A DNA stretch of 64,000 nt, taken from Saccharomycopsis phalli (Eukaryota; Ascomycota; Saccharomycetes; Ascoideales; Saccharomycopsidaceae). The DNA lies in the NCBI GenBank assembly GCA_020342235.1, contig CP073213.1:164501-228500 (forward strand), given 5' to 3'. Shown one piece after another: positions 1 through 64,000 of the stretch; position 1 is the first letter of the stretch, and each line of letters begins with the position of its first letter. The notes under the pieces were generated by a model that saw nothing but the letters and a program-made list of their open reading frames with translations, was not told the DNA's origin and ran no database searches. Position numbers and translations under genes: made by a program.

Positions 1-123
1 CATTATTAGACGGCAATTCCAACCATTTTTACTGGAGCCTGGTATAGACCATGAGTGTTGATAATTACATTGTCAAAACTGCTTCAAGCTCCCAAGTCAT
101 GTGACACATTTACACTCACGCAT

Positions 124-129
124 CACGTG
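124..129. promoter_or_regulatory. CACGTG box upstream of the Med3-like gene
   Basis: The palindrome TCACGTGA lies about 70 bp before the first ATG of the Med3-like gene. It matches the E-box bound by Cbf1/Tye7-type bHLH proteins in yeasts. The same box recurs before many genes in this window, which supports a regulatory role; binding itself is inferred. Confidence 0.5.
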
Positions 130-199
130 ATATTATTAGTAAAAAATTCACGCAGCATTAATACTTTCTCTGTGTGAAGGGGTTAGCAGGACAATAAAC

Positions 200-649
200 A
201 TGTACAAAACCGGGAAAATCCAACTCTCAAACTTCAACATCAAGGAGATTAATGTCAACAAGACCTTACAGGAGATCGCTAACGTCAAAAAACAAATCGA
301 CAAGGTGCGATTTGAGATCCAGGAATTCCTACGGGTGCTAGCGGGTGTCGATGACACCACCAACGAGAACGAGTTTTTCCTGCAGGCTTCATTCAAGTTG
401 TTTGAGTTGCGGCAGAGCTTACAGGAATATTTGGCCAAGTACAACAATCTCATACCGATTATCGAGCTTGCGCACCAGGCCAATGGGTTCAATTCACAAC
501 AGTTTGAGATTGCAAACTTGCAGCCACTCGTCAGGGACAGAAAGCGGCAGAAACTCACACCAAAGAGCAATAGTACCAAGAAAGGTAGCTTTATGAGCCC
601 AGACTTGTCGATGAATGGTACCACGCCCAGTCAATCAATTGTGTTGTAG
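200..649 (+). CDS. Med3 (Pgd1)-like Mediator tail subunit
   Basis: A 149-residue protein, mostly helical in its first 100 residues (likely coiled coil), followed by a basic, Ser/Thr-rich tail. The stretch around residues 43-50 (QEFLRVLAGVDD) and the following heptad-like region resemble the N-terminal part of yeast Med3/Pgd1, which has a similar 'EFIQIMANID' segment followed by a helical region of the same length. Fungal Med3 sits in the Mediator tail and passes activator signals to RNA polymerase II in the nucleus. The match is by remembered pattern only. It is shorter than Pgd1 of baker's yeast, whose C-terminal part is low complexity. The ATG at 200 is the first in frame and lies about 70 bp after a CACGTG box. 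Another helical Mediator subunit such as Med2 is a possible alternative. Confidence 0.5.
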   Translation: MYKTGKIQLSNFNIKEINVNKTLQEIANVKKQIDKVRFEIQEFLRVLAGVDDTTNENEFFLQASFKLFELRQSLQEYLAKYNNLIPIIELAHQANGFNSQQFEIANLQPLVRDRKRQKLTPKSNSTKKGSFMSPDLSMNGTTPSQSIVL

Positions 650-1087
650 TGGTGGGGTTGAGATTCATGATTCAGTTCGCGTTTATGTATAATAGTTATC
701 ATTAGGTGCCGGGTATTAAATAATATTACACTGCTGTAGTTTCTCTACTGCCCACTCAAAGTTTTACGGTGATTGGTCACTTAATTTACTAGTGCAAATC
801 CCAATTGTCCTGAAATACCTGTATATTGATGTGACTTTTGTAATTTCATCCAATGGATGTTGGCAGCCCCGCAGGGAAACCTTAATTCTGTTTGTAGTTG
901 GGACTGGTCCTGGAATGGAGGGAAATATTGGAGGTAGTGTGATGGAGTGATTTTCAGGGTCCTGTGTGATTATTTTGATCTGCTGTATCCTTTTATTGTG
1001 GCTTTATGTAGTGTGGAATGGGTACTGGAGATATCTTAGACACATGCCAATGCCTAACATTGCTGAAATGTTTCAAATTGAGGAGTC

Positions 1088-1206
1088 CATATGAGGATTC
1101 TATGTGTGAGGATTCTATGTGTGAGGGTTCTATGTGTGAGGATTCTATGTGTGAGGATTCTATGTATGAGTCCTCCATGTATAATGAGTCCTCCATGTAT
1201 AATGAC
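1088..1206. repeat. Tandem 15-bp minisatellite
   Basis: About five copies of a 15-bp unit related to GAGGATTCTATGTGT, followed by two copies of an 18-bp unit related to TCCTCCATGTATAATGAG. The units are multiples of three, so all frames stay open across the array. This explains the short ORFs here; I see no gene between 650 and 1728. Confidence 0.8.
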
Positions 1207-1429
1207 GACTCTAGGTATAATTTTAAAGTGACAAAGATGATAGTGGTTATAATTATATTGTATCATTGTATCACCATTGTCAGCTCAAGCTTTGACCAAC
1301 CAGTTGGAAATTGGACATTGATAAAGGACCATTTACGCACCAATTTCATGATGCCAACAGACTATAAAGGTCGAGCCATGACTACATGTTGCCTCGTACA
1401 TGCTGTACTGTACTAGATGCATTTACAAT

Positions 1430-1540
1430 GGTAATATATATAGCAACCAGGATACGAGTTGGTAAAATAGCCAAAATATATTCGTTTGACAAAAGCCTAG
1501 CTATTGATACTTGAAAATACAGGAAATAACAAAAGAAAAA
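1430..1540 (+). mobile_element. Diverged LTR fragment, family 1
   Basis: The block containing GGATACGAGTTGGTAAAATA followed by AAAATATATTCG is the 5' part of the same LTR that is seen as solo LTRs at 23125-23473 and 60854-61103. This copy is old and partial, with unclear ends. Confidence 0.6.
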
Positions 1541-1728
1541 CAAAGACAATGCTGTTGTGGAAAGGAAACAAAGAAAAGGAAAAGAAACAATATCAGGGCA
1601 AGCCTTGTGATTACATGATAGGCTATTCGAACAGGCCAATGTTGTCCAGACCAACTACAAAACTTGGCTCAAAATATATTATCTAGGCAATTCAACCATC
1701 GCAGTGGCCCTATTAATTTCTAGCCCAA

Positions 1729-3619
1729 CTACTCGCTTGCCTCAGCAAACGATTCATAAATAAACGAGTTGACCTTGTCGAATTCTATCCGGCCCTTTTC
1801 TTCACCGTCACTAGGCTCAAAGAACTTGGAACTCGACACTTTGTGCTTGGCTTCGGCCGTGGCTTCGGCCAATTTCGACCATTGCGCCCCAGAGGCAACA
1901 GCCTTTTGTGCCTCGTCGTTGTACGCAATAAACACCTTCATCATGTCGTAGGTTTTCCAGATTGGGCAGAACGCATCGTAGGTCGAGTATCCGTTCTGCT
2001 GCAAAAAGTCCTCCTTGATCAACGTGGCGACGTCTAAGGTGATTTTGTCCGAGTCTGACAAGGCCGACTTACCAACCAACTGCACCACCTGCTCCAACTC
2101 TTCGGCGTTGGACAAGATTTCCTTGATGCGGTCGCGCAATTGCGGGAAGTCTGGGTAGTTTGACTCGTAGTATTTGCTCAACGAGTTTGTGTACTTGGAG
2201 TAGGAGATGGATGTGTTGATGGACGGGAAGTGTTTTCTCTGGGCCAACTTTTTGTCCAATCCCCAAAACACCTGGGTGATTCCGAGGGTCGAAGTCGTGA
2301 CCGGGTCGGAGAAATCACCACCGGCTGGCGACACCGCCGCGACAATACTAACCGACCCAATCCGGTCTGGCGACCCGAGGGCAACCGCCTTCCCGGCCCG
2401 CTCGTAGAACGACGACAACTTGGCACCCAAGTAGGCCGGGAAACCCTGGTCGGCCGGCATTTCGCCCAATCGACCGGAAATCTCACGGAGAGCCTCGGCC
2501 CACCGGGACGATGAGTCGGCAATCATGGACACGTCCTTGCCCTGGTCCCGGAAATACTCAGCCAAGGTGATTCCGGTGTAGATCGAGGCCTCACGTGCCG
2601 CAACCGGCATGTTCGAGGTGTTGGCGACCAAGGTGGTACGCTTCATAATCGGCTCCTTCCGGTCGCCGACGGTGGTGTACAACTCTGGAAACTCCATCAA
2701 GACCTCTGCCATTTCGTTACCGCGCTCGCCGCACCCGACATAGATGATCACGTCGGAGTTGGAGTACTTGGAGAGCGACTGGGAAATGACCGTCTTACCG
2801 CAACCAAACGCCCCCGGAATACACGTGGTTCCGCCCTGCACACACGGGAACAAGGCATCAAGCACACGTTGTCCGGTGAGCAACGGATAGTCGGCGCTCA
2901 ACTTCGAGGCAACCGGCCGAGGTGCCCGGACCGGCCAGGTGTGCATCATTGAATACTTGAACTTCTTGCCATTGAACTCAATCTCCAAGACATCCTCGTC
3001 GACGGTGTAGCTGCCGGCGGAGGCGATGCTGGTGATGGTGCCCCTGGCCTTTGGCGGCAAAAGGATCTTGTGGTCGTCCAACAACGAGTTCTCGTATATC
3101 GAGCCGAAGATGTCGCCCCCGGAAATGTGGTCGCCGACCTGCAACTTGCCTGGATTGAAGTCGTACTGCTTTGTGCGCGAAAGCGCGGGAGCGTCAATGC
3201 CGCGCGGAATATAAATACTCTGCGACTTGTCACGAATATCCTTTAGAGGCCGCTGGATTCCGTCATAGATTGTCTCCATGAGACCAGGACCCAACTCCAC
3301 CGACAACGGTTTGCCGGTGCGCAAAACCGGGTCGCCAACCGCCACGCCAGTGGTCTCCTCATAGACCTGAATTGTGGCCTTGTCGGCGTCAATGCGAATA
3401 ACCTCACCGACCAATGAGTCGTGGCCCACCTTGACCAACTCGTACATGGCACAACCAATCATGTTTTCGGCCACGACCACCGGCCCAGACACGGAGTAAA
3501 TCTGGCCGTAGTCGCTTTCGCGGTCGTTGAGCGAAAGACGGTTGATTTCTTTTCTGGCGTTTTCAATCGCACCAGCCTGTTGTTAGCATGCGACACACTT
3601 GTCGGGGTCAACTCACCAT
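1729..3619 (-). CDS. VMA1: V-type proton ATPase catalytic subunit A
   Basis: Spliced as complement(join(1729..3576, 3617..3619)), giving 616 residues, the normal length of an intein-free Vma1. It is the ATP-hydrolysing subunit of the V1 sector of the vacuolar proton pump. The P-loop GAFGCGKT, the [10 protein letters not shown] segment and the [17 protein letters not shown] motif are all present. The second exon starts [16 protein letters not shown], which matches yeast Vma1 directly after the initiator Met. The conserved VGCGERGNE sequence, where the VDE intein sits in several yeasts, is uninterrupted here. The first exon is just the ATG, followed by a 40-nt intron. It is divergently paired with RRN6, with about 118 bp between the start codons and a single CACGTG box in the gap. 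Leucines are almost all TTG, as in highly expressed CUG-Ser-clade genes. Confidence 0.97.
3577..3616 (-). other. VMA1: 40-nt intron directly after the VMA1 ATG
   Basis: On the minus strand the sequence is ATG|GTGAGT ... TGCTAACAACAG|GCTGGTGCG. The donor GTGAGT, the branch site TGCTAAC and the acceptor CAG are all present. Without splicing, the conserved N-terminus of Vma1 would have no start codon. The branch adenosine is about 6 nt from the acceptor AG, which is very close for a yeast. Confidence 0.88.
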
Positions 3620-3689
3620 TTCAATGTGTTGCGATAGTTTGAAATTGCCCTGCTGTAGCTCTATCAAAAAACAAACCCAGACACCTTGT

Positions 3690-3695
3690 CACGTG
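3690..3695. promoter_or_regulatory. CACGTG box shared by VMA1 and RRN6
   Basis: GTCACGTGAC lies in the short gap between the divergent VMA1 and RRN6 starts and is the only obvious regulatory palindrome there. A bHLH factor of the Cbf1 type could act on both genes. Confidence 0.55.
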
Positions 3696-3737
3696 ACCAC
3701 ATCCCCATGGCGGGGGTGTGTGTGGTGCGGTTTGCCA

Positions 3738-5825
3738 ATGTGGCCGTGCAACCGCACTAGAGGCGGTGAAATCACCAAAGGCGTGGCTGGACATGGGTAT
3801 TTGTGCAACGACACGTGGCAGTTTGCTGCTCGGGACCTGTGCTGGAACCTTGGGTTGGTGAAGCTGGCGCGGGTCGTGCGAAATCGGCCGGACCACCAGA
3901 CGCACCACAAGCAGGACGTGTGGCGCGACGCGGTGTATGACCCTGCCGAGGGCCGGTTGTTGGCGCTTGGAGAGCCAAAGGCCGCAGGCAGCGAGCGGTT
4001 TGTGCCGCTTGTCGCCTACGGAATCGGGACCCACGTGCATCTTTGTGTCTTGGGCAAGTCCCATCCCATCAAGTGGCGTATTCAGCCACAACGCAGTTCC
4101 TCCCTTGTGGATGTCAAGCGGCTCATGCACGAGCTCATCATCGACGTCAATCTGGTGGTGAAGCAGGTGGTGTTTCCCGACCATTTTGATCCGGTGGTGG
4201 TTCGCTCGCAATACGTCTCGTGCCGCTGCGAGCGCGAGGTGTTTGTGTTCAAGATCCTTGTCGACGTGAGACAATGCCTTCTGGTGGAGTTGGTGGGCAG
4301 TGTGCCTGGCACTTTTGCCGACGTCGCATTCAACTGCTGGAACCTGACGCAGCTTGCTACCGTTGCTCCCGACGGCGAATGGGTTGTCTGGCAGATTTAC
4401 GAGCGACAGGGCAGTCCTATTTTTGAGGTGACGCGGGGGAAGATTGAGTCGGGGGAATTGTCCATGTGGAAGTGTGTGGTGTGGGCTGGTGCCGAGGAGT
4501 TGTATATATATGATCGACGGCGGAGATATGTGCGGCAAACCAAGGATGTTCGAGACTTTGAAAAAGTTAGCAAAGCCAAGGATGGTCGAGACTTTGAAAA
4601 AGTTAGCAAAGCCAAGGATGGTCGAAACTCTGAAAAAGTCAGCCAAACCAAAGATGGTCGAAACTCTGAAAAAGTCAGCCAAACCAAAGATGGTCGAAAC
4701 TCTGAAAAGATCAGCCAAACCAAAAATGTCCGAAACTCTGAAGCGGTCAGCCAAACCGTGGAAAAAAAATCTTCCCTTCTCCAGGTCCAGCGATGCCACA
4801 CCTCCATCGACACTCTCGTTTCTCTCACCACACGCAGCATCATCTGGGAAAGCCTTTCCACCGGCCGCATCCTCACAGTCAAGCACTACCTCAACGAAGA
4901 CGACATCTCGCTTCGCTTCACGCTTTCCGAGTTCCAAAACCTCGACGCCACAACACACCTCCTCATGGTCCACTCCTGGTTGCACAAGGTATGCTTTGTG
5001 TTTCGGTTTGATTGCAAAAATGACAGTTATTACCTCGTCGGACAGCCCAGTATGGTTCCCATGGAAGATTTTGTCCAGAGCGCGATTCTCGTCGGAGCAG
5101 ATATGGTACATGACGGCAAATCGCACAAGCACGTCGATTCGGACGACGAGCAAGTTGAACAAGTCTCTGGAATAGTCTCTGAGACAAATTGCGAGTTCTA
5201 CGGCTTTTATCTGCTAACACGAGAGTCAGAAATCGTGCAGAGCATCCTCAGCACTGACACCACAGCCAGAATGTATAATCAAGACTCGGACCAGGACCAG
5301 ATGGACAATGGCGAATCCAAGCAATGTGACGTCAACGAAGCTAACAACAGTGGAAGCCGACTAAGCAAGGTGCTAAAAAGGGCCGACAAACGTAAAGTGC
5401 GCGGTATTTTTCAGAAATCAAGTGCAAATGTCACCGTTGTTCCAGACGATGGCCTGGAGATGGTCCAGTTTGTAAAGAAGTTGCTTGGTACCGACAGATT
5501 GTGCAACTTGCCAAGCGAGTTTTCCTCAGACTTGGCGAGGATCTCAGACAGCCGGCGGGATTTGGCGGAAATTTCAGTTTCCGCACAAGGACAGATTGAG
5601 TCGATTTTGAGCGAATGGAGTGATCCCGTTCCCGACGAGGATGTCACGGTTGGTGATATAGAGCAGGCTAGCGACTATGTGCCAGATATGCCGCAGTTTT
5701 TTAGTCAGGCGCCTGAGAACTCACAAGGGTTTGATTTTGGGGTGCAGCTAGTACAGTCGCAGGTGGAGAAAGGCAACTTTGGCAAGCGGAGAAAGAAGGT
5801 TAAGAAGAAGCGGAGTGGGTTTTAG
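3738..5825 (+). CDS. RRN6: RNA polymerase I core factor subunit, Rrn6-like
   Basis: About 695 residues from the ATG at 3738. This start is chosen because earlier in-frame ATGs lie inside or next to the VMA1 intron and before the CACGTG box. Rrn6 is the WD40-type subunit of the core factor that places RNA polymerase I on the rDNA promoter. Supporting features are a propeller-like N-terminal half, a hydrophobic 'FNxWN..QLATVxPDGEWVVW' segment like the 'FNPW..QFATVD..GNWxIW' signature of Rrn6, a following 'WKCVVWAGAEELYIYDRR' strand, and a C-terminus of basic residues ending KKKRSGF, close to Rrn6 tails. A run of 12-residue repeats interrupts the middle. The family call rests on remembered signatures; overall conservation is low, as is usual for Rrn6. 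Confidence 0.65.
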   Translation: MWPCNRTRGGEITKGVAGHGYLCNDTWQFAARDLCWNLGLVKLARVVRNRPDHQTHHKQDVWRDAVYDPAEGRLLALGEPKAAGSERFVPLVAYGIGTHVHLCVLGKSHPIKWRIQPQRSSSLVDVKRLMHELIIDVNLVVKQVVFPDHFDPVVVRSQYVSCRCEREVFVFKILVDVRQCLLVELVGSVPGTFADVAFNCWNLTQLATVAPDGEWVVWQIYERQGSPIFEVTRGKIESGELSMWKCVVWAGAEELYIYDRRRRYVRQTKDVRDFEKVSKAKDGRDFEKVSKAKDGRNSEKVSQTKDGRNSEKVSQTKDGRNSEKISQTKNVRNSEAVSQTVEKKSSLLQVQRCHTSIDTLVSLTTRSIIWESLSTGRILTVKHYLNEDDISLRFTLSEFQNLDATTHLLMVHSWLHKVCFVFRFDCKNDSYYLVGQPSMVPMEDFVQSAILVGADMVHDGKSHKHVDSDDEQVEQVSGIVSETNCEFYGFYLLTRESEIVQSILSTDTTARMYNQDSDQDQMDNGESKQCDVNEANNSGSRLSKVLKRADKRKVRGIFQKSSANVTVVPDDGLEMVQFVKKLLGTDRLCNLPSEFSSDLARISDSRRDLAEISVSAQGQIESILSEWSDPVPDEDVTVGDIEQASDYVPDMPQFFSQAPENSQGFDFGVQLVQSQVEKGNFGKRRKKVKKKRSGF
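4530..4755 (+). repeat. In-frame 36-bp tandem repeat inside RRN6
   Basis: About six to seven copies of a 36-bp unit encoding 12 residues of the form VSQTKDGRNSEK. The first units read KAKDGRDFEK and the later ones QTKDGRNSEK, so the array has sub-variants arranged in blocks, as expected from unequal exchange. It encodes a charged, probably disordered linker after the predicted propeller. Confidence 0.85.
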
Positions 5826-6179
5826 TGGTGACGGAGAATTATGATGATCTAATGCGAATTGTAGTACTATTAGAAGATGTAGTCAGCTGGTGCGTGGAGT
5901 TGATTGTTTTTTAATGTGCAAAGCGGATCCGGTGGGACCACGGTCATGTTATCGGCTATTTATTGCTACTGTGATGTGGCAAAGCTGTGGAGTACATAGG
6001 ACGAGGTGGTGGATGGGATAACCAACAGGGCGAGAAGTTGGATTGGAGAAAATGTATGTATAGGGTACGTGTTTCTGCTGGTTTGGCTACCCAGAATTAG
6101 TAAAGTGCCATTGTATATTTCCAATTTAAAAGAGCAAGATTTGCTTGATGGTATAGAGCAGAACATTGGCTATTGCTTC

Positions 6180-6375
6180 ATGACTGCATCTCAATTCACA
6201 ATTGAACAAACTTGAGTAATAATATACCATTGTAATAAAAGAATTGTGTTGCTTGTCTTTATTTATCCTTGGTATTACATTTTCTTGAGCAGACTGCAAT
6301 TTACAAGCTACAATTGAACAAAATTGAGTAGCAATATGCCATTGTAATAAAATAATTGTGCTGCTTGTCTGTCAT
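6180..6375. repeat. Degenerate direct repeat of about 115 bp
   Basis: Two related blocks contain ACAATTGAACAAA, then GAGTA.CAATAT.CCATTGT and AATTGTG.TGCTTGTC, at about 6195-6255 and 6310-6370. A third, weaker relative of the part TATTACAT..CTTGAGTAGACT is near 6605-6640. Nothing coding is visible between 5826 and 7050. Confidence 0.55.
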
Positions 6376-6379
6376 TCCG

Positions 6380-6605
6380 TGCTAGTACACGAGGAGGGAG
6401 TGGCTCAAGTCACCTCTAAAGATATAGACAAAGGCTCATTGCCCTCCAATGTCGATTACGTTATATATTTAAAAGTTCAAGTTGATAGTTTTCATCTCTG
6501 TTGCCGAGTTTTCTTTTGACTACATAGCCGTCCTTGGTCGTAGACGGCAAGTATAAATCACTGGGAGCCTAGTATAACTATAGTCTTGAATAAATATTGT
6601 ATTGT
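6380..6605 (+). mobile_element. LINE family 2, 3'-end fragment
   Basis: On the plus strand this matches the 3' untranslated end seen at 18601-18850 (minus): the words CTCATTGCCCTCCAATGTCG, then a segment reading CGTAGACGGCAAGTATAAATC, then CCTAGTATAACTATAG, ending in an AT-rich tail. It is 5'-truncated and carries no coding part. Confidence 0.65.
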
Positions 6606-6734
6606 ATTACATTGCCTTGAGTAGACTATAATTTACATACTACAACTTTAAACAAGAACGAGACCCCATAGCTCCCTCTTGATCATTGTTACGCTTATGA
6701 GTCTAGTTGAAGGTTTTATACAATCTGTAAAAGT

Positions 6735-6883
6735 CCATTTTCTTCCCACAACAATATTGCCATTTTCCGCTTCTTTTGTTATTTCCCATCTTTTCAAGTA
6801 TAAATAGTCAGACTTTTGTTTGAATCGTCAAGCGAATATATTCTAGTTACTTTACCAACTCGTAGCCTAGTTATTGTATTACA
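6735..6883 (-). mobile_element. LTR fragment, family 1
   Basis: It ends on the plus strand with TATTACA at 6883, which is the inverted TGTAATA start of the LTR family. Inside are AAGCGAATATATTCTAG and TTTACCAACTCGTAG, matching the solo LTRs elsewhere. The other end is not clear. Confidence 0.6.
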
Positions 6884-7050
6884 ATCAGGAAAATCTGGGA
6901 CCCTTTGGATACGCAAAACCCAGCCAAGCTTGAATCTCGCCACGAGTAGCAAACCAGTATACTACACCATGCCGACTGTCTACAGCTACACTAATAGCTA
7001 TTCTCCATTAAATCAACTAATTAAGCAAGACGCTCTATACAAGTCCGCTC

Positions 7051-8543
7051 CTAAATGGTATCGATTGGTGCGTCGTCCGCATACTCGAGTTCCTCGTCCT
7101 CGTCGTCGACACCAGCCTCTTGATATTGTTGGTACTCCGACACAAGGTCGTTCATGTTCGACTCGGCCTCGGTAAACTCCATTTCGTCCATACCCTCGGA
7201 GGTGTACCAGTGCAAGAATGCCTTTCTGCGGAACATGGCGCTGAACTGGTCCCCGACCCGCTTGAACAACTGCTGGATCGAGGTGCTGTTTCCAATGAAC
7301 GTGGCGCTCATGTCGGTGTCTACCGGAGGCACAGAGCACACTGCGGTCTGCACGTTGTTTGGAATCCACTCGACAAAGTTGGCCGAGTTGCGGGTCTGCA
7401 CCTTGTGCACCTCGTCCTCGACTTCCTTGACGGACACCTTACCCCGGAAGAATGTGGCTGCAGTAAGGTAGCGCCCGTGACGCGGGTCGGACGCCGCCAT
7501 CATGTTGCGGGCGTCAAACAACTGCTGCGTCAACTCCGGCACCGAGAGCGCGTTGAACGAGCGCGACTTGATCGACGTCAATGGCGCGTACCCCACCATG
7601 AAAAAGTGCAACCGTGGGAATGGCACCAAGTTCACCGCCAACTTGCGCAAGTCCGAGTTCAACTGGCCAGGGTACCGCAACGAGGTGGTCACACCGGACA
7701 TCACCGACGACACCAAGTGGTTCAAATCGTCGTAGCGTGGTTGCGGCAACTTGAGCGTGCGCAAGCAAATGTCGTAGAGCGCCTCGTTGTCAATGCAAAA
7801 CGTCTCCTGCGAGTTCTCCACCAACTGGTGCACAGACAACGTCGCATTGTATGGCTCCACCACAGTGTCGGACGTTTTTGGCGATGGAACCACCGAAAAC
7901 GTAGCCATCATCCGGTCCGGAAACTCCTCGCAGATTTTCGAAATCAAAAGCGTGCCCATGCCGGACCCAGTGCCTCCGCCAAGCGAATGCGTGATTTGGA
8001 ACCCTTGCAACGAGTCGCATCCCTCAGCTTCCCGTCGGATGACGTCCATTACCGAGTCCACAAGCTCGGCACCCTCGGTATAGTGACCCTTGGCCCAGAC
8101 ATTTCCGGCAGACGATTGGCCGAAAATCATATTGTCTGGGTGGAAAAGATTGCCGATTTTGGACGAGCGCACCGCGTCAATAGTGCCCGGCTCCAAGTCC
8201 ACCAAAACCGCACGTGGCACGTACTTGCCGCTCATTGCTTCATTGAAGTAGACGTTCAAGCGGGACTTTTGCAACTCGTTGTCGCCCTTGTAGTTTCCCG
8301 ACTCATCAAGCCCGTGCTCGCCACAGATGGTTTGCCAGAACGCAGCTCCCTATTGTTAGTTGATGACAAAGGACGCTTTTTTTTTTTGTTGTTGTTGTAT
8401 CTTTGTGACTTACAATTTGATTACCACACTGTCCGGTGGATAAATGAATCTGCGGTTAGTACAAAAATAAAGAATTGCTCCAGCGCCACCACCAATGGGC
8501 GCTTGCCGTGATCCGGGTCTCCAATACATACAATTTCTCTCAT
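7051..8543 (-). CDS. TUB2: Beta-tubulin
   Basis: Spliced as complement(join(7051..8349, 8414..8449, 8532..8543)), giving 448 residues, the normal beta-tubulin length. Exon 1 encodes only MREI, exon 2 [12 protein letters not shown], and exon 3 begins [15 protein letters not shown]. Together they restore the universal N-terminus. The GTP-binding signature GGGTGSGMG and the acidic tail [18 protein letters not shown] are present. It polymerises with alpha-tubulin into spindle and cytoplasmic microtubules. The introns have donors GTATGT and GTAAGT and branch sites TACTAAC and AACTAAC, each about 6 nt from the acceptor. Two tiny 5' exons are typical of fungal beta-tubulin genes. Reb1-like sites lie just upstream. 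Confidence 0.97.
8350..8413 (-). other. TUB2: TUB2 intron 2 (64 nt)
   Basis: Donor GTAAGT, branch AACTAAC, acceptor AATAG. Removing it joins exon 2 (ending CGNQI) to exon 3 (GAAFW) in frame. Confidence 0.9.
8450..8531 (-). other. TUB2: TUB2 intron 1 (82 nt)
   Basis: Donor GTATGT after ATGAGAGAAATT, branch TACTAAC, acceptor CCGCAG. Removing it restores MREI-IHLSTGQ. Confidence 0.9.
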
Positions 8544-8645
8544 GGTATCGTACAAAGAATCTGTCAGTAATCTAAGAAGACAGCTCAGTCAATCCTAAAA
8601 TTTTCCAAAAATGTAAACAAACAAATCATGTCAGTCCAATCGGGC

Positions 8646-8719
8646 CGGGTAATATCAAATCAGGATACCAGAGGCCGGGTAGCGTCTTCTCCGCCATCGG
8701 CGACTATCAGGCCGGGTAA
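8646..8719. promoter_or_regulatory. Cluster of Reb1-like sites upstream of TUB2
   Basis: GGCCGGGTAA occurs at 8644-8652 and 8711-8719, with a near match GGCCGGGTAG between them at about 8675. CGGGTAA is the core bound by the general regulatory factor Reb1 in yeasts, where it keeps promoters free of nucleosomes. Three spaced copies before a strongly expressed gene fit that use. Confidence 0.55.
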
Positions 8720-8784
8720 GCGCATATTTGTCATTGTGCATAATCGTAGGTGGGGTGAGGTGGTCAATTAACTAAAATAGACCT

Positions 8785-9030
8785 GCCATGTGCACCCCCT
8801 AATCCCTCTCGATCCAATATCCATCCAGTATCCATCCAGTATCCATCTAATATCCACTCAGTAACCACCCCCAATATCCAGCCTATCTATTTTCTAACCA
8901 TTTCCAACCATTTCCAACCATTTCCAACCATTTCCAACCATTTCCAACCATTTCCAACCATTTCCAACCACTCTTTAACCATTTCCAACCACTCTTTAAC
9001 CATTTTCCATCTATTCTGTAACCATTCCCT
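8785..9030. repeat. Tandem 10-bp (CCATTTCCAA) minisatellite and relatives
   Basis: At about 8893-8970 the 10-bp unit ACCATTTCCA is repeated seven to eight times, followed by longer variants with CTCTTTAACC. Just before it is a 13-bp TATCCATCCAG array. A pyrimidine-rich array based on TTATTCCTCACC follows at 9180-9340. No gene is seen between 8544 and 9532. Confidence 0.85.
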
Positions 9031-9532
9031 ATACATTGACCTGAATCCCCAAGTTTTATCCCTGGTTACATTCACCAGGCCAGACGCCGCCCATGTACAA
9101 TTATATACATCTTTTAACCACAATTTAATGGTTTCCCGTTTAATTTCATCAGTTGGCTCGCTCATTAGTTGATTTCTCATTTCTCGCCTTTTTATTCCTT
9201 TTTTCATTCCTCGCCTATTTATTCCTCACCTTTTTATTCCTCACCTATTTATTCCTTTTTTCATTCTTTTTTCATTCCATACATTTTTATTTCGTGTATT
9301 TCTTTCATTTCTTTCATTCCTTTTATTCCTCACCTCGTCATTCATCCTTTTGGTGCACTGTTGGAGGGGCAGAGCGTATGCAAACGAAGTACAGGCGCAG
9401 GCGTGCATATACCAAGCCATATAGTCTCGAGGAAACGCCGTAGTCAATCATTACCGGTCCTCATAGCAAATTATCAAGATACACTCCCAAAACAAACCAA
9501 CGTGCAAATAGTCTGTTTTTATATACCACAAC

Positions 9533-10351
9533 ATGGCCACCAAGGAGACCGCTATGCAGGCCCGATGCTGCTTTGTATGTTACCATAGTTTACGTCCCAT
9601 TGCTAACCAATAGAACAGCCATTTCTTGTGGTATCTCGGGCACGTTGCCACGGTTGTCGGCACAGTGGCCCATCTTGTTGTGACGACGTTCCGGCCACAA
9701 TCAATCGCCGGCTACCGGCTCTTTTGCGGAACAATCTATGCGATTCTCATGAGCTATGGCATTGTGATTTTCAAGACCAACTCGTGGCGAAGTGTGGCAA
9801 AAGCCGTGCTCAGCGCCCCCGGAAAGCTTTTCCGGCAGCCCAATAACCTTTACATGTCGGTTTCGGTTCTCTATCTCGCAAATTATGACGTGTTTGTCAC
9901 GGTCCAGGGCCCACTCTATCCATTTGCCATCTACTCGCTATTCCATGCTCTATCTTATACAAGGACCCACGTACTTGGTTCCTTATTTCCGGTGGAGTCG
10001 CCGCGCAGGGCATTCTTCAACGAGAAGCTCCGCCAGTGGCACCAGGGCTACTACGAGTGGTCTCTCTATGTAACTGCAAACTTGGAGCTCGTGCTCTTGA
10101 TGCAGCTAGTGGTGCAGTGCGTCCGGGGCGTCTTCTCCGCCGGCAGTCAGCCAGGGTACTTGGTGCGTGTGGTTGTCATATCGGTATTGTATTTTGCATT
10201 TCTCAGAATGCGTTACTACGAAAGTGCATTTGTGCGCAGTGTGGTCCAGGGCTATGACGTCAAAATCAGCCAGGCAATTTACAACGGCCGGGTTCCAAAA
10301 TTCGTGGTGGCAGTGTGGACCAGGTTGCGCAGCCTCCTTGTGGCGTACTAA
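9533..10351 (+). CDS. POM33: Pom33/Per33 (TMEM33-type) membrane protein
   Basis: Spliced as join(9533..9574, 9614..10351), giving 259 residues. The first exon encodes [14 protein letters not shown] and the second begins [10 protein letters not shown]. Several hydrophobic segments, the central [20 protein letters not shown] segment, and the C-terminal YYESAFVR and [12 protein letters not shown] segments are typical of the TMEM33/Pom33 family. These proteins sit in the endoplasmic reticulum and nuclear envelope, where Pom33 helps distribute and assemble nuclear pores. Without the 39-nt intron the protein would lack a proper ATG. The family is confident; I cannot separate Pom33 from its paralogue Per33. 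Confidence 0.85.
9575..9613 (+). other. POM33: 39-nt intron in POM33
   Basis: Donor GTATGT, branch TGCTAAC, acceptor AATAG. The branch adenosine lies about 7 nt from the AG. Exons join in phase 0 after CCF. This is the shortest intron in the window. Confidence 0.8.
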
Positions 10352-10394
10352 AAAAAATATACACTACAAAAAAATATGTCTCCTCTACATGTAC

Positions 10395-10401
10395 CGGGTA
10401 A
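10395..10401. promoter_or_regulatory. Reb1-like site upstream of YPT1
   Basis: ACCGGGTAACTGTAACCCGG contains CGGGTAA and, inverted nearby, AACCCGG, about 90 bp before the YPT1 ATG. It also lies just after the POM33 stop codon, so it may separate the two transcription units. Confidence 0.5.
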
Positions 10402-10490
10402 CTGTAACCCGGAAACTTGCATTTGCCCCTAGCAACATGCTCACTAGTTTTTTTTGTTACACCTCATCGTTTTGGATCTGGGTTACAGAC

Positions 10491-11105
10491 ATGAACGGGG
10501 ACTACGACTACTTATTTAAGCTACTACTTATTGGCGACTCAGGTGTAGGCAAGTCCTGTCTTCTCCTTCGTTTCGCCGACGACACCTATACTCAGGACTA
10601 CATCTCCACCATTGGCGTTGACTTTAAGATCCGGACCGTCGAGCTCGATGGCAAGACGATCAAGCTCCAGATTTGGGACACCGCCGGACAGGAGCGGTTC
10701 CGGACCATCACGTCGTCGTACTATCGTGGAGCCCACGGTATCATCATTGTATATGACGTCACGGACCAGGAGTCATTCAACAATGTGAAGCAATGGTTGC
10801 AGGAGATTGATCGCTACGCCACCGGCGGTGTGATGAAATTGCTCGTTGGGAACAAGTCGGATCTTACTGATAAGAAGGTCGTGGAGTACACCCAGGCCAA
10901 GGAGTATGCCGATGCATTGGACATTCCTTTCTTGGAGACCTCCGCCTTGAACTCCAACAACGTGGAGCAGGCGTTTTTGACCATGGCTCGTCAGATTAAA
11001 GCGCAAATGGCGTCTTCGGGTGGCGCCACTGCCGGGGGTCCGGCCAAGGGCACGATCCGCCCGTCGCTTCCAATCAGCCAACCCCAGGGAAACGGTTGCT
11101 GTTAG
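10491..11105 (+). CDS. YPT1: Rab GTPase Ypt1
   Basis: 204 residues from the ATG at 10491, matching the conserved start MN.(D/E)[11 protein letters not shown]. The open frame runs further upstream, but that part overlaps POM33 and is not conserved. The P-loop GDSGVGKS (15-22), switch [22 protein letters not shown] and the C-terminal prenylation motif CC are all intact. Ypt1 controls ER-to-Golgi and early Golgi vesicle tethering and is essential in yeast. The switch regions are those of Ypt1/Rab1 rather than Sec4. The variable tail is rich in Gly, Ala and Pro. Confidence 0.95.
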
Positions 11106-11379
11106 GAAATCATAGAATATGCATTGTCGTGGATCCGCCCTTGTGCCGCGTTTTTATGTTTATGTTTCATTTCTAGCTGGCTCCGCTATTGTTTCCTTAT
11201 ATACTGTAATCTATGGCTGTTCCTTCTCGTACCATGCAGTTGCACCATGCATCTCCCTTGGACATTTTACAATAGTAACTTGCATGGCCCCCTGAACCTT
11301 ATACAGGTGTAGTATAAAAAGCTGGGCATTTCCTATTGAAACGATTGTAGTGATTTCCACGAGTGTGATATTACACAAG

Positions 11380-11522
11380 TAGCACACAAGTCTGATTACA
11401 TTACCCTACAAGTACGACAGTACACAAGACTGATACCACATTACTCCACAAGTACGACAATACACAAGTCTGATCACATTACTCTACAAGTACGACAATA
11501 CACAAACTCTGATACCACAACC
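11380..11522. repeat. 38-40-bp tandem repeat in the HFD1 promoter
   Basis: Three and a half copies of a unit of the form ACACAAGTCTGATNACATTA followed by CTNYACAAGTACGACAAT lie directly before the HFD1 start codon, so they must be part of its promoter or 5' leader. Confidence 0.8.
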
Positions 11523-11536
11523 CATCTACACCATCC

Positions 11537-13066
11537 ATGTCCTTGGAGTACACCAAAATCAGCGACATTGGCCCCAAGGTCAATGCCCTCCGTGCATCGT
11601 TCCATACAAGAAAATTCGATAGCATCGACACCCGTATCGACTACTTGAGACGCTTGTACAACGCCATTGACAAAAACAGCCAGGAATTCGCCGACGCGTG
11701 TCTCGAGGATTTCAACCGCCCCACCTTTGAAACCATCACCGGAGAAGTCTTCCCGTTGCTCTCGGAGATCAAACATGCCATTGATAACCTCAAGTCGTGG
11801 GCCCGCCCTGCATATCCAACTGCCAGTCCGTTTCTCCCCTTGTTGCTTACCGACCGGAAAATCGAGCACATCCCACTAGGCACGGTGCTCATTATTTCGG
11901 CGTTCAACTATCCACTTCTTCTTGCAGTTGCGCCGTTGGTTGGCGCCATTGCCGGTGGCAACAACGCTGTCTTGAAGCCCAGTGAGCAAAACGTCCGTTT
12001 CTCCGCGGTCCTCACCAAGGTGTTGCAAGAGTCATTGCCGCCAGACCTCTTGCAGGTCGTCAACGGTGCCATCCCAGAGACTCTGGAGTTGCTCCGCCAA
12101 AAGTTTGACAAGATTTTTTACACTGGCAGCGGCCGTGTCGGCAAAGTGATTGCCGCGGCTGCGGTTCAGCACTTGACGCCAGTGGTGCTTGAATTGGGCG
12201 GCAAGTCTCCTACGGTGGTGTCTGCGTCCTTGTCCGAGTCCGAGCTTGCCATTGCGGTTCGTCGCATTCTTTGGGCGAAGCTTTTGAATGCCGGGCAAAT
12301 GTGTGTTACCCCGGACTATTTATTGGTTGACGAGGGAGTCTATGACAAGGTAGTCAAGTTGCTCAAGCACACTGTTGAGGAGGAGTTTTTCAAGGGAGTG
12401 AATCTGCTGTCGAAGGAGTACTCGCATCTCATCAGCAAGAGCGCCTTTGATCGGGTGTGTGGACTATTGGAGAAGACAAACGGCACATTGGTCACTGGCG
12501 GAAAGACCGACGGCGCTTCCAACTACGTTTCACCTACAGTTGTGTCGGATGTTACGTGGGACGATCTGTTGATGGAGGACGAGCTTTTTGCGCCAATATT
12601 GCCGGTGATGAAGTTTTCTGACTTGAACACTGCGATTGACCAGATCTTGGACACTCACGATACTCCGCTTGCGGCGTACATTTACTCGAACGACCAGCGG
12701 GAAATTGATCTTTTGTTGACGCGAGTGCGGTCGGGAGGGTTTTTCATCAACGACTCTGCGATACACGTGATGCTGGCGTCGGCTCCGTTTGGCGGCATTG
12801 GCCAATCGGGGATAGGCAACTACCACGGGGAGTATAGTTTCCGGACGTTTACGCACGACCGCACGGTTTTCCGACAGAAATGGTGGACCGAGTTCCTTTA
12901 CCGAGACCGGTATGCACCATACAGCGGGGCGTCGGAAAGAGCGCTCGAAAGAACGTTTTTTCCGCTTGGACGGGGTCTTGACAACGGGACGTATGCAAAA
13001 TGGGGCTTGTTGAGTGTGCTAATGGCAGCAGTGTCGTTTGCAGTGTACCAGGTTTGGCGACGCTGA
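11537..13066 (+). CDS. HFD1: Fatty aldehyde dehydrogenase Hfd1
   Basis: 509 residues of the class 3 aldehyde dehydrogenase family. The catalytic loop VLELGGKSPTVV, the cysteine in NAGQMCVTPDY, the Rossmann segment FTGSGRVGK-like FYTGSGRVGK, and the late motif PFGGIGQSGIGNYHG are all present. The C-terminal hydrophobic segment LLSVLMAAVSFAVYQVW followed by RR is a tail anchor, as in Hfd1, which is attached to outer mitochondrial and other membranes. It oxidises long-chain aldehydes, including hexadecenal from sphingolipid breakdown, and contributes to coenzyme Q precursor supply in baker's yeast. The CTG codon at 12566-12568 lies in a position (WDD-x-LMEDE) that is polar or small in relatives. 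Confidence 0.93.
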   Translation: MSLEYTKISDIGPKVNALRASFHTRKFDSIDTRIDYLRRLYNAIDKNSQEFADACLEDFNRPTFETITGEVFPLLSEIKHAIDNLKSWARPAYPTASPFLPLLLTDRKIEHIPLGTVLIISAFNYPLLLAVAPLVGAIAGGNNAVLKPSEQNVRFSAVLTKVLQESLPPDLLQVVNGAIPETLELLRQKFDKIFYTGSGRVGKVIAAAAVQHLTPVVLELGGKSPTVVSASLSESELAIAVRRILWAKLLNAGQMCVTPDYLLVDEGVYDKVVKLLKHTVEEEFFKGVNLLSKEYSHLISKSAFDRVCGLLEKTNGTLVTGGKTDGASNYVSPTVVSDVTWDDLLMEDELFAPILPVMKFSDLNTAIDQILDTHDTPLAAYIYSNDQREIDLLLTRVRSGGFFINDSAIHVMLASAPFGGIGQSGIGNYHGEYSFRTFTHDRTVFRQKWWTEFLYRDRYAPYSGASERALERTFFPLGRGLDNGTYAKWGLLSVLMAAVSFAVYQVWRR

Positions 13067-13073
13067 TGAATGT

Positions 13074-13079
13074 CACGTG
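13074..13079. promoter_or_regulatory. CACGTG box upstream of SND2
   Basis: GTCACGTGATATT lies 84 bp before the SND2 ATG and a few bases after the HFD1 stop. Confidence 0.5.
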
Positions 13080-13162
13080 ATATTCCCAGGGCCATGCGCA
13101 TTATGAGCCCCGCGTATAGTGAAATTTGAATCATTTCCAACTGGGTGTAGTGTGTGCTTTAA

Positions 13163-13699
13163 ATGGCAGGAGCAGCTCAGAAGAAAATTGCCGCAGGCAA
13201 CGTCAGGGCTCTCAAGGAAATTCACATTGTTTCCGGAGCCATCAATTTGATAACCCTAGCTGCGATCTTTGTGGCAAAACGGCCTGCAAATTACTTGCCT
13301 TACATGCTTCTTAGCGTGCCGCTAGTCTTGTGTGAGGTGGTGCTTGAACGTACCGGCAGACCGGAGTATGGTTTGGACAAGAGACTTGTGCGGACGCCAA
13401 TGGATCTTAGCCAGGCCGGGCTTACGGAGTATTTGTTTGATGTGATTTATTTCACGTTGATCTGCGACGTTTTGTTGGTGTTGCTGGGCAGCAACAAGGT
13501 GTGGTACTTGTATCTTGTGATTCCAGGGTTTGCCGGGTACAAGATATTTACGTTGGTGCGATATGGGCGGAGTTTATTTGGCGGTCTGGGACCGGTGAAG
13601 GAGGATGAGGAGGATGAGGAGAAGGTGGAGCCGCAGGAGAAGTCGAAGCGGCAGCAGAAGTTGGAGGCTAGGGGCCGACGAAAGGTGGTGAGAGGATAA
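13163..13699 (+). CDS. SND2: Snd2/Env10 (TMEM208 family) ER targeting protein
   Basis: 178 residues. It starts MAGAAQKKIAAGNVRAL, very close to the TMEM208/Env10 start. Four hydrophobic segments follow at roughly residues 20-40, 46-60, 90-112 and 117-132, with the typical TEYLFDVIYFT segment, and then a highly charged cytosolic tail. The SND pathway guides proteins with internal or C-terminal membrane anchors to the ER independently of SRP. The last codons (VVRG, stop) form the first unit of a 17-bp tandem repeat that continues past the stop codon. Confidence 0.85.
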   Translation: MAGAAQKKIAAGNVRALKEIHIVSGAINLITLAAIFVAKRPANYLPYMLLSVPLVLCEVVLERTGRPEYGLDKRLVRTPMDLSQAGLTEYLFDVIYFTLICDVLLVLLGSNKVWYLYLVIPGFAGYKIFTLVRYGRSLFGGLGPVKEDEEDEEKVEPQEKSKRQQKLEARGRRKVVRG

Positions 13700-13768
13700 G
13701 AGTGATGAGAGGATAGGAGTGGTGAGAGGATAAGAGTGGTGAGAGGATAAGAGTGGTGAGAGGAGTAG
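13678..13768 (+). repeat. 17-bp tandem repeat spanning the SND2 stop codon
   Basis: About five units of GTGGTGAGAGGATAAGA start inside the last SND2 codons. Each unit contains a TAA or TAG. The first copy supplies the actual stop codon, so loss or gain of units changes the 3' flank but not the protein. Confidence 0.8.
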
Positions 13769-13856
13769 ATGTAGTATGTAGAGTGCGGATAGTTAGAGGC
13801 GTAGTAATGTGACATTTCCTAATTTGGCGTACATTGGCTGCGTAGACGACTTCGGG

Positions 13857-13863
13857 CGGGTAA
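13857..13863. promoter_or_regulatory. Reb1-like site upstream of ACT1
   Basis: GGCGGGTAATGG contains CGGGTAA about 190 bp before the ACT1 start codon. Confidence 0.5.
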
Positions 13864-14049
13864 TGGCGAATCGCTTCGGATCACACCAGTGCCGCATAAC
13901 CGGTTCGTTGTTCTTTTCGTGCAGCGGCAGGCCGCCCCTATTTATTTTCCACCTTCCCCTATTTTTCTCTTGTCTTTATAACGTCAACTCACCGTTGTGT
14001 TTTAGTTTTCCCTCTAACCTTTACGTTATAATAAATACTCATTTCCAAA

Positions 14050-15299
14050 ATGGATGCTGGTATGTTATTGAGTCGGTCCATTTATTCCAATGGATCTCAC
14101 CAAGCTGGCGGTGGTAAAAATTTTCAATTTTGCCGCCGGATCAGCAATTTTGTGCAAACCCAGTACTAACGCCGACAGAAGATGTTGCTGCCCTCGTTAT
14201 CGATAACGGGTCTGGTATGTGTAAAGCCGGTTTCGCCGGAGACGATGCTCCTAGAGCCGTCTTCCCATCGATTGTCGGTAGACCAAGACACCAAACCATC
14301 ATGGTTGGCATGGGACAAAAAGACTCGTACGTTGGAGACGAGGCCCAGTCCAAGCGTGGTATTTTGACCTTGAGATACCCAATTGAGCACGGTATTGTCA
14401 CCAACTGGGACGATATGGAGAAGATCTGGCACCACACTTTTTACAATGAGTTGCGTGTCGCTCCGGAGGAACACCCAGTGTTGTTGACCGAGGCTCCACG
14501 GAACCCAAAGTCGAACCGTGAGAAGATGACTCAGATCTTGTTTGAGACCTTCAACGTGCCAGCTTTTTACGTGTCGATCCAGGCTGTCTTGTCCTTGTAC
14601 TCTTCCGGAAGAACCACCGGTATTGTCTTGGACTCTGGTGATGGTGTCACCCACGTGGTGCCAATTTACGCTGGTTTCTCGTTGCCACACGCCATTTTGA
14701 GAATCGACTTGGCCGGAAGAGACTTGACCGACTACTTGATGAAGGTTTTGACCGAGCGTGGTTACACTTTTGTCACCACCGCTGAGCGGGAAATTGTCAG
14801 AGACATTAAGGAGAAGTTGTGTTACGTTGCCTTGGACTTTGAGCAAGAGTTGCAAACCTCTGCGCAATCCTCATCGATTGAGAAGTCGTACGAGTTGCCA
14901 GATGGACAGGTTATTACCATTGGCAATGAGCGATTCAGAGCCCCAGAGGCGTTGTTCCACCCATCTGTTCTTGGATTGGAGAGTGCTGGTATCGACGAGA
15001 CCACGTACAACTCGATCATGAAGTGTGACGTTGATGTCAGAAAGGAGTTGTACGGCAACATTGTCATGTCTGGAGGAACCACCATGTTCCCAGGTATCGC
15101 CGAGAGAATGCAAAAGGAGGTCACTGCTCTTGCGCCATCGTCGATGAAGGTCAAGATAATTGCTCCACCAGAGAGAAAGTACTCTGTCTGGATTGGTGGT
15201 TCGATTCTTGCCTCGTTGTCCACTTTCCAACAAATGTGGATCTCGAAGCAAGAGTACGACGAGTCTGGTCCATCTATTGTCCACCACAAATGTTTCTAA
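14050..15299 (+). CDS. ACT1: Actin
   Basis: Spliced as join(14050..14059, 14179..15299), giving 376 residues starting [21 protein letters not shown]. The intron after codon 3 plus one base is where yeast ACT1 genes usually carry it. The diagnostic segments [47 protein letters not shown] and the C-terminal KCF are all present. Actin makes the cables, patches and ring used for polar growth, endocytosis and cytokinesis. Codon use is strongly TTG-biased, fitting high expression. The longer unspliced frame starting upstream at 14130 begins inside the intron and is not real. Confidence 0.98.
14060..14178 (+). other. ACT1: ACT1 intron (119 nt)
   Basis: Donor GTATGT at 14060, branch TACTAAC at 14164-14170, acceptor GACAG ending at 14178. 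The distance from branch to acceptor is short, about 9 nt. Confidence 0.95.
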
Positions 15300-15464
15300 T
15301 TCTTGTTTGGTATATAGGCAATATCACAAGCGTTCATAGTGTAGTGAGGTGTCGGTGCAAGGCTGGGTTGTGGATTGAATTTTTGCTCATGGGGTAGGAG
15401 TGGATTGAATGGGAGTTGGTGAGTGTGTATCGGAGTGAGTAAGAGTGGATATGGGTGAATAAGA

Positions 15465-15568
15465 GTAAAGAGTAATATGAGCAAATAGTAAAGAGTAATA
15501 CGAGCAAATAGTAAAGAGTAATACGAGCAAATAGTAAAGAGTAATACGAGCAAATAGTAAAGAGTAAA
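15465..15568. repeat. 23-bp tandem repeat downstream of ACT1
   Basis: Four to five copies of TAAAGAGTAATACGAGCAAATAG, preceded by weaker relatives from 15420. A smaller array of CCTCCTTCCAT units is at about 15760-15795. No gene is seen between 15300 and 16192. Confidence 0.85.
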
Positions 15569-16111
15569 CAAGAGCGAATATAATTAGTAGTAATCATCAG
15601 GAATAATCATCAGAAGTAAACTAACCACTAGCTGTAAACTATAATCACTAGCTGTAAACCTATATTCACTAGCCATATCACCAGATATCATTGCCATAAT
15701 TCCAATCCACGACATCCATTAGGCAATTCTTTCAATCAATCACCCTACATCCTCATACCATCCTTCCATCCTCCTTCCATCCTCCTTCCATCTTCCACCA
15801 TCCCTTACCCATATCCCTACACCTATCCTTGGAACCACCTACATTACTAGGATCGCCCATATCCTGCACCAAGCACTAGTCCCTCAGGGCAACATTCCGC
15901 CTTGGTTCCACCACTACACGTGTACGCAAAAAAAAAAGCAAAAGGCGACACAAACCCGGAGCCTCCGAGAGCCGCAGTCCGAGCCTGGTATAGCCAAAGT
16001 GGCCCAGCTCAAGCCCAACAGGCAGTGGGATTCTCAGAGTGACGTTGAGATGGATTCGCACCTGTGTATTCACAACGATTTTCAAGCAAGCAGCGCGATG
16101 CAGGCTGGTGA

Positions 16112-17245
<1,134 letters not shown>

Positions 17246-17339
17246 TGTAAATTAGGACGGCTGGAATGCATAATATTCTTCTCCTGTAGCTCATTGGTAG
17301 TGTGGTTGGGCATGACAAACCGTGCGGAACGTAATTGGG

Positions 17340-17650
17340 AAATGCAATGGAAGGGTAGACTGGAAAGGCAGTGGACAAGTATATAGACTGGAAATGCAAT
17401 TGAAAAGTATGTAGACTGGAAATGCAATGGAAGAGTAACTGAAAAGGCAGTGGACAAGTATATAGACTGGAAATGCAATTGAAAAGTATGTAGACTGGAA
17501 ATGCAATGGAAGAGTAACTGAAAAGGCAGTGGACAAGTATATAGACTGGAAATGCAATTGAAAAGTATGTAGACTGGAAATGCAATGGAAGAGTAACTGG
17601 AAAGGCAGTGGACAAGTATATAGACTGGAAATGCAATTGAAAAATAAGTA
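17340..17650. repeat. 79-bp tandem repeat downstream of the MAP kinase
   Basis: Units starting ATATAGACTGGAAATGCAAT recur at 17381, 17460, 17539 and 17618, exactly 79 bp apart and nearly identical. Each unit has two sub-repeats containing GACTGGAAATGCAAT. The open frames on the minus strand here are products of this array. Confidence 0.9.
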
Positions 17651-17859
17651 GACTGCGAATTAGTGACCAAGACTTGGAAGTTGCAATGTAAATGATATTC
17701 TAATACAGGTGCTGCTCGTAAATTGCTTCGCAAGTTAACTACATATCCTGCAATATAATGTTAAACACACTAGGTAGCTACAATCTTTGCTTGAAATTCA
17801 AAAACAAGATAATATGTTTTCGCGACAACTCAGCCAAGACCAAGAGCAAAGCGAAAGGC

Positions 17860-18120
17860 CAAGAATAACTCAGTCAAGACAAAGTAAACTCAGTCAAGAC
17901 CAAAAATAAACTCAGTCAAGACCAAAAATAAACCCAGGAAAAGTGAAATCACCCCACCGCCTTCTCAATACAATTCTACAAATCATATCCACGAAAACAT
18001 AATTTTGCAATACTCACTTGTATCTTAACTCACCCACACAAAGTCCTGGCCTTTATGCCACCCTACTGAACTTCCACCCTACTGAACTTCCACCCTACTG
18101 AACTTCCACCATATCCACTG
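17860..18120. repeat. Two short tandem arrays
   Basis: AACTCAGTCAAGACCAAAAAT is repeated about four times at 17862-17935. CCACCCTACTGAACTT is repeated three times at 18058-18110. No gene is seen between 17246 and 18580. Confidence 0.75.
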
Positions 18121-18582
18121 CAAACCTGAATTTCCATCAACCTCACCAAATCTCACTTTACACTTCAAATTAAAACCCTCATTTTCACGTCACTGCGCCG
18201 CAATGCTCCCAATGACCATCGTCGTGTTGCTCATTCATACCAAACACTCGGCCGTGGCGTTACTTAATAAATCAGCTAGTCAATCACATCCGTTTACCTC
18301 TACAGTCTTTCTTTAGCAATCTGTATTAGTCTGCATGTCTTGGGTTGGCTATTCGTCCATCATTCAATGTTCGGCCCATGCATCTACACAATAAAAAGAA
18401 TTATAAAATGCAACGTATATACCCAGTCGGTACAATGCTTGGTATTCAGCCGTATTTTAATATTTCCAGCATGTTGCTTCATCTTTAGTCTTTTTTGAGC
18501 CTTGGCTTGTTCTTCAGTCGTACGTCTGTCTGACATTACCTGATAAGCATCACCACGTGACATGTACCGCACCATCAAACAC

Positions 18583-19527
18583 ATTCAACCCTTTAATAAT
18601 AATAATAATATTTATGCAAGGCTATATCTATACCAGGCTCACAGAGGAGATTTAAACCTTGCCGTCTACGACTGAGGACAGTGCTGCTATGTAGTCGTCG
18701 AAAGAAAACTCTGCGATAGAGATAAACTTTCGACTAGAGCTTGTAAATATATAACGTAATCGACATTGGAGGGCAATGAGCTTTTCCTAGGTCGTAGGTG
18801 ACTTGAGCCATTCTTCCCGGAGTACAGCAGCCCTCCTAAGGTTCTGTAGCAAAAAGGGAACTACCAGTCCGACACAGACGAATAGAATCCTACAAGATTT
18901 TCAAGCTTCGCCGTATCTGAAAAGAAGATGCGGGCTTGATTAGTAGTGGTAACACCCTGGAGTATCTGTTTTTGGGCTCAAAAGGCCAAGAGTGCTGAGC
19001 TAGTAAAGTCGTGAAAGGCGGATGGCTTGGATCCTCGCATCTATTGCATCATGGGCTAGCCTATGTGTTGAATAAAGTCATTGTCGTGTGTGAAACTAAA
19101 CTTTGGCCGCTAAGTGGTTGGCTGATCTTGTTGAGTATTCATTTAGGTCCAACTGGGGCTTCTGAAAGTAGTAATTTTGACTGTTCAGTAGTCACTTGAA
19201 TTGAGTCTTTGTGTAGCGTCTTGTAATGGGACGGGAGCCGGATCCCATTGAGTCAATGGGCTCTTGCTATTCCTTGGTTACCTTTTTCTATGTAGCTTCT
19301 TTAGGACAGAAATTTTCCGTTGTTTCAGCGGGGCCATTTGGAGCGTGTCGGTATCCGGTTCAGTCTGAACTTGAATTAATTGTTTCGCCCTCTGATTGAT
19401 TCTTGAAGAAACGTCTTTAAATGATCTTTGGTGAGGGATGCTGATGTTGAGGACTGCTAGGGTCTCTTTGATGAGGGATACGCATGGAGTTTGTTGTTTG
19501 CGACTCATGATTCAACCTTTTAATAAT
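18583..19527 (-). mobile_element. 5'-truncated LINE family 2 copy with target duplication
   Basis: The element (about 18601-19509, minus strand) carries the C-terminal part of a LINE polymerase ORF and its 3' untranslated end with an (ATT)n tail. The piece at 19278-19508 (residues like LIKETLAVLNI..HQRSFKDVSSRI) aligns with the region before the zinc knuckle of the large LINE ORF at 53161-54726. Further along, KLLLSEAPVGPK matches KLLLTEALAGPK there. Both ends are bordered by ATTCAACC(C/T)TTTAATAAT (18583-18600 and 19510-19527), one mismatch in 18, which I read as its target duplication. It landed in the A/T tail of another family-2 copy. The coding part has stops and frameshifts. Confidence 0.75.
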
Positions 19528-19775
19528 GTCAATTTTTATTACTTATATAGCTATAGTAGGCGCTCTCTCAGAGGGCGATTGATATTTCACCGTCCAAGAC
19601 TAAAATCGGCGCCGCCAAATCAGTCGAGAGAAGATCCTTTGAGTAGGATAAAGGCTTGCGGTTGGTTTGTAAGAAACGGTTAAAGAGAGTTGACTGAAAA
19701 GGACAGAGTCTCGTCCTTTTTGTGGTGCTTTATAGAAGAGAATCTACCCATCCAGCACTATCGTGCAAATTGCAA
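19528..19775 (-). mobile_element. LINE family 2, 3'-end fragment
   Basis: It shares ATATAGCTATAGTAGG, CAGTCGAGAGAA and ATCTACCCATCCAGCACTA with the copy at 60310-60600. It served as landing site for the copy next to it. Confidence 0.6.
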
Positions 19776-19920
19776 ATATATCCAAAGGTGTATTTATTGA
19801 CCTATAATAAAAATATGGCATATGTATCTTGTTGCCTCGTCAATTGCAGCCTGCTGCTCTCTGAAAGGGTAATTTTGAATGAGATTTGCATCTCTCATTT
19901 GTTAGACAATGCTTTTGAGT

Positions 19921-20030
19921 ATGTTCCGACCTTCATGTTCCAAACTGCCAGTATATTCCAACCTTCGTGTTCCAAACTGCCAGTATATTCCAACATTCGT
20001 GTTCCAAACTACCAGTATATTCCAACCTTC
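19921..20030. repeat. 33-bp tandem repeat
   Basis: Three to four units of the form TTCGTGTTCCAAACTGCCAG followed by TATATTCCAACC. It lies between LINE debris and the 3' end of the aminotransferase gene. Confidence 0.8.
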
Positions 20031-20109
20031 TTCAAGTGGCTTCGCAAATATATTTCGCCATCAATTTGTATTCAACTATTACAACCTACAAATCACCTGA
20101 CTATGCAGT

Positions 20110-20115
20110 CACGTG
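20110..20115. promoter_or_regulatory. CACGTG box downstream of the aminotransferase gene
   Basis: GTCACGTGACCAAT lies beyond the 3' end of the minus-strand aminotransferase gene, with no start codon of a recognised gene nearby. Its role is unclear. Confidence 0.3.
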
Positions 20116-20273
20116 ACCAATCAAGCCAGGGCCGATTGCAATGCAATAACCTAGCTCTACCATCACCGATATAATCTGAGATACCAATGTAGAGCCCACT
20201 CGCACCTCACTACATTCTTCGAATCACAACTTGTAACATATATTGGCCACAACTTGCAGACATGACAATTGCA

Positions 20274-21611
20274 TCACAACTTCTCCCCGCGGGAATGTCT
20301 CACAACCTCGTTGATGGCCTGGGCAACATAGTCAACGTTGTTTTCATTCAAACCAGCCACGGAGGCTCGGCCGTTGGCAGTCATGTACACGGCATGTTTC
20401 TCCTCGAGCCGCTTGACTTCCTCTGGCGACAAGCCAGTGAACGAAAACATACCAATCTGCTTCACGATATGGTCCCAGTTGCCTGGGGTCTTGTACTTGT
20501 CGGTGAGCAAGTCTCTCAACTTGACCCGCATCGAGTAGATACGTCCGCTCATGGTCTTCAAGTCGGCTTCCCATTGGGCACGTAACTCTGGGTCCGACAA
20601 CACCAAAGCAGCCACCTTTGAGCCGTAGGCAGGAGGGTTGGACAACTCGGAACGGGTGATTTTCTTAAACTGCGACGAGACGGCCTCGACAAACTCACTT
20701 GGGTCCGACTCGGCGTCCGGAGCGACGTTGGTCTTCACGGCGCCGCTGTGGTTCTTGGAAAAATACTCTGGCAAAATCAAGTGGATGGCGCCGGTTCTCT
20801 CGCCGTACAAACCCAAGTTCTTGGCAAACGACTGGCAAACAATGAGCGGGGTGTCTGGCAACTTCTGGAGCCCCAAGCGAAGCGAGTACGAGTCCTCCTC
20901 CAAAGACCCCGAGGCAAATCCCTGGTAGGCAATGTCAAACACCGGGAAGTGCTTCTTGGCCGAGATGTGGTTCAAGATGTCGTCCCACTCAGCCTTGGTC
21001 GGATCGGCTCCGGTTGGGTTGTGCGCCACCGCATGGAGAAGAAAGATCAGTCCATCTTCAGCGGCGTCAATGGCCTTGAGCATGTCGGCGATCTTCAACG
21101 ACTTGGTGTCCGGGTTCCAGTATGGGTACTGCTTGACGGTGAAGCCAAGACTCTCGAAAATCTGCTTGTGGTTGGCCCAGGTCGGGTTCGACAAGTAAAT
21201 GATCCGCTGCTCTGGCGTCTTGTTGATGAACTGCGCCAAGAAGTTGCCGGTGAAGTGCAACGCGCCCGTGCCGGAAAGCGACTGCACCGACACCGTCCGG
21301 TCCGAGATCTTGGCGCTCAACTCGGCACCAAACAACGCCTTCAACGCCTCGCTCAAGAACTTTGGGTTCCCGGAGATCGGAAGGTACTCGTGGTTGAAGC
21401 TCGGGTCCAGCTGGATGCGCTTCTCCGCCGCCTTCACCGACGGAAGGATCCACGGCTTACCAGAGTTGTCTCGGTAAGCGCCAATTCCCAAGTCCACCTT
21501 GAGCGGACGAGGGTCTTTTGCCATCCGGGCTTTCAAGCCAAAGAGTGGGTCTGGAGGAAGGCGTGCAATGCGTTTAAAGACGGACATTTCAGGTGTAGCA
21601 GTGTCTGGCAT
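20274..21611 (-). CDS. Aspartate aminotransferase
   Basis: 445 residues of the fold-type I aspartate aminotransferase family, which interconverts aspartate plus 2-oxoglutarate with oxaloacetate plus glutamate. The substrate loop VDLGIGAYRD, the HNPTGADPT motif, the cofactor lysine in SFAKNLGLYGERTGA, and MFSFTGLS..E are present. The N-terminus lacks an obvious mitochondrial presequence, so it is closer to the cytosolic/peroxisomal Aat2 type. It ends in EKL, which is only a weak match to the peroxisomal SKL signal. The usual HACAHNPTG reads HAVAHNPTG here, a mild change. About 8 residues before M9 may be extra. Confidence 0.92.
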   Translation of the reverse strand: MPDTATPEMSVFKRIARLPPDPLFGLKARMAKDPRPLKVDLGIGAYRDNSGKPWILPSVKAAEKRIQLDPSFNHEYLPISGNPKFLSEALKALFGAELSAKISDRTVSVQSLSGTGALHFTGNFLAQFINKTPEQRIIYLSNPTWANHKQIFESLGFTVKQYPYWNPDTKSLKIADMLKAIDAAEDGLIFLLHAVAHNPTGADPTKAEWDDILNHISAKKHFPVFDIAYQGFASGSLEEDSYSLRLGLQKLPDTPLIVCQSFAKNLGLYGERTGAIHLILPEYFSKNHSGAVKTNVAPDAESDPSEFVEAVSSQFKKITRSELSNPPAYGSKVAALVLSDPELRAQWEADLKTMSGRIYSMRVKLRDLLTDKYKTPGNWDHIVKQIGMFSFTGLSPEEVKRLEEKHAVYMTANGRASVAGLNENNVDYVAQAINEVVRHSRGEKL

Positions 21612-21906
21612 TTCAAAATCCGCGGAGGCGATTGTGGGCTTTTATAGCGATTTTTCGCATAACTCCACATGTGATTTGTTCAGAATGTGGAGACGAACCG
21701 GTAGAAGCCGGGAGCCGCTAGCCGGTCACCACACAGACAGAAAGCACAGTGCCGCTCTATACCGCGGAAGAACAGGGCGGCCACAATGGTGTCAGGGGCA
21801 TTTTGCTTCCCCTCCAGTTGTATTTATATTGCCTGGAGTTGGTGGGCAAGAAAAACCGGCCATGCAGCCTCATGCAGAGATGTCGTCCGGCCAATTCCGT
21901 AACAGG

Positions 21907-21931
21907 GTACAGATATATATATATATATATA
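21907..21931. repeat. (TA)n microsatellite
   Basis: A run of about ten TA dinucleotides. It begins a 3.8-kb stretch (21650-25690) without any gene I can support. Confidence 0.8.
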
Positions 21932-22309
21932 CAGTCGCTCCGGGGTACAACAAAATGCTATACGCAATTGATGATTTTATTGGACATGGCTGTTTTGTAG
22001 CTCCTCTGAGTGGATGCCCCTGTTTATTTGGATGCCCCTGTTTATTTGGACGTCTCTGTTTTATTAGATGTCCCCGCTGTATTAAATGTCCCTATTCTAG
22101 CGTACTATTTTGTTACATTCCTCGCCAACCCCTCACCATTTTTCTGAAACTCCAAATAACTGCTCAATTGATTTCTGCTTTTTCCCGCTTTTTGCAGTTT
22201 TCCACTTTACCTCCCTCCAATTGACTCATCTTGATGAGTAACGGATTATGTAATCCTCTCGCTCCAACGCGCCTTGCAAGAAACTGCAAACTCCGCTTTT
22301 CAAGTCCGA

Positions 22310-22530
22310 TACGTCGCCCAGATCTACATTTGATTTCTTTTCCTGCTCTACATTTGATTTCTTTTCCTGCTCTACATTTGATTTCTTTCCTGCTCTACAT
22401 TTGATTTCTTTCCTGCTCTACATTTGATTTCTTTCCGGCTCTACATTTGATTTCTTTCCGGCTCTACACTTAATTTCTTTTCCTGTTCTACACTTAATTT
22501 CTTTTCCTGTTCTATACTTAATTTTTTTCC
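22310..22530. repeat. 24-25-bp tandem repeat
   Basis: Eight to nine units of CTCTACATTTGATTTCTTTC, with spacer bases CTG or CGG, changing gradually to CTACACTTAATTTC at the right end. Confidence 0.9.
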
Positions 22531-23124
22531 CACTATTAAACAGTGCTTTGAGTTTCTATCCAACTCCCTTATAATTTTCCCCTTTTCCTTCGCCACATCC
22601 CGAGTATCAAACTACACCGCCTGCCATTGGTGCCTCTCGCCATTTCTTGTCTGCTTGTTTTTACTCGTCATTACTAGTATTTAATATCCAGAATGTTTCT
22701 TGGCTGATCTTTTATTTCCTTGGCCACATCAGTGGCACATCTCATTTAGTAACTCTAGTATGAATCATGCTATAACAGGTAATTGCTGTTTATATAATAA
22801 ACATAATTTCATCATACAGCATCCGCCTTTCATCAATCAGTCTATAATATTCAATTATAAAATCACATTTCCTATATATTAGTCTGAAATTGAGAGGCAG
22901 CAACCCGTGGTTAAGATTAATCGTAATTTACAAAGCCTACTCTGGACAAACACACTCTTGCACCGTTGAGCATTTCAAAAGCTTGGCTACTAGTTTGCAC
23001 ATCAGATACAAGACTCCATCAAAGCCCAAGGATCGATTATACCATAGTCTGAACTGACGTCGTGCCCGAATATTGCTAGAGTTTGTAAAGACACTATTTT
23101 GATAGGACAACAGAACAATGCATG

Positions 23125-23473
23125 TGTAATATAGTAACTAGGATATGAAGTTGGTAAAATAGCTAAAATATATTCGCTTCACAATTCAGAGAAAGTCGAA
23201 CTATTTATACTTGAAAAAGGGAGTGAAGTAACCTTTCGTCAGAACAGAACTAAGGCCTATTGGAATTAGTTATCGTCTGTAGATTGGTTATTTCGCGAAA
23301 GGATAAAGCACAACGGATAAAAGGAAGAAGCACAATTGCCAAAGACGAGCACAATTGATAAAACACTAGTATAATTGCCTTAAGGAAGTGGAAATGGTGC
23401 GTAGCCAAGAAGCATGTGAAAATTGACGGATTAATGTAGCTTCATAAAAGAAATGTAACCCTTTTTTATTACA
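23125..23473 (+). mobile_element. Solo LTR, family 1
   Basis: It begins TGTAATATAG and ends TTTATTACA, a 7-bp inverted terminal match (TGTAATA/TATTACA). It is flanked on both sides by the 5-bp duplication GCATG (23120-23124 and 23474-23478). The length is 349 bp. No internal retroelement sequence is attached, so this is a solo LTR left by recombination. Its sequence differs noticeably from the 250-bp copy at 60854, so it is probably older. Confidence 0.8.
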
Positions 23474-23869
23474 GCATGTAACAAAAGAGACGCTTCACCT
23501 TCCTTTTAGTCAGCACTTTCAGACTCTTTCTCTTCCCTTGACGGCATTAACTTCGCCAAGGACGCTCCCATTATACCAAGAGAACGGGTCTCCTTTTCAA
23601 GCATAACAAGACTTTGAACAACCAAGCAATACTTCTGCTATTTTACAAATTTTCGTCGTATGGGCCCTATATAAATGCCTATTTCTCTTGTATTCATTCC
23701 TCTCTTGTAAATTGGTGCTACTTTTCATTAACTAGGAGGAAATGTCTCTGAATAATGTAGAAGATGCGATTCTTTTGAATATAATTTTTAACTGTATGGA
23801 TCGGATTTTGTGTTTATAATTTATAAATTTTGTATTTATCTAGTCCATTTTTTGTACAAATATTTTTAC

Positions 23870-24295
23870 TGATTTTTCAGATTGAATTTTCCAATTTTCC
23901 ATGTCCACCAATTTTCATACCAAATTTTTTGTATCATTTTATGCACCGAATTTATCTGGATTTTTCAAATTCGTATTTGGTACCAATGGTCAGACCAATT
24001 TTTGTGCTGTTTTTCTTGCACTGATTTTTTGTACCAATTTTTTTCACTGATTTTTTGCACCGATTTCTCTTGCACTGGTTTTCTGTACCAATTTTCTTCG
24101 TACCGATTTCTTGCACTGATTTCTTGCACTGATTTCTTGCACTGATTTTTCGCACCGATTTTTTGCACTGATTTCTTGCACCGATTTTTTGTACAAATTT
24201 TCTTGTATAAGTTTTCTTGTACAAATTTTCTTGTACCAATTTTTCATATCAATTTTCATACCAATTTTCGCACCAATTTTCGCACCAAACTGAAG
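23870..24295. repeat. Degenerate 14-16-bp tandem array
   Basis: More than 20 diverged units related to TTCTTGCACTGATTT and TTTTGTACCAATTT. The open frames on either strand here are products of the array (Lys/Arg/Asn-rich) and not genes. Confidence 0.8.
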
Positions 24296-24317
24296 AAATA
24301 ACCCTTTTCAACTCTCT

Positions 24318-24725
24318 AATTCATATTTATTTTTGTATTTAGCTATATACTGTCTCAGGATACACGGCTATGTGACAATTATATTTTCTCCCAAGAACAT
24401 CCTGAGGCAGCATTACTGTCAAAGAAAACACTTCATCAGCTCTTTATTAGCTGTTTGGAATTGAAAACTTTAATCTGAATAGTTTTTTTATTGATTCGTA
24501 GTACTTGAGGTTATATAAGAAGCCTGGTAGTCCTTGTTAAGTTTTGCCGCTGAATCACCTCATGTGTTACACAAATTATGTTCCAACACGTTCTGGTAAA
24601 ATTCTATGAGTTTGTGGACTGATTTATGGTGAGTGAATAATTTTTAAAGTTTATTGCTTATTCCATTGTAGGAGTCTAATATTTCATCAATTCGCGATAG
24701 AGTTTGTGCTTAGATAATTCAGCAG
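24318..24725 (-). mobile_element. LINE family 1, degraded 3' fragment
   Basis: It matches the 3' end of the LINE at 52897-54748: TTTTTGTATTTAGCTATATA, AAGAACATCCTGAGGCAGCA, then GTTCCAACACGTTCTGGTA and GAGTTTGTGGACTGATTT from the end of the ORF. It has no ATT tail and is more diverged. Confidence 0.75.
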
Positions 24726-25120
24726 ATACACCCAAGAATGCAACCCAAGCTTCACATGGTCCCAATTTAGAGTCAAACATTCCAACCAATGGAATAAATA
24801 TGCCAGTTCCTAATCATATATCTCTCAAAATATTCTAAAAGTGACAGCCAACAGGTCCTAAATTTAAAACTTTTGCCAATACACAAATGTTTGACAAGCG
24901 AGTGGACCATGCAATAGAAAGCACGACTTTACGAGAATTCTCGCGGAATAAAATACTCCTACGTTTAGATTCCAAAGTATACGTCTTTAGAAAAGACAAT
25001 CAAGAAGCGTAGGAAACTGCCACCACATACAGTGAATACTTTCTGAGACATGTGGGGGAACGATAAGCGTCAGGTCCTAAAAATACAAGAGGTGAAATAA
25101 ATTCCTCACCATACACTATC

Positions 25121-25247
25121 TATAGGATACGAGTTGGTAAAATAGCTAAAATATATTTGCTTGACTATTCAGAGAAAATCATGACTATTTAGACTTGAAA
25201 ATGAAATGAAACAGCCTTTTGTCAGAGAAGTACTAAGACCTATTGGG

Positions 25248-25250
<3 letters not shown>
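25121..25250 (+). mobile_element. LTR fragment, family 1
   Basis: GGATACGAGTTGGTAAAATA, then TATTTGCTTGACTATTCAGA and CTAAGACCTATTGGGATAAG match the solo LTR at 23125-23473. It stops at an ATT microsatellite. Confidence 0.65.

Positions 25251-25251
<1 letters not shown>

Positions 25252-25312
<61 letters not shown>
25252..25312. repeat. (ATT)n microsatellite, about 20 units
   Basis: A perfect run of ATT. LINE copies in this window end in (ATT)n, so this may be an expanded tail of a lost LINE, but no LINE sequence is attached on its left side. Confidence 0.9.
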
Positions 25313-25549
25313 AAAAAACAATCTATATTTTTAATGGTGTTTGCTGACTTTGTGGAACTAGGAGGCGCAACTAACAATCATGCTCAAGTAATGGAATTAA
25401 ATAATAAATAAATTAAGGACAATCAGACAATACCAATGGGAACAATTTGCAATGCAAAAGTGAATTTCATTCGTTGACTGATTATGTGGTAAACACTGGC
25501 CTGTAGAAAGAGTAGTTTGTTGAATAGTGCTTTTGAATAGAGTCCTTTT

Positions 25550-25622
25550 TAAAAAGAACACTTTAATGAGTTTTTCCACTTTAATGAGTTGTCCCACTTT
25601 AATGGGTTTTTGCACTTTAAAT
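25550..25622. repeat. 18-19-bp tandem repeat
   Basis: Four units of CACTTTAATGAGTTTTTC lie just beyond the 3' end of SSL1. Confidence 0.75.
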
Positions 25623-25694
25623 GGACTCAAATAGCGTTAAACAATCCAACACAAAGCATCGGTTATACAGCTACTTCCATCATGTACACCTACC

Positions 25695-27074
25695 TCAATG
25701 CACTACAGCAGTATTGCACCCGCAGCCAGGACAGTTGTGCAATGTCTCATGCACAAACACGTTACAGTCGATGCAAAAATCCTGCCTGCAATTTTCGCAT
25801 TGGTATCGTTGCTCTAGCTCCTGCTGACATCCGTAGCAGTGGCGCACAACACTGTCTGGCTCAACCTGCTTGTAGTTGCTCAATGGGAACAAATGATGGT
25901 AACTGCGCGCCAAATGCGCCGAGCTAATCAACATCAAGTTACAGCTGGGACATATGCTGGGCAACGAGCAGATCTTGGCGCTGCAAAACGGACACAGGTA
26001 CCCACCATACGTCAAGTTCGAGTGGCAGCTGCAGAATGAAGGCACATCCTCAGTTAGCCGCTTGGGGAATCCCATTTTTATTATATTCACCAAGCGCTGC
26101 TCCTCATTCTTATCCAACTTCTTGACTACCGCCAACGGCGTGATGCAATCGTGCAACAACTCCTTGAAGTGCTGCTCATTGAGAATCACCCCGTAGTTGG
26201 TACCATCACCATGGTTAGTTCGGCTCACTATCTTGGAGCATATATTCACCTGTGCGTTCAAGCCAATGATCCGCACACGCACGCGCTCCTCGGCCAAATG
26301 CGCAACTGTCTTGAAAATGTCTCCAGGGTCCGACGAGAAAAGCGTGCCAAAAACTACAAGGATTTCCTTGGTCAGGTGCTGCAGTACATGAAGCAACATG
26401 CCGCGCAGCATCTCCAACATATTCTGAAGCGACGGGTCGCCCTTGGGCTCGTTCTTCCTCTGGAACGCCTTCAAGTGGTTCACGTGATCCACAGGGTTTC
26501 CGCTCACGTCACTGACGACCGTGGCCATACCATTGCGCATCGCGACAATGCCAAGCTGCGAAATCGGGTTTTGGTCAAAGAACTCGTTGATAAAGTCCAC
26601 CAAGTACGTTGTGGTGAGTCCGTACCTGCTTGGACGTAGGTCCTTTTCGGCCATGGCCTGCGACGCATCAATCGCCACAATAAGCGTCCGAATAATGCCT
26701 CGCTGGAACGGCCGCACGTCTTTTACTATTTTTTTGCGCTTCTGTGCGTCCACCAAGCCCTGCACCAAGCCATTGAGACTTCCGTCCTCATTCTCTTGCA
26801 CCACATCCCACGACCGAGCCAACTCCTCTTCCCAGATATACCCCCCGTTTGCGCCCTTTAACGGATCCGCCGGCCCACGCTTCTTCTTGGCCCGCTTACT
26901 GGCCCGTTTTGGCCCTTCGTCATCGTCGTCATCATCATACTCATCGTCGTCATCAGACAACATCCGTGCGTCATCGTCATCGTCATAGTCTTGCTGCCGC
27001 CGCGTACGTCCAGCAATGCCCCTTCCCTTGCCTGCAGGGGCGGTGTGCTCCACATACTCGTCGTCACTGTCCAT
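25695..27074 (-). CDS. SSL1: TFIIH core subunit Ssl1
   Basis: 459 residues. An acidic N-terminus is followed by a von Willebrand A domain (LIVAIDASQAMAEKDL, residues about 130-300) and by C-terminal zinc-binding parts: FCSCHSNL..GYLCPFCSAKIC..PSICPSC, and the RING-like YGCQQEL..YQCENCRQDFC..C...HNCPGC. Ssl1/p44 supports the Rad3/XPD helicase in TFIIH and so serves transcription initiation and nucleotide excision repair in the nucleus. It is divergent from RTS2, with only 97 bp between start codons and a Reb1-like site inside the gap. The full expected length is present. Confidence 0.95.
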   Translation of the reverse strand: MDSDDEYVEHTAPAGKGRGIAGRTRRQQDYDDDDDARMLSDDDDEYDDDDDDEGPKRASKRAKKKRGPADPLKGANGGYIWEEELARSWDVVQENEDGSLNGLVQGLVDAQKRKKIVKDVRPFQRGIIRTLIVAIDASQAMAEKDLRPSRYGLTTTYLVDFINEFFDQNPISQLGIVAMRNGMATVVSDVSGNPVDHVNHLKAFQRKNEPKGDPSLQNMLEMLRGMLLHVLQHLTKEILVVFGTLFSSDPGDIFKTVAHLAEERVRVRIIGLNAQVNICSKIVSRTNHGDGTNYGVILNEQHFKELLHDCITPLAVVKKLDKNEEQRLVNIIKMGFPKRLTEDVPSFCSCHSNLTYGGYLCPFCSAKICSLPSICPSCNLMLISSAHLARSYHHLFPLSNYKQVEPDSVVRHCYGCQQELEQRYQCENCRQDFCIDCNVFVHETLHNCPGCGCNTAVVH

Positions 27075-27119
27075 GTAACCTCATAAAATCAATCTTCATC
27101 GCGCCGCAAAATGTAAAGC

Positions 27120-27126
27120 TTACCCG
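27120..27126. promoter_or_regulatory. Reb1-like site between SSL1 and RTS2
   Basis: TTACCCG lies in the middle of the 97-bp gap between the two divergent start codons. It is well placed to open a shared promoter. Confidence 0.55.
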
Positions 27127-27171
27127 GATATGTACCTTGAAATCAAGCCAGTGCCGATACATAACTTCAAC

Positions 27172-27921
27172 ATGGGCAAAGCAGAGTACGGGACGCCCAA
27201 GTACATAGCCAAGCAGATAAAGCTACGCGGGCTACAGAAACTTAAATTCTACTGTCAGGTATGCGCGAAGCAATGTCGTGATGCCAACGGGTTCAAGGCG
27301 CACGTGCTTTCGCCTTCTCACAACCGCAAAATCGCTGAGCAAGGGTCACACAAGGTGGGGGCGTTTAGCCGGGACTTTGAGCGGGACTTTATACGGTTGC
27401 TTCGCATGGCACATGGTACAAAGTTGGTGAATGCGAACCGGTTTTACCAGGAGTACATTCTGAACGACCGGGACCACGTGCATTTGAATGCGACCCGGTT
27501 TTCCTCGCTCTCACAGTTTGTGGGACACTTGGAAAGGAGCGGCAAGATTGAGGTGGTGCGAGGCGAGGATGAGGCGTTCAACATGCAGACATTGGACATC
27601 AAGTTGGTGGGGGAGGACGCACAGGCAAAGATTGAGCGCCAGCAGGAGGACGAGGAAAAAAACGAGGAGCAGTTGAGGATGGAAATGATACAGAAGGCGA
27701 TAGCGAGGGACGAGGAGGCGTTGGCGAAGGCGACGCTGGTGCGGCATGAGGAGGCTGTTCAAGTGCAGCAAGCGAAAACTGGGCCTGTCAAGTTCTCTTT
27801 GCCAAAGCTTGGACAGGATAAGAAGAAGCAATTGAGACAAGTGAGGAAGAGTTTGGGGTTTAAGGTGGGCAGAAGTGGAAAGAGCAGAGATGATGGACAA
27901 GGAACGGAGCAGGGTGTTTGA
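27172..27921 (+). CDS. RTS2: Kin17/Rts2-like zinc-finger protein
   Basis: 249 residues from the ATG at 27172 (MGKAEYGTPKYIAKQIKLRG). An earlier in-frame ATG exists, but Kin17 proteins begin at this one. A C2H2 finger CQVCAKQCRDANGFKAHVLS with the second His in SPSHN is followed by the Kin17 winged-helix-like domain (FERDFIRLLR, LNATRF.SLSQFVGHLERSGK) and a charged coiled tail. It is a nuclear protein of the KIN17 family linked to DNA and RNA metabolism. It stops before the KOW and SH3-like parts of animal Kin17, as yeast Rts2 does. Confidence 0.9.
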   Translation: MGKAEYGTPKYIAKQIKLRGLQKLKFYCQVCAKQCRDANGFKAHVLSPSHNRKIAEQGSHKVGAFSRDFERDFIRLLRMAHGTKLVNANRFYQEYILNDRDHVHLNATRFSSLSQFVGHLERSGKIEVVRGEDEAFNMQTLDIKLVGEDAQAKIERQQEDEEKNEEQLRMEMIQKAIARDEEALAKATLVRHEEAVQVQQAKTGPVKFSLPKLGQDKKKQLRQVRKSLGFKVGRSGKSRDDGQGTEQGV

Positions 27922-28011
27922 TGGGGCAAGAAGTTGGTGAAATATGTAGCTGAAGGATAGAGTGGATGATGGATTTACAGAGATTGGCTGAACGAGTTGG
28001 ATTTCAAGGGA

Positions 28012-28130
28012 TGTGTCGAGTGTTTACTTGAATATTTCAGTTTTAGTCGTCTTGAATGTTTACTTGAATATTTCAGTTTTAGTCGTCTTGAATGTTTACT
28101 TGAATATTTCAGTCTTAGTCGTCTTGAGTG
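28012..28130. repeat. 36-bp tandem repeat downstream of RTS2
   Basis: Three nearly identical copies of TGTTTACTTGAATATTTCAG plus TTTTAGTCGTCTTGAA. The unit is a multiple of three, so frames stay open. Confidence 0.88.
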
Positions 28131-28600
28131 TCATCATACGATTTATTGGTCTTCAATTACTAGCATATTTCAAGTGGTTATCAAACCAAGAGACGGGTCC
28201 ATTTCCACGGTAAATAGAATAATCTATCCGAGAGACGGGTAAAATAGACCCAAAAGCCACTTGATCTGACATTATGAATAAAAACACCCTTTGCAAATAC
28301 AAATTTCAATTTAAGTTGAAACCCAAATTTTAGCGCCATGCCATGTTTGCAATCTATTACTGTCATGCAAAATCTAGCAACCAATTTGATCTGCGCATTA
28401 ATGACATGAGTGCAACATCAGGTGACACGAGGTCACCGGCATTGGCATGTGAAAAAGAATATCAATTAATCAGCAGCCTCGGCTACAATATGGATAAGTA
28501 GTGATGAGTGATCCAGTAATTGATACACACCAGCTGCGACAAGGTTTGCTGGTCACAAGGTTTGCTGGTCATTGCTTTTTGTACCAGTGGTTCATATCAG

Positions 28601-28803
28601 CACGTGATACCACGCACACGAGAAAAAAATTCATCTCTTCTCACGTGATATTGGATGACCGAATCATTTGAAATCAAACATTGCAGCCAAAAAAAAATTC
28701 CTCGCTACGCACTTGTGTGTACCAAAGAACAACCGAGTCTTCACTAGAACTTTCTATTGCTAGTTCTTCTCTTGCTAGATAGCCTTGCACCGTCTGGCAC
28801 GTG
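28601..28803. promoter_or_regulatory. Three CACGTG boxes before the transporter gene
   Basis: CACGTGATA occurs at 28601, 28642 and 28798 in the same orientation, the last one 8 bp before the start codon. This is the densest CACGTG promoter in the window. Confidence 0.5.
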
Positions 28804-28810
28804 ATACCTG

Positions 28811-29920
28811 ATGTGGACCCGTCTGTGGATGTATGGTCTTTTGATGTTATCGGCGGTGATTGTCTTGTGGGTGGCATCGCTGTTTCTCATAAATGAAATC
28901 TTTGAGTCGCGGCTCTATCCGAAGCCGTTTTTCATCACCTACCTCAACACGTCTATGTTTATTTTCTACCTAACGCCCGTGGCGCTTAGAATTGTGCTGC
29001 TCAAGTTGCGCAACCAGCCCATCGACATCAAGGAGATATTCAGAGACGGCAAGAGTCTGCGGCGGAGAAGCAGCGTCGTGGATCTCGAGCATCAAATCGA
29101 AACCGAGGAGCTCATCAGTTCGCCGGGGAGCGACTACTCGTCGATAGAGGCGGTCGCGGTTTCGGAAGAGCAGCTTTCTTTACAGGAAACCATCCGGTTG
29201 AGTTTCCAGTTTTGCATGCTCTGGTATGTTGCAAATCTTGCCACCAACGCCAGCTTGAAGTACACGTCGGTGCTGTCACAGACGATATTGTCGCTGACAT
29301 CGTCGTTTTTCACGCTTTTCCTCGGCTACCTTGCCGGAATCGACCGTGTCAGCAGCCTCAAGCTCATTGCCTTGGTAACATCGCTAGTGGGAATTGTGAT
29401 TGTCACCAAAGTCGACGCCGACTCTCGGCCAGACAGCCGGCTGCATGAAGGCGCATCGTTGATTATGGGAAACTTGCTTGCGCTTGCAGGGGCAGGCTTT
29501 TATGGTGCATACACAGTTCTCTTGAAGCTCAAGGTCCAGAGCGAGTCGCGGCTCAACACCAAGTTGTTTTTTGGGTTTGTCGGGGTGTTCAACCTTATTT
29601 TGTTGTGGCCCACGTTGATTTTGCTCCATTATACCAGCATCGAGACCTTTGAGCTACCCGGTTCCAGCCTTGTCTGGAACATCATCTTGGCCAACTGTCT
29701 CATTACCTTTATCAGCGACTACTGCTGGGCACGTGCTGTCTTGCTCACCAGCCCGCTAACTGTGACTGTTGGGCTATCATTAACGATTCCCTTGGCGTTG
29801 CTTGGCGATTTCTTGTACAAGCACGTGTCCATGAATGGCTGGTACTTGGTGGGGGCCATGATTATTGGCGGCAGTTTTGTCTTGGTGAATCGTGAAGAAA
29901 GCGTGGAGAGTGAGGAGTAG
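28811..29920 (+). CDS. Drug/metabolite-type membrane transporter (YML018C/SLC35F5-like)
   Basis: 369 residues with about ten predicted membrane segments. The pattern is of the YML018C/THI74 group: an N-terminal segment pair, a long charged loop (about residues 75-130), then FQFCMLWYVANLATNASLKYTS, SLTSSFFTLFLGYLAG and ALAGAGFYGAYTVLLK, and a C-terminal half ending WYLVGAMIIGGSFVLVN. In this group the yeast proteins are vacuolar or endomembrane proteins of uncertain substrate. The hydrophobic halves suggest the two-EamA-repeat fold. Substrate cannot be told from sequence. Confidence 0.85.
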   Translation: MWTRLWMYGLLMLSAVIVLWVASLFLINEIFESRLYPKPFFITYLNTSMFIFYLTPVALRIVLLKLRNQPIDIKEIFRDGKSLRRRSSVVDLEHQIETEELISSPGSDYSSIEAVAVSEEQLSLQETIRLSFQFCMLWYVANLATNASLKYTSVLSQTILSLTSSFFTLFLGYLAGIDRVSSLKLIALVTSLVGIVIVTKVDADSRPDSRLHEGASLIMGNLLALAGAGFYGAYTVLLKLKVQSESRLNTKLFFGFVGVFNLILLWPTLILLHYTSIETFELPGSSLVWNIILANCLITFISDYCWARAVLLTSPLTVTVGLSLTIPLALLGDFLYKHVSMNGWYLVGAMIIGGSFVLVNREESVESEE

Positions 29921-30514
29921 ACGTTTTGGAGGTCCATGATGACTTTTCCATATACTTAGATATACAGATGCATACAATATATTGATTTGAACTTACAGAG
30001 CTCATTGGAGAGTTGATCTGGGATGCTGCAACTGCAGAATTAAATCAGTGGCAACCAACATGAAATGCCGAGTATCAAGAGCCCACTGGAAATTAGTTGG
30101 AAAAATCGCCAACTCAGCCATTAAAGGATCTGACGATCAATGGGGTTTGCAGTGTTACCAGGTTCTCGGAACCGTGGAGTTTTTAAAGGCAATGTTTTGC
30201 GATTATTACAGGTTTTCAGCTTATTGCCGCGACGTTCAAGTGTATAAAATTGGCACAATGACAGAATGCCAAAGGTTCCAGCAGGCACTGCCTTTTAATA
30301 TAATCTAGGTTTTTTTTATAAGCTAATTTTTAACTGGTGTTATGTTTGTGCCGTAAATCTTTGATTGGATCGTTGACCTTTTTATGTCTTGCCCATTGTG
30401 TCCTCCTTATAATATCATCTGGCAAAATACGTGTCAATGAATAAAAGGCAGTAATCAATCGCAGGAAAGATGAATATATCCCAGTGTATAAAAACAGTCT
30501 AGCACTGCAAAAAA

Positions 30515-30601
30515 TCTCTCGGGTGTGAGTCGAACACACGATCTCAAGATTAATGTTGTACATTACAGTCTTGCGCCTTAAACCAACTTGGCTACCGAGA
30601 G
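30515..30601 (-). tRNA. tRNA-Tyr (GUA) with 12-nt intron
   Basis: On the minus strand the acceptor stem CTCTCGG pairs with CCGAGAG plus discriminator A. The D arm reads AGCCAAGTTGGTTTAAGGCG. The anticodon stem CAAGA/TCTTG encloses CTGTAA (anticodon GTA), then a 12-nt intron TGTACAACATTA between positions 37 and 38. The T arm is TGTG-TTCGACT-CACA. Most bases match baker's yeast tRNA-Tyr, which also has an intron there. A T6 run follows as the Pol III terminator. Confidence 0.95.
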
Positions 30602-32105
30602 TCACATGTTACCCAAAATTTAATACAGGATAAAGCCTAAATAATGAATATGGCGTCTGAATTGATTTTAGGGAAATATATGGCAAGTATTAATGATACA
30701 GAAGAATATTCAAGATAATATCACCATGGCAGAAGCGTACATTGAAAGATTTTTGACATCATACGCGGTATGATTGAAAAAGTAGGTCATGGAGTCGACG
30801 AGCCACACGGCTTGAGAGTATAGATTTACACATCCTTGAAACATGGATCAACTACGGCAGCGTGATCATGACGTTGGACAAAGTTTTTTTCGTATAAAAA
30901 GATATAGATTAGCACATTACAACCTTTAGTTCAAATATATAAAACTTTACGTTTGTAATATAGCCAGACATTACCGCTATTACCTACGCACATTCTTGAG
31001 CTAACTACTACTATTTATTATTTATTTATCTACTAGTACCAGCCTCCCGTTAGAAAAGAGACTGCACTAGGTACGTCACATTTCGTGTAAATAATACTCG
31101 ATTTTTACCATATAAAGATACCGACTGGCACATGGTGATTTTCAGTTGTAATATATACCTCATAGCATTACAATAGTAACTTGGCATGGTGAAATTGCTA
31201 TCACTGTCATATACTCATGGAATCGCATATTTTTAATGACCTCAGTCAACCCTACATCAAAGATGAAAGATGATTCACAATTAGTGCATGACTGAAATAC
31301 GCTTGACTAAAGAAAATTCTAGCTATACTTGTAAAGGAGACTTGTACACTTGGCAAAGCGGGTGTGCCCATGGTGAGATTAATGCCATCAAGGGAGGAAA
31401 AAGAGTCAGAAAGTAATGACGAAAACCATTCAAACCAGTGAAAAGAAACCAAGTGTCTCTTGGCAACAGTCGCATTACTGTTACCTTTGGACAACACACA
31501 CTTTTTTGTCCCTTTGGAATTGAATGACTTATTGATTTATATCACGGCGAGTGAAAAACTTACTTGCTCTTTCATATCGTCATTCCGTATCTCTATAAAT
31601 TCTATACAACAGCAGATGTAAATAGTAATTGGTACGATATTGTTCAACCTGGGGTTGTTTGGGTATTTAATGTAGAATCTCGGCTAGATTACTCTAAAGC
31701 TTGCTTCACTAGCTAAAAATCATACGTCTTATGATTAAAACACGCATTGTAGGTTTTTCAAATACATGTTGAGAAAATGGCGTTGATGATGATTCTATAT
31801 ACTTGTAAAATATTTTGGCAGCAAAGTTCTGAGGGGACATGTGTCTAAATCAAGCGGCATTGCTGGCAAAACACCATGGGAATGAATTGTTTAAATGGAG
31901 TTGGATTTGGAATTATGTCTTATAATAAACTGTCAGCTTCTATCATGTCATTCTACGAGGCATTTCACCACGTCATTTTTCCATCACCACATTTTCTACC
32001 ACATCATATACTTCATCTAGCATATACTCATACAAGAATATTATCAATATTCACGCCATGCCTTGCCAATCTTTTGACCATCTGAAACACTAGTAGACCG
32101 CACCT
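30602..32105. other. Gene-free stretch
   Basis: AT-rich sequence with no ORF, repeat family or RNA gene I can support. The region before the tRNA (29921-30514) is likewise without a supported gene; a short frame at 30060-30308 matches nothing known to me. Confidence 0.6.
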
Positions 32106-33137
32106 CTAAATGACCTGGCTCATACCATATGGATATCCCCCATCCTTTCGAAGATAAATACTCGTCATCAAGGAGTAACTAAAGTACACACCAACACTGG
32201 CCAAAACCACAAGCAAACTCCGCTGGGTTTCATTCAACAAATTCAACTTCTCTCCTGGAAGAACATCTGCCAACAAAACCACAAACACCCCAATCAATAA
32301 ATAAACCGCAGCCACCAAGAAAGTTTCTACGCCAATCTGATATTGCGTACCACCAGCAAAATAAAATGGCCCATGCTCGTTTCGCGCAATAAGCGGTACG
32401 CCTCTCACAATAGTGAACATATACCCACTAGTAAAGAGCAAAATAAGGACCACACTTATGCCTTTCCAGACCCGAGGCTGCATTAGCTTGTGCAACAACC
32501 CTGGTTCGCCGCTCTGTAATTTCTTCTTGATCAATATGGCTATAGCACCAACAAAAATCACAGCCGCAACTGTGTTTTCGGACCAGTCCTGGTCATGGAC
32601 TCCGGCGATTTCCGGGATTTGAAGTGCCTCGCTGATGTACGAGGCAAAATCTTGGACAGTCGAGCCCTCTGACAATTTGTAAGCAAAATGTTCACTGGTG
32701 GCTAGTTGGAAGTACTCTGAGTTGTTTAAATCAGTGACACCACGAGCTTTTAAATATCCGACTGCTGCATTGTAGGAAGGAACAACCCAAATGTGGGGCA
32801 CGCTGTTCATTTTCAATTTCAGAAACATCTTCTTATTGTCCGAATAATCAAGTTCCACAAATGCAAGCCCAGTATCCAACTTTGCAAGTTTGTCAAATAC
32901 TGGCTGGAACTGCCCGCACAATTTGCATCCTATTTTGGAGTCCTTGGCGGTAAACAAGATGACCAACGGCACCTCCTTCACCTCGTAATCTAGTATATGA
33001 TTATTGGCATCTGTCAATGGGATTGCGCCACTTTTTGGGTCACGAAGCGAAAACACTTCTTCGGCCTTCAATTTCTTGAATTTTGCACATTGGACCGCGG
33101 CAAATACCACTAGAAATACCCAGTAAAAGAGTTTCAT
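32106..33137 (-). CDS. Oligosaccharyltransferase subunit Ost3/Ost6
   Basis: 343 residues from the ATG at 33137, chosen because MKLFYWVFLVVFAAVQC is a clean signal peptide; an in-frame ATG nine codons earlier would bury it. The lumenal thioredoxin-like domain has the redox motif CKLC (about residues 71-74), followed by FVELDYSDN. Four membrane segments in the C-terminal half have the Ost3-type RGVPLIARNEHG and YFAGGTQYQIGVE segments. Ost3/Ost6 trap substrate cysteines and widen the range of N-glycosylation sites in the ER. Between the two paralogues I cannot decide; the length suggests Ost3. A CACGTG box lies 50 bp upstream. Confidence 0.93.
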   Translation of the reverse strand: MKLFYWVFLVVFAAVQCAKFKKLKAEEVFSLRDPKSGAIPLTDANNHILDYEVKEVPLVILFTAKDSKIGCKLCGQFQPVFDKLAKLDTGLAFVELDYSDNKKMFLKLKMNSVPHIWVVPSYNAAVGYLKARGVTDLNNSEYFQLATSEHFAYKLSEGSTVQDFASYISEALQIPEIAGVHDQDWSENTVAAVIFVGAIAILIKKKLQSGEPGLLHKLMQPRVWKGISVVLILLFTSGYMFTIVRGVPLIARNEHGPFYFAGGTQYQIGVETFLVAAVYLLIGVFVVLLADVLPGEKLNLLNETQRSLLVVLASVGVYFSYSLMTSIYLRKDGGYPYGMSQVI

Positions 33138-33186
33138 CTGACCGCAAACAACATGCTTCAACAATTGAAGGACAACAGATCCCTGT

Positions 33187-33192
33187 CACGTG
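33187..33192. promoter_or_regulatory. CACGTG box upstream of OST3/6
   Basis: GTCACGTGACAAC, about 50 bp before the chosen start codon. Confidence 0.5.
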
Positions 33193-33601
33193 ACAACTCG
33201 GCAAGGCGGACTGGATGCAGCTCAGGTGGTGTTTTCCAGGTGTGAAAATTGCCTGTACAATGTTTAAATATACAAGGGATAACCTTCTCCACACTGCCAC
33301 GTGGCTTAAACTAGTAATATAAACGGTAATATGTACTTCGAGCTTGTATCAACACGCTACAGTATATTAAAAAGTCATTTAACTTTCGTCAATGTCCGGC
33401 TTACATTGGTCAATCAGTATGTCCTACTCAAGGTACCACAATTGTCTTGGCAAAGGTCACATAGGACTCACCATAGCCACTAAAACTAGGCCATTTTCAC
33501 CACCATGCTACCTTTGAAATTCTCCCACTGTATTTTCGCCAGGCCGAATCTCAAGTTCAGGTTGCATGGTGCTTGGACCCTTTATCCAGTTGTCACATTC
33601 T

Positions 33602-35806
33602 CTAGGCGAACCACGTAAGATTAAGAGGAACAGAGGTACCTCGTCCACTAGGATACAACTTTGCAGCGCCGCTAAATTTCCGCGGTTTAGGTACATCCTT
33701 GCCATTGGCGAACTTAAACCGGCTGTTTGTAATTACAAACTTGGCAGCATGGTTAGACGAGCCACCAGCAATAGTATAGCTGGTCGAGTCCACAAGCCCA
33801 TTCCCAGCATCTGCAACGTCACTGGAAAACAATGACGACGACTCGGTGCTCCGTCCAAACGACGATATTCTCCCTCCAAACTTCTTGTGCCCGTTGGTGT
33901 CTCCAGGAGGCGGTGGAGGCGCAGATTTCCCGCCAGGTGGCGGAGGCGGAGGTGGAGCTTTGTGGGTTTCTGGGATTTTAGAAGCCTCAGGCAGTGGTGA
34001 GGACTCAAAGACACTCGAGCCTGATGAGACGTGGCCGCTTTTTGGTACGTTTAATTGCTCTGGGGTATAGTAAGAGTGTGTTTGTGGCGCGGTTGGCGGG
34101 ATTGGCGGAGGAGGCTGGGATGGTGATGAAGGAACTGGTGGCGGTGGTGCGCTTGGAGAGGTGGGAATTGGTGGCGGTGCAGCATTTGGCGATCCTGGAA
34201 CTGGAGGTGGACCTGCGTTTGTCGAGGAAAGTCTGGATGGAGACGGTGATTTGCTGAGAGGGAGCTTTGGTGCTAGGGGGATGACAGGAGCTGATATTGT
34301 AGGCAAGTTGTTTTTCTTGAAAGATTGGGGCGTTGTGTTTGGGATGGAAGGGACGTGTGTAGGAATTGAAGGAGCACTCTGAAGAGGAATTGAAGGAGCA
34401 CTGTGCGTAGGAATCGAAGGAGAACTCTGAAGAGGAATCTTTGGGGCACTGTGCGTAGGAATCTTTGGGGCACTCTGAAGAGGAATCTTTGGGGCACTGT
34501 GTGTAGGAATCTTTGGGGCACCATTTAGAGGCACCAAAGGAGTACCAGGGCTTGGAATTGGCGGTGATGAGATGCTTGGAAACAGAGGCGCATTGTTAAC
34601 TGGAACCTTTGGAATGTTGCTGGTGCCTTTGTTGCCGGCCTTTTTCTTACCTAAATTATTTCTCATGCCCGCGATATCGTTCAAGAACGCAAATTGGGGG
34701 TTCCCAGAAGCTACTGGCGTCGGCTCTGACTTCTTTTCCATCTTCAAGGGCACATTTGCGGCTTTTGCGTCGGCCACTGAAGCCGGGTTGAAGTCTTTGC
34801 TGACGTTTTCCACAACATAGTCGTTTCGTCGTTTTGCGTTGATCTGATCAAGGAATGGCAAGGCACCTCCTCCAGAGGAAGGCGATGGGCTTGAAGAGCC
34901 AACTGACGAAGAAGCAAGAAGTCCAGATGGAGGAGGTGGTGGTGGAATATTCCCTAATGGAGGAGGAGGTGGAATATTCCCAGATGGAGGAGGAGGTGGA
35001 ATATTCCCAGATGGAGGAGGAGGTGGAGGTGGAATATTCCCAGATGGAGGAGGAGGTGGTGGAATACTCCCAGATGGAGGAGGAGGAGGTGGAATACTCC
35101 CAGATGGAGGAGGAGGAGGTGGAATACTCCCTAATGGAGGAGGATTTCCTATTGGGTGAGAACTAGGCACAGATGGAGCCAGTGTACTTGGAATAGGAGG
35201 AGGCCCACTAACAGGTAAGTGTGGAGCGTTGGATTTCTTGGTTGGTCGACCCAATGGCACATGTGGAGCTCTTGGAGAAATTGCTATTGGAACATTATGC
35301 TGTGGGGTTGGTGGAGCATTGGATGGAATTGGTGGAGCATTGGATGGAATTGGTGGAGCATTGGATGGAATTGGAGGAGCACCCGTTGTGGTAGAAAGAC
35401 CTGGAACAGTAGGTACGCCCAAGGGGATATTCAATGGCGGCTGTTTTGTAGGCGCCTTTTTGTGAAGTGGCGGGGCATTCGGAAGCGCAAAGCCAGCGCC
35501 TCCAGGAACTGGCGGAGCAGACCGGCCTGCAGACGGTTTCTTGACGCCATCAAACTTATCTGCCTCATGGGCAGCGCTAAAGTTCAGCGAGACTTTATCC
35601 ACCACATGGTCATTCCGCCGTCTGGCGTTGATCTGGTCTAAAAAAGGCAAAGCACCGCCTGCTGGACTTGGTGCTGGCAAAGAAGCCGGCGGTCCGCCCA
35701 AAGAAGATGGAGGTGGCGGTGGCGGCGGAACTCCTCCTGCTGGTGGCGGCGGTGGCGGTGGTGGGCCACCGCCAGTTGGAGGTTTTGTCTTTTTGAAGAA
35801 ACTCAT
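33602..35806 (-). CDS. VRP1: Verprolin (WIP-like actin regulator)
   Basis: 734 residues with very high proline. The N-terminus MSFFKKTKPPTGGG leads into poly-proline. There are two WH2 actin-binding motifs: GALPFLDQINARRRNDHVV near residue 50, and a second, LPFLDQINAKRRNDYVV, near 320. Several tandem proline blocks follow, including about eight repeats of an AP(K/S)IP(L/T)(Q/H)S type, and the C-terminal WASP-binding region RFKFANGKDVPKPRKF with YPSGRGTSVPLNL. Verprolin binds Las17/WASP and type I myosin at endocytic actin patches. The tandem blocks (about 34350-34520, 34920-35150 and 35290-35380) are likely to vary in length between strains. Confidence 0.95.
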   Translation of the reverse strand: MSFFKKTKPPTGGGPPPPPPPPAGGVPPPPPPPSSLGGPPASLPAPSPAGGALPFLDQINARRRNDHVVDKVSLNFSAAHEADKFDGVKKPSAGRSAPPVPGGAGFALPNAPPLHKKAPTKQPPLNIPLGVPTVPGLSTTTGAPPIPSNAPPIPSNAPPIPSNAPPTPQHNVPIAISPRAPHVPLGRPTKKSNAPHLPVSGPPPIPSTLAPSVPSSHPIGNPPPLGSIPPPPPPSGSIPPPPPPSGSIPPPPPPSGNIPPPPPPPSGNIPPPPPSGNIPPPPPLGNIPPPPPPSGLLASSSVGSSSPSPSSGGGALPFLDQINAKRRNDYVVENVSKDFNPASVADAKAANVPLKMEKKSEPTPVASGNPQFAFLNDIAGMRNNLGKKKAGNKGTSNIPKVPVNNAPLFPSISSPPIPSPGTPLVPLNGAPKIPTHSAPKIPLQSAPKIPTHSAPKIPLQSSPSIPTHSAPSIPLQSAPSIPTHVPSIPNTTPQSFKKNNLPTISAPVIPLAPKLPLSKSPSPSRLSSTNAGPPPVPGSPNAAPPPIPTSPSAPPPPVPSSPSQPPPPIPPTAPQTHSYYTPEQLNVPKSGHVSSGSSVFESSPLPEASKIPETHKAPPPPPPPGGKSAPPPPPGDTNGHKKFGGRISSFGRSTESSSLFSSDVADAGNGLVDSTSYTIAGGSSNHAAKFVITNSRFKFANGKDVPKPRKFSGAAKLYPSGRGTSVPLNLTWFA

Positions 35807-35857
35807 GCTTGGTGGTGAGTTGAAATAGGAGTCGATCAGAACTTATGCCCGCGTGGT

Positions 35858-35863
35858 CACGTG
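35858..35863. promoter_or_regulatory. CACGTG box upstream of VRP1
   Basis: GGTCACGTGGGAC lies about 50 bp before the VRP1 start codon. Confidence 0.45.
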
Positions 35864-36091
35864 GGACGAAAATGGGTCATGGGAGAAGCTGCAAGGGACG
35901 GAAGTAATAATGGGAAAATATTCAAGTATTATTTATACAAGCTTGTATTGTGTAATCATAGTTGAATTCACCATTGTCGCAAGGTATCACCTGCGTGGAT
36001 CTTTGTATCCTCTTGACCTGCTTGACTAGTCTTGAATTATTTAATCCTATTTATTCATGGCCAATCGCAATATTATTATTTATTTGTGGTG

Positions 36092-36255
36092 TAATACAGT
36101 AACTAGGATATGAGTGGTAAAATAGTAATTTCAGGAAAGATAAAACACAAAAGGAACCAAAAGAATAAGCGACGTGCCAAGTTTAGCATAATCGTCTGAA
36201 AGAGTGCGATGTGTGCGTTTGTCAAGGGACTTGCGTCGTCGTAGCTCGGTTTAGT
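36092..36255 (+). mobile_element. LTR fragment, family 1
   Basis: It starts TGTAATACAGTAACTAGGAT and contains GAGTGGTAAAATAG, like the family-1 solo LTRs, and then continues with weaker similarity. The right end is not recognisable. Confidence 0.5.
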
Positions 36256-36289
36256 ATAGCAATAAAAGATGAGAACCCCTCTTTTATTG

Positions 36290-36490
36290 CATGCGGTCTA
36301 GAGCTGTACTAGGCTCCGAAGATTGATACTTCACTGCTGAAACTATGAGCAACACCGCTACGTCGAGTGTTGAAAGAAAACCCTTCATATGGGCAGAAAA
36401 ACTTCCTACCAGGTCTTGAGAGTGGCTACTGATGATTTTACTCTGGACGCCTCTGGGGTCTCCCTCTAATCGCTAGATGCAAAAAAAAAA
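36290..36490 (-). mobile_element. LINE family 2, old 3'-end relic
   Basis: CTGTACTAGGCTCC, GATACTTC.CTGCTGAAACTA and TTGAAAGAAAACCCTT align in order with the 3' end at 60330-60425. It is strongly diverged and has no tail. Confidence 0.45.
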
Positions 36491-36510
36491 ACTTTCCTTT
36501 TGATCTCAAG

Positions 36511-36790
36511 ATTTGTCGTGGTTAACTAACCACGGCAGAATAGGTCTAGTATTCAAGGAGGAGTTCGGAGTAGCTTACCGGACTCAGCCACAGAATACAG
36601 TAGCGCGTCCGTCGATCAACGGTAACCACCATCTGATTAAAGGACAACAACCTCCTAGGAGGATCGGCATTCTCTATAAGAAGGCCGACATCTCGCTACA
36701 AACATTAACGATCACAAGACCAATTCAGCTGGATATTTATATCTAGCACAACCCATTCCGGTTATCCAAATACTAAAGGAACAAAACAAA
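36511..36790 (+). repeat. Repeat K unit ending in AAAGGAACAAAACA
   Basis: It starts near TGTCGTGGTTAACTAACCAC and ends TTCCGGTTATCCAAATACTA followed by AAAGGAACAAAACA. The start recurs at 63928, and the end recurs at about 37660, 48055 and (inverted) 63412. TG...CA ends suggest an LTR-like unit, but I see no duplication at its ends. Confidence 0.5.
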
Positions 36791-37124
36791 CAATTAAGTA
36801 GTTTATAGTTTGCTGTAATACTATGTCTAATTCAGGTGACACCTATAAACTACGACAAGATTTGAGAAATGACTCAAGAAGTAGCCATGGGTGTCATTAC
36901 ATGGAAACTGTCGTGATGTCCGGAGCTGCAGGATATGATACCAAGGATTAACTTCTGTAGATTATAGTCCCTATCCTGGTGGCAGAGTTTCACTAGACGA
37001 GAAAACGTGATAACTATAAATGGGGATCGCTTCACCGTATAAAGAACAAGTTGGATGGCATCATCACTTAATCATTAAATCAATCATTCTATTCCATGCT
37101 TCCGATGTCGATTTCATTGCCTGG

Positions 37125-37663
37125 AGGGCGTGCCATCGTTACAAACTTATGCTCAGATATTTACTTAATTATTAATGTGTTTTGTTCCTGTGTAACTGAA
37201 TAATCGGAACGGTAATGATGATTGAATTAAATTCTACTTGTTCGTTTGAACCACGGTAATATCTCCCCTTTATAGGAGAGATGTTCCCTTATAAGAGCCT
37301 ATTTTCCGCATACTATATCCACATTAAGAGACATTTATGACCCAAAGAAACAAGGAAAGACTTAGATATCCGAACCAAAGCAGGTCCGCTTTTGCCTAAC
37401 TCAACAGAGGTTCATGAACCAATGTAATTACCAGATGTTCTAGGATATTGTCATGGTTCCGCCCATTACAGACTGAATCCGTAGATACAAAACATAACCG
37501 ACCAATAGTGATGGCAGATATTATCTGAACACTGAGTAAGACAATGTCTGACAATATGCATCGAAGCAACAGACCTTCTATAAGGCGCAATTCTACTATA
37601 ACATATATACAATTATTTCTTACATATCACACCCGTCCAGTTATTCAATTTGAAAGGAACAAA
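37125..37663. repeat. Repeat K composite, copy 1
   Basis: Two units face away from each other. The left, inverted unit (about 37125-37320) contains CGTTACAAACTTATGCTCAG and TTTTGTTCC. The right unit (about 37450-37663) starts TGTCATGGTTCCGCCC, contains GACTGAATCCGTAGATA and ends AAAGGAACAAAACA. The same pair recurs at 47475-48150. Confidence 0.6.
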
Positions 37664-37974
37664 ACATTATTTATGAAGTTTATAGAGTTGATCTAATAAA
37701 TTAAGCCCAACCCCTCTGGCAAACTTAAACTTCAACAAAAACGAAATATCCAAATGCATGAAAAATGGTGCAACTATGAAAAGACATTTCTTCCATTAGC
37801 TGGATAATTAAAGGTCCTTCTTTATGATGGAGAATGGACTGGAATGTCCTTAGGTTAGGAGACGGAAACACGTACATGCATATATGTGCATATAAACACT
37901 TTCAAGAATTCACTTACAGATGCATATATAAAAAGCCCATGCCTTTGCTCTTTTTTTAACCTGCACCAATTATA

Positions 37975-38475
37975 ATGAACCCTGTGCTTTTCGTTCTTTT
38001 GATTGGAAGCGTGTTTGCTGACCATTCTTTTTCAGTATCATCTTACTTGACAACCTATTCGATAGATGGACTTCTTGTGACCGTGTCGGCACCAACTTCT
38101 ATTACTGCTATTTCCCAGGACCATACTTACACTGAATATATTGGGGTGGATAGAAGTATTTCAGAGCCAGAATTGCCCTCTGTGGTGAGTGTCATTACCT
38201 CTGGAGACTCTGTGACTACTATCATGCCGTCGAACATTCATGCAAACGTGAGTTTGGCCACGGTTACTCTAGGGCAGGGAAATACTAGTCATATTGTTAC
38301 AGCTACCATTGATCCTGCACTGAAATTAACCGGTTCTTCTGCGAGCGCGTCTTCTTCATCCGGTTCAGCTTCTTCAAAAGGTGCTGGCGCCGTTGCTCAT
38401 GGTGTGTTGGACAATAGCTATTACTACTTGGCTTTAGTTTCCGGAGGTCTTGTTGGTATCTTGGCCTTGCTTTAA
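37975..38475 (+). CDS. Small GPI-type cell-surface protein, module A
   Basis: 166 residues, family not recognised. The N-terminal signal peptide is MNPVLFVLLIGSVFADHS. A beta-type, Ser/Thr-rich ectodomain with few N-glycosylation sites (NVS, NTS) follows, then a low-complexity serine stretch and a hydrophobic C-terminus LALVSGGLVGILALL typical of a GPI-anchor signal. It should end up on the plasma membrane or cell wall. A TATA-like TATATAAAAAG lies about 45 bp upstream. It converges on the aspartyl protease gene next to it. Paralogues lie at 49542-50042 and, broken, at 55007-55507. Leader and tail are nearly identical among copies, while the centre (residues about 25-65) differs most. Confidence 0.85.
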   Translation: MNPVLFVLLIGSVFADHSFSVSSYLTTYSIDGLLVTVSAPTSITAISQDHTYTEYIGVDRSISEPELPSVVSVITSGDSVTTIMPSNIHANVSLATVTLGQGNTSHIVTATIDPALKLTGSSASASSSSGSASSKGAGAVAHGVLDNSYYYLALVSGGLVGILALL

Positions 38476-38746
38476 TTATAGATTTTTCTCGAGTTAATGA
38501 CTATGTTTCATGATTGATTTTGTATTGTGTACAGTAGATCTATAGAATGAACATCGAGTGAAGCTTGCAATTTGACTGCTGGCAGGTTTGTTCAGTTTAT
38601 TTGTTAGCATTATAAGAACTAATTTATAATATCAGCCTCGTATCAAATTAGAGTTAAATTCTAAGATTTATTATATCTTTACTAATTGATAAAAGCAATA
38701 CTATACCTGATATCTACAAAGGTTATAATCAATAATAAAACATGAC

Positions 38747-40144
38747 TTATGAAATCAAAGCCATAGCTGTCATAATAGAAACAATTAAATACATTGGCCA
38801 ACTCACGTTTAAACAAACTCCAGAATTTTTTTTACCGTTACCAGATGGCGTGGCAGGCGAAGATGAAGAAGTAGAACTGCTATTGTTTGTGGAATCAGCA
38901 AACCCAAAATTCGACCCTGCAGAGTTTGCCTTTGGTTTACCAACAGTAAAAGACGCATTCCCAAGATCAAAGTAAGAGTAGGCATTGTCAAAAAAAGGCA
39001 CTCCAAATATGGCATTCACAGATCTTGAAGTTCCATAATTAAAAGGGTATCTGCAATACTGTTCTCCATCAATGGTTTGATTTCGGAGCACATATGGCCA
39101 CATTGGCACATCAATAGTCACCGAGCTATTAGGATCAAAACTAAAAGAAATCAGCGCCTTGGCTATTTCCTCACACTTCATAAAGAAAGCACCGCTACTC
39201 CAAACGTAGTTTGAAAATTGCGAGAATATCACACTAGAAACATTCTGTGAAAAACCCATAACGGAGCTACCAGTATCAATATAGTATACATCAGGGGCAA
39301 CTGCCACAGAATGATCACCATTATTAATAGTGGCATCCGCATAAACATAATATCCATTATAGACACCATCGAGAATGAAAGGAACTGTGACCGTGTCTCC
39401 ATCAATCTGTGACATGTCTGGCCGTGCACCACCAAACGCAATTGATCCATGTTTACTAGTAGAATTGAAGTTTACAGCAAATGCAAAATTGTCAATAATA
39501 CCAGACGTCCATAACTTCCGAGGTAGGTTATCGTACTGAACCAGAAGCTCACTTGCTCTCGTGGCAGAAACCTCCAATGTCCGAGGTCCAAGACCGAGAT
39601 TGTTTGGTATATTACCTTCATGAACTGCCGCAAAAACCGCACCTTTAACTTCAGTGCCAAACACGTTGATCGTATCATTCACATATTCTCCATAGGAATA
39701 TGTATCACCGGTGGCAAATAGACCAAAAAATTCCATTCCAGTTTTAATCAATGACTTAGAACTCGAAGGGTCAAACAATAGATCACAAGTAACAAATGTC
39801 GAATCTTCTGTCGAGTTCCCTTTATTGAGAAATGTGAGATTTCCCACATTTCCATAAGTATAATTGTAAAACGTATCAATCAATATATTATCTCTTTTCC
39901 GAATGCTGGAAGTGTTGGAACAAAATGGACTGGGCGAAGACCAAACATTCAAATCAGATGCGCCAGTGTCAATTCTAGCCCTGGTAGTGAAGTTTTCGCT
40001 TCCAAGTCCTAGTTCCACAAACCAATAGTCACCATAAAGTTCAACAGGAACTTCAAGGACACCATTCTTGGCATTTTCTCTCTTGATGATGGAACCAAAA
40101 ACCAACAAAGGCGCCAAAATAAAATTAAGCAAGTATACTTTCAT
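38747..40144 (-). CDS. Yapsin-like GPI aspartyl protease, module A
   Basis: 465 residues. A signal peptide (about 1-17) is followed by a Kex2-type KR site (21-22), so the propeptide is very short or absent. The first catalytic motif is IDTGAS (Asp 59) and the second IDTGSS (near residue 291). The expected glycine-rich strand (SIAFGGARPDMSQIDGDTV) and VPFFDNAYSYFDL late motif are present. A Ser/Thr linker leads to the hydrophobic C-terminus SWPMYLIVSIMTAMALIS, a GPI-anchor signal. Such yapsins cleave at basic residues on the cell surface and remodel wall proteins. It is shorter than yapsins with a long acidic loop and may be closer to the Bar1/secreted-protease group. Paralogues lie at 50619-52022 and 61687-63090. 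Confidence 0.92.
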   Translation of the reverse strand: MKVYLLNFILAPLLVFGSIIKRENAKNGVLEVPVELYGDYWFVELGLGSENFTTRARIDTGASDLNVWSSPSPFCSNTSSIRKRDNILIDTFYNYTYGNVGNLTFLNKGNSTEDSTFVTCDLLFDPSSSKSLIKTGMEFFGLFATGDTYSYGEYVNDTINVFGTEVKGAVFAAVHEGNIPNNLGLGPRTLEVSATRASELLVQYDNLPRKLWTSGIIDNFAFAVNFNSTSKHGSIAFGGARPDMSQIDGDTVTVPFILDGVYNGYYVYADATINNGDHSVAVAPDVYYIDTGSSVMGFSQNVSSVIFSQFSNYVWSSGAFFMKCEEIAKALISFSFDPNSSVTIDVPMWPYVLRNQTIDGEQYCRYPFNYGTSRSVNAIFGVPFFDNAYSYFDLGNASFTVGKPKANSAGSNFGFADSTNNSSSTSSSSPATPSGNGKKNSGVCLNVSWPMYLIVSIMTAMALIS

Positions 40145-41433
40145 ATTGCCGGTAGTGTCGGAAATATTACTGAATTGTTTTGTTTTAAATCTAGCGTGTT
40201 TAACAAGATGGCTGCCGACCTATATTTATACTTGAAATGTTTAGGGGTAGTATGCTGCTATCTGTACGATCACGCACCACTCCAAGACAATTTCGACTAT
40301 TGGTATATGAGTAATTTAAATAGATGCTTTTTATTCCAATAATCATACCTTATTTGGTTGAATTTTTATATTTTGGTCAATTCTCGTATTAAAATGTCCT
40401 ATTGTACGTTGAAAAAGCGACACGGTATTTTGATTCATCTGTGTGAGACATCAATATTCACATTTGGTTTTTCAGTACCTATCGAGTCACACATGCAGGC
40501 TATCCGTATTCTGTTTGATACCTAAATAAGTTGGACGCCTGCCTTAACGCAAAGTAATGCGTCATTATACTTTGACTTATCATATGTGTATTTATAGATT
40601 ATCAGGTCCCATTTAGTTTTGAATACTACACTTCTGAGTAATTTTTGAATGCAGAAAGCTAGATACGATACGTGGCTCGCTTATATTTGGAAACCGTTTA
40701 ATGAGTCCGACTGGACTAGATAAATCGAGTATATAATTGATTTCGGCAGAATAAATAACAGCTAGATAATTAAAGAGAAAAAGAACAGTCTGAGGTCATC
40801 ATTGCACAGATTCATAGTACCCCGCATATTGACTAATCAAAAGTTGCACCAAGTAATCCATACTATCACCATAATCTAGTATTTGAAATCTTCTGATTGA
40901 AATATCTTATGTCTCTTATTTGAAGTCCCGGTATCTTCGAAACCATGACAAGACTAACTAGTCACAATTTGGAAAAACCATTGATAACTAGTACTTATAA
41001 TTGTCTACAAGATTGTCTGACATGTTGATAAAAGCCCTTATTATACCACTATTCCAGCTACTCGAATTCCTGTGGGACAAGAGCCCATGGTCAAGGTACT
41101 TCCAACAACTGCTCAAATTGAAGTTTTTAATTCCCAGCAGGCGCATGAAGGCTGGCAAAGGGTTTTCTTCAACAGCAATGCAGCTGGAGGTTGCTGAATA
41201 AAAATATTCATGTTAGACAACCATATTTTTGGAGACAATATATAGCAAAAATAAATATTATCATTATAAGGTGTAGCAAGCAGACATGGCTTTTATTTTG
41301 AAACTGGTTGTTTCGTGTGGGCTGCCGTTTTGTGTGTATACTGGGGTAACCAGATTTACAGATTAGATAACGTATTCATATTTCGTGCGATTTACTATTC
41401 ATGATCATTTCATTTTGATGCCAATGTGATCCA
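40145..41433. other. Duplicated protease promoter region, then gene-free
   Basis: 40145-40700 is similar over most of its length to the upstream regions of the other two protease copies (52023-52600; 61100-61686 inverted), including the word GTAATTTTTGAATNCAGAAA. A short piece at 40985-41035 recurs inverted at 49163-49215 (ATCAACATGTCAGACAA-type). No gene is seen to 41433. Confidence 0.6.
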
Positions 41434-42528
41434 CTACTTGTTGCCATATGCCCTGGTAGCATACTTCCCATTGGCAACAATGATATCTTGCGGACGATAA
41501 TCATACTTCTCGCTAAAGTAGCTCTGCAAGATATTCTTCACACCAAGAGCATAGCGCTCCTGGGCATCAATCGACGTCCCGCTCATGTGAGGTGTCATGG
41601 CATTGCCTCCACCACGAGAATTGGTCATGGTGCGCCATGGGTGATTCTCTGGCGCCGGTTGCGGGAACCACACGTCTCCACCATATCCCCGGATCTTTCC
41701 CTCGGCCAACGCCTCGACCACCGCGTCGGTCTGTACAATGGCCCCACGAGCAGTGTTGATGAGCCAGGCACCCGGCTTCACCTTGCTGAACAACTGCCGG
41801 TCAAACAAGCCGCGGGTCCCCTCGTGCAACGGACAGTTGATGGTGATGATATCTGACTGGGCCACGAGATCGTCCAAGCTTTCGACTCGCCGCGCGCCAA
41901 CTTTGTCCTCGAGCTCCTTTGATAATGGCTGGTAGTCGTAGTACAACAACTGCTTTGGGTTGAACGCAACAAGCCGCTCAAGGACTCGATATCCAATGCG
42001 CCCGGCGCCGACAGTGGCAATTGTCTTGCCCTCGATGTCATACGAGTCACGGGCAACGGCAGCAACATCCCACTTTCCCAGGGCGACCTGCTCATGCGCC
42101 GGGACAAAGTTGCGCACCAAGTTCAACATCGTCATGATGACGTGCTCGGCGACAGACACTACGTTTGAGCCAGTAACCTCGAGCACCGAGATCTTCTTCT
42201 CGTTGGCAGCGTCCAAATCAACGTGGTCCGACCCGACCCCAGCCGTGACACAGAGCTTCAACTTCTTGGCCTTGTCAAGCCGCTCCTTAGTAAGATATCC
42301 TGGGTGGAATGGCGTGGTGATGACCACGTCTGCGTCGACAATCTGGCGGTCCAACTCCGAGTCAGGTCCCTCCTTGTCGCTGGTGGTCACCAAAGTGTGG
42401 CCCTCGTCCGCGAGCCATTTTGCAAGCCCTAGCTTGTTTTCAATGGTGCCAAGCAATTTCTTTTCCTCTGCTGCGTGCTTTCCGCCCTTGTAGAGCACAA
42501 GCAAGATTTTCTGAGCGGTTTTTGTCAT
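41434..42528 (-). CDS. FDH1: NAD-dependent formate dehydrogenase
   Basis: 364 residues from the ATG at 42528, the same length as yeast formate dehydrogenases; an in-frame ATG 19 codons upstream would add an unconserved extension. It oxidises formate to CO2 with NAD+ in the cytosol. The substrate segment [24 protein letters not shown], the NAD fold [22 protein letters not shown] with the catalytic arginine region, and the late MTPHMSGTS with catalytic His are all present, as is QPAPENHPW. In methylotrophic yeasts it handles formate from methanol; in others it detoxifies formate from one-carbon metabolism. Its neighbours do not show which applies here. Confidence 0.95.
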
Positions 42529-42694
42529 GTCTAGGGAGTGATTGAGCAAGGGTGGGTTTATATACAAATGCAAGCGGGGAAGCAACGATCTGCATGGAGC
42601 AAAGGAGTGAAGCGGTAAGACAATAGGGATGAAGGAAGGATGGAAGGAGACATGGGGAAGGTGGGGTGATTTATGGGGAGACTAGGATATTGAA

Positions 42695-42848
42695 TGGGAG
42701 CAAGAAAACTGAGTCAATGTTAGTACAACAATATTGAGTCAATGTTATTAAACAATTTCGAATCAATGTTACTAAACAATATCGAATCAATGTTACTAAA
42801 CAATATCGAATCAATGTTACTAAACAATTTCGAATCAATGCAATATTG
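42695..42848. repeat. 24-bp tandem repeat upstream of FDH1
   Basis: Five to six units of AATCAATGTTACTAAACAAT plus WTCG, with units at 42761, 42785, 42809 and 42833 exactly 24 bp apart. It lies in the likely promoter region of FDH1. Confidence 0.88.
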
Positions 42849-43420
42849 CAGTCATCTGAAATCTCCGTGCACCAATGGAAAATTAAATTGCCAAGTAATT
42901 ATGCACCTATGACACATGGAAATATATTCGTGGGCTAGAGCAATTCTTCAATAATTTTAAAGCTACAGAACATCATTCATATTGGCACAATTCTGAATTT
43001 GGTAAATACCTTGTCCAAGTAGTACACCAGCCAGGGTCCACCAAAAAGTCCAGACCACCACCTAGCTGCATGTCATGTGTCATGTCAATGGGTGATTACT
43101 TGGTTGGCTGGTATGTGCTTATTTATTCCAATGTAATTGTTAACTCGTTCCTCAATTCAAACCTTGTCTGATTGCATTTTCAATTTTTTCTCATTAATAT
43201 ATTTCATTTCATTCACCTCCATTTCAAATCTCATTTTGGAAACCATCCAATGCCCATTGTAATTCAATCCTCTACACGACGCTTGCCTCTCAGCAAAACA
43301 CAAAATCTTGCAACATCCATGGTCACTACTCTCTCTAATATTGATATATTATAGCTAGCTCGTGACTATATATGCCCCGGTCTCACGCCCCGAGACTCAC
43401 ACAAAAACACCACTTCCCCA

Positions 43421-45124
43421 CTAGAAAACGCTAGTCTCAGTCAAATCCCGCGTATATTCGTCTCGCCCATCGTCATAGTCATCGCTATCAGTGTCACTCT
43501 CATACTCCTCGTTCAACTCACTCCACTGAATAGTCATCTCCTCCACCAACTTTCCAGACTTATTCAACATCAACGGGTCAAAAGGAAAGTACGCCAAACC
43601 GTCAATAAACTCCTGGAATCCGTGGAACTGGATCTTGCTGGCAAGCATGCGGTATTGGTCTCTACGGTTATGGTCGATAATCGAAAAACAGTACGTAATG
43701 TTTTCCTGGTGGGCAATCTTGGCAAACATAAGCACCACAGTCTCGTTGCAGTACTTCAACGGGTTAAACTGTGTCAAGATCGACTTGGAGAAAAACTGGT
43801 CGACGTCGCACTCCCATTGCCCATTTTCCTTGAGGAGAACATGCCGGAAACAAAATATATACATCAACCCTTGGAAGACTGCATAGAACAACCGGAACCG
43901 CTCCATGCCACCACCATCATTTACCTCTGCCTCCCTCTCCTCAATAAACCGATTCAACCATCCCACCAAGTAACTCACCATAAACACAACCTGCGCCCGG
44001 GTCACGTGCTTGGCGCGTGCCAAGTATGATGCCAAGTACTGGCTGCACTTGAACCGGAGGTCCAACGGCCGGTCGTGGGAAAAAATATAGTCCACCAAGC
44101 TCACTAGGAAGCCATCGATAAGTTCGGGCAGTTTCTGTGAAACATAAAATATGATAAACTGGATGCAGCGCGTGTTGTTGGTCGACAAAATATGCGACTT
44201 GAATACTGCAAGCAAGCTGTGGAACACTCGGAGTGGGTCTTTGTTACCATCCAACTGATGGATTATCGCCATCATAATGCTATCCAACTTGTCACTCAAC
44301 TGGTCAATGCTTAGAGAATTTTCTAGCACATGAACCGAGCCTTCATCCTCATTGTCACTTTCTTCTTCGTCATCCTCCTCGTCATCCTCAATATCTTCAT
44401 CCTCAATCTCCTCCTCCTCGTCCAACTCGTTCTTCAACTCTACATCTAACTGAATACAGTACTCCACTACCACTGTCAATACCTGGAATCTACTTTCAGG
44501 GCAATACTCAACAAACTGGAACAAGTTGTTGACGTAGTTTACCACCTGCAGCTTTTTACAATACTTGTCGGGAAAACTCTTGACCAAGCTCTTGACCAAA
44601 AAACCAACGCTGCTAGGTATCACCCGGATTAAATACTGGAGCACCTCATGGTGCCGCTCAGTGTGGCTCGATACAAAGTCCAGTACCAACCGAAGCACCA
44701 CCTCATTGTACCATCGAGGTATCCCGGATATGAGCACAGACAAAAACCGCACATACTGTCGTGCAAACTCGTCCTCTGAGCCCCAGTCAGGGATCCTGAG
44801 AATCGCATATATAATCAGGGTGCTCTGTTTGTTATCAAGCTTGCTAATGTCGTTCGTGAGTCCTTTGATGATAACAGCCAAATTGGCATACAGAATCGCG
44901 TCCAGCGCACTCCGTGGGAGTGTCATTTTCGCTGTCAACACCTCAAGCGCCCCAGTATCATTGCTTTCAATCCCGTCAAGTAGACTCTTGACATACGCCA
45001 GGTACATCATATTGGATATCTCTTGGCCGCCAGGGTCGCGGGTCTTGATTCGCTTTTTGATTCTATCCTGAACTGCTGTATCTTCATCCATGGGTATTGT
45101 TCGTTTATTCGTTATAGTTATCAT
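43421..45124 (-). CDS. RRN3: RNA polymerase I initiation factor Rrn3
   Basis: 567 residues, mostly helical HEAT-like repeats, with the acidic low-complexity insert (DEEEEIEDEDIEDDEEDDEE-type, residues about 235-265) that Rrn3 proteins carry. Conserved pieces include DFVSSHTERHHEVLQYLIRVIPS, RFKCSQYLASYLARAKHV and FNPLKYCNETVVLMFAKIAHQ. Rrn3/TIF-IA binds RNA polymerase I and brings it to the core factor on rDNA; the core-factor subunit RRN6 is also in this window, 38 kb away. The C-terminus is again acidic. A start 12 codons later (MDEDTAVQD) is equally possible. Confidence 0.93.
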   Translation of the reverse strand: MITITNKRTIPMDEDTAVQDRIKKRIKTRDPGGQEISNMMYLAYVKSLLDGIESNDTGALEVLTAKMTLPRSALDAILYANLAVIIKGLTNDISKLDNKQSTLIIYAILRIPDWGSEDEFARQYVRFLSVLISGIPRWYNEVVLRLVLDFVSSHTERHHEVLQYLIRVIPSSVGFLVKSLVKSFPDKYCKKLQVVNYVNNLFQFVEYCPESRFQVLTVVVEYCIQLDVELKNELDEEEEIEDEDIEDDEEDDEEESDNEDEGSVHVLENSLSIDQLSDKLDSIMMAIIHQLDGNKDPLRVFHSLLAVFKSHILSTNNTRCIQFIIFYVSQKLPELIDGFLVSLVDYIFSHDRPLDLRFKCSQYLASYLARAKHVTRAQVVFMVSYLVGWLNRFIEEREAEVNDGGGMERFRLFYAVFQGLMYIFCFRHVLLKENGQWECDVDQFFSKSILTQFNPLKYCNETVVLMFAKIAHQENITYCFSIIDHNRRDQYRMLASKIQFHGFQEFIDGLAYFPFDPLMLNKSGKLVEEMTIQWSELNEEYESDTDSDDYDDGRDEYTRDLTETSVF

Positions 45125-45446
45125 GTTCTCCTGTAGTTGAAGTAAAAAAACTTTGGCAAATTCTGCGATGGTGCGCGGGCTACAAACCAGTCACAAGACA
45201 TTGACTTGCCCATGGGACAGAATCGGTGGGAAAGAATGCAAAAAAGAAAAGGTGCAATACAGCACATGATTAAATACAGAGATGTAGATAGATAGCTGAT
45301 GGTTATTAAACAATATTAGAGGCGTAGTGGCAATGTGTGATTGTCCATGGTAATTTGTCCTGTAGTATAGTGCATGGATCATGTAATGGCATGTCTGCAA
45401 ATCTAGAACTTGATGAAAAACTTTACACAGGGCTTGTAAAAATAGT

Positions 45447-45522
45447 CACGTGTAATGTTTATGATTTTTCACATCACATCCCGTGATAGTATTGGTATCG
45501 TGATTTCTTCCATTGTCACGTG
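45447..45522. promoter_or_regulatory. Two CACGTG boxes between RRN3 and ILV1
   Basis: GTCACGTGTAATG at 45445 and GTCACGTGACTATG at 45515, in the 473-bp gap between the divergent RRN3 and ILV1 genes. Both are within 155 bp of the ILV1 ATG. Confidence 0.55.
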
Positions 45523-45597
45523 ACTATGCATAATGACGCATATCACATGAGATATTTCACTTGCAAAGATGAGTAATTTTACATCACCTTTGGTACC

Positions 45598-47169
45598 ATG
45601 TCCAAGTTCAATCTTCCAGAGAAAAACATTCTCGCCGACGGCACTCCAGACTATGTCCAGCTCATTTTGACGTCACGTGTGTATGATTTCATCAATGAGA
45701 CTACAGTCACCAAAGCAAACTCGTTATCTTTACGTCTAGGTACCACCATCTTCCTCAAGCGTGAGGACACCACGCCGGTTTTTTCGTTCAAGATCCGAGG
45801 AGCCGCCAACATGGTTGCTAACTTGTCTGAGGAGCAAAAGAAGCGGGGAATTGTCGCCTGTAGTGCTGGAAATCATGCACAAGGCGTGGCGTTTGCTGCC
45901 AACCGGCTCAATATCTCACTGACAATTGTCATGCCCTTAGCCACGCCATCAATCAAATATAAGAACGTCAAGCGTCTTGGTAGTAGCGTTGTGTTGTACG
46001 GAGACGGGTTTGATTCTGCCAAGGAAGAATGCAATCGGCTTGTCACCCAGCAAGGGTTGACAAATATCCCACCATTTGACCACCCATATACCATAGCCGG
46101 TCAGGGAACCATTGCCATGGAACTTGTGCGTCAGGTGCGTAACATGGATGCTATTTTCTTGGCCATTGGTGGTGGAGGGTTGATTGCTGGAGTGGCTTCT
46201 TACATCAAGCGGGTAGCACCACATGTAAAGATCATTGGTGTCGAGACGTTTGATGCGCCAGGAATGAAAGTGGCGTTACAACAAGGTCGTATTGTGCCGT
46301 TGGAAACTGTGGGAAGCTTTGCCGACGGTACTGCGGTCAAAACAGTGGGGTCAGAGACATTCCGATTGTGTCAGAAGTTTGTAGATGACATTGTTTTAGT
46401 GAGCACCGATGAGATTTCTGCTGCCATTAAGGACGTATTTGAGGACACTCGGACCATTGTCGAGCCTTCTGGTGCCCTTTCGGTCGCTGGTGTTAAAAGA
46501 TATGTCCAGGAGCATCTGGAAATTGACCACAGTTCTAAAACATATGTACCAGTACTTTCCGGTGCAAATATGAACTTTGACAGGCTCCGGTTTGTTGCTG
46601 AGCGTGCTGTTCTAGGTGAGGGCAAGGAAGTTTTTATGCTCATTGAGATTCCAGATGTCCCCGGCTCATTTGTCAAGCTTCAACTGATCATCGACCCACG
46701 GTCGGTAACTGAGTTCCTGTACCGGTTCTCTGAACAAAGGCACTCGGAGTTGGGCGCTACCATATATGCTTCCTTTACAGTGCAAGACAGTGCTGTGGAA
46801 ACCAAAGAGGTCATTGGTAAGTTGCGCGACGTTGGGTTTGAGGCGTTTGACATTAGTGACAACGAAATGGCTAAGACACATGGTCGATATATGGTCGGAG
46901 GACATGCCAGCTTACCAAACGAGAAGTTGTTGTCATTTGTGTTTCCTGAAAAGCCAGGGGCCATCACCCAGTTTTTGACAGCCATGAAGAACCGGTGGAA
47001 TTTGACGTTGTTTCATTACCGGAACCATGGAGGTGATGTAGGCAAGGTGTTGGTGGGATTGGACGTTCCAGAAAATGACTGTGACAAGTTGAAGGAGTTT
47101 TTGAGTGACGTCAAGTACGAGTATGAAGATGTGACTGACGATTTTGTTTTGAACAGGGTGTTGAAGTGA
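45598..47169 (+). CDS. ILV1: Threonine deaminase (threonine dehydratase)
   Basis: 523 residues of the biosynthetic type, converting threonine to 2-oxobutyrate for isoleucine. The cofactor lysine is in PVFSFKIRGAANM; the glycine-rich phosphate loop AIGGGGLIAG and SAGNHAQGVAFAA are present. Two ACT-like regulatory domains at the C-terminus (MLIEIPDVPGSFVKLQLII and FVFPEKPGAITQFLTAM) should bind isoleucine and valine. The N-terminus starts only a few residues before the conserved ADGTPDYV segment and shows no mitochondrial presequence, whereas yeast Ilv1 is normally imported into mitochondria. Either an upstream exon was missed or this is a cytosolic form. Codon 374 is CTG (46717-46719), where yeast Ilv1 as I recall it has serine. 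Confidence 0.92.
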   Translation: MSKFNLPEKNILADGTPDYVQLILTSRVYDFINETTVTKANSLSLRLGTTIFLKREDTTPVFSFKIRGAANMVANLSEEQKKRGIVACSAGNHAQGVAFAANRLNISLTIVMPLATPSIKYKNVKRLGSSVVLYGDGFDSAKEECNRLVTQQGLTNIPPFDHPYTIAGQGTIAMELVRQVRNMDAIFLAIGGGGLIAGVASYIKRVAPHVKIIGVETFDAPGMKVALQQGRIVPLETVGSFADGTAVKTVGSETFRLCQKFVDDIVLVSTDEISAAIKDVFEDTRTIVEPSGALSVAGVKRYVQEHLEIDHSSKTYVPVLSGANMNFDRLRFVAERAVLGEGKEVFMLIEIPDVPGSFVKLQLIIDPRSVTEFLYRFSEQRHSELGATIYASFTVQDSAVETKEVIGKLRDVGFEAFDISDNEMAKTHGRYMVGGHASLPNEKLLSFVFPEKPGAITQFLTAMKNRWNLTLFHYRNHGGDVGKVLVGLDVPENDCDKLKEFLSDVKYEYEDVTDDFVLNRVLK

Positions 47170-47474
47170 CTTTTTGCTGTGCAAATTATCTTGATGGCGC
47201 TGAAATGTATTTAGTAACTGTTTTATATTAGCTGTATGTAAGTCGTATCGGCTATATGATTACGTCTCTTGAAGTTTATCTTAACCGGGTTATTCATTTA
47301 TTATAATGAAAATTCGATAAATAGATAGATGATATCTTTTAATTTGTCCTTTTTTTGAATCCCTGGATAAATATGTAGCTTGATAAATCATTTTCTTTGT
47401 TAGGTCTAACTTGTGTTATGCTCAACAGTGGTTGGAATAGGAATAGACTGAACTACAGCAAGAACCATAATTTA

Positions 47475-48150
47475 TGTCGATGTCGAATTCCTCTTCTATT
47501 TAGTGTGACATCGTTACAAACTTATGCTCAGATATTTAGTTAATTATAGATGAGTTTTGTTCCTTTCATAATTGAATAATCGGAATGGTAGTGATGATTG
47601 AATTGATATTCTTCTATATTTTTAATTATTCTTCTATATTTTTAATTATTCTTCTATATTTTTAATTACGGAAATATCACCATTTATAGGACAGATATTC
47701 CCTCATAAGAACCTATCATCATGAGTTTCACATTACGTCACAACTACACATTGTGCCGTCCCGTGAGTACATTCCAACGTAGAATAGGTTCTCCGTTATA
47801 GAAATTATGATTCTTTCAGATTTAATTAGTAGTTTTGTCGTGTTTTAGCGATTTACCGACTGAATCCGTAGATAATAAATATGACTGACCAGTAGTGGCA
47901 CACGTTTTGTCTATAAACAAGTGTGTGGACAAAGCCTGATCATATGTATACTTACAACCGACCTTCTATAAAAGGTGGGAATTCCACTATTACATAGACT
48001 CAATTATCATTTAGCTATCCCACCTATCCGGTTTTTCAATTATGAAAGGAACAAAACTCATCTATAATTAACTAAATATCTGAGCATAAGTTTGTAACGA
48101 TGTCACACTCAATGGACTAGGATTTAGCATCGACAAATATAAAGGAACAA
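47475..48150. repeat. Repeat K composite, copy 2: long inverted repeat
   Basis: The ends at 47503-47580 and 48040-48117 are inverted copies of each other for about 75 bp with very few mismatches, beginning GTGTGACATCGTTACAAACT. Weaker similarity continues outward to the GTCGATG (47477) and CATCGAC (48138) words. Inside lie a 20-bp array (TTCTTCTATATTTTTAATTA, three copies, 47609-47667) and the core TTACCGACTGAATCCGTAGA. The inner units end in AAAGGAACAAAAC. The class is uncertain: a MITE-like element, or two LTR-like units head to head. Confidence 0.7.
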
Positions 48151-48724
48151 AACGATTATTTAAGAAGTTAATAGATATATCATAATTAATCATGGCTAAC
48201 CGTTCCGGTAAATCCAAACTTCAATAAGTTTTTAGAGGTTGTTTTCGTACGAGGGTTGGAGTTTATGTGAGAGACATAGCACCATGGATCCAACTACTTC
48301 TTGCCTATACAACTGGTTTGAAATATGTCAAAAGAATAGTAATACTAAATTCATGAAACTACTACTTGGGGGCCTGGGGATACCACAAATGATAGGCTTG
48401 ATGGTCAGAGTTTGATGTAGCTGTGTCATGCCTAAGTTGCATACATTGTGGCTTGGTAACTTCGCACACGAAACAAAAAGGTTGGAAAGACAATTGGAAA
48501 CTGGCTTGGTAATTAATTTACCAGAACCATTTTATCCTTACTATTACTGAAAAATTTTACCCCTCTTATATCATACATGCGTATTTGTTGGTAATTTACC
48601 ACCAAGAAATCATGGTAGCCCAATAAGTTACCAGGAACCTTCAGGACCTTGAAAAGAATAGTATTCAATTTTTTTAGTATAAAAGACATGCCATTTTTAT
48701 AAATCAACATTAAATAATTCAATA

Positions 48725-49032
48725 ACGCAATTTCAAACTCTCCTTACCATCTTTTCTATTGCTTTAGCAGTTACTGCCACACCAATGGTGAGACTACTAC
48801 TTTGGTTTATTCATTTTTTAACCAATCTGCTACTAATGTCTCTGATGCTATTGATGTGCATGTTGCTCCTGTCGACTCTCAAAACCCTGACAAGGTCCAA
48901 GAAAAAAAATAGAGTAGTAGAATCAAGAATGCCAGTACTGTTGTTGGAATTGCTGGGGAACTTACTGGCATAGCTGCTAATGGTATTAAAATAGCCAACA
49001 CGGATAATGAAAAGAGTAACCAGGCTTCATAA
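48725..49032 (+). pseudogene. Broken small secreted-protein gene, module B
   Basis: It begins with an ACG where the paralogue at 59892 has ATG. The next codons (QFQTLLTIFSIALAVTAT) form a signal peptide nearly identical to that copy. Downstream, in other frames, are pieces such as NQSATNVSDAIDVHVAPVDS and KNASTVVGIAGELTGIAANG ending at a TAA (49032). The frame is interrupted, so this copy is not functional. The family is not recognised. A third fragment is at 55790-55960, also upstream of a GPI-protein copy. Confidence 0.6.
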
Positions 49033-49541
49033 TTAATGCTACTGGCTGACATGGATATACATATAGATTTATAGTATAATTGTAAGCAGTTGTTAGATCC
49101 ACTCTGACCATGGACTACTGCATCACAGGAATATGAGTAGCTGGAATTGTGATATACTTAGAGGGTTTGTCAACATGTCAGACAACTGTATAGACAATTC
49201 TAAGCAGTCGCCATAATAGGCAAGAGCAGCCAGGCGCCCCACACGTTAATATCAAATACCACACATCAACAACAATTAATAAATAAATCGAGGGATTTTC
49301 TAATAATTATTATACTGTCATCGGAAGTTGTATATAACTAAAAGAGAAGCACAAACTGAGACCTGTGATGGATTAGGTACCTGATCTGTGCGTCGTTGGA
49401 CAAATTGGGAAAGCACTACTTTATCAGACGGTAACACATACATGCAAATATATGCACATGCATCCTTACAAGAATTCACTTACAGATGCATATTTAAAAA
49501 GCCCAGCCTTTGCTCTTTTTTTAACCTGCACAACAGTTATA

Positions 49542-50042
49542 ATGAACCCTGTGATTTTCATTCTTTTGATTGGAAGCGTGTTTGCTGACCATTCTTTTTC
49601 AGTATCATCTTACTTGACCACTTATACGAAAATAGGGCTTGATTTGACTGTGTCGGCACCAATTACTACCGTTGCTACTTCCTACGGCCTTACTCAAACC
49701 CTATATATTGGGTTGAATGAAGAATCAGAAGAGCCAATAATGCCTTCTTTGGTGAGTGTAATTACCTCTGGAGGCTCTGTGACTACTATCATGCCGTCGA
49801 ACATTCACGGAAACGTGAGTTTGGCTACGGTTACTTTCGGACAGGGAAATACTAGTCATATTGTTACAGCTACCATTGATATTGCACTGAAATTAAACGG
49901 TTCTTCCGCGAGCGTGTCTTCTTCGTCCGGTTCAGCCTCTTCAAAAGGTGCTGGTGCCGTTGCTCATGGGGTGTTGGACAATAGCTATTACTACATGGCT
50001 TTAGTTTCCGGAGGCCTTGTCGGTATCTTTGCCTTGCTTTAA
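49542..50042 (+). CDS. Small GPI-type cell-surface protein, module B
   Basis: 166 residues, the same length as the module A copy. The signal peptide is MNPVIFILLIGSVFADHS, and the C-terminal GPI-type segment MALVSGGLVGIFALL follows a serine-rich stretch. The central part differs from module A (for example TKIGLDLTVSAPITTVATSY against SIDGLLVTVSAPTSITAISQ), while the segment VSVITSGGSVTTIMPSNIHG and all after it are close to identical. It converges on the module B protease. The function is unknown; the pattern of stable ends and a changing centre is that of a cell-surface protein under diversifying change. Confidence 0.85.
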   Translation: MNPVIFILLIGSVFADHSFSVSSYLTTYTKIGLDLTVSAPITTVATSYGLTQTLYIGLNEESEEPIMPSLVSVITSGGSVTTIMPSNIHGNVSLATVTFGQGNTSHIVTATIDIALKLNGSSASVSSSSGSASSKGAGAVAHGVLDNSYYYMALVSGGLVGIFALL

Positions 50043-50312
50043 TTATAGAATTTTATTCAGTTTATGTCTGTTTTTTATGCTTAACTGTGAATTGTGTATA
50101 GTAGATCTAGAATAAATATCAGGTGAAGTTTTTAATTTGATTGCTGGCAGGATTGTTCAGTTTAATTGTTAGCATTACGAGAACTAATTAATAATGCGAG
50201 CCTGGTGTCAAATTAGACTTAAATTCCAAGTCTTATTATTTCTTTACTAATTAATTAAAACAATACTACACCGGATTTCTACAAAGGTTATAATCAATAA
50301 TAAAACATGACT

Positions 50313-50611
50313 GTCAAAGTTTATATAAGTAGGGGTAAATTAATGACTATGAAGCACTAATATAAACTCTATATATTTTGTTGTTCCTTTAAGATTGAAT
50401 GATTGAATCTAAACCAAAGGTCCTTAAAACGATAGATGTCCTAGGTAGTTTTCTACCTAGCCTTTTATAGTCGCTCCAATGATCCGCGTATGCCGTACGG
50501 AGAGAATATACTCGCCGTACGGCCATAGCAGGTCACTCGTGTTTGATCTACCAGAGTGTACTAATTACATACTACTTTGTGACCAGCTAGTGATCAACTG
50601 GTGATCACGAC
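50313..50611. mobile_element. 299-bp insertion with 8-bp target duplication
   Basis: The sequence ACATGACT occurs on both sides (50305-50312 and 50612-50619). In module A (38740-38747) and in the inverted copy (63090-63097) the same region is uninterrupted with a single ACATGACT, so the empty site is visible twice. An 8-bp duplication is the size made by hAT-type DNA transposons. The ends GTCAAAG and CACGAC are not good inverted repeats, so the family is uncertain. Inside are the palindromes AGGTAGTTTTCTACCT and a pair of CCGTACGG words. It carries no coding capacity. Confidence 0.8.
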
Positions 50612-50618
50612 ACATGAC

Positions 50619-52022
50619 TTATGAAATCAAAGCCATGGCTGTCATAATAGAAACAATGAAATACATTGGCCAATTGACGTTCAAACAAAGTCCAGCATTT
50701 TTTTTCCCGCTGGCAGATGGTGTGGCAGACGAAGATGAAGAAGTAGAACTGCTACTGTTGGTGGAATCAGCAAACCCAAAGTTCGACCCTGCAGAGTTTG
50801 CCTTTGGTTTACCAACAGTGAAAGACGCATTCCCAAGATCAAAGTAAGAGTAGGCATTGTCAAAAAAGGGTACTCCAAACATGGCATTCATAGATCTTGA
50901 AGTTCCATAATAAAAGGGATAAGCACAATACTGTTCTCCATCGATGGTTTGATTTTGGGTCACGTATGGCCATATTGGCACATCAATCGTCACTGAGCTA
51001 TTAGGATCAAAACTAAAAGAAATCAGTGCCTTGGATATTTCCTCACACTTAATAAAGAATGCACCTTTATTCCAAACATAGTTTGAAAATTGCGAAAATA
51101 TCAAACTAGTAACATTCTGTGAGAAACGCATAAAGGGACTACCAGTATCAACATAGTACAGTTCAGGAGCAACCGCCACAGAATGATCACCATTATTAAT
51201 AGTGGCATATGCGGAAACATAATATCCAATATAATTGCCTCCAGACATGAAAGGAACTGTGACTGTATCTCCATCAATCTGTGACATGTCTGGCCGTGCA
51301 CCACCAAACGCAATTGATCCACGTTTACTAGTAGTGTTAAGGTTTACAGCAAATGCAAAATTATCAACAATACCAGAAGTCCATAATTTTCGAGGTAGGT
51401 TATCGTACTGAACCCGAAACTCAGCTGCTCTTAGAGCAGATGTCTCCAACGTCCGAGGTCCAAGACCGAGATTGTTCGCTGCACTACCCTCGTGAATTGT
51501 CGCAAAAACCGCACCTTTAACTTCAGTGCCAAGCAAGTTGATCGTATCATTCACATACTCTCCATAGGCGAATGTATCTGCATTACCAAATACTACAAAA
51601 CATTCCATTCCAGTTTTAATTAATGACTTGGAACTTGAAGGGTCAAACAATTGGTCACAATTAACAAATTTCGAATCGTCTGTCGTGATCCCTTGACTGA
51701 TGAATGTAAGATTTCCCACATTTCCGTAATTATATTTGTAAAACAAATCAATCAATTTATCATTTCTTTTCCGAATGACGGAAGTGTTGGAGCAAAATGG
51801 AGTGGGTGAAGACCAAATGGTCAAATCAGATGCGCCAGTGTCAATTCTAGCTCTGGTGGTGAAGTTTTCGCTTCCAAGTCCTATTTCTATTGTCCACAAA
51901 TTACCGCCAAATAAATATTCAGCTGGAACTTCAAGGACACCATTCTTGGCATTTTCTCGCTTGATGATGGTGCCAAAAACCAACAAAGGCGCCAAAATAA
52001 AATTAAGCAAGTATAATTTCAT
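50619..52022 (-). CDS. Yapsin-like GPI aspartyl protease, module B
   Basis: 467 residues, closely similar to modules A and C. The signal peptide, KR site (21-22) and first motif IDTGAS (Asp 61) are conserved. The second motif reads VDTGSPFMRF, still with the catalytic DTG. A Ser/Thr linker precedes a GPI-type C-terminus. A 299-bp insertion sits directly after the stop codon; the duplicated target even includes the last base of the TAA, so the coding frame is intact but the native 3' end of the transcript is displaced. Confidence 0.92.
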   Translation of the reverse strand: MKLYLLNFILAPLLVFGTIIKRENAKNGVLEVPAEYLFGGNLWTIEIGLGSENFTTRARIDTGASDLTIWSSPTPFCSNTSVIRKRNDKLIDLFYKYNYGNVGNLTFISQGITTDDSKFVNCDQLFDPSSSKSLIKTGMECFVVFGNADTFAYGEYVNDTINLLGTEVKGAVFATIHEGSAANNLGLGPRTLETSALRAAEFRVQYDNLPRKLWTSGIVDNFAFAVNLNTTSKRGSIAFGGARPDMSQIDGDTVTVPFMSGGNYIGYYVSAYATINNGDHSVAVAPELYYVDTGSPFMRFSQNVTSLIFSQFSNYVWNKGAFFIKCEEISKALISFSFDPNSSVTIDVPIWPYVTQNQTIDGEQYCAYPFYYGTSRSMNAMFGVPFFDNAYSYFDLGNASFTVGKPKANSAGSNFGFADSTNSSSSTSSSSSATPSASGKKNAGLCLNVNWPMYFIVSIMTAMALIS

Positions 52023-52599
52023 ATTGCCAGTACTGTTGGAAATATGCTATAATGTTTTGTTTTAAATATAGCGTGTTTAACAAAATGGCAGCTGACCTAT
52101 ATTTATACTTGAAATGTTTAGGGGCAGTATGCTCCTATCTGTACGACCACGTTCTACTCCAAGACAACTTCGACTTATGGTATATGAGCAATTTCAATAG
52201 ATGCCTTTTACTCCAATAATCATACCTTATTTGGTTGATTATTTATATTTTGGTTAAGTCTCGTATTAAACTGTCCTGTTATACGTTGCAAAAAGCAACA
52301 CGATATACTGATTCAGCTGTGTAAGACATCAATATTCACATTTGTTTTTTCAGTACCTAGTTTGTTTAGTTACACACGCAGGCTATCCCTATTCTGTCGC
52401 TACCTGCCTTAGTAAGTAGGATGCTTACCTACACGTAAAAGTAATGCGTCATTATACTTTAACTTAGCATATGTCTAATTATAATTTATCAGGTCTCATT
52501 TAGTTTTGAATACTACGTTTCTGGGTAATTTTTGAATACAGAAAGCTAGACAGGGTACGGGACCACCTTAGATCCGGAAACCACTTTTGAAATACAACA

Positions 52600-52830
52600 A
52601 CTAGACACATGCAATATTAATCTTAACTATGCAATTAAGCTCTAAGTGAAAAAAGCTCGATATCAAGCACCATCAAGAAACAGGTTAGCCCTTATTGCGA
52701 TCCGAAGTGCCCTAGGTGCGGCAATCCCTCCCCAACAATATTTCATGATCTATCATGCCCAAGTTTAGATGTATTCCGAACTCAGGAAACAGTAGGTGAA
52801 GGCCTCATAACCAGATGTTGAAGATCGTGT
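52600..52830 (+). mobile_element. LINE family 2 fragment, twin of the 60.7-kb copy
   Basis: On the plus strand it encodes the zinc-knuckle part CPRCGNPSPTIFHDLSCPSL, matching CLRCDNPSPTIFYDLSCPCL at 60565-60804 (minus). Similarity continues through the 5' flank into the duplicated protease upstream region. It is therefore the same ancestral insertion carried along by segmental duplication. This copy holds the empty site (CATGC at 52608-52612) for the solo LTR at 60854. Confidence 0.75.
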
Positions 52831-52892
52831 TGAGGATCTGAAAGATTAAGGAGATCGTCCTACTTGTTGAAGAAGTTAACTGAGGCCGTACG

Positions 52893-54748
52893 GACAATAA
52901 TAATAATAATAATAATAATATTTATTTTTGTATTTAGCTATATATTGTCTCCGGCAATACGGTTATTCGACAGATATATTTTCACTCAGGAACATCCTGA
53001 GGCAGCATTGCTGTTGAAGAAAACCCTTTGTCAACCCTCATGCGGTTGCCTGGGATTAAAAACTTCAATGGAGGCAGTTATATTGTTGGTGCTTGGTGCT
53101 TGTATGGATTGTGTAAGAAGCCTGGTCACTCTTGTTGTCGAATGTGACCGCTGAATCTCATCATGTGTTGGAGGAATCATGTTCCAACACGTTCTGGTAG
53201 AACTCTAGGAGTTTGTGGACTGATTTTTGGTCGGCAAACACTTTGCCAAGCGTATTGCGTATGCCATGAGTGGAATCTAGTATGTCATCAATGCGTGATA
53301 GAATTCGAGCTTCTAAGAGCTCTGGACATCGTAGGTCATGTATGATGGAGGGGGAGTGAATCCCACATCGTTTACACTTTGGGTCATCATTGCCAAATAA
53401 TTTGAGCAACGATCCGTCTGTGAGGCTCTTTCCGCTGAGTAGTTGTGATGCCAAACTGAGGATTGCCTTGGGGCCTGCAAGCGCTTCCGTGAGGAGGAGC
53501 TTGGTTTTGTCTCGGTGCACTTTGAACAGACTGGTGCTGATCTTGCGCGCATTCCTATAGTGGTTTGGGAGTGATTCACTGGTTGAGGTGACCATTTCTT
53601 GCCACTCTTTGGTTGCCGCGTCTGAGGCCATTGTCTTGAGCATCTGGATGCGGGCCCGCTTTGGATTTTGTATCGGTGGCGGGTCGTCTTCGAGTCGCTT
53701 TTCCTCTAGGGCATAATCAGCGCGTTGTTCAAGTAATCGAGCGACTGCGTCAAACGTTCTGATATCTGGATTGTGGGGGGCTGTTGCCTGTAACATGTCC
53801 TGGATAAGAGGGCGCTTGGGAATTGTGATTCTCGTGTTTCCATTGATCGTGGTAGTTTGGAACAAACTTGAGCGGACTGGGTTTTGGCGTGATGTATTCA
53901 TGAACCATCTCATGGATTTCATCAGTGCCAAGAACTTAAGTAGGATCGTTGGTGGTGGAATACCACTTTCGATATAGATGATCGGGGTGGACGTGGGTCT
54001 GAGGAGGCCTAGCGCCAGCCGTAGGATTGAGTTGAATATCACACTGACCTGACCCCATTGGGTTTTTGTCATGCTGTTATAGAACACCTCGAGTCCATAC
54101 GATATGATGGGAACTGCGCACGTTTTGAACAATATTATCGTGGTTCGTCCCGTGGTTCCTCGTGTCATTCGGCTTAAGTACCTTATTTGTTCAGCAGTAC
54201 GGCGCATCTTGGACAATATTTGTTTTAGATGGCCCCTGAAGCTGAGTCTTGAATCAAGGGTAATGCCTAATAACTTGACCTCGTTTGTTTCCTCCTTTCG
54301 TCCTCCGTCCGGAAGTCGGAGGCTGGATTCACAGTTCGGTAACCGTCTTCGATTCGGGAAGAATCGTATGTATTGTAGTTTCGGGCCATAGTCAAAGCTT
54401 GTGAAATTCTCCTGACCCCAATGATGGCATTCCTGTAAGCACCGTTGAAGTGTATGCTCAATGTCGCTACGGGAGCCCGTCTTGACAATTGTAATGTCAT
54501 CAATGAATCCTAGGGCCACTGCCCCTTTCCGCTCAAGCCGGTTGTAGAGGTCGTGGGTGTAGATCATGAAGAGGATCGGAGAGATTGGAGAGCCTTGTGG
54601 GACTCCGAACGTGACGGGGAGGTTCTGGTCTGATAACTGTCCATCAATTTTTAGCTGAGTACTTCGGTTCTGGAGGAAGTTACTAGTCCAATTAATTATC
54701 TCGGGTGGAGCGCCGACAGCTTGCATCTTTTGTAGTAGTAGGTCAAGC
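52893..54748 (-). mobile_element. LINE family 1 element, 5'-truncated, with (ATT)n tail
   Basis: About 1.85 kb. The 3' end (left) has a run of about eight AAT on the plus strand, so the element ends in (ATT)n, then a short untranslated region and the ORF described separately. The 5' end at about 54748 abuts an LTR fragment. Relatives of its 3' end are at 24318-24725 and 56131-57350. The ORF is open throughout, so this is the youngest LINE copy in the window. Confidence 0.85.
53161..54726 (-). CDS. LINE reverse transcriptase, C-terminal two thirds
   Basis: 521 codons. The polymerase motifs GVPQGSPISPILF (41-53) and FIDDITI (74-80, catalytic DD) are followed by EVKLLGITLDSRLSF (RT motif 7) and a thumb region. 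Near the C-terminus is a zinc knuckle CKRC..H...C in CKRCGIHSPSIIHDLRC, as in many LINE clades. No RNase H motif is evident. The endonuclease and the N-terminal RT motifs are missing because the element is 5'-truncated, so the first methionine is not a true start. The copy cannot move on its own. Clade is not settled; Tad-like or L1-like fungal elements are the candidates. Confidence 0.85.
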   Translation of the reverse strand: MQAVGAPPEIINWTSNFLQNRSTQLKIDGQLSDQNLPVTFGVPQGSPISPILFMIYTHDLYNRLERKGAVALGFIDDITIVKTGSRSDIEHTLQRCLQECHHWGQENFTSFDYGPKLQYIRFFPNRRRLPNCESSLRLPDGGRKEETNEVKLLGITLDSRLSFRGHLKQILSKMRRTAEQIRYLSRMTRGTTGRTTIILFKTCAVPIISYGLEVFYNSMTKTQWGQVSVIFNSILRLALGLLRPTSTPIIYIESGIPPPTILLKFLALMKSMRWFMNTSRQNPVRSSLFQTTTINGNTRITIPKRPLIQDMLQATAPHNPDIRTFDAVARLLEQRADYALEEKRLEDDPPPIQNPKRARIQMLKTMASDAATKEWQEMVTSTSESLPNHYRNARKISTSLFKVHRDKTKLLLTEALAGPKAILSLASQLLSGKSLTDGSLLKLFGNDDPKCKRCGIHSPSIIHDLRCPELLEARILSRIDDILDSTHGIRNTLGKVFADQKSVHKLLEFYQNVLEHDSSNT

Positions 54749-54800
54749 GAGTATATTCTAACTATCTTATCAACACGTATCTCAGTTACTATATTACATC
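54749..54800 (-). mobile_element. LTR fragment, family 1
   Basis: GGTCAAGCGAGTATATTCTA through CAGTTACTATATTAC is the start of the family-1 LTR, inverted. Its right junction ATCAGTAAAGATATA is the same as at 63868, so the two are copies of one insertion. The LINE cuts it on the left. Confidence 0.7.
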
Positions 54801-55006
54801 AGTAAAGATATAAAAAAGTTTAGAATTTAAGCATAATTTGATACCAGGCTGATATTATGAATAAATTCTCACAATGCTAACAAGTAAAATGAACAAGCCT
54901 GCCAGCAGTCAAATTAAAAACTTCACCTGATATTTATTCTAGATCTACTATACACAATTCACAGTTAAGCATAAAAAATCGACATAAACTGAATAAAATT
55001 CTATAA

Positions 55007-55507
55007 TTAAAGCAAGGCAAAGATACCGACAAGGCCTCCAGAAACTAAAGCCATGCAGTAATAGCTATTGTCCAACACCCCATGAGCAGCGGCACCAACA
55101 CCTTTTGAAGAAGCTGAACCGGATGAAGAAGACGCGCTCGCAGAAGAACCGTTTAATTTCAGTACAAAATCAATAGTACCCGTAACAATATGACTAGTAT
55201 TTCCCTGCCCTAGACTAACCGTAGCCAAACTCACGTTTCCATGAATGTTCGACGGCATGATAGTAGTCACAGAATCTGCAGAAGTAATTACACTCGCCAC
55301 AGAAGGCAATTCTGGCTATGCAGTGCCTTTATACAACCCAATATATAGGGTGTACGTGACTCCGAAGGAAGTAGCAGTAGTAGTAATTGGTGCCATCACT
55401 GTAAAAGGAAGTTCATCTGTCGTATAGGTTGTCAAGTAAGATGATACTGAATAAGAATGGTCAGCAAACACGCTTCCAACCAAAAGAATGAAAAGCCCAG
55501 GGTTCAT
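55007..55507 (-). pseudogene. Broken small GPI-type surface protein gene
   Basis: The reading frame is the same length as the copies in modules A and B, with leader MNPGLFILLVGSVFADHS and GPI tail MALVSGGLVGIFALL. It contains one in-frame TAG (55314-55316) at the position of a GAG glutamate codon in module A (E in ISEPELPS). Apart from this stop the frame is open, so the loss is recent, or the stop is read through. Its protease partner is missing on the left, where an LTR fragment and the LINE now lie. Confidence 0.8.
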
Positions 55508-55789
55508 CATAACTGTTGTGCAGGTTAAAAAAAGAGCAAAGGCTGGGCTTTTTAAATATGCATCTGTAAGTGAATTCTTGAAAGGATGCATATGCATAAA
55601 TATGCATGTACGTGTTTCCGTCTGATAAAGTAGTGCTTTCCCAATTTGTCCAATGACGCACAGATCAGGTACGTAATTCATTACGAGTCTCAGTTTGTGT
55701 TTCTTTTTTAATTATATACAACCTCCGATGACAGTATAATAATAATTAGAAATCCCTCTATTTATTTATTTATTTTTTTTTTTTGATGT

Positions 55790-55960
55790 GTGGAATTTGA
55801 TATTTATGTATGAGACGCCCAGCTGTGCCAGTAATATCCCCAGCGATTCCAACAAACAGTACCGGCATTCTTGATTCTACCACTCCATTTTTTTTCTTGG
55901 ACATTTTCAGAGTCTTGTGAGTCGACAGGAGCAACAGGGGCGTCAATAACAACAGGACTC
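55790..55960 (-). pseudogene. Fragment of the small secreted-protein family
   Basis: On the minus strand it matches the second half of the relic at 48725-49032 (words like TGTCCAAGAAAAAAAATGG and AGAATCAAGAATGCCGGTAC). It lies upstream of the broken GPI gene, just as the relic at 48725 lies upstream of the module B GPI gene. Confidence 0.5.
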
Positions 55961-56130
55961 CGGCTCTCTTAGAAAAACCACCTCGAAAAACTACTGATTA
56001 AATCTGAAAGAATCATGATTTCACAAAGATCTAACTCATGGGAAACAATTTTACATTCTTCAATTACAGTTCTTGCCGTGATCAAATGTATTTGGTATGA
56101 CTAGACTAATACCTAACTAATCATTACGTA

Positions 56131-57350
56131 ATTAATAATAATAATATTTATTTATTTATTCAGCTATATTTTGTCTCTTGAAGCATGGTGATTTGACAAG
56201 GATATTTTCACACAAGAAAATTCTGAGGCAGCAATGCTGTTGATGAAAACCCTTTATTAGTACACATGTAGCAGCCTGGGATTAAAATCTTCAATGTGAG
56301 CTATTGTTTTGTTGAAGTACGGATGGTGCTGGATGTGAATGTGAGAAGCCTGAGTGCTTGCTCTTAAGCCATTTCCTGAAGTATCTGTGTACGTGTGAAT
56401 TGAAGTAACTGAATACGTGAGGATTGAAGCATCCATAGAGTATGAGTGTCTCCCAAGAGGTATTTATTGTTATAATGCATAACCCGCTCTCACTTCTAAT
56501 AGTTTTGTAATGGCTTTGTAAGGTGAACTGTGTATCAAGGGCAATTCCCAACAATTTAACTTGATTTGTTTCCAATTTTGTTGCGACTGTAAAAATCGTC
56601 CGTCTAGGTCATCAAATAAAATTGGTGATATTGGTGGGCAATGCGAGACTCCAAACGCTAATGGAAGCAACCAATCAGACATCCAGACTTCGATTTTAAG
56701 TCGAGTTCTACTGTTTTGTAAGAAATTATTGGCCCAGTTGATAATCTCAGGAGAGGCACCCACTTGGTGCATTTTCTTGGTATCAGGTGGCTCATATTGT
56801 TGAAGGCTCCTTCAATTGTCCATAAAGGCAACTCTAGAGTTAGTTTCCAGTCGTCTGGTAGGTTTCTCTATTGATTTTAAAGTGAGTCTCAGCATATACT
56901 TTAACTTTGTTCACTGGGATTTTGTCGCCCGTCGTGATTTTGGAGTAGAAAGCGTTGTTAAAAAAAATCTATGCTGTTCCTCATACAGTTTCATCATCTT
57001 GTTACCTTTCGTTGGGTTATAGGCTGTCCAGATAGTAGTATTGTCCAATCTAAATAGAAAACCATCCTATCATTTGAATTTTTCATATCTAACTGATGTA
57101 TTAAAAGTTTTCTATGCTATGCTCTTTGGTAGATCATCCATTAAGAGGCTTATTACGGCTCTATATGCATTTTTTACCTGGTTGGGTAAACCACCGCTTT
57201 GAAAGACTGTTTATTAATTTCATCGGGGTGTGCCTATCAATAATCTTCCCAAGGGTATACAATATTGGCGACCGCCTTATTTTACTCATACTCTGTATGG
57301 ATTATGCTCGTGAGGCGACTATTGTCTAGAGCTGTGTGCACGCTTTGCCA
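56131..57350 (-). mobile_element. LINE family 1, decayed copy
   Basis: It has a short ATT tail at 56131-56145 and the family 3' end (TTATTCAGCTATATTTTGTC, TTCTGAGGCAGCAATGCTGT). The RT piece MHQVGASPEIINWANNFLQN matches MQAVGAPPEIINWTSNFLQN of the younger LINE. Further upstream is a TIEGAFNNMS piece (RT motif A region) and a TIWTAYNPTKGN piece, parts that the younger copy lacks. Frameshifts and stops are many. Confidence 0.75.
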
Positions 57351-57499
57351 ATTTATTCTAGCATAGTTGTGTGTTTTTCGGGGTCTAATTTTTTGCTGCT
57401 CATATCAGAAGGTCAAAAGATTACTCAGAGACCAAAGTGGTCGTAGTCAAATTTCCTAAGTTTTTCCAGTGATGTCACCTGTCTTTCCAACTAGTCACT

Positions 57500-59280
57500 A
57501 ATGAAAATTACATCCAGTATGATTCCATCTCTGTGTGTTGCCTGGTAGATGTTGTTAAGATATTGGAGTTCCCAATTTCAATCATGTCATTGATCTTTGT
57601 CGTATCCCTTTTTTGATTCTAATCCAACAATAATCCGAGATGTTATGAATGGGTGGATATCATTTAGGTGTCCCATTATAATTCCGTTAGAGATGCCTTG
57701 TTTTTTTATCATGTAGTTTTTCACTAACTTTCAAAAGTGGGTATGTGAGGTGGGCTTTGAAGTCATGCAGAGCATTGTAGATGTTTATAATGTCCACTAT
57801 CTGCTTCTTTGAGTGTATTGTGATTCCAACACAATCCCTGTTCTGTAATTCATTAATATGTGAAATTTGATAGTAGCATTTATTTTCATTTTGTATCGTA
57901 TTAACATATGTTTTGGCCCAAGATCGTAGCTGTCGTTCGCTTGGTTCCGGGTCATAATCCTGCTCATCATAAGCAGCATGGTTACAAGTTTCATCTGAAT
58001 TGTACTGGCATACCCTTTACTGTACTAGTATAATCACTGCTGAATTCCTGTGGTAATCCAAGATCGCTTCAAGATATAATCCTCTCGGGAACATCGATTG
58101 ATATTATAATAATCTTTATTGGGTACTGTTATGAAGGGAATGACTGTGTGGAACAGATTTGCTACAATTTGACCGTGGAGTATAGCCTGTGGCCGAGTTC
58201 TTATCAACTATTGGGTATGTTTCAGTGGTGTTGATTGTTATGCCTCGTAGCATATGAGATACATTTGAGATAGGGACTATGACAATAGAATTTTCAGGCA
58301 CTTTGCTTTGCAAGTTTTCAGCGGATGGCTATGATTGCGGCGGATCCCGTCTTGTTTTGGTGCCATCTTGTTTTGGTGCCATCTTGTTTTGGTGCCATGG
58401 TTTGGTGAATCTCTTCCGGTTCTTATTAGGTGTTCGTGATTTCAAGCGCGTTTTTCAGATTGCATCTCTCTTTGTAGTAATCAAGTCTGTGAAATACCCT
58501 GAGAAATGAGAACTATTGTTTACTAGCAAAGCTCACTGCTTCTTCATCAGGGAAAAGGATTCGAGCTGACTATGACTTATCCGTTTCCGGTGGAAGCATG
58601 AACCAATCTGGGATATTTTCATGGTTAATGAATAGCTGTGAAATGGAACTAATAGTTTCCCTCCTCCCAATTTTTCTTTCTCAGTACCCAAGTGATCTCT
58701 ACTCCTACAATTAAACCGCCATGTCTCCAGTTCATTCTTAACTTTGAGGATTGGTGAAATAGAGTATTTTGCCTTCAACTTCTAATTCTCTTCCAGTTGG
58801 TTCTTGTGCTCGTGATTTATGTTGGATAAGAGTTCTCCCACATTTTGGATAGATAGTGAAAGTATTAAACAAGTCTCTGAAATTTATTAAGATATCTAGA
58901 AATATATTGAATCCTTCAGTAGATGAGAAATAATTTTGGGGGTTTTTTGAGTTTAGCGGAAATGAGTCCGATGACTTGTGTATGAACATGCCAAAAAGCG
59001 CTATGATGGTTTGAGCCCCGTCCTCAATTGAGTGATGAGTATTCTCCAACTGGGAGGGGGTGAGAGAGGATTCATAAGGTTGGATAATCATTCATTTCAC
59101 ATTTTAGCCATTTGATGCTGGTAGAGGTTGGTAGCTTCCATGAATTTGTGTGGCATACCCGCTTGTTTCACCTAGTGAGGGGTCATTTTCGTCTTCCTTG
59201 GTGAGGCCATAGTAGTTTTTATTTGGCTACTAGAATCATGTTGCGACGCTCTGGTGGTGTTTGGATCAGATTGATTTGAG
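57500..59280 (-). mobile_element. Probable second, older LINE relic
   Basis: The piece NDSYDLGPKHMLIRYK (57797-57994, minus) resembles NFTSFDYGPKLQYIRF, the post-catalytic region of the family-1 polymerase. It lies upstream of the copy at 56131-57350, so it belongs to another element. The frame at 58738-59091 (TPSQLENTHHSIEDGAQTII) might be from a LINE N-terminal ORF, but I do not recognise it. Three copies of TTTTGGTGCCATCTTG-like units lie at 58350-58400. Confidence 0.4.
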
Positions 59281-59891
59281 TAAATGGCATATTCTTGAGA
59301 ATTTATTTGATTTATGGTCATTTAGTGCCCGGTGTGTTGACCAGAGAGTTGACCAGAGAGTCGCACTCATTTCATATTGCTCCGATTTGGGAAGAATTCC
59401 TTTTTTTTGTTACAAATATCAGACGTATGTTTGTTACACAACGTATAGTTGTCAGAATATACCTTGCATTTTTGTCAATAAGATAATAGTATGAAACAGT
59501 ATAGTTGTGAAATTAATACACACAAGTACGTATGTACCACAAATACTGTGACACGCCGTCTTTTAAAATATCGTAGAACGTCAGAGAAATGTCTAATATG
59601 TGCACTCATCAACATTGAAACATAACTTGACACAAACCTGTGTGATTAAACAATTGAGAAATTGTATGAAAAGTATCCTAACATGAACACGCTACACTCT
59701 GAGTATACCTTAAGTGGGTATTTGTTGTCGGTAACTTATCAATAAAGAAGTTTATGAAACCGATGTCAACATAAACCATCAAGAAACTAAAACTAAAAAT
59801 GTTCAATTTTTTACTATAAAAAAGACGAAATTCTCATAAATCAAAATCAAATAAATCAAAATCAAATAAATCAGAATCAAATAAATCAGCA

Positions 59892-60035
59892 ATGCAATTC
59901 CAAACACTCTTTACCATCTTCTCCATTGCTTTAACTGCTTTGGCTGCGCCAATTAAAGTAAGTGATCATGCAGAAAGTGGGGCGTTGTTTGTTAAACCTC
60001 AATTGTTCCAAAATATAGAAGATGAAAGTTGGTAG
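59892..60035 (+). CDS. Small secreted-protein family member, possibly partial
   Basis: A 47-codon frame starting with a clear signal peptide, MQFQTLFTIFSIALTALAAP, then IKVSDHAESGALFVKPQLF. It is paralogous in its leader to the relic at 48725. Directly after PIK the DNA reads GTAAGT, a good 5' splice donor, so the frame after it may be intron and the real second exon unrecognised. No homologue known to me. A run of three AATAAATCA(G/A)-type repeats precedes the ATG. Whether it is expressed is unknown. Confidence 0.4.
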   Translation: MQFQTLFTIFSIALTALAAPIKVSDHAESGALFVKPQLFQNIEDESW

Positions 60036-60309
60036 AGTTAAAATGAGGCATTGTTTTTGGCACGGGAATATATAACTATGCATTCTGTTATTCCATTTGA
60101 ATAGGCTTAATATTTAATGCCGTTAGATGGCATATATAAACGAATAGATTTAGATTACATGTGTAAGTAGAAGATTTCAAGTAAATCATCACATTATAGG
60201 CCTCAAATAAGAGACTTGAAATAAATATTCTTAAGTAGAAGATTTCCAGTAAATAATCACATTAGAGGCCGGATATTAAAGAACTTACATTAGAGACTCC
60301 AGGAATTTT

Positions 60310-60845
60310 TTGCAATAATATTTATTTAAGGCTATAGCTATACTAGACTCCCAGAGGAGATTTATACTTCGCCGTCTATGACTAAGGACGGTGCCGCTAA
60401 TATTTGAGTCGAGAGAAAACCCTTTGAATAGAGATAAAAACATTCGACTTGATCTTGAAGGAACTGTTGAAGAGAGATCACTCAGAAGTAGCTGTGGAGT
60501 CTCGACCCCTGAGGATCTACCTACCCGGCTGCCCTTCATGCCATGCTGTGAAATAAAAAGGAATCTATCCATCCAGCACTAACGTGTAGAATCCTATAAG
60601 GAAATGAACTGATTTTGCGTCTGTGAAGAGGCGGCGAATCTGCGCTCTGGCTGTGAGGCCCTCACCGATTGTTTCCTGAGTTCGGAATACCTCTAAACAT
60701 GGGCATGATAGGTCATAAAATATTGTTGGGGAGGGATTGTCGCACCTAAGGCATTTCAGATTGTAATTAGGGTTAGCTTGTTTTTTGATAGTACTTGATA
60801 CCAAGCTTTCTTCACTTAGAGCTTAATTGCATAGTTAAGATTAAT
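60310..60845 (-). mobile_element. LINE family 2, 5'-truncated copy
   Basis: 3' end with GGCTATAGCTATACTAGACT, then the C-terminal coding part at 60565-60804 with the knuckle KCLRCDNPSPTIFYDLSC and the end TDAKSVHFLIGFYTLVLDG. This corresponds to ADQKSVHKLLEFYQNVLEHD in family 1. A short AAT tail lies at 60315. It is duplicated at 52600-52830. Confidence 0.75.
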
Positions 60846-60848
60846 ATT

Positions 60849-61108
60849 GCATGTGTAATATAATAACTAAGATACGTGTTGATAAGATAGTTAGAATATA
60901 TTCGCTTGTCCTGTTTAGGGGGGCGAGATTAGCTATATAAGTGGTGACGGAGTCAGGAAAGGAGAGACGAAGCGTACGGCATTGCTGCCTTAGTGTTGCA
61001 TCGACTGGTCAAAGGGATGTGTTTAGGGTAATTATCTAGTACTTATCACGGGAGTTCGAGTCTTGTATTAGAAAGAATTAAGGTAGGTACGGACTTTATT
61101 ACAGCATG
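60849..61108 (+). mobile_element. Solo LTR, family 1, with visible empty site
   Basis: LTR 60854-61103, 250 bp, beginning TGTAATATAATAAC and ending ACTTTATTACA. It is flanked by the 5-bp duplication GCATG (60849-60853 and 61104-61108). At 52608-52612 the duplicated segment has the same flanks with one CATGC (inverted) and no LTR, so the insertion came after the segmental duplication. No internal region remains. Confidence 0.92.
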
Positions 61109-61686
61109 TGTCTAGTTGTTGTATTGCAAAAGTGGTTTACGGATGTAAGGTGGTTCCGTACCCTGTCTAGCTTTCTGTATTCAAAAATTACCCAGAAACG
61201 TAGTATTCAAAACTAAATGAGACCTGATAAATTATAATTAGACATATGCTAAGTTAAAGTATAATGACGCATTACTTTTACGTGTAGGTAAGCATCCCAC
61301 TTATTGAAGCAGGCATCAACAGAATAGGGAATATCCTGTGCGTGTGGCTCGATAGGTACTGAAAAACCAAATGTGAATATTGATGTCTTACACATATGAA
61401 TCAGTATACCATGTTGCTTTTTGCAACGTACAACAGGATAGTTTAATATGAGACTTGACAAAAATATAAATAATTAACCAAATTAAGTATGATTATTGGA
61501 ATAAAAAGCATCTATTTACATTACCCTTATACCAATAGTCAAAATTGTCTCGGAGTGGAGCGTAGTCGTACAGATAGCAGCATACTGCCCCTAAACATTT
61601 CGAGTATAAATATAGATCGGTAGCCATCTTGTGAAACGCTAGATTTAAAACCAACCGATTCAGTAATATTTAATACCTATGGTAAT

Positions 61687-63090
61687 ATGAAAGTATGTTT
61701 GATTAATTTTATTTTGGCGCCTTTGTTGGTTTTTGGTTCCGTCATCAAGAGAGAAAATGCCAAGAATGGTGTTCTTGAAGTTCCAGCTGAATATTCACGT
61801 GAAAATAATTTGTGGACAATAGAAATAGGACTTGGAAGCGAAAACTTCACCACCAGAGCTAGAATTGACACTGGTGCATCTGATTTGACTATTTGGTCTT
61901 CACCCACTCCATTTTGCTCCAACACTTCCAGCATTCGGAAAAGAGATAATAAATTGGCTGATTTGTTTTACAAATATAATTATGGAAATGTGGGAAATCT
62001 TACATTCATCGGTCAAGAGATTACGAGAAATCAGTCGACGTATATTGCTTGTGACCAATTGTTTGACCCTTCAAGTTCCAAGTCATTAATTAAAACTGGA
62101 ATCGAATGTTTTGCAGTATTTGGTAATGCAGCTACATTCGCCTATGGAGAATATGTGAATGATACGATCAACGTGTTTGGCACTGAAGTTCAAGGTGCGC
62201 TTTTTGGGGCAATTCATGAAGGTAGTGCAACGAACAATATCGGTCTTGGACCTCGGACATTGGAGGTTTCTGCTCAAAGAGCAAGTGAGCTTCGGGTTCA
62301 GTACGATAACCTACCTCGAAAATTATGGACTTCTGGTATCATTGACAATTTTGCATTTGCTGTAAACCTCAATTCTACTAGTAAACATGGATCAATTGCG
62401 TTTGGTGGTGCAGGGCCAGACATGTCACAGATTGATGGAGACACAGTCACAGCTCCTTTTATTACTGGAGGTATTTATAATGGGTATTATGTTTCCGCAT
62501 ACGCCACTATTAATAATGGTGATCATTATGTGGCGGTTGCCCCTGAAATATACTATGTTGATACTGGTACTGGCTTTTTAGGTTTCTCACAGAATGTTTC
62601 TAGTGTGATATTTTCGCAATTTTCAAACTATGTTTGGAATAAAGGTAATTTCTATATGAAGTGTGAGGAAATAGCAAAGGCACTGGTTTCTTTTAGTTTT
62701 GATTCTAATAGCTCAGTGACGATTGATGTGCCAATGTGGCCATACGTGAACCGAAATCAAACCATCGATGGAGAACAGTATTGTGCTTATCCCTTTGGTT
62801 ATGGAACTTCATTATCTATGAATGCCGTATTAGGTGTGCCTTTTTTTGACAATGCCTACTCCTACTTTGATCTTGGGAAAGCGTCTTTGATTGTTGGTAA
62901 ACCAAAGGCAAACTCTGCAGGGTCGAACTTTGAGTTTTCTGATTCCACCAATAGCAGCAGTTCTACTTCTTCGTCTTCGTCTGCCACGCCATCTGGCAGC
63001 GGGAAAAAAAATGTTGGAGTTTGTTTGAACGTCAATTGGCCAATGTATTTCATTGTTTCTATTATGACAGCCATGGCTTTGATTTCATAA
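61687..63090 (+). CDS. Yapsin-like GPI aspartyl protease, module C
   Basis: 467 residues, inverted relative to the other two copies. The signal peptide MKVCLINFILAPLLVFGS, KR site, first motif IDTGAS and second motif VDTGTGFLGF are intact, as is the GPI-type end NWPMYFIVSIMTAMALIS. The frame is open from start to stop, so it is likely functional. Its upstream 600 bp match those of the other copies. Downstream the family's shared 3' flank runs to about 63150, where a block of repeats has been inserted. The expected GPI-protein partner is not reached before the window ends. Confidence 0.92.
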   Translation: MKVCLINFILAPLLVFGSVIKRENAKNGVLEVPAEYSRENNLWTIEIGLGSENFTTRARIDTGASDLTIWSSPTPFCSNTSSIRKRDNKLADLFYKYNYGNVGNLTFIGQEITRNQSTYIACDQLFDPSSSKSLIKTGIECFAVFGNAATFAYGEYVNDTINVFGTEVQGALFGAIHEGSATNNIGLGPRTLEVSAQRASELRVQYDNLPRKLWTSGIIDNFAFAVNLNSTSKHGSIAFGGAGPDMSQIDGDTVTAPFITGGIYNGYYVSAYATINNGDHYVAVAPEIYYVDTGTGFLGFSQNVSSVIFSQFSNYVWNKGNFYMKCEEIAKALVSFSFDSNSSVTIDVPMWPYVNRNQTIDGEQYCAYPFGYGTSLSMNAVLGVPFFDNAYSYFDLGKASLIVGKPKANSAGSNFEFSDSTNSSSSTSSSSSATPSGSGKKNVGVCLNVNWPMYFIVSIMTAMALIS

Positions 63091-63156
63091 GTCATGTTTT
63101 ATTATTGATTATAACCTTTGTAGATAACTAGTGCAGTATTATTGTTATTAATCAGT

Positions 63157-63637
63157 TGTAACGTAATGTGAAACTCATGATGATAGGTTCTTATAAGGGA
63201 ATATCTATCCTATAAAGGGGTGATATTTCCGTAATTAAAAATATCTAAGAATATCAATTCAATCATCACTACCGTTCCGATTATTCAATTATGAAAGGAA
63301 CAAAACTCATCTATAATTAACTAAATATCTGAGCATAAGTTTGTAACGATATCACACTCAATACAAGAGGTTTCGGCATCAACAATTAGAATATATCTAT
63401 AAACTTCTTAAATAATTGTTTTGTTCCTTTGTATTGAATAACCGGATGGGTGTGATAGCTAAACGATAATTGAGTGTATGTCATAGTGGAATTCCCACCT
63501 TTTATACAAGGTCGGTTGTATGTATACATATGATCAGGCATTGTCCATACATTTATGTATAGACAAAGCTTGTGCCACTATTGGTCAGTCATGTTTAGTA
63601 TCTACGGATTCAGTCGGTAAACCGCTGAACCATGACA
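63157..63637. repeat. Repeat K composite, copy 3 (rearranged)
   Basis: It contains one unit from TGTAACGTAATGTGAAACTC to AAAGGAACAAAACTC (63157-63312), the outer piece GAGCATAAGTTTGTAACGAT, and then an inverted unit from TTGTTTTGTTCCTTT to AACCATGACA (63410-63637). Relative to copies 1 and 2 the two units face each other instead of facing away. Confidence 0.6.
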
Positions 63638-63639
63638 CA

Positions 63640-63868
63640 ATTCTCCCTGATACAAGATTCGAATTCCTACATTTACCCCTGATATTTAACCAGAACATAT
63701 AACTTCAAACTCTTGACGTAGCACTAAGACAAATACGCCGTTTGCTTTAGTTCCTCCTTTCTTAACTCTGTCATTACTTATATAATCAATCTCGCCCCCA
63801 AATAGGTCAAGCGAATATATTCTAACTATCTTATCAACATGTATCTTAGTTACTATATTACGTCAGTA
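63640..63868 (-). mobile_element. LTR, family 1, partial
   Basis: Inverted family-1 LTR. TAATCAATCTCGCCCCC, GGTCAAGCGAATATATTCTA and CTTAGTTACTATATTAC match the solo LTR at 60854-61103 read backwards. The left end runs into repeat K. The right junction TCAGTAAAGATATAATAAAA is the original protease/GPI intergenic sequence. Confidence 0.75.
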
Positions 63869-64000
63869 AAGATATAATAAAATTTAGATATTAAGCATAA
63901 TTTGAAACAAGGCTGGTATTATAAATCTGTCGTGGTTAACAACCACTGCAGAACAAGTTCACTAGTGCAACATCGGTGTCGGTAAGGATATTACCGACTC
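63869..64000. other. Module intergenic sequence cut by a repeat K start
   Basis: 63869-63925 matches the sequence downstream of the GPI-protein genes (AAGCATAATTTGANAC..GGCTG). At 63928 TGTCGTGGTTAACAACCACT begins, matching 36511, so another repeat unit enters here and runs off the window. Confidence 0.6.

Follow-up and report, generated by a model that had tools for sequence, protein, structure and literature searches.

We found that a gene for a small GPI-type protein and a gene for a yapsin-like aspartyl protease lie tail to tail as a two-gene surface module, present as seven convergent pairs, together with one broken, unpaired GPI gene, in an array on a single chromosome of a 14.1 Mb yeast genome. 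The explanation we favor, at a probability of about 0.4 for the whole of it, is that such a module has been amplified and that the protease trims or sheds GPI proteins, including that of its neighbor. The window, i.e., the whole 64,000-nucleotide stretch analyzed, corresponds to C2:164501-228500 (Table 1). CTG encodes serine in this genome, and reading it so alters only a few residues of the standard-code translations used at first.

The earlier note had described modules A and B in the window, with a broken GPI copy at 55 kb and a further, inverted protease copy at 61.7 kb, and the gene models agree with it on these genes: GPI C is interrupted by one in-frame stop codon, and protease D has a full-length open frame, with its GPI partner just outside the window. 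A genome-wide search for further modules recovered eight near-full GPI-type genes and seven full protease genes, all confined to C2:202475-269295, so that the convergent pairs at C2:202-270 kb number seven in all. GPI C has no adjoining protease; a LINE fragment occupies the expected place of the latter.

Table 1. Features of the GPI-protease array in and next to the window (window positions unless marked C2; "." denotes no strand)
Feature	Position	Strand	Remarks
Duplicated block A	37860..40957 (C2:202360-205457)	.	
GPI-type gene A	37975..38475	+	166 aa
Yapsin-like protease gene A	38747..40144	-	465 aa; faces GPI A tail to tail across 271 bp
Decayed fragment of dispersed small secreted family	48661..49102	+	Upstream of GPI B
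GPI-type gene B	49542..50042	+	166 aa judged by homology; 196 aa if begun at the upstream in-frame ATG, 49452
Insert of ~304 bp in pair B spacer	50312..50615	.	95% identical to C2:229065-229367
Yapsin-like protease gene B	50619..52022	-	467 aa
LINE ORF2 fragment	53164..54741	-	Adjoins GPI C
GPI-type gene C, broken	55007..55507	-	In-frame TAG at codon 64 (55316-55318)
Decayed fragment of dispersed small secreted family	55820..55968	-	Upstream of GPI C
Linking segment of 4.1 kb	56418..60424	.	Inverted copy at C2:262524-266608, 96.5%
Old LINE remnant	56614..58073	-	Within the 4.1 kb segment
Yapsin-like protease gene D	61687..63090	+	467 aa; full-length open frame
GPI partner of protease D	C2:229749-230249	-	Lies past the end of the window by 1.2-1.7 kb

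The pair appears to be held together as a unit. The stable pairing proposed from the window alone held up genome-wide, as every full protease (7/7) has a convergent GPI neighbor, and among the 11 loci found in the genome-wide searches both partners are intact at seven, neither is intact at four (copy C, C2:305 kb, C2:320 kb, and C5:783 kb), and none has exactly one intact partner. Nor do the two families lie mostly apart elsewhere in the genome: outside the array, the genome search found only a relic of the GPI family on C5. No GPI-like small gene faced other aspartyl proteases at the 15 of 35 loci covered (1.2-2.5 kb of 3′ flank), and the two best-scoring protease relatives outside the family (C8 and C1:1385 kb) have no adjoining GPI-like gene. 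Since the copies arose from a single module by segmental duplication, the pairing cannot be counted as having come about seven separate times. One block of ~2.7-3.1 kb, spacer and flanks included, is homologous among the pairs and mostly 87-90% identical where uninterrupted; the spacer between the two genes measures 269-272 bp in five of the seven pairs. LINE relics make up 20.6% of the array bases versus 1.9% and 1.6% in the flanks on either side and, with the 4.1 kb inverted repeat, mark abundant array-building rearrangements. The earlier note had also placed a third small secreted family upstream of two of the GPI genes; decayed fragments do lie near GPI B and GPI C, and another near GPI H by DNA similarity. 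However, these are relics only, and the family is dispersed in the genome (37 matches at E<=1, of which 19 at E<=0.001), and we therefore rejected a third gene as part of the module.

Judged by inspection, the GPI protein has secretion and GPI-like signals, i.e., a signal peptide, a Ser-rich stalk, and a hydrophobic tail, and no cysteine occurs in it except in copies C and F, each of which has one in its tail. The earlier note had advised looking for basic cleavage sites in this protein. The mature part contains no dibasic site conserved among the copies, but two stalk lysines, K117 and K135, are the only K/R residues of the mature protein that are invariant in all eight, and in copies E and F they are its only K/R residues at all. 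Ser and Thr make up 48-57% of residues 116-136, the stretch that holds both lysines, and 8/8 copies thus have lone basic residues within Ser/Thr-rich sequence ahead of the anchor, as does a GPI protein of the type shed by Yps1 (e.g., Gas1). Constraint on the protein is strongest at residues 71-110 rather than in the stalk, and basic residues near the point of GPI attachment serve other purposes as well. The GPI protein matched no Pfam or NCBIfam family, and its database search gave no match at E<=0.1 among 522 candidates.

By its sequence, the protease is related to yapsins but atypical of them: it has the catalytic Asp pair, a basic loop, and a GPI-like tail, yet the propeptide is practically missing. 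Both catalytic aspartates are kept in all seven copies, as DTG and D(T/S)G. The PF00026 profile matched copies A, B, D, E, and H (5/7) at 84-101 bits against a curated cutoff of 19.9 bits, in a scoring that took in 44 candidates only, copies F and G not being among those listed; hmmscan found PF00026 in one of the seven (E 5.8e-29) and in none of the window copies A, B, and D, for which its speed filters may account. C75, K83, R84, and C120 are invariant in 7/7, placing a KR inside a Cys-bounded insertion loop, and the C-terminal part consists, by inspection, of a Ser-rich stalk with an invariant KK (K438, K439) and a hydrophobic end. An N-terminal propeptide ending in basic residues, as expected of a yapsin, is absent from all seven: ahead of the first catalytic Asp they have a single dibasic site, a KR at 21-22 just past the signal peptide, the end of which was judged by eye, and the first Asp stands at residue 59-61, compared with 74-127 in ten other proteases. 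Short N-terminal parts are not unique to the family, because two other proteases of the same genome, L007 and L027, have their first Asp at 76 and 74. The flap Tyr present in 10/10 other aligned sequences has no Tyr facing it in any of the seven; an invariant Phe143 faces it in HMMER alignments, whereas MAFFT places Phe143 one column earlier, with Gly or Ala facing the Tyr. The missing Tyr does not exclude activity, since, in the accessible text of PMC8889585, Plm V, IX, and X have Phe flaps and a Tyr-to-Phe change left pepsin activity undiminished. Judging from these residues, the protease is likely, but not certain, to be active. Its best solved-structure matches are candidapepsins (Candidapepsin-3, E 1.9e-15). 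Two database searches gave one and two matches, none of them close, among 7992-7993 candidates scored each, namely those sharing the most words, so that distant yeast relatives could be missed. The module is probably restricted to the lineage of this yeast, because no GPI match at E<=0.1 and no close protease match turned up among these candidates. Structure predictions of the two proteins from seven-sequence alignments reached mean pLDDT values of 28.8 and 30.2.

Purifying selection acts on both genes, and both have been kept coding. Internal stops number none in the seven proteases and one in the eight GPI genes, against at least 15.9 and at least 5.3, respectively, expected without selection from the number of base changes, and pN/pS on disjoint pairs is 0.51 for the GPI gene and 0.63 for the protease (Z -4.4 each). 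Variable segments, with pN/pS of ~0.85-1.2, are GPI 31-70, protease 73-97, and protease 277-301. No window has a clear excess of amino-acid change. We rejected positive selection: pN/pS comes near 1 in short windows, but synonymous change is also high in the GPI variable segment, and a test for it would be confounded by exchange between copies. Gaps in multiples of three, being a product of aligning by protein, were likewise dismissed as evidence. Sorting the copies by spacer type, {A,F,H} versus {B,D,E,G}, yields sets that disagree with the GPI groups; the copies are mosaics between which segments have been exchanged. Across the seven modules, GPI and protease distances correlate at a Mantel r of 0.48 (p 0.047, one of many tests) and amino-acid distances at r 0.28 (p 0.10), while the GPI variable part (28-70) gives r of 0.16, 0.11, and -0.06 with three protease parts. 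Strict coevolution of the two proteins is thus unsupported, the distance correlation being weak over seven modules.

In our working model, a small Ser-rich GPI wall protein gene convergent with the gene of a putatively GPI-linked yapsin-like protease would have given rise to the seven intact copies by tandem and inverted duplication in a LINE-rich stretch, with segments swapped between copies. The two products would most likely act as a surface remodeling pair: lacking a classical propeptide, the protease would still reach the cell surface, where it would trim or shed GPI proteins, its neighbor among them, the cut falling after single lysines of the Ser-rich stalk, K135 and/or K117, and the outer cell surface may be tuned by how many copies of the pair there are and how much their sequences vary. 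Processing of the neighboring GPI protein by the protease is plausible but unproven, as the invariant stalk lysines are of the sort used by Yps1 in shedding GPI proteins; Yps1 cleaves Gas1 at TGK353 and its own chain at SAVK498, shedding occurring in Ser/Thr-rich domains (PMC4353680). On the other hand, the pairing in segmental duplicates could be passively inherited. The duplicated unit may just happen to hold two surface genes, each useful alone in the cell wall, an account that falls somewhat short of an even chance, and a shared fate arising solely from lying within ~2.8 kb is equally likely as processing of the neighbor. The single homologous block common to the pairs, the plentiful rearrangements of the array, and the best-scoring outside protease relatives without a GPI-like neighbor all fit such hitchhiking. 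It accounts less readily for the lack of an intact single partner in the 11 loci although exchange in the array breaks linkage, or for the foreign pieces inside pairs B (304 bp) and D (~1.9 kb, including a LINE piece), which cost neither gene.

It is improbable that the GPI protein controls the protease in trans, by folding help or inhibition, rather than being its substrate: one GPI gene accompanies each protease gene, and the protease has practically no propeptide, while Yps1 is described in the accessible text of PMC4353680 as a zymogen with a propeptide and sites at KR30 and KR67, but L007 and L027 also have short N-terminal parts, the GPI protein resembles no family searched, and its variable part does not track the protease. 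We doubt a broader proposal, that a propeptide-less yapsin is matched to a coencoded GPI partner, be it substrate or trans regulator, and that the pair diversifies together by exchange between the seven copies in the LINE-rich array. Least probable of all is a rapidly evolving selfish or recognition cluster (poison-antidote or self-recognition) in a transposon-rich region, which would suit the want of close relatives, the LINE richness, the mosaic and broken copies, and the variable segments; it is opposed by the absence of an intracellular toxin-like protein, both products carrying secretion and GPI-like signals by inspection, and by the pattern of change described above, with no clear amino-acid excess.

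We found no paper on a pairing of a GPI gene with a yapsin-like protease by title or abstract start in the open-access literature, and, to our knowledge, few natural yapsin substrates are known. Yapsin clusters have been tied to surface remodeling. Candidapepsins are soluble secreted enzymes and show the flap Tyr in the alignment, whereas the family described here has an added stalk and tail. The GPI protein shares its signal peptide, Ser-rich stalk, and hydrophobic tail with the small Ser/Thr-rich GPI wall proteins of yeasts of the Ccw12/Pga type, but a sequence relationship was undetected. The solved-structure matches of the protease include Sap1, Sap2, Sap3, Sap5, and Sapp2. With yapsins, i.e., Yps1 of Saccharomyces cerevisiae, Sap9/Sap10 of Candida albicans, and Yps1 of C. 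auris, it shares two D-T/S-G motifs, the Cys-bounded insertion loop with KR, and a Ser-rich stalk, basic pair, and hydrophobic tail, as far as the accessible texts describe them (PMC4353680, PMC12387857); it differs in practically lacking a propeptide and in lacking the flap Tyr, in having DTGA versus DTGS and GVPF versus GDxF near the end, and in having no close relative among the candidates scored. C. glabrata YPS3-YPS11 is likewise a clustered amplification of aspartyl proteases, GPI-linked ones in that case, and the adhesin Epa1 is stabilized on deletion of C. glabrata proteases, but this is a cluster of protease genes for which the accessible text mentions no alternating GPI partner gene (PMC4052548).

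A seven-copy module with one protease beside one GPI gene offers a candidate enzyme-substrate pair that is directly testable, and a yapsin-like enzyme with practically no propeptide would bear on how yapsins are kept in check.

The window corresponds to C2:164501-228500 in a genome of 14,148,124 bases in eight contigs. Searching this genome with GPI protein A as the query, we found eight near-full copies, all within C2:202475-267605. Beyond these there were a relic of 53 residues at C5:783166 (E 9.7e-5) and, on C7, a single match at chance level. The corresponding search with protease B returned seven full copies, all within C2:203250-269295, relic pieces at C2:304957-305484 and C2:320573-320986, and three other proteases that matched far more weakly. 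The pairing and amplification of the two genes proposed in the earlier note were borne out inside this one genome, where seven pairs have been maintained on C2. In modules A, E, F, G, and H the two genes lie 269 to 272 bp apart; the intergenic gap widens to 576 bp in B, where about 304 bp have been inserted, and to 2158 bp in D.

Positions and strands on C2 of the GPI-type and protease genes of each module
Module	GPI-type gene	Protease gene	Remark
A	202475 (+)	203247 (-)	
B	214042 (+)	215119 (-)	
C	219507 (-)		broken GPI gene, unpaired
D	229749 (-)	226187 (+)	
E	236618 (+)	237388 (-)	
F	256701 (-)	255026 (+)	
G	259456 (+)	260229 (-)	
H	267108 (+)	267880 (-)	

The genetic code was examined at five CTG codons, taken from two conserved genes that could be aligned to solved homologues. 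Serine stood opposite two of the five (position 188 of aspartate aminotransferase, in both homologues shown, and position 112 of a MAP kinase, in FUS3) and leucine opposite none, the residue at the other three (68; 52 and 299) being neither; we therefore infer from these alignments that CTG is read as serine (table 12) and that the yeast belongs to the CUG-Ser clade.

A genome-wide profile search gave 45 aspartyl-protease matches, by count 40 loci, five of the array family and 35 others. No small GPI-like gene was seen facing the protease at 15 of these 35 loci, inspected by eye within 1.2 to 2.5 kb of 3' flank with a minimum ORF length of 75 or 80 residues, a check that a gap of the size in pair D could escape at some loci; an 88-residue ORF 0.9 kb from one protease (L048) had a hydrophobic start but did not resemble a GPI protein. 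Of the other 20 loci, 10 belong to two arrays, one on C1 and one on C4. The search with GPI protein A placed no family member near any of the 35. Those two arrays, additional to the one with GPI genes, consist of aspartyl proteases of about 400 residues (C1:1562000-1579000 and C4:648000-675000, five loci each by count).

Among loci of either family, both genes were intact at seven, exactly one at none, and neither at four (C, C2:305 kb, C2:320 kb, and C5:783 kb). Around the relics (two of the protease, one on C5), no partner traces were found at E<0.5, bar one chance-level match (24%) 7 kb away from one relic, and the protease B search detected no protease beside C. With these margins, 1 in 330 arrangements is equally extreme (calculated by hand), a guide rather than a test because the loci have common ancestry.

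The module blocks, about 2.7 to 3.1 kb including spacer and flanks, were mostly 87 to 90% alike (84 to 92% over shorter stretches). A 4.1-kb segment between pieces of two modules recurs as an inverted repeat at 96.5% (C2:220918-224924 and C2:262524-266608), the stretches at either end of it, module pieces included, being only 80 to 95% alike. The spacers after the GPI gene place A, F, and H in one type and B, D, E, and G in another, a division that crosses the grouping of the GPI genes themselves, (A,E), (B,D,F,G), and (H). Both the uneven similarity and the crossing spacer types point to an exchange of segments among the copies. LINE-derived coding sequence made up 20.6% of C2:202.0-270.2 kb versus 1.9% and 1.6% on either side, and every module except A has LINE pieces no more than 2 kb away; they are likely to have helped module duplication. 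Genome-wide, at least 46 ORF2 matches are dispersed, several near contig ends. Near-complete LINEs, with ORF1 as well as an ORF2 of the endonuclease-reverse transcriptase kind, lie between D and E (L033, C2:231023-235308) and after E (L034, C2:239417-244330). Far from the array, C5:783061-783345 (L045) holds a remnant that matches the GPI protein's first half at 45% identity across about 50 residues, suggesting that the family predates the array.

Small secreted-type proteins of a dispersed family were also observed, among them three that begin MQFQTLFT (C2:302792-303196, C2:324467-324871, and window 59892-60035). APVDSS-type repeats are present in the first two, whose DNA is 96% alike and which are situated close to the two protease relics. 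A run of 27- to 33-base repeats at window 34900-35165 falls within the gene for a proline-rich protein, which we take to be verprolin-like.

The array proteases are of the pepsin type, although a Pfam scan missed most of them. Five of the seven scored 84 to 101 bits against the pepsin-type profile (cut-off 19.9), and a family-profile search gave Candidapepsin-3 as the closest solved structure (E 1.9e-15). All seven resemble yapsins, as described in parts of PMC4353680 and PMC12387857, in that both catalytic motifs are present, KR lies in a Cys75-Cys120 loop, KK lies in a Ser-rich stalk, and the tail is hydrophobic. However, they are practically without a propeptide, as KR at 21-22 directly follows the signal peptide and the chain reaches its first catalytic Asp at residue 59-61, versus 74-127 in ten other proteases, the nearest being L027 (74) and L007 (76) of the same genome. 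They also differ in the first motif, DTGA, in GVPF (GIPF in E; GVPF is common to L027) in place of GDxF, and in the absence of the flap Tyr, opposite which HMMER alignments place an invariant Phe143 and MAFFT places it one column before. Because a yapsin's propeptide is practically missing, we call the protease yapsin-like rather than a yapsin. Plasmepsins V, IX, and X have Phe flaps and pepsin tolerates Phe (a portion of PMC8889585), so the array protease is likely to be an active enzyme.

By eye, the GPI protein (166 residues) consists of a signal peptide, a cysteine-free part of about 100 residues, a Ser-rich stalk, and a hydrophobic tail. No Pfam family matched it with any confidence, and no public relative was found at E<=0.1 among 522 candidates. 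As to the suggestion that the protease could process it, no dibasic site is conserved in the mature protein across the eight copies, but K117 and K135, the only invariant K/R (8/8), are single stalk lysines and the only K/R at all in E and F. Yps1 cleaves Gas1 and itself after single lysines, with shedding in Ser/Thr-rich domains (sections of PMC4353680), and this would circumstantially fit the suggested processing, with cleavage after one lysine instead of at a basic pair.

In the literature searched by title and abstract, we found no description of a module in which protease and GPI genes alternate. Its kind is already known from C. glabrata, which has a likeness to it in its clustered yapsins and in a GPI adhesin, Epa1, that is stabilized in yapsin mutants (extracts of PMC4052548). 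We put the probability of a functional link between the GPI protein and the protease at about 0.4; hitchhiking of the two genes in place of such a link is equally likely.
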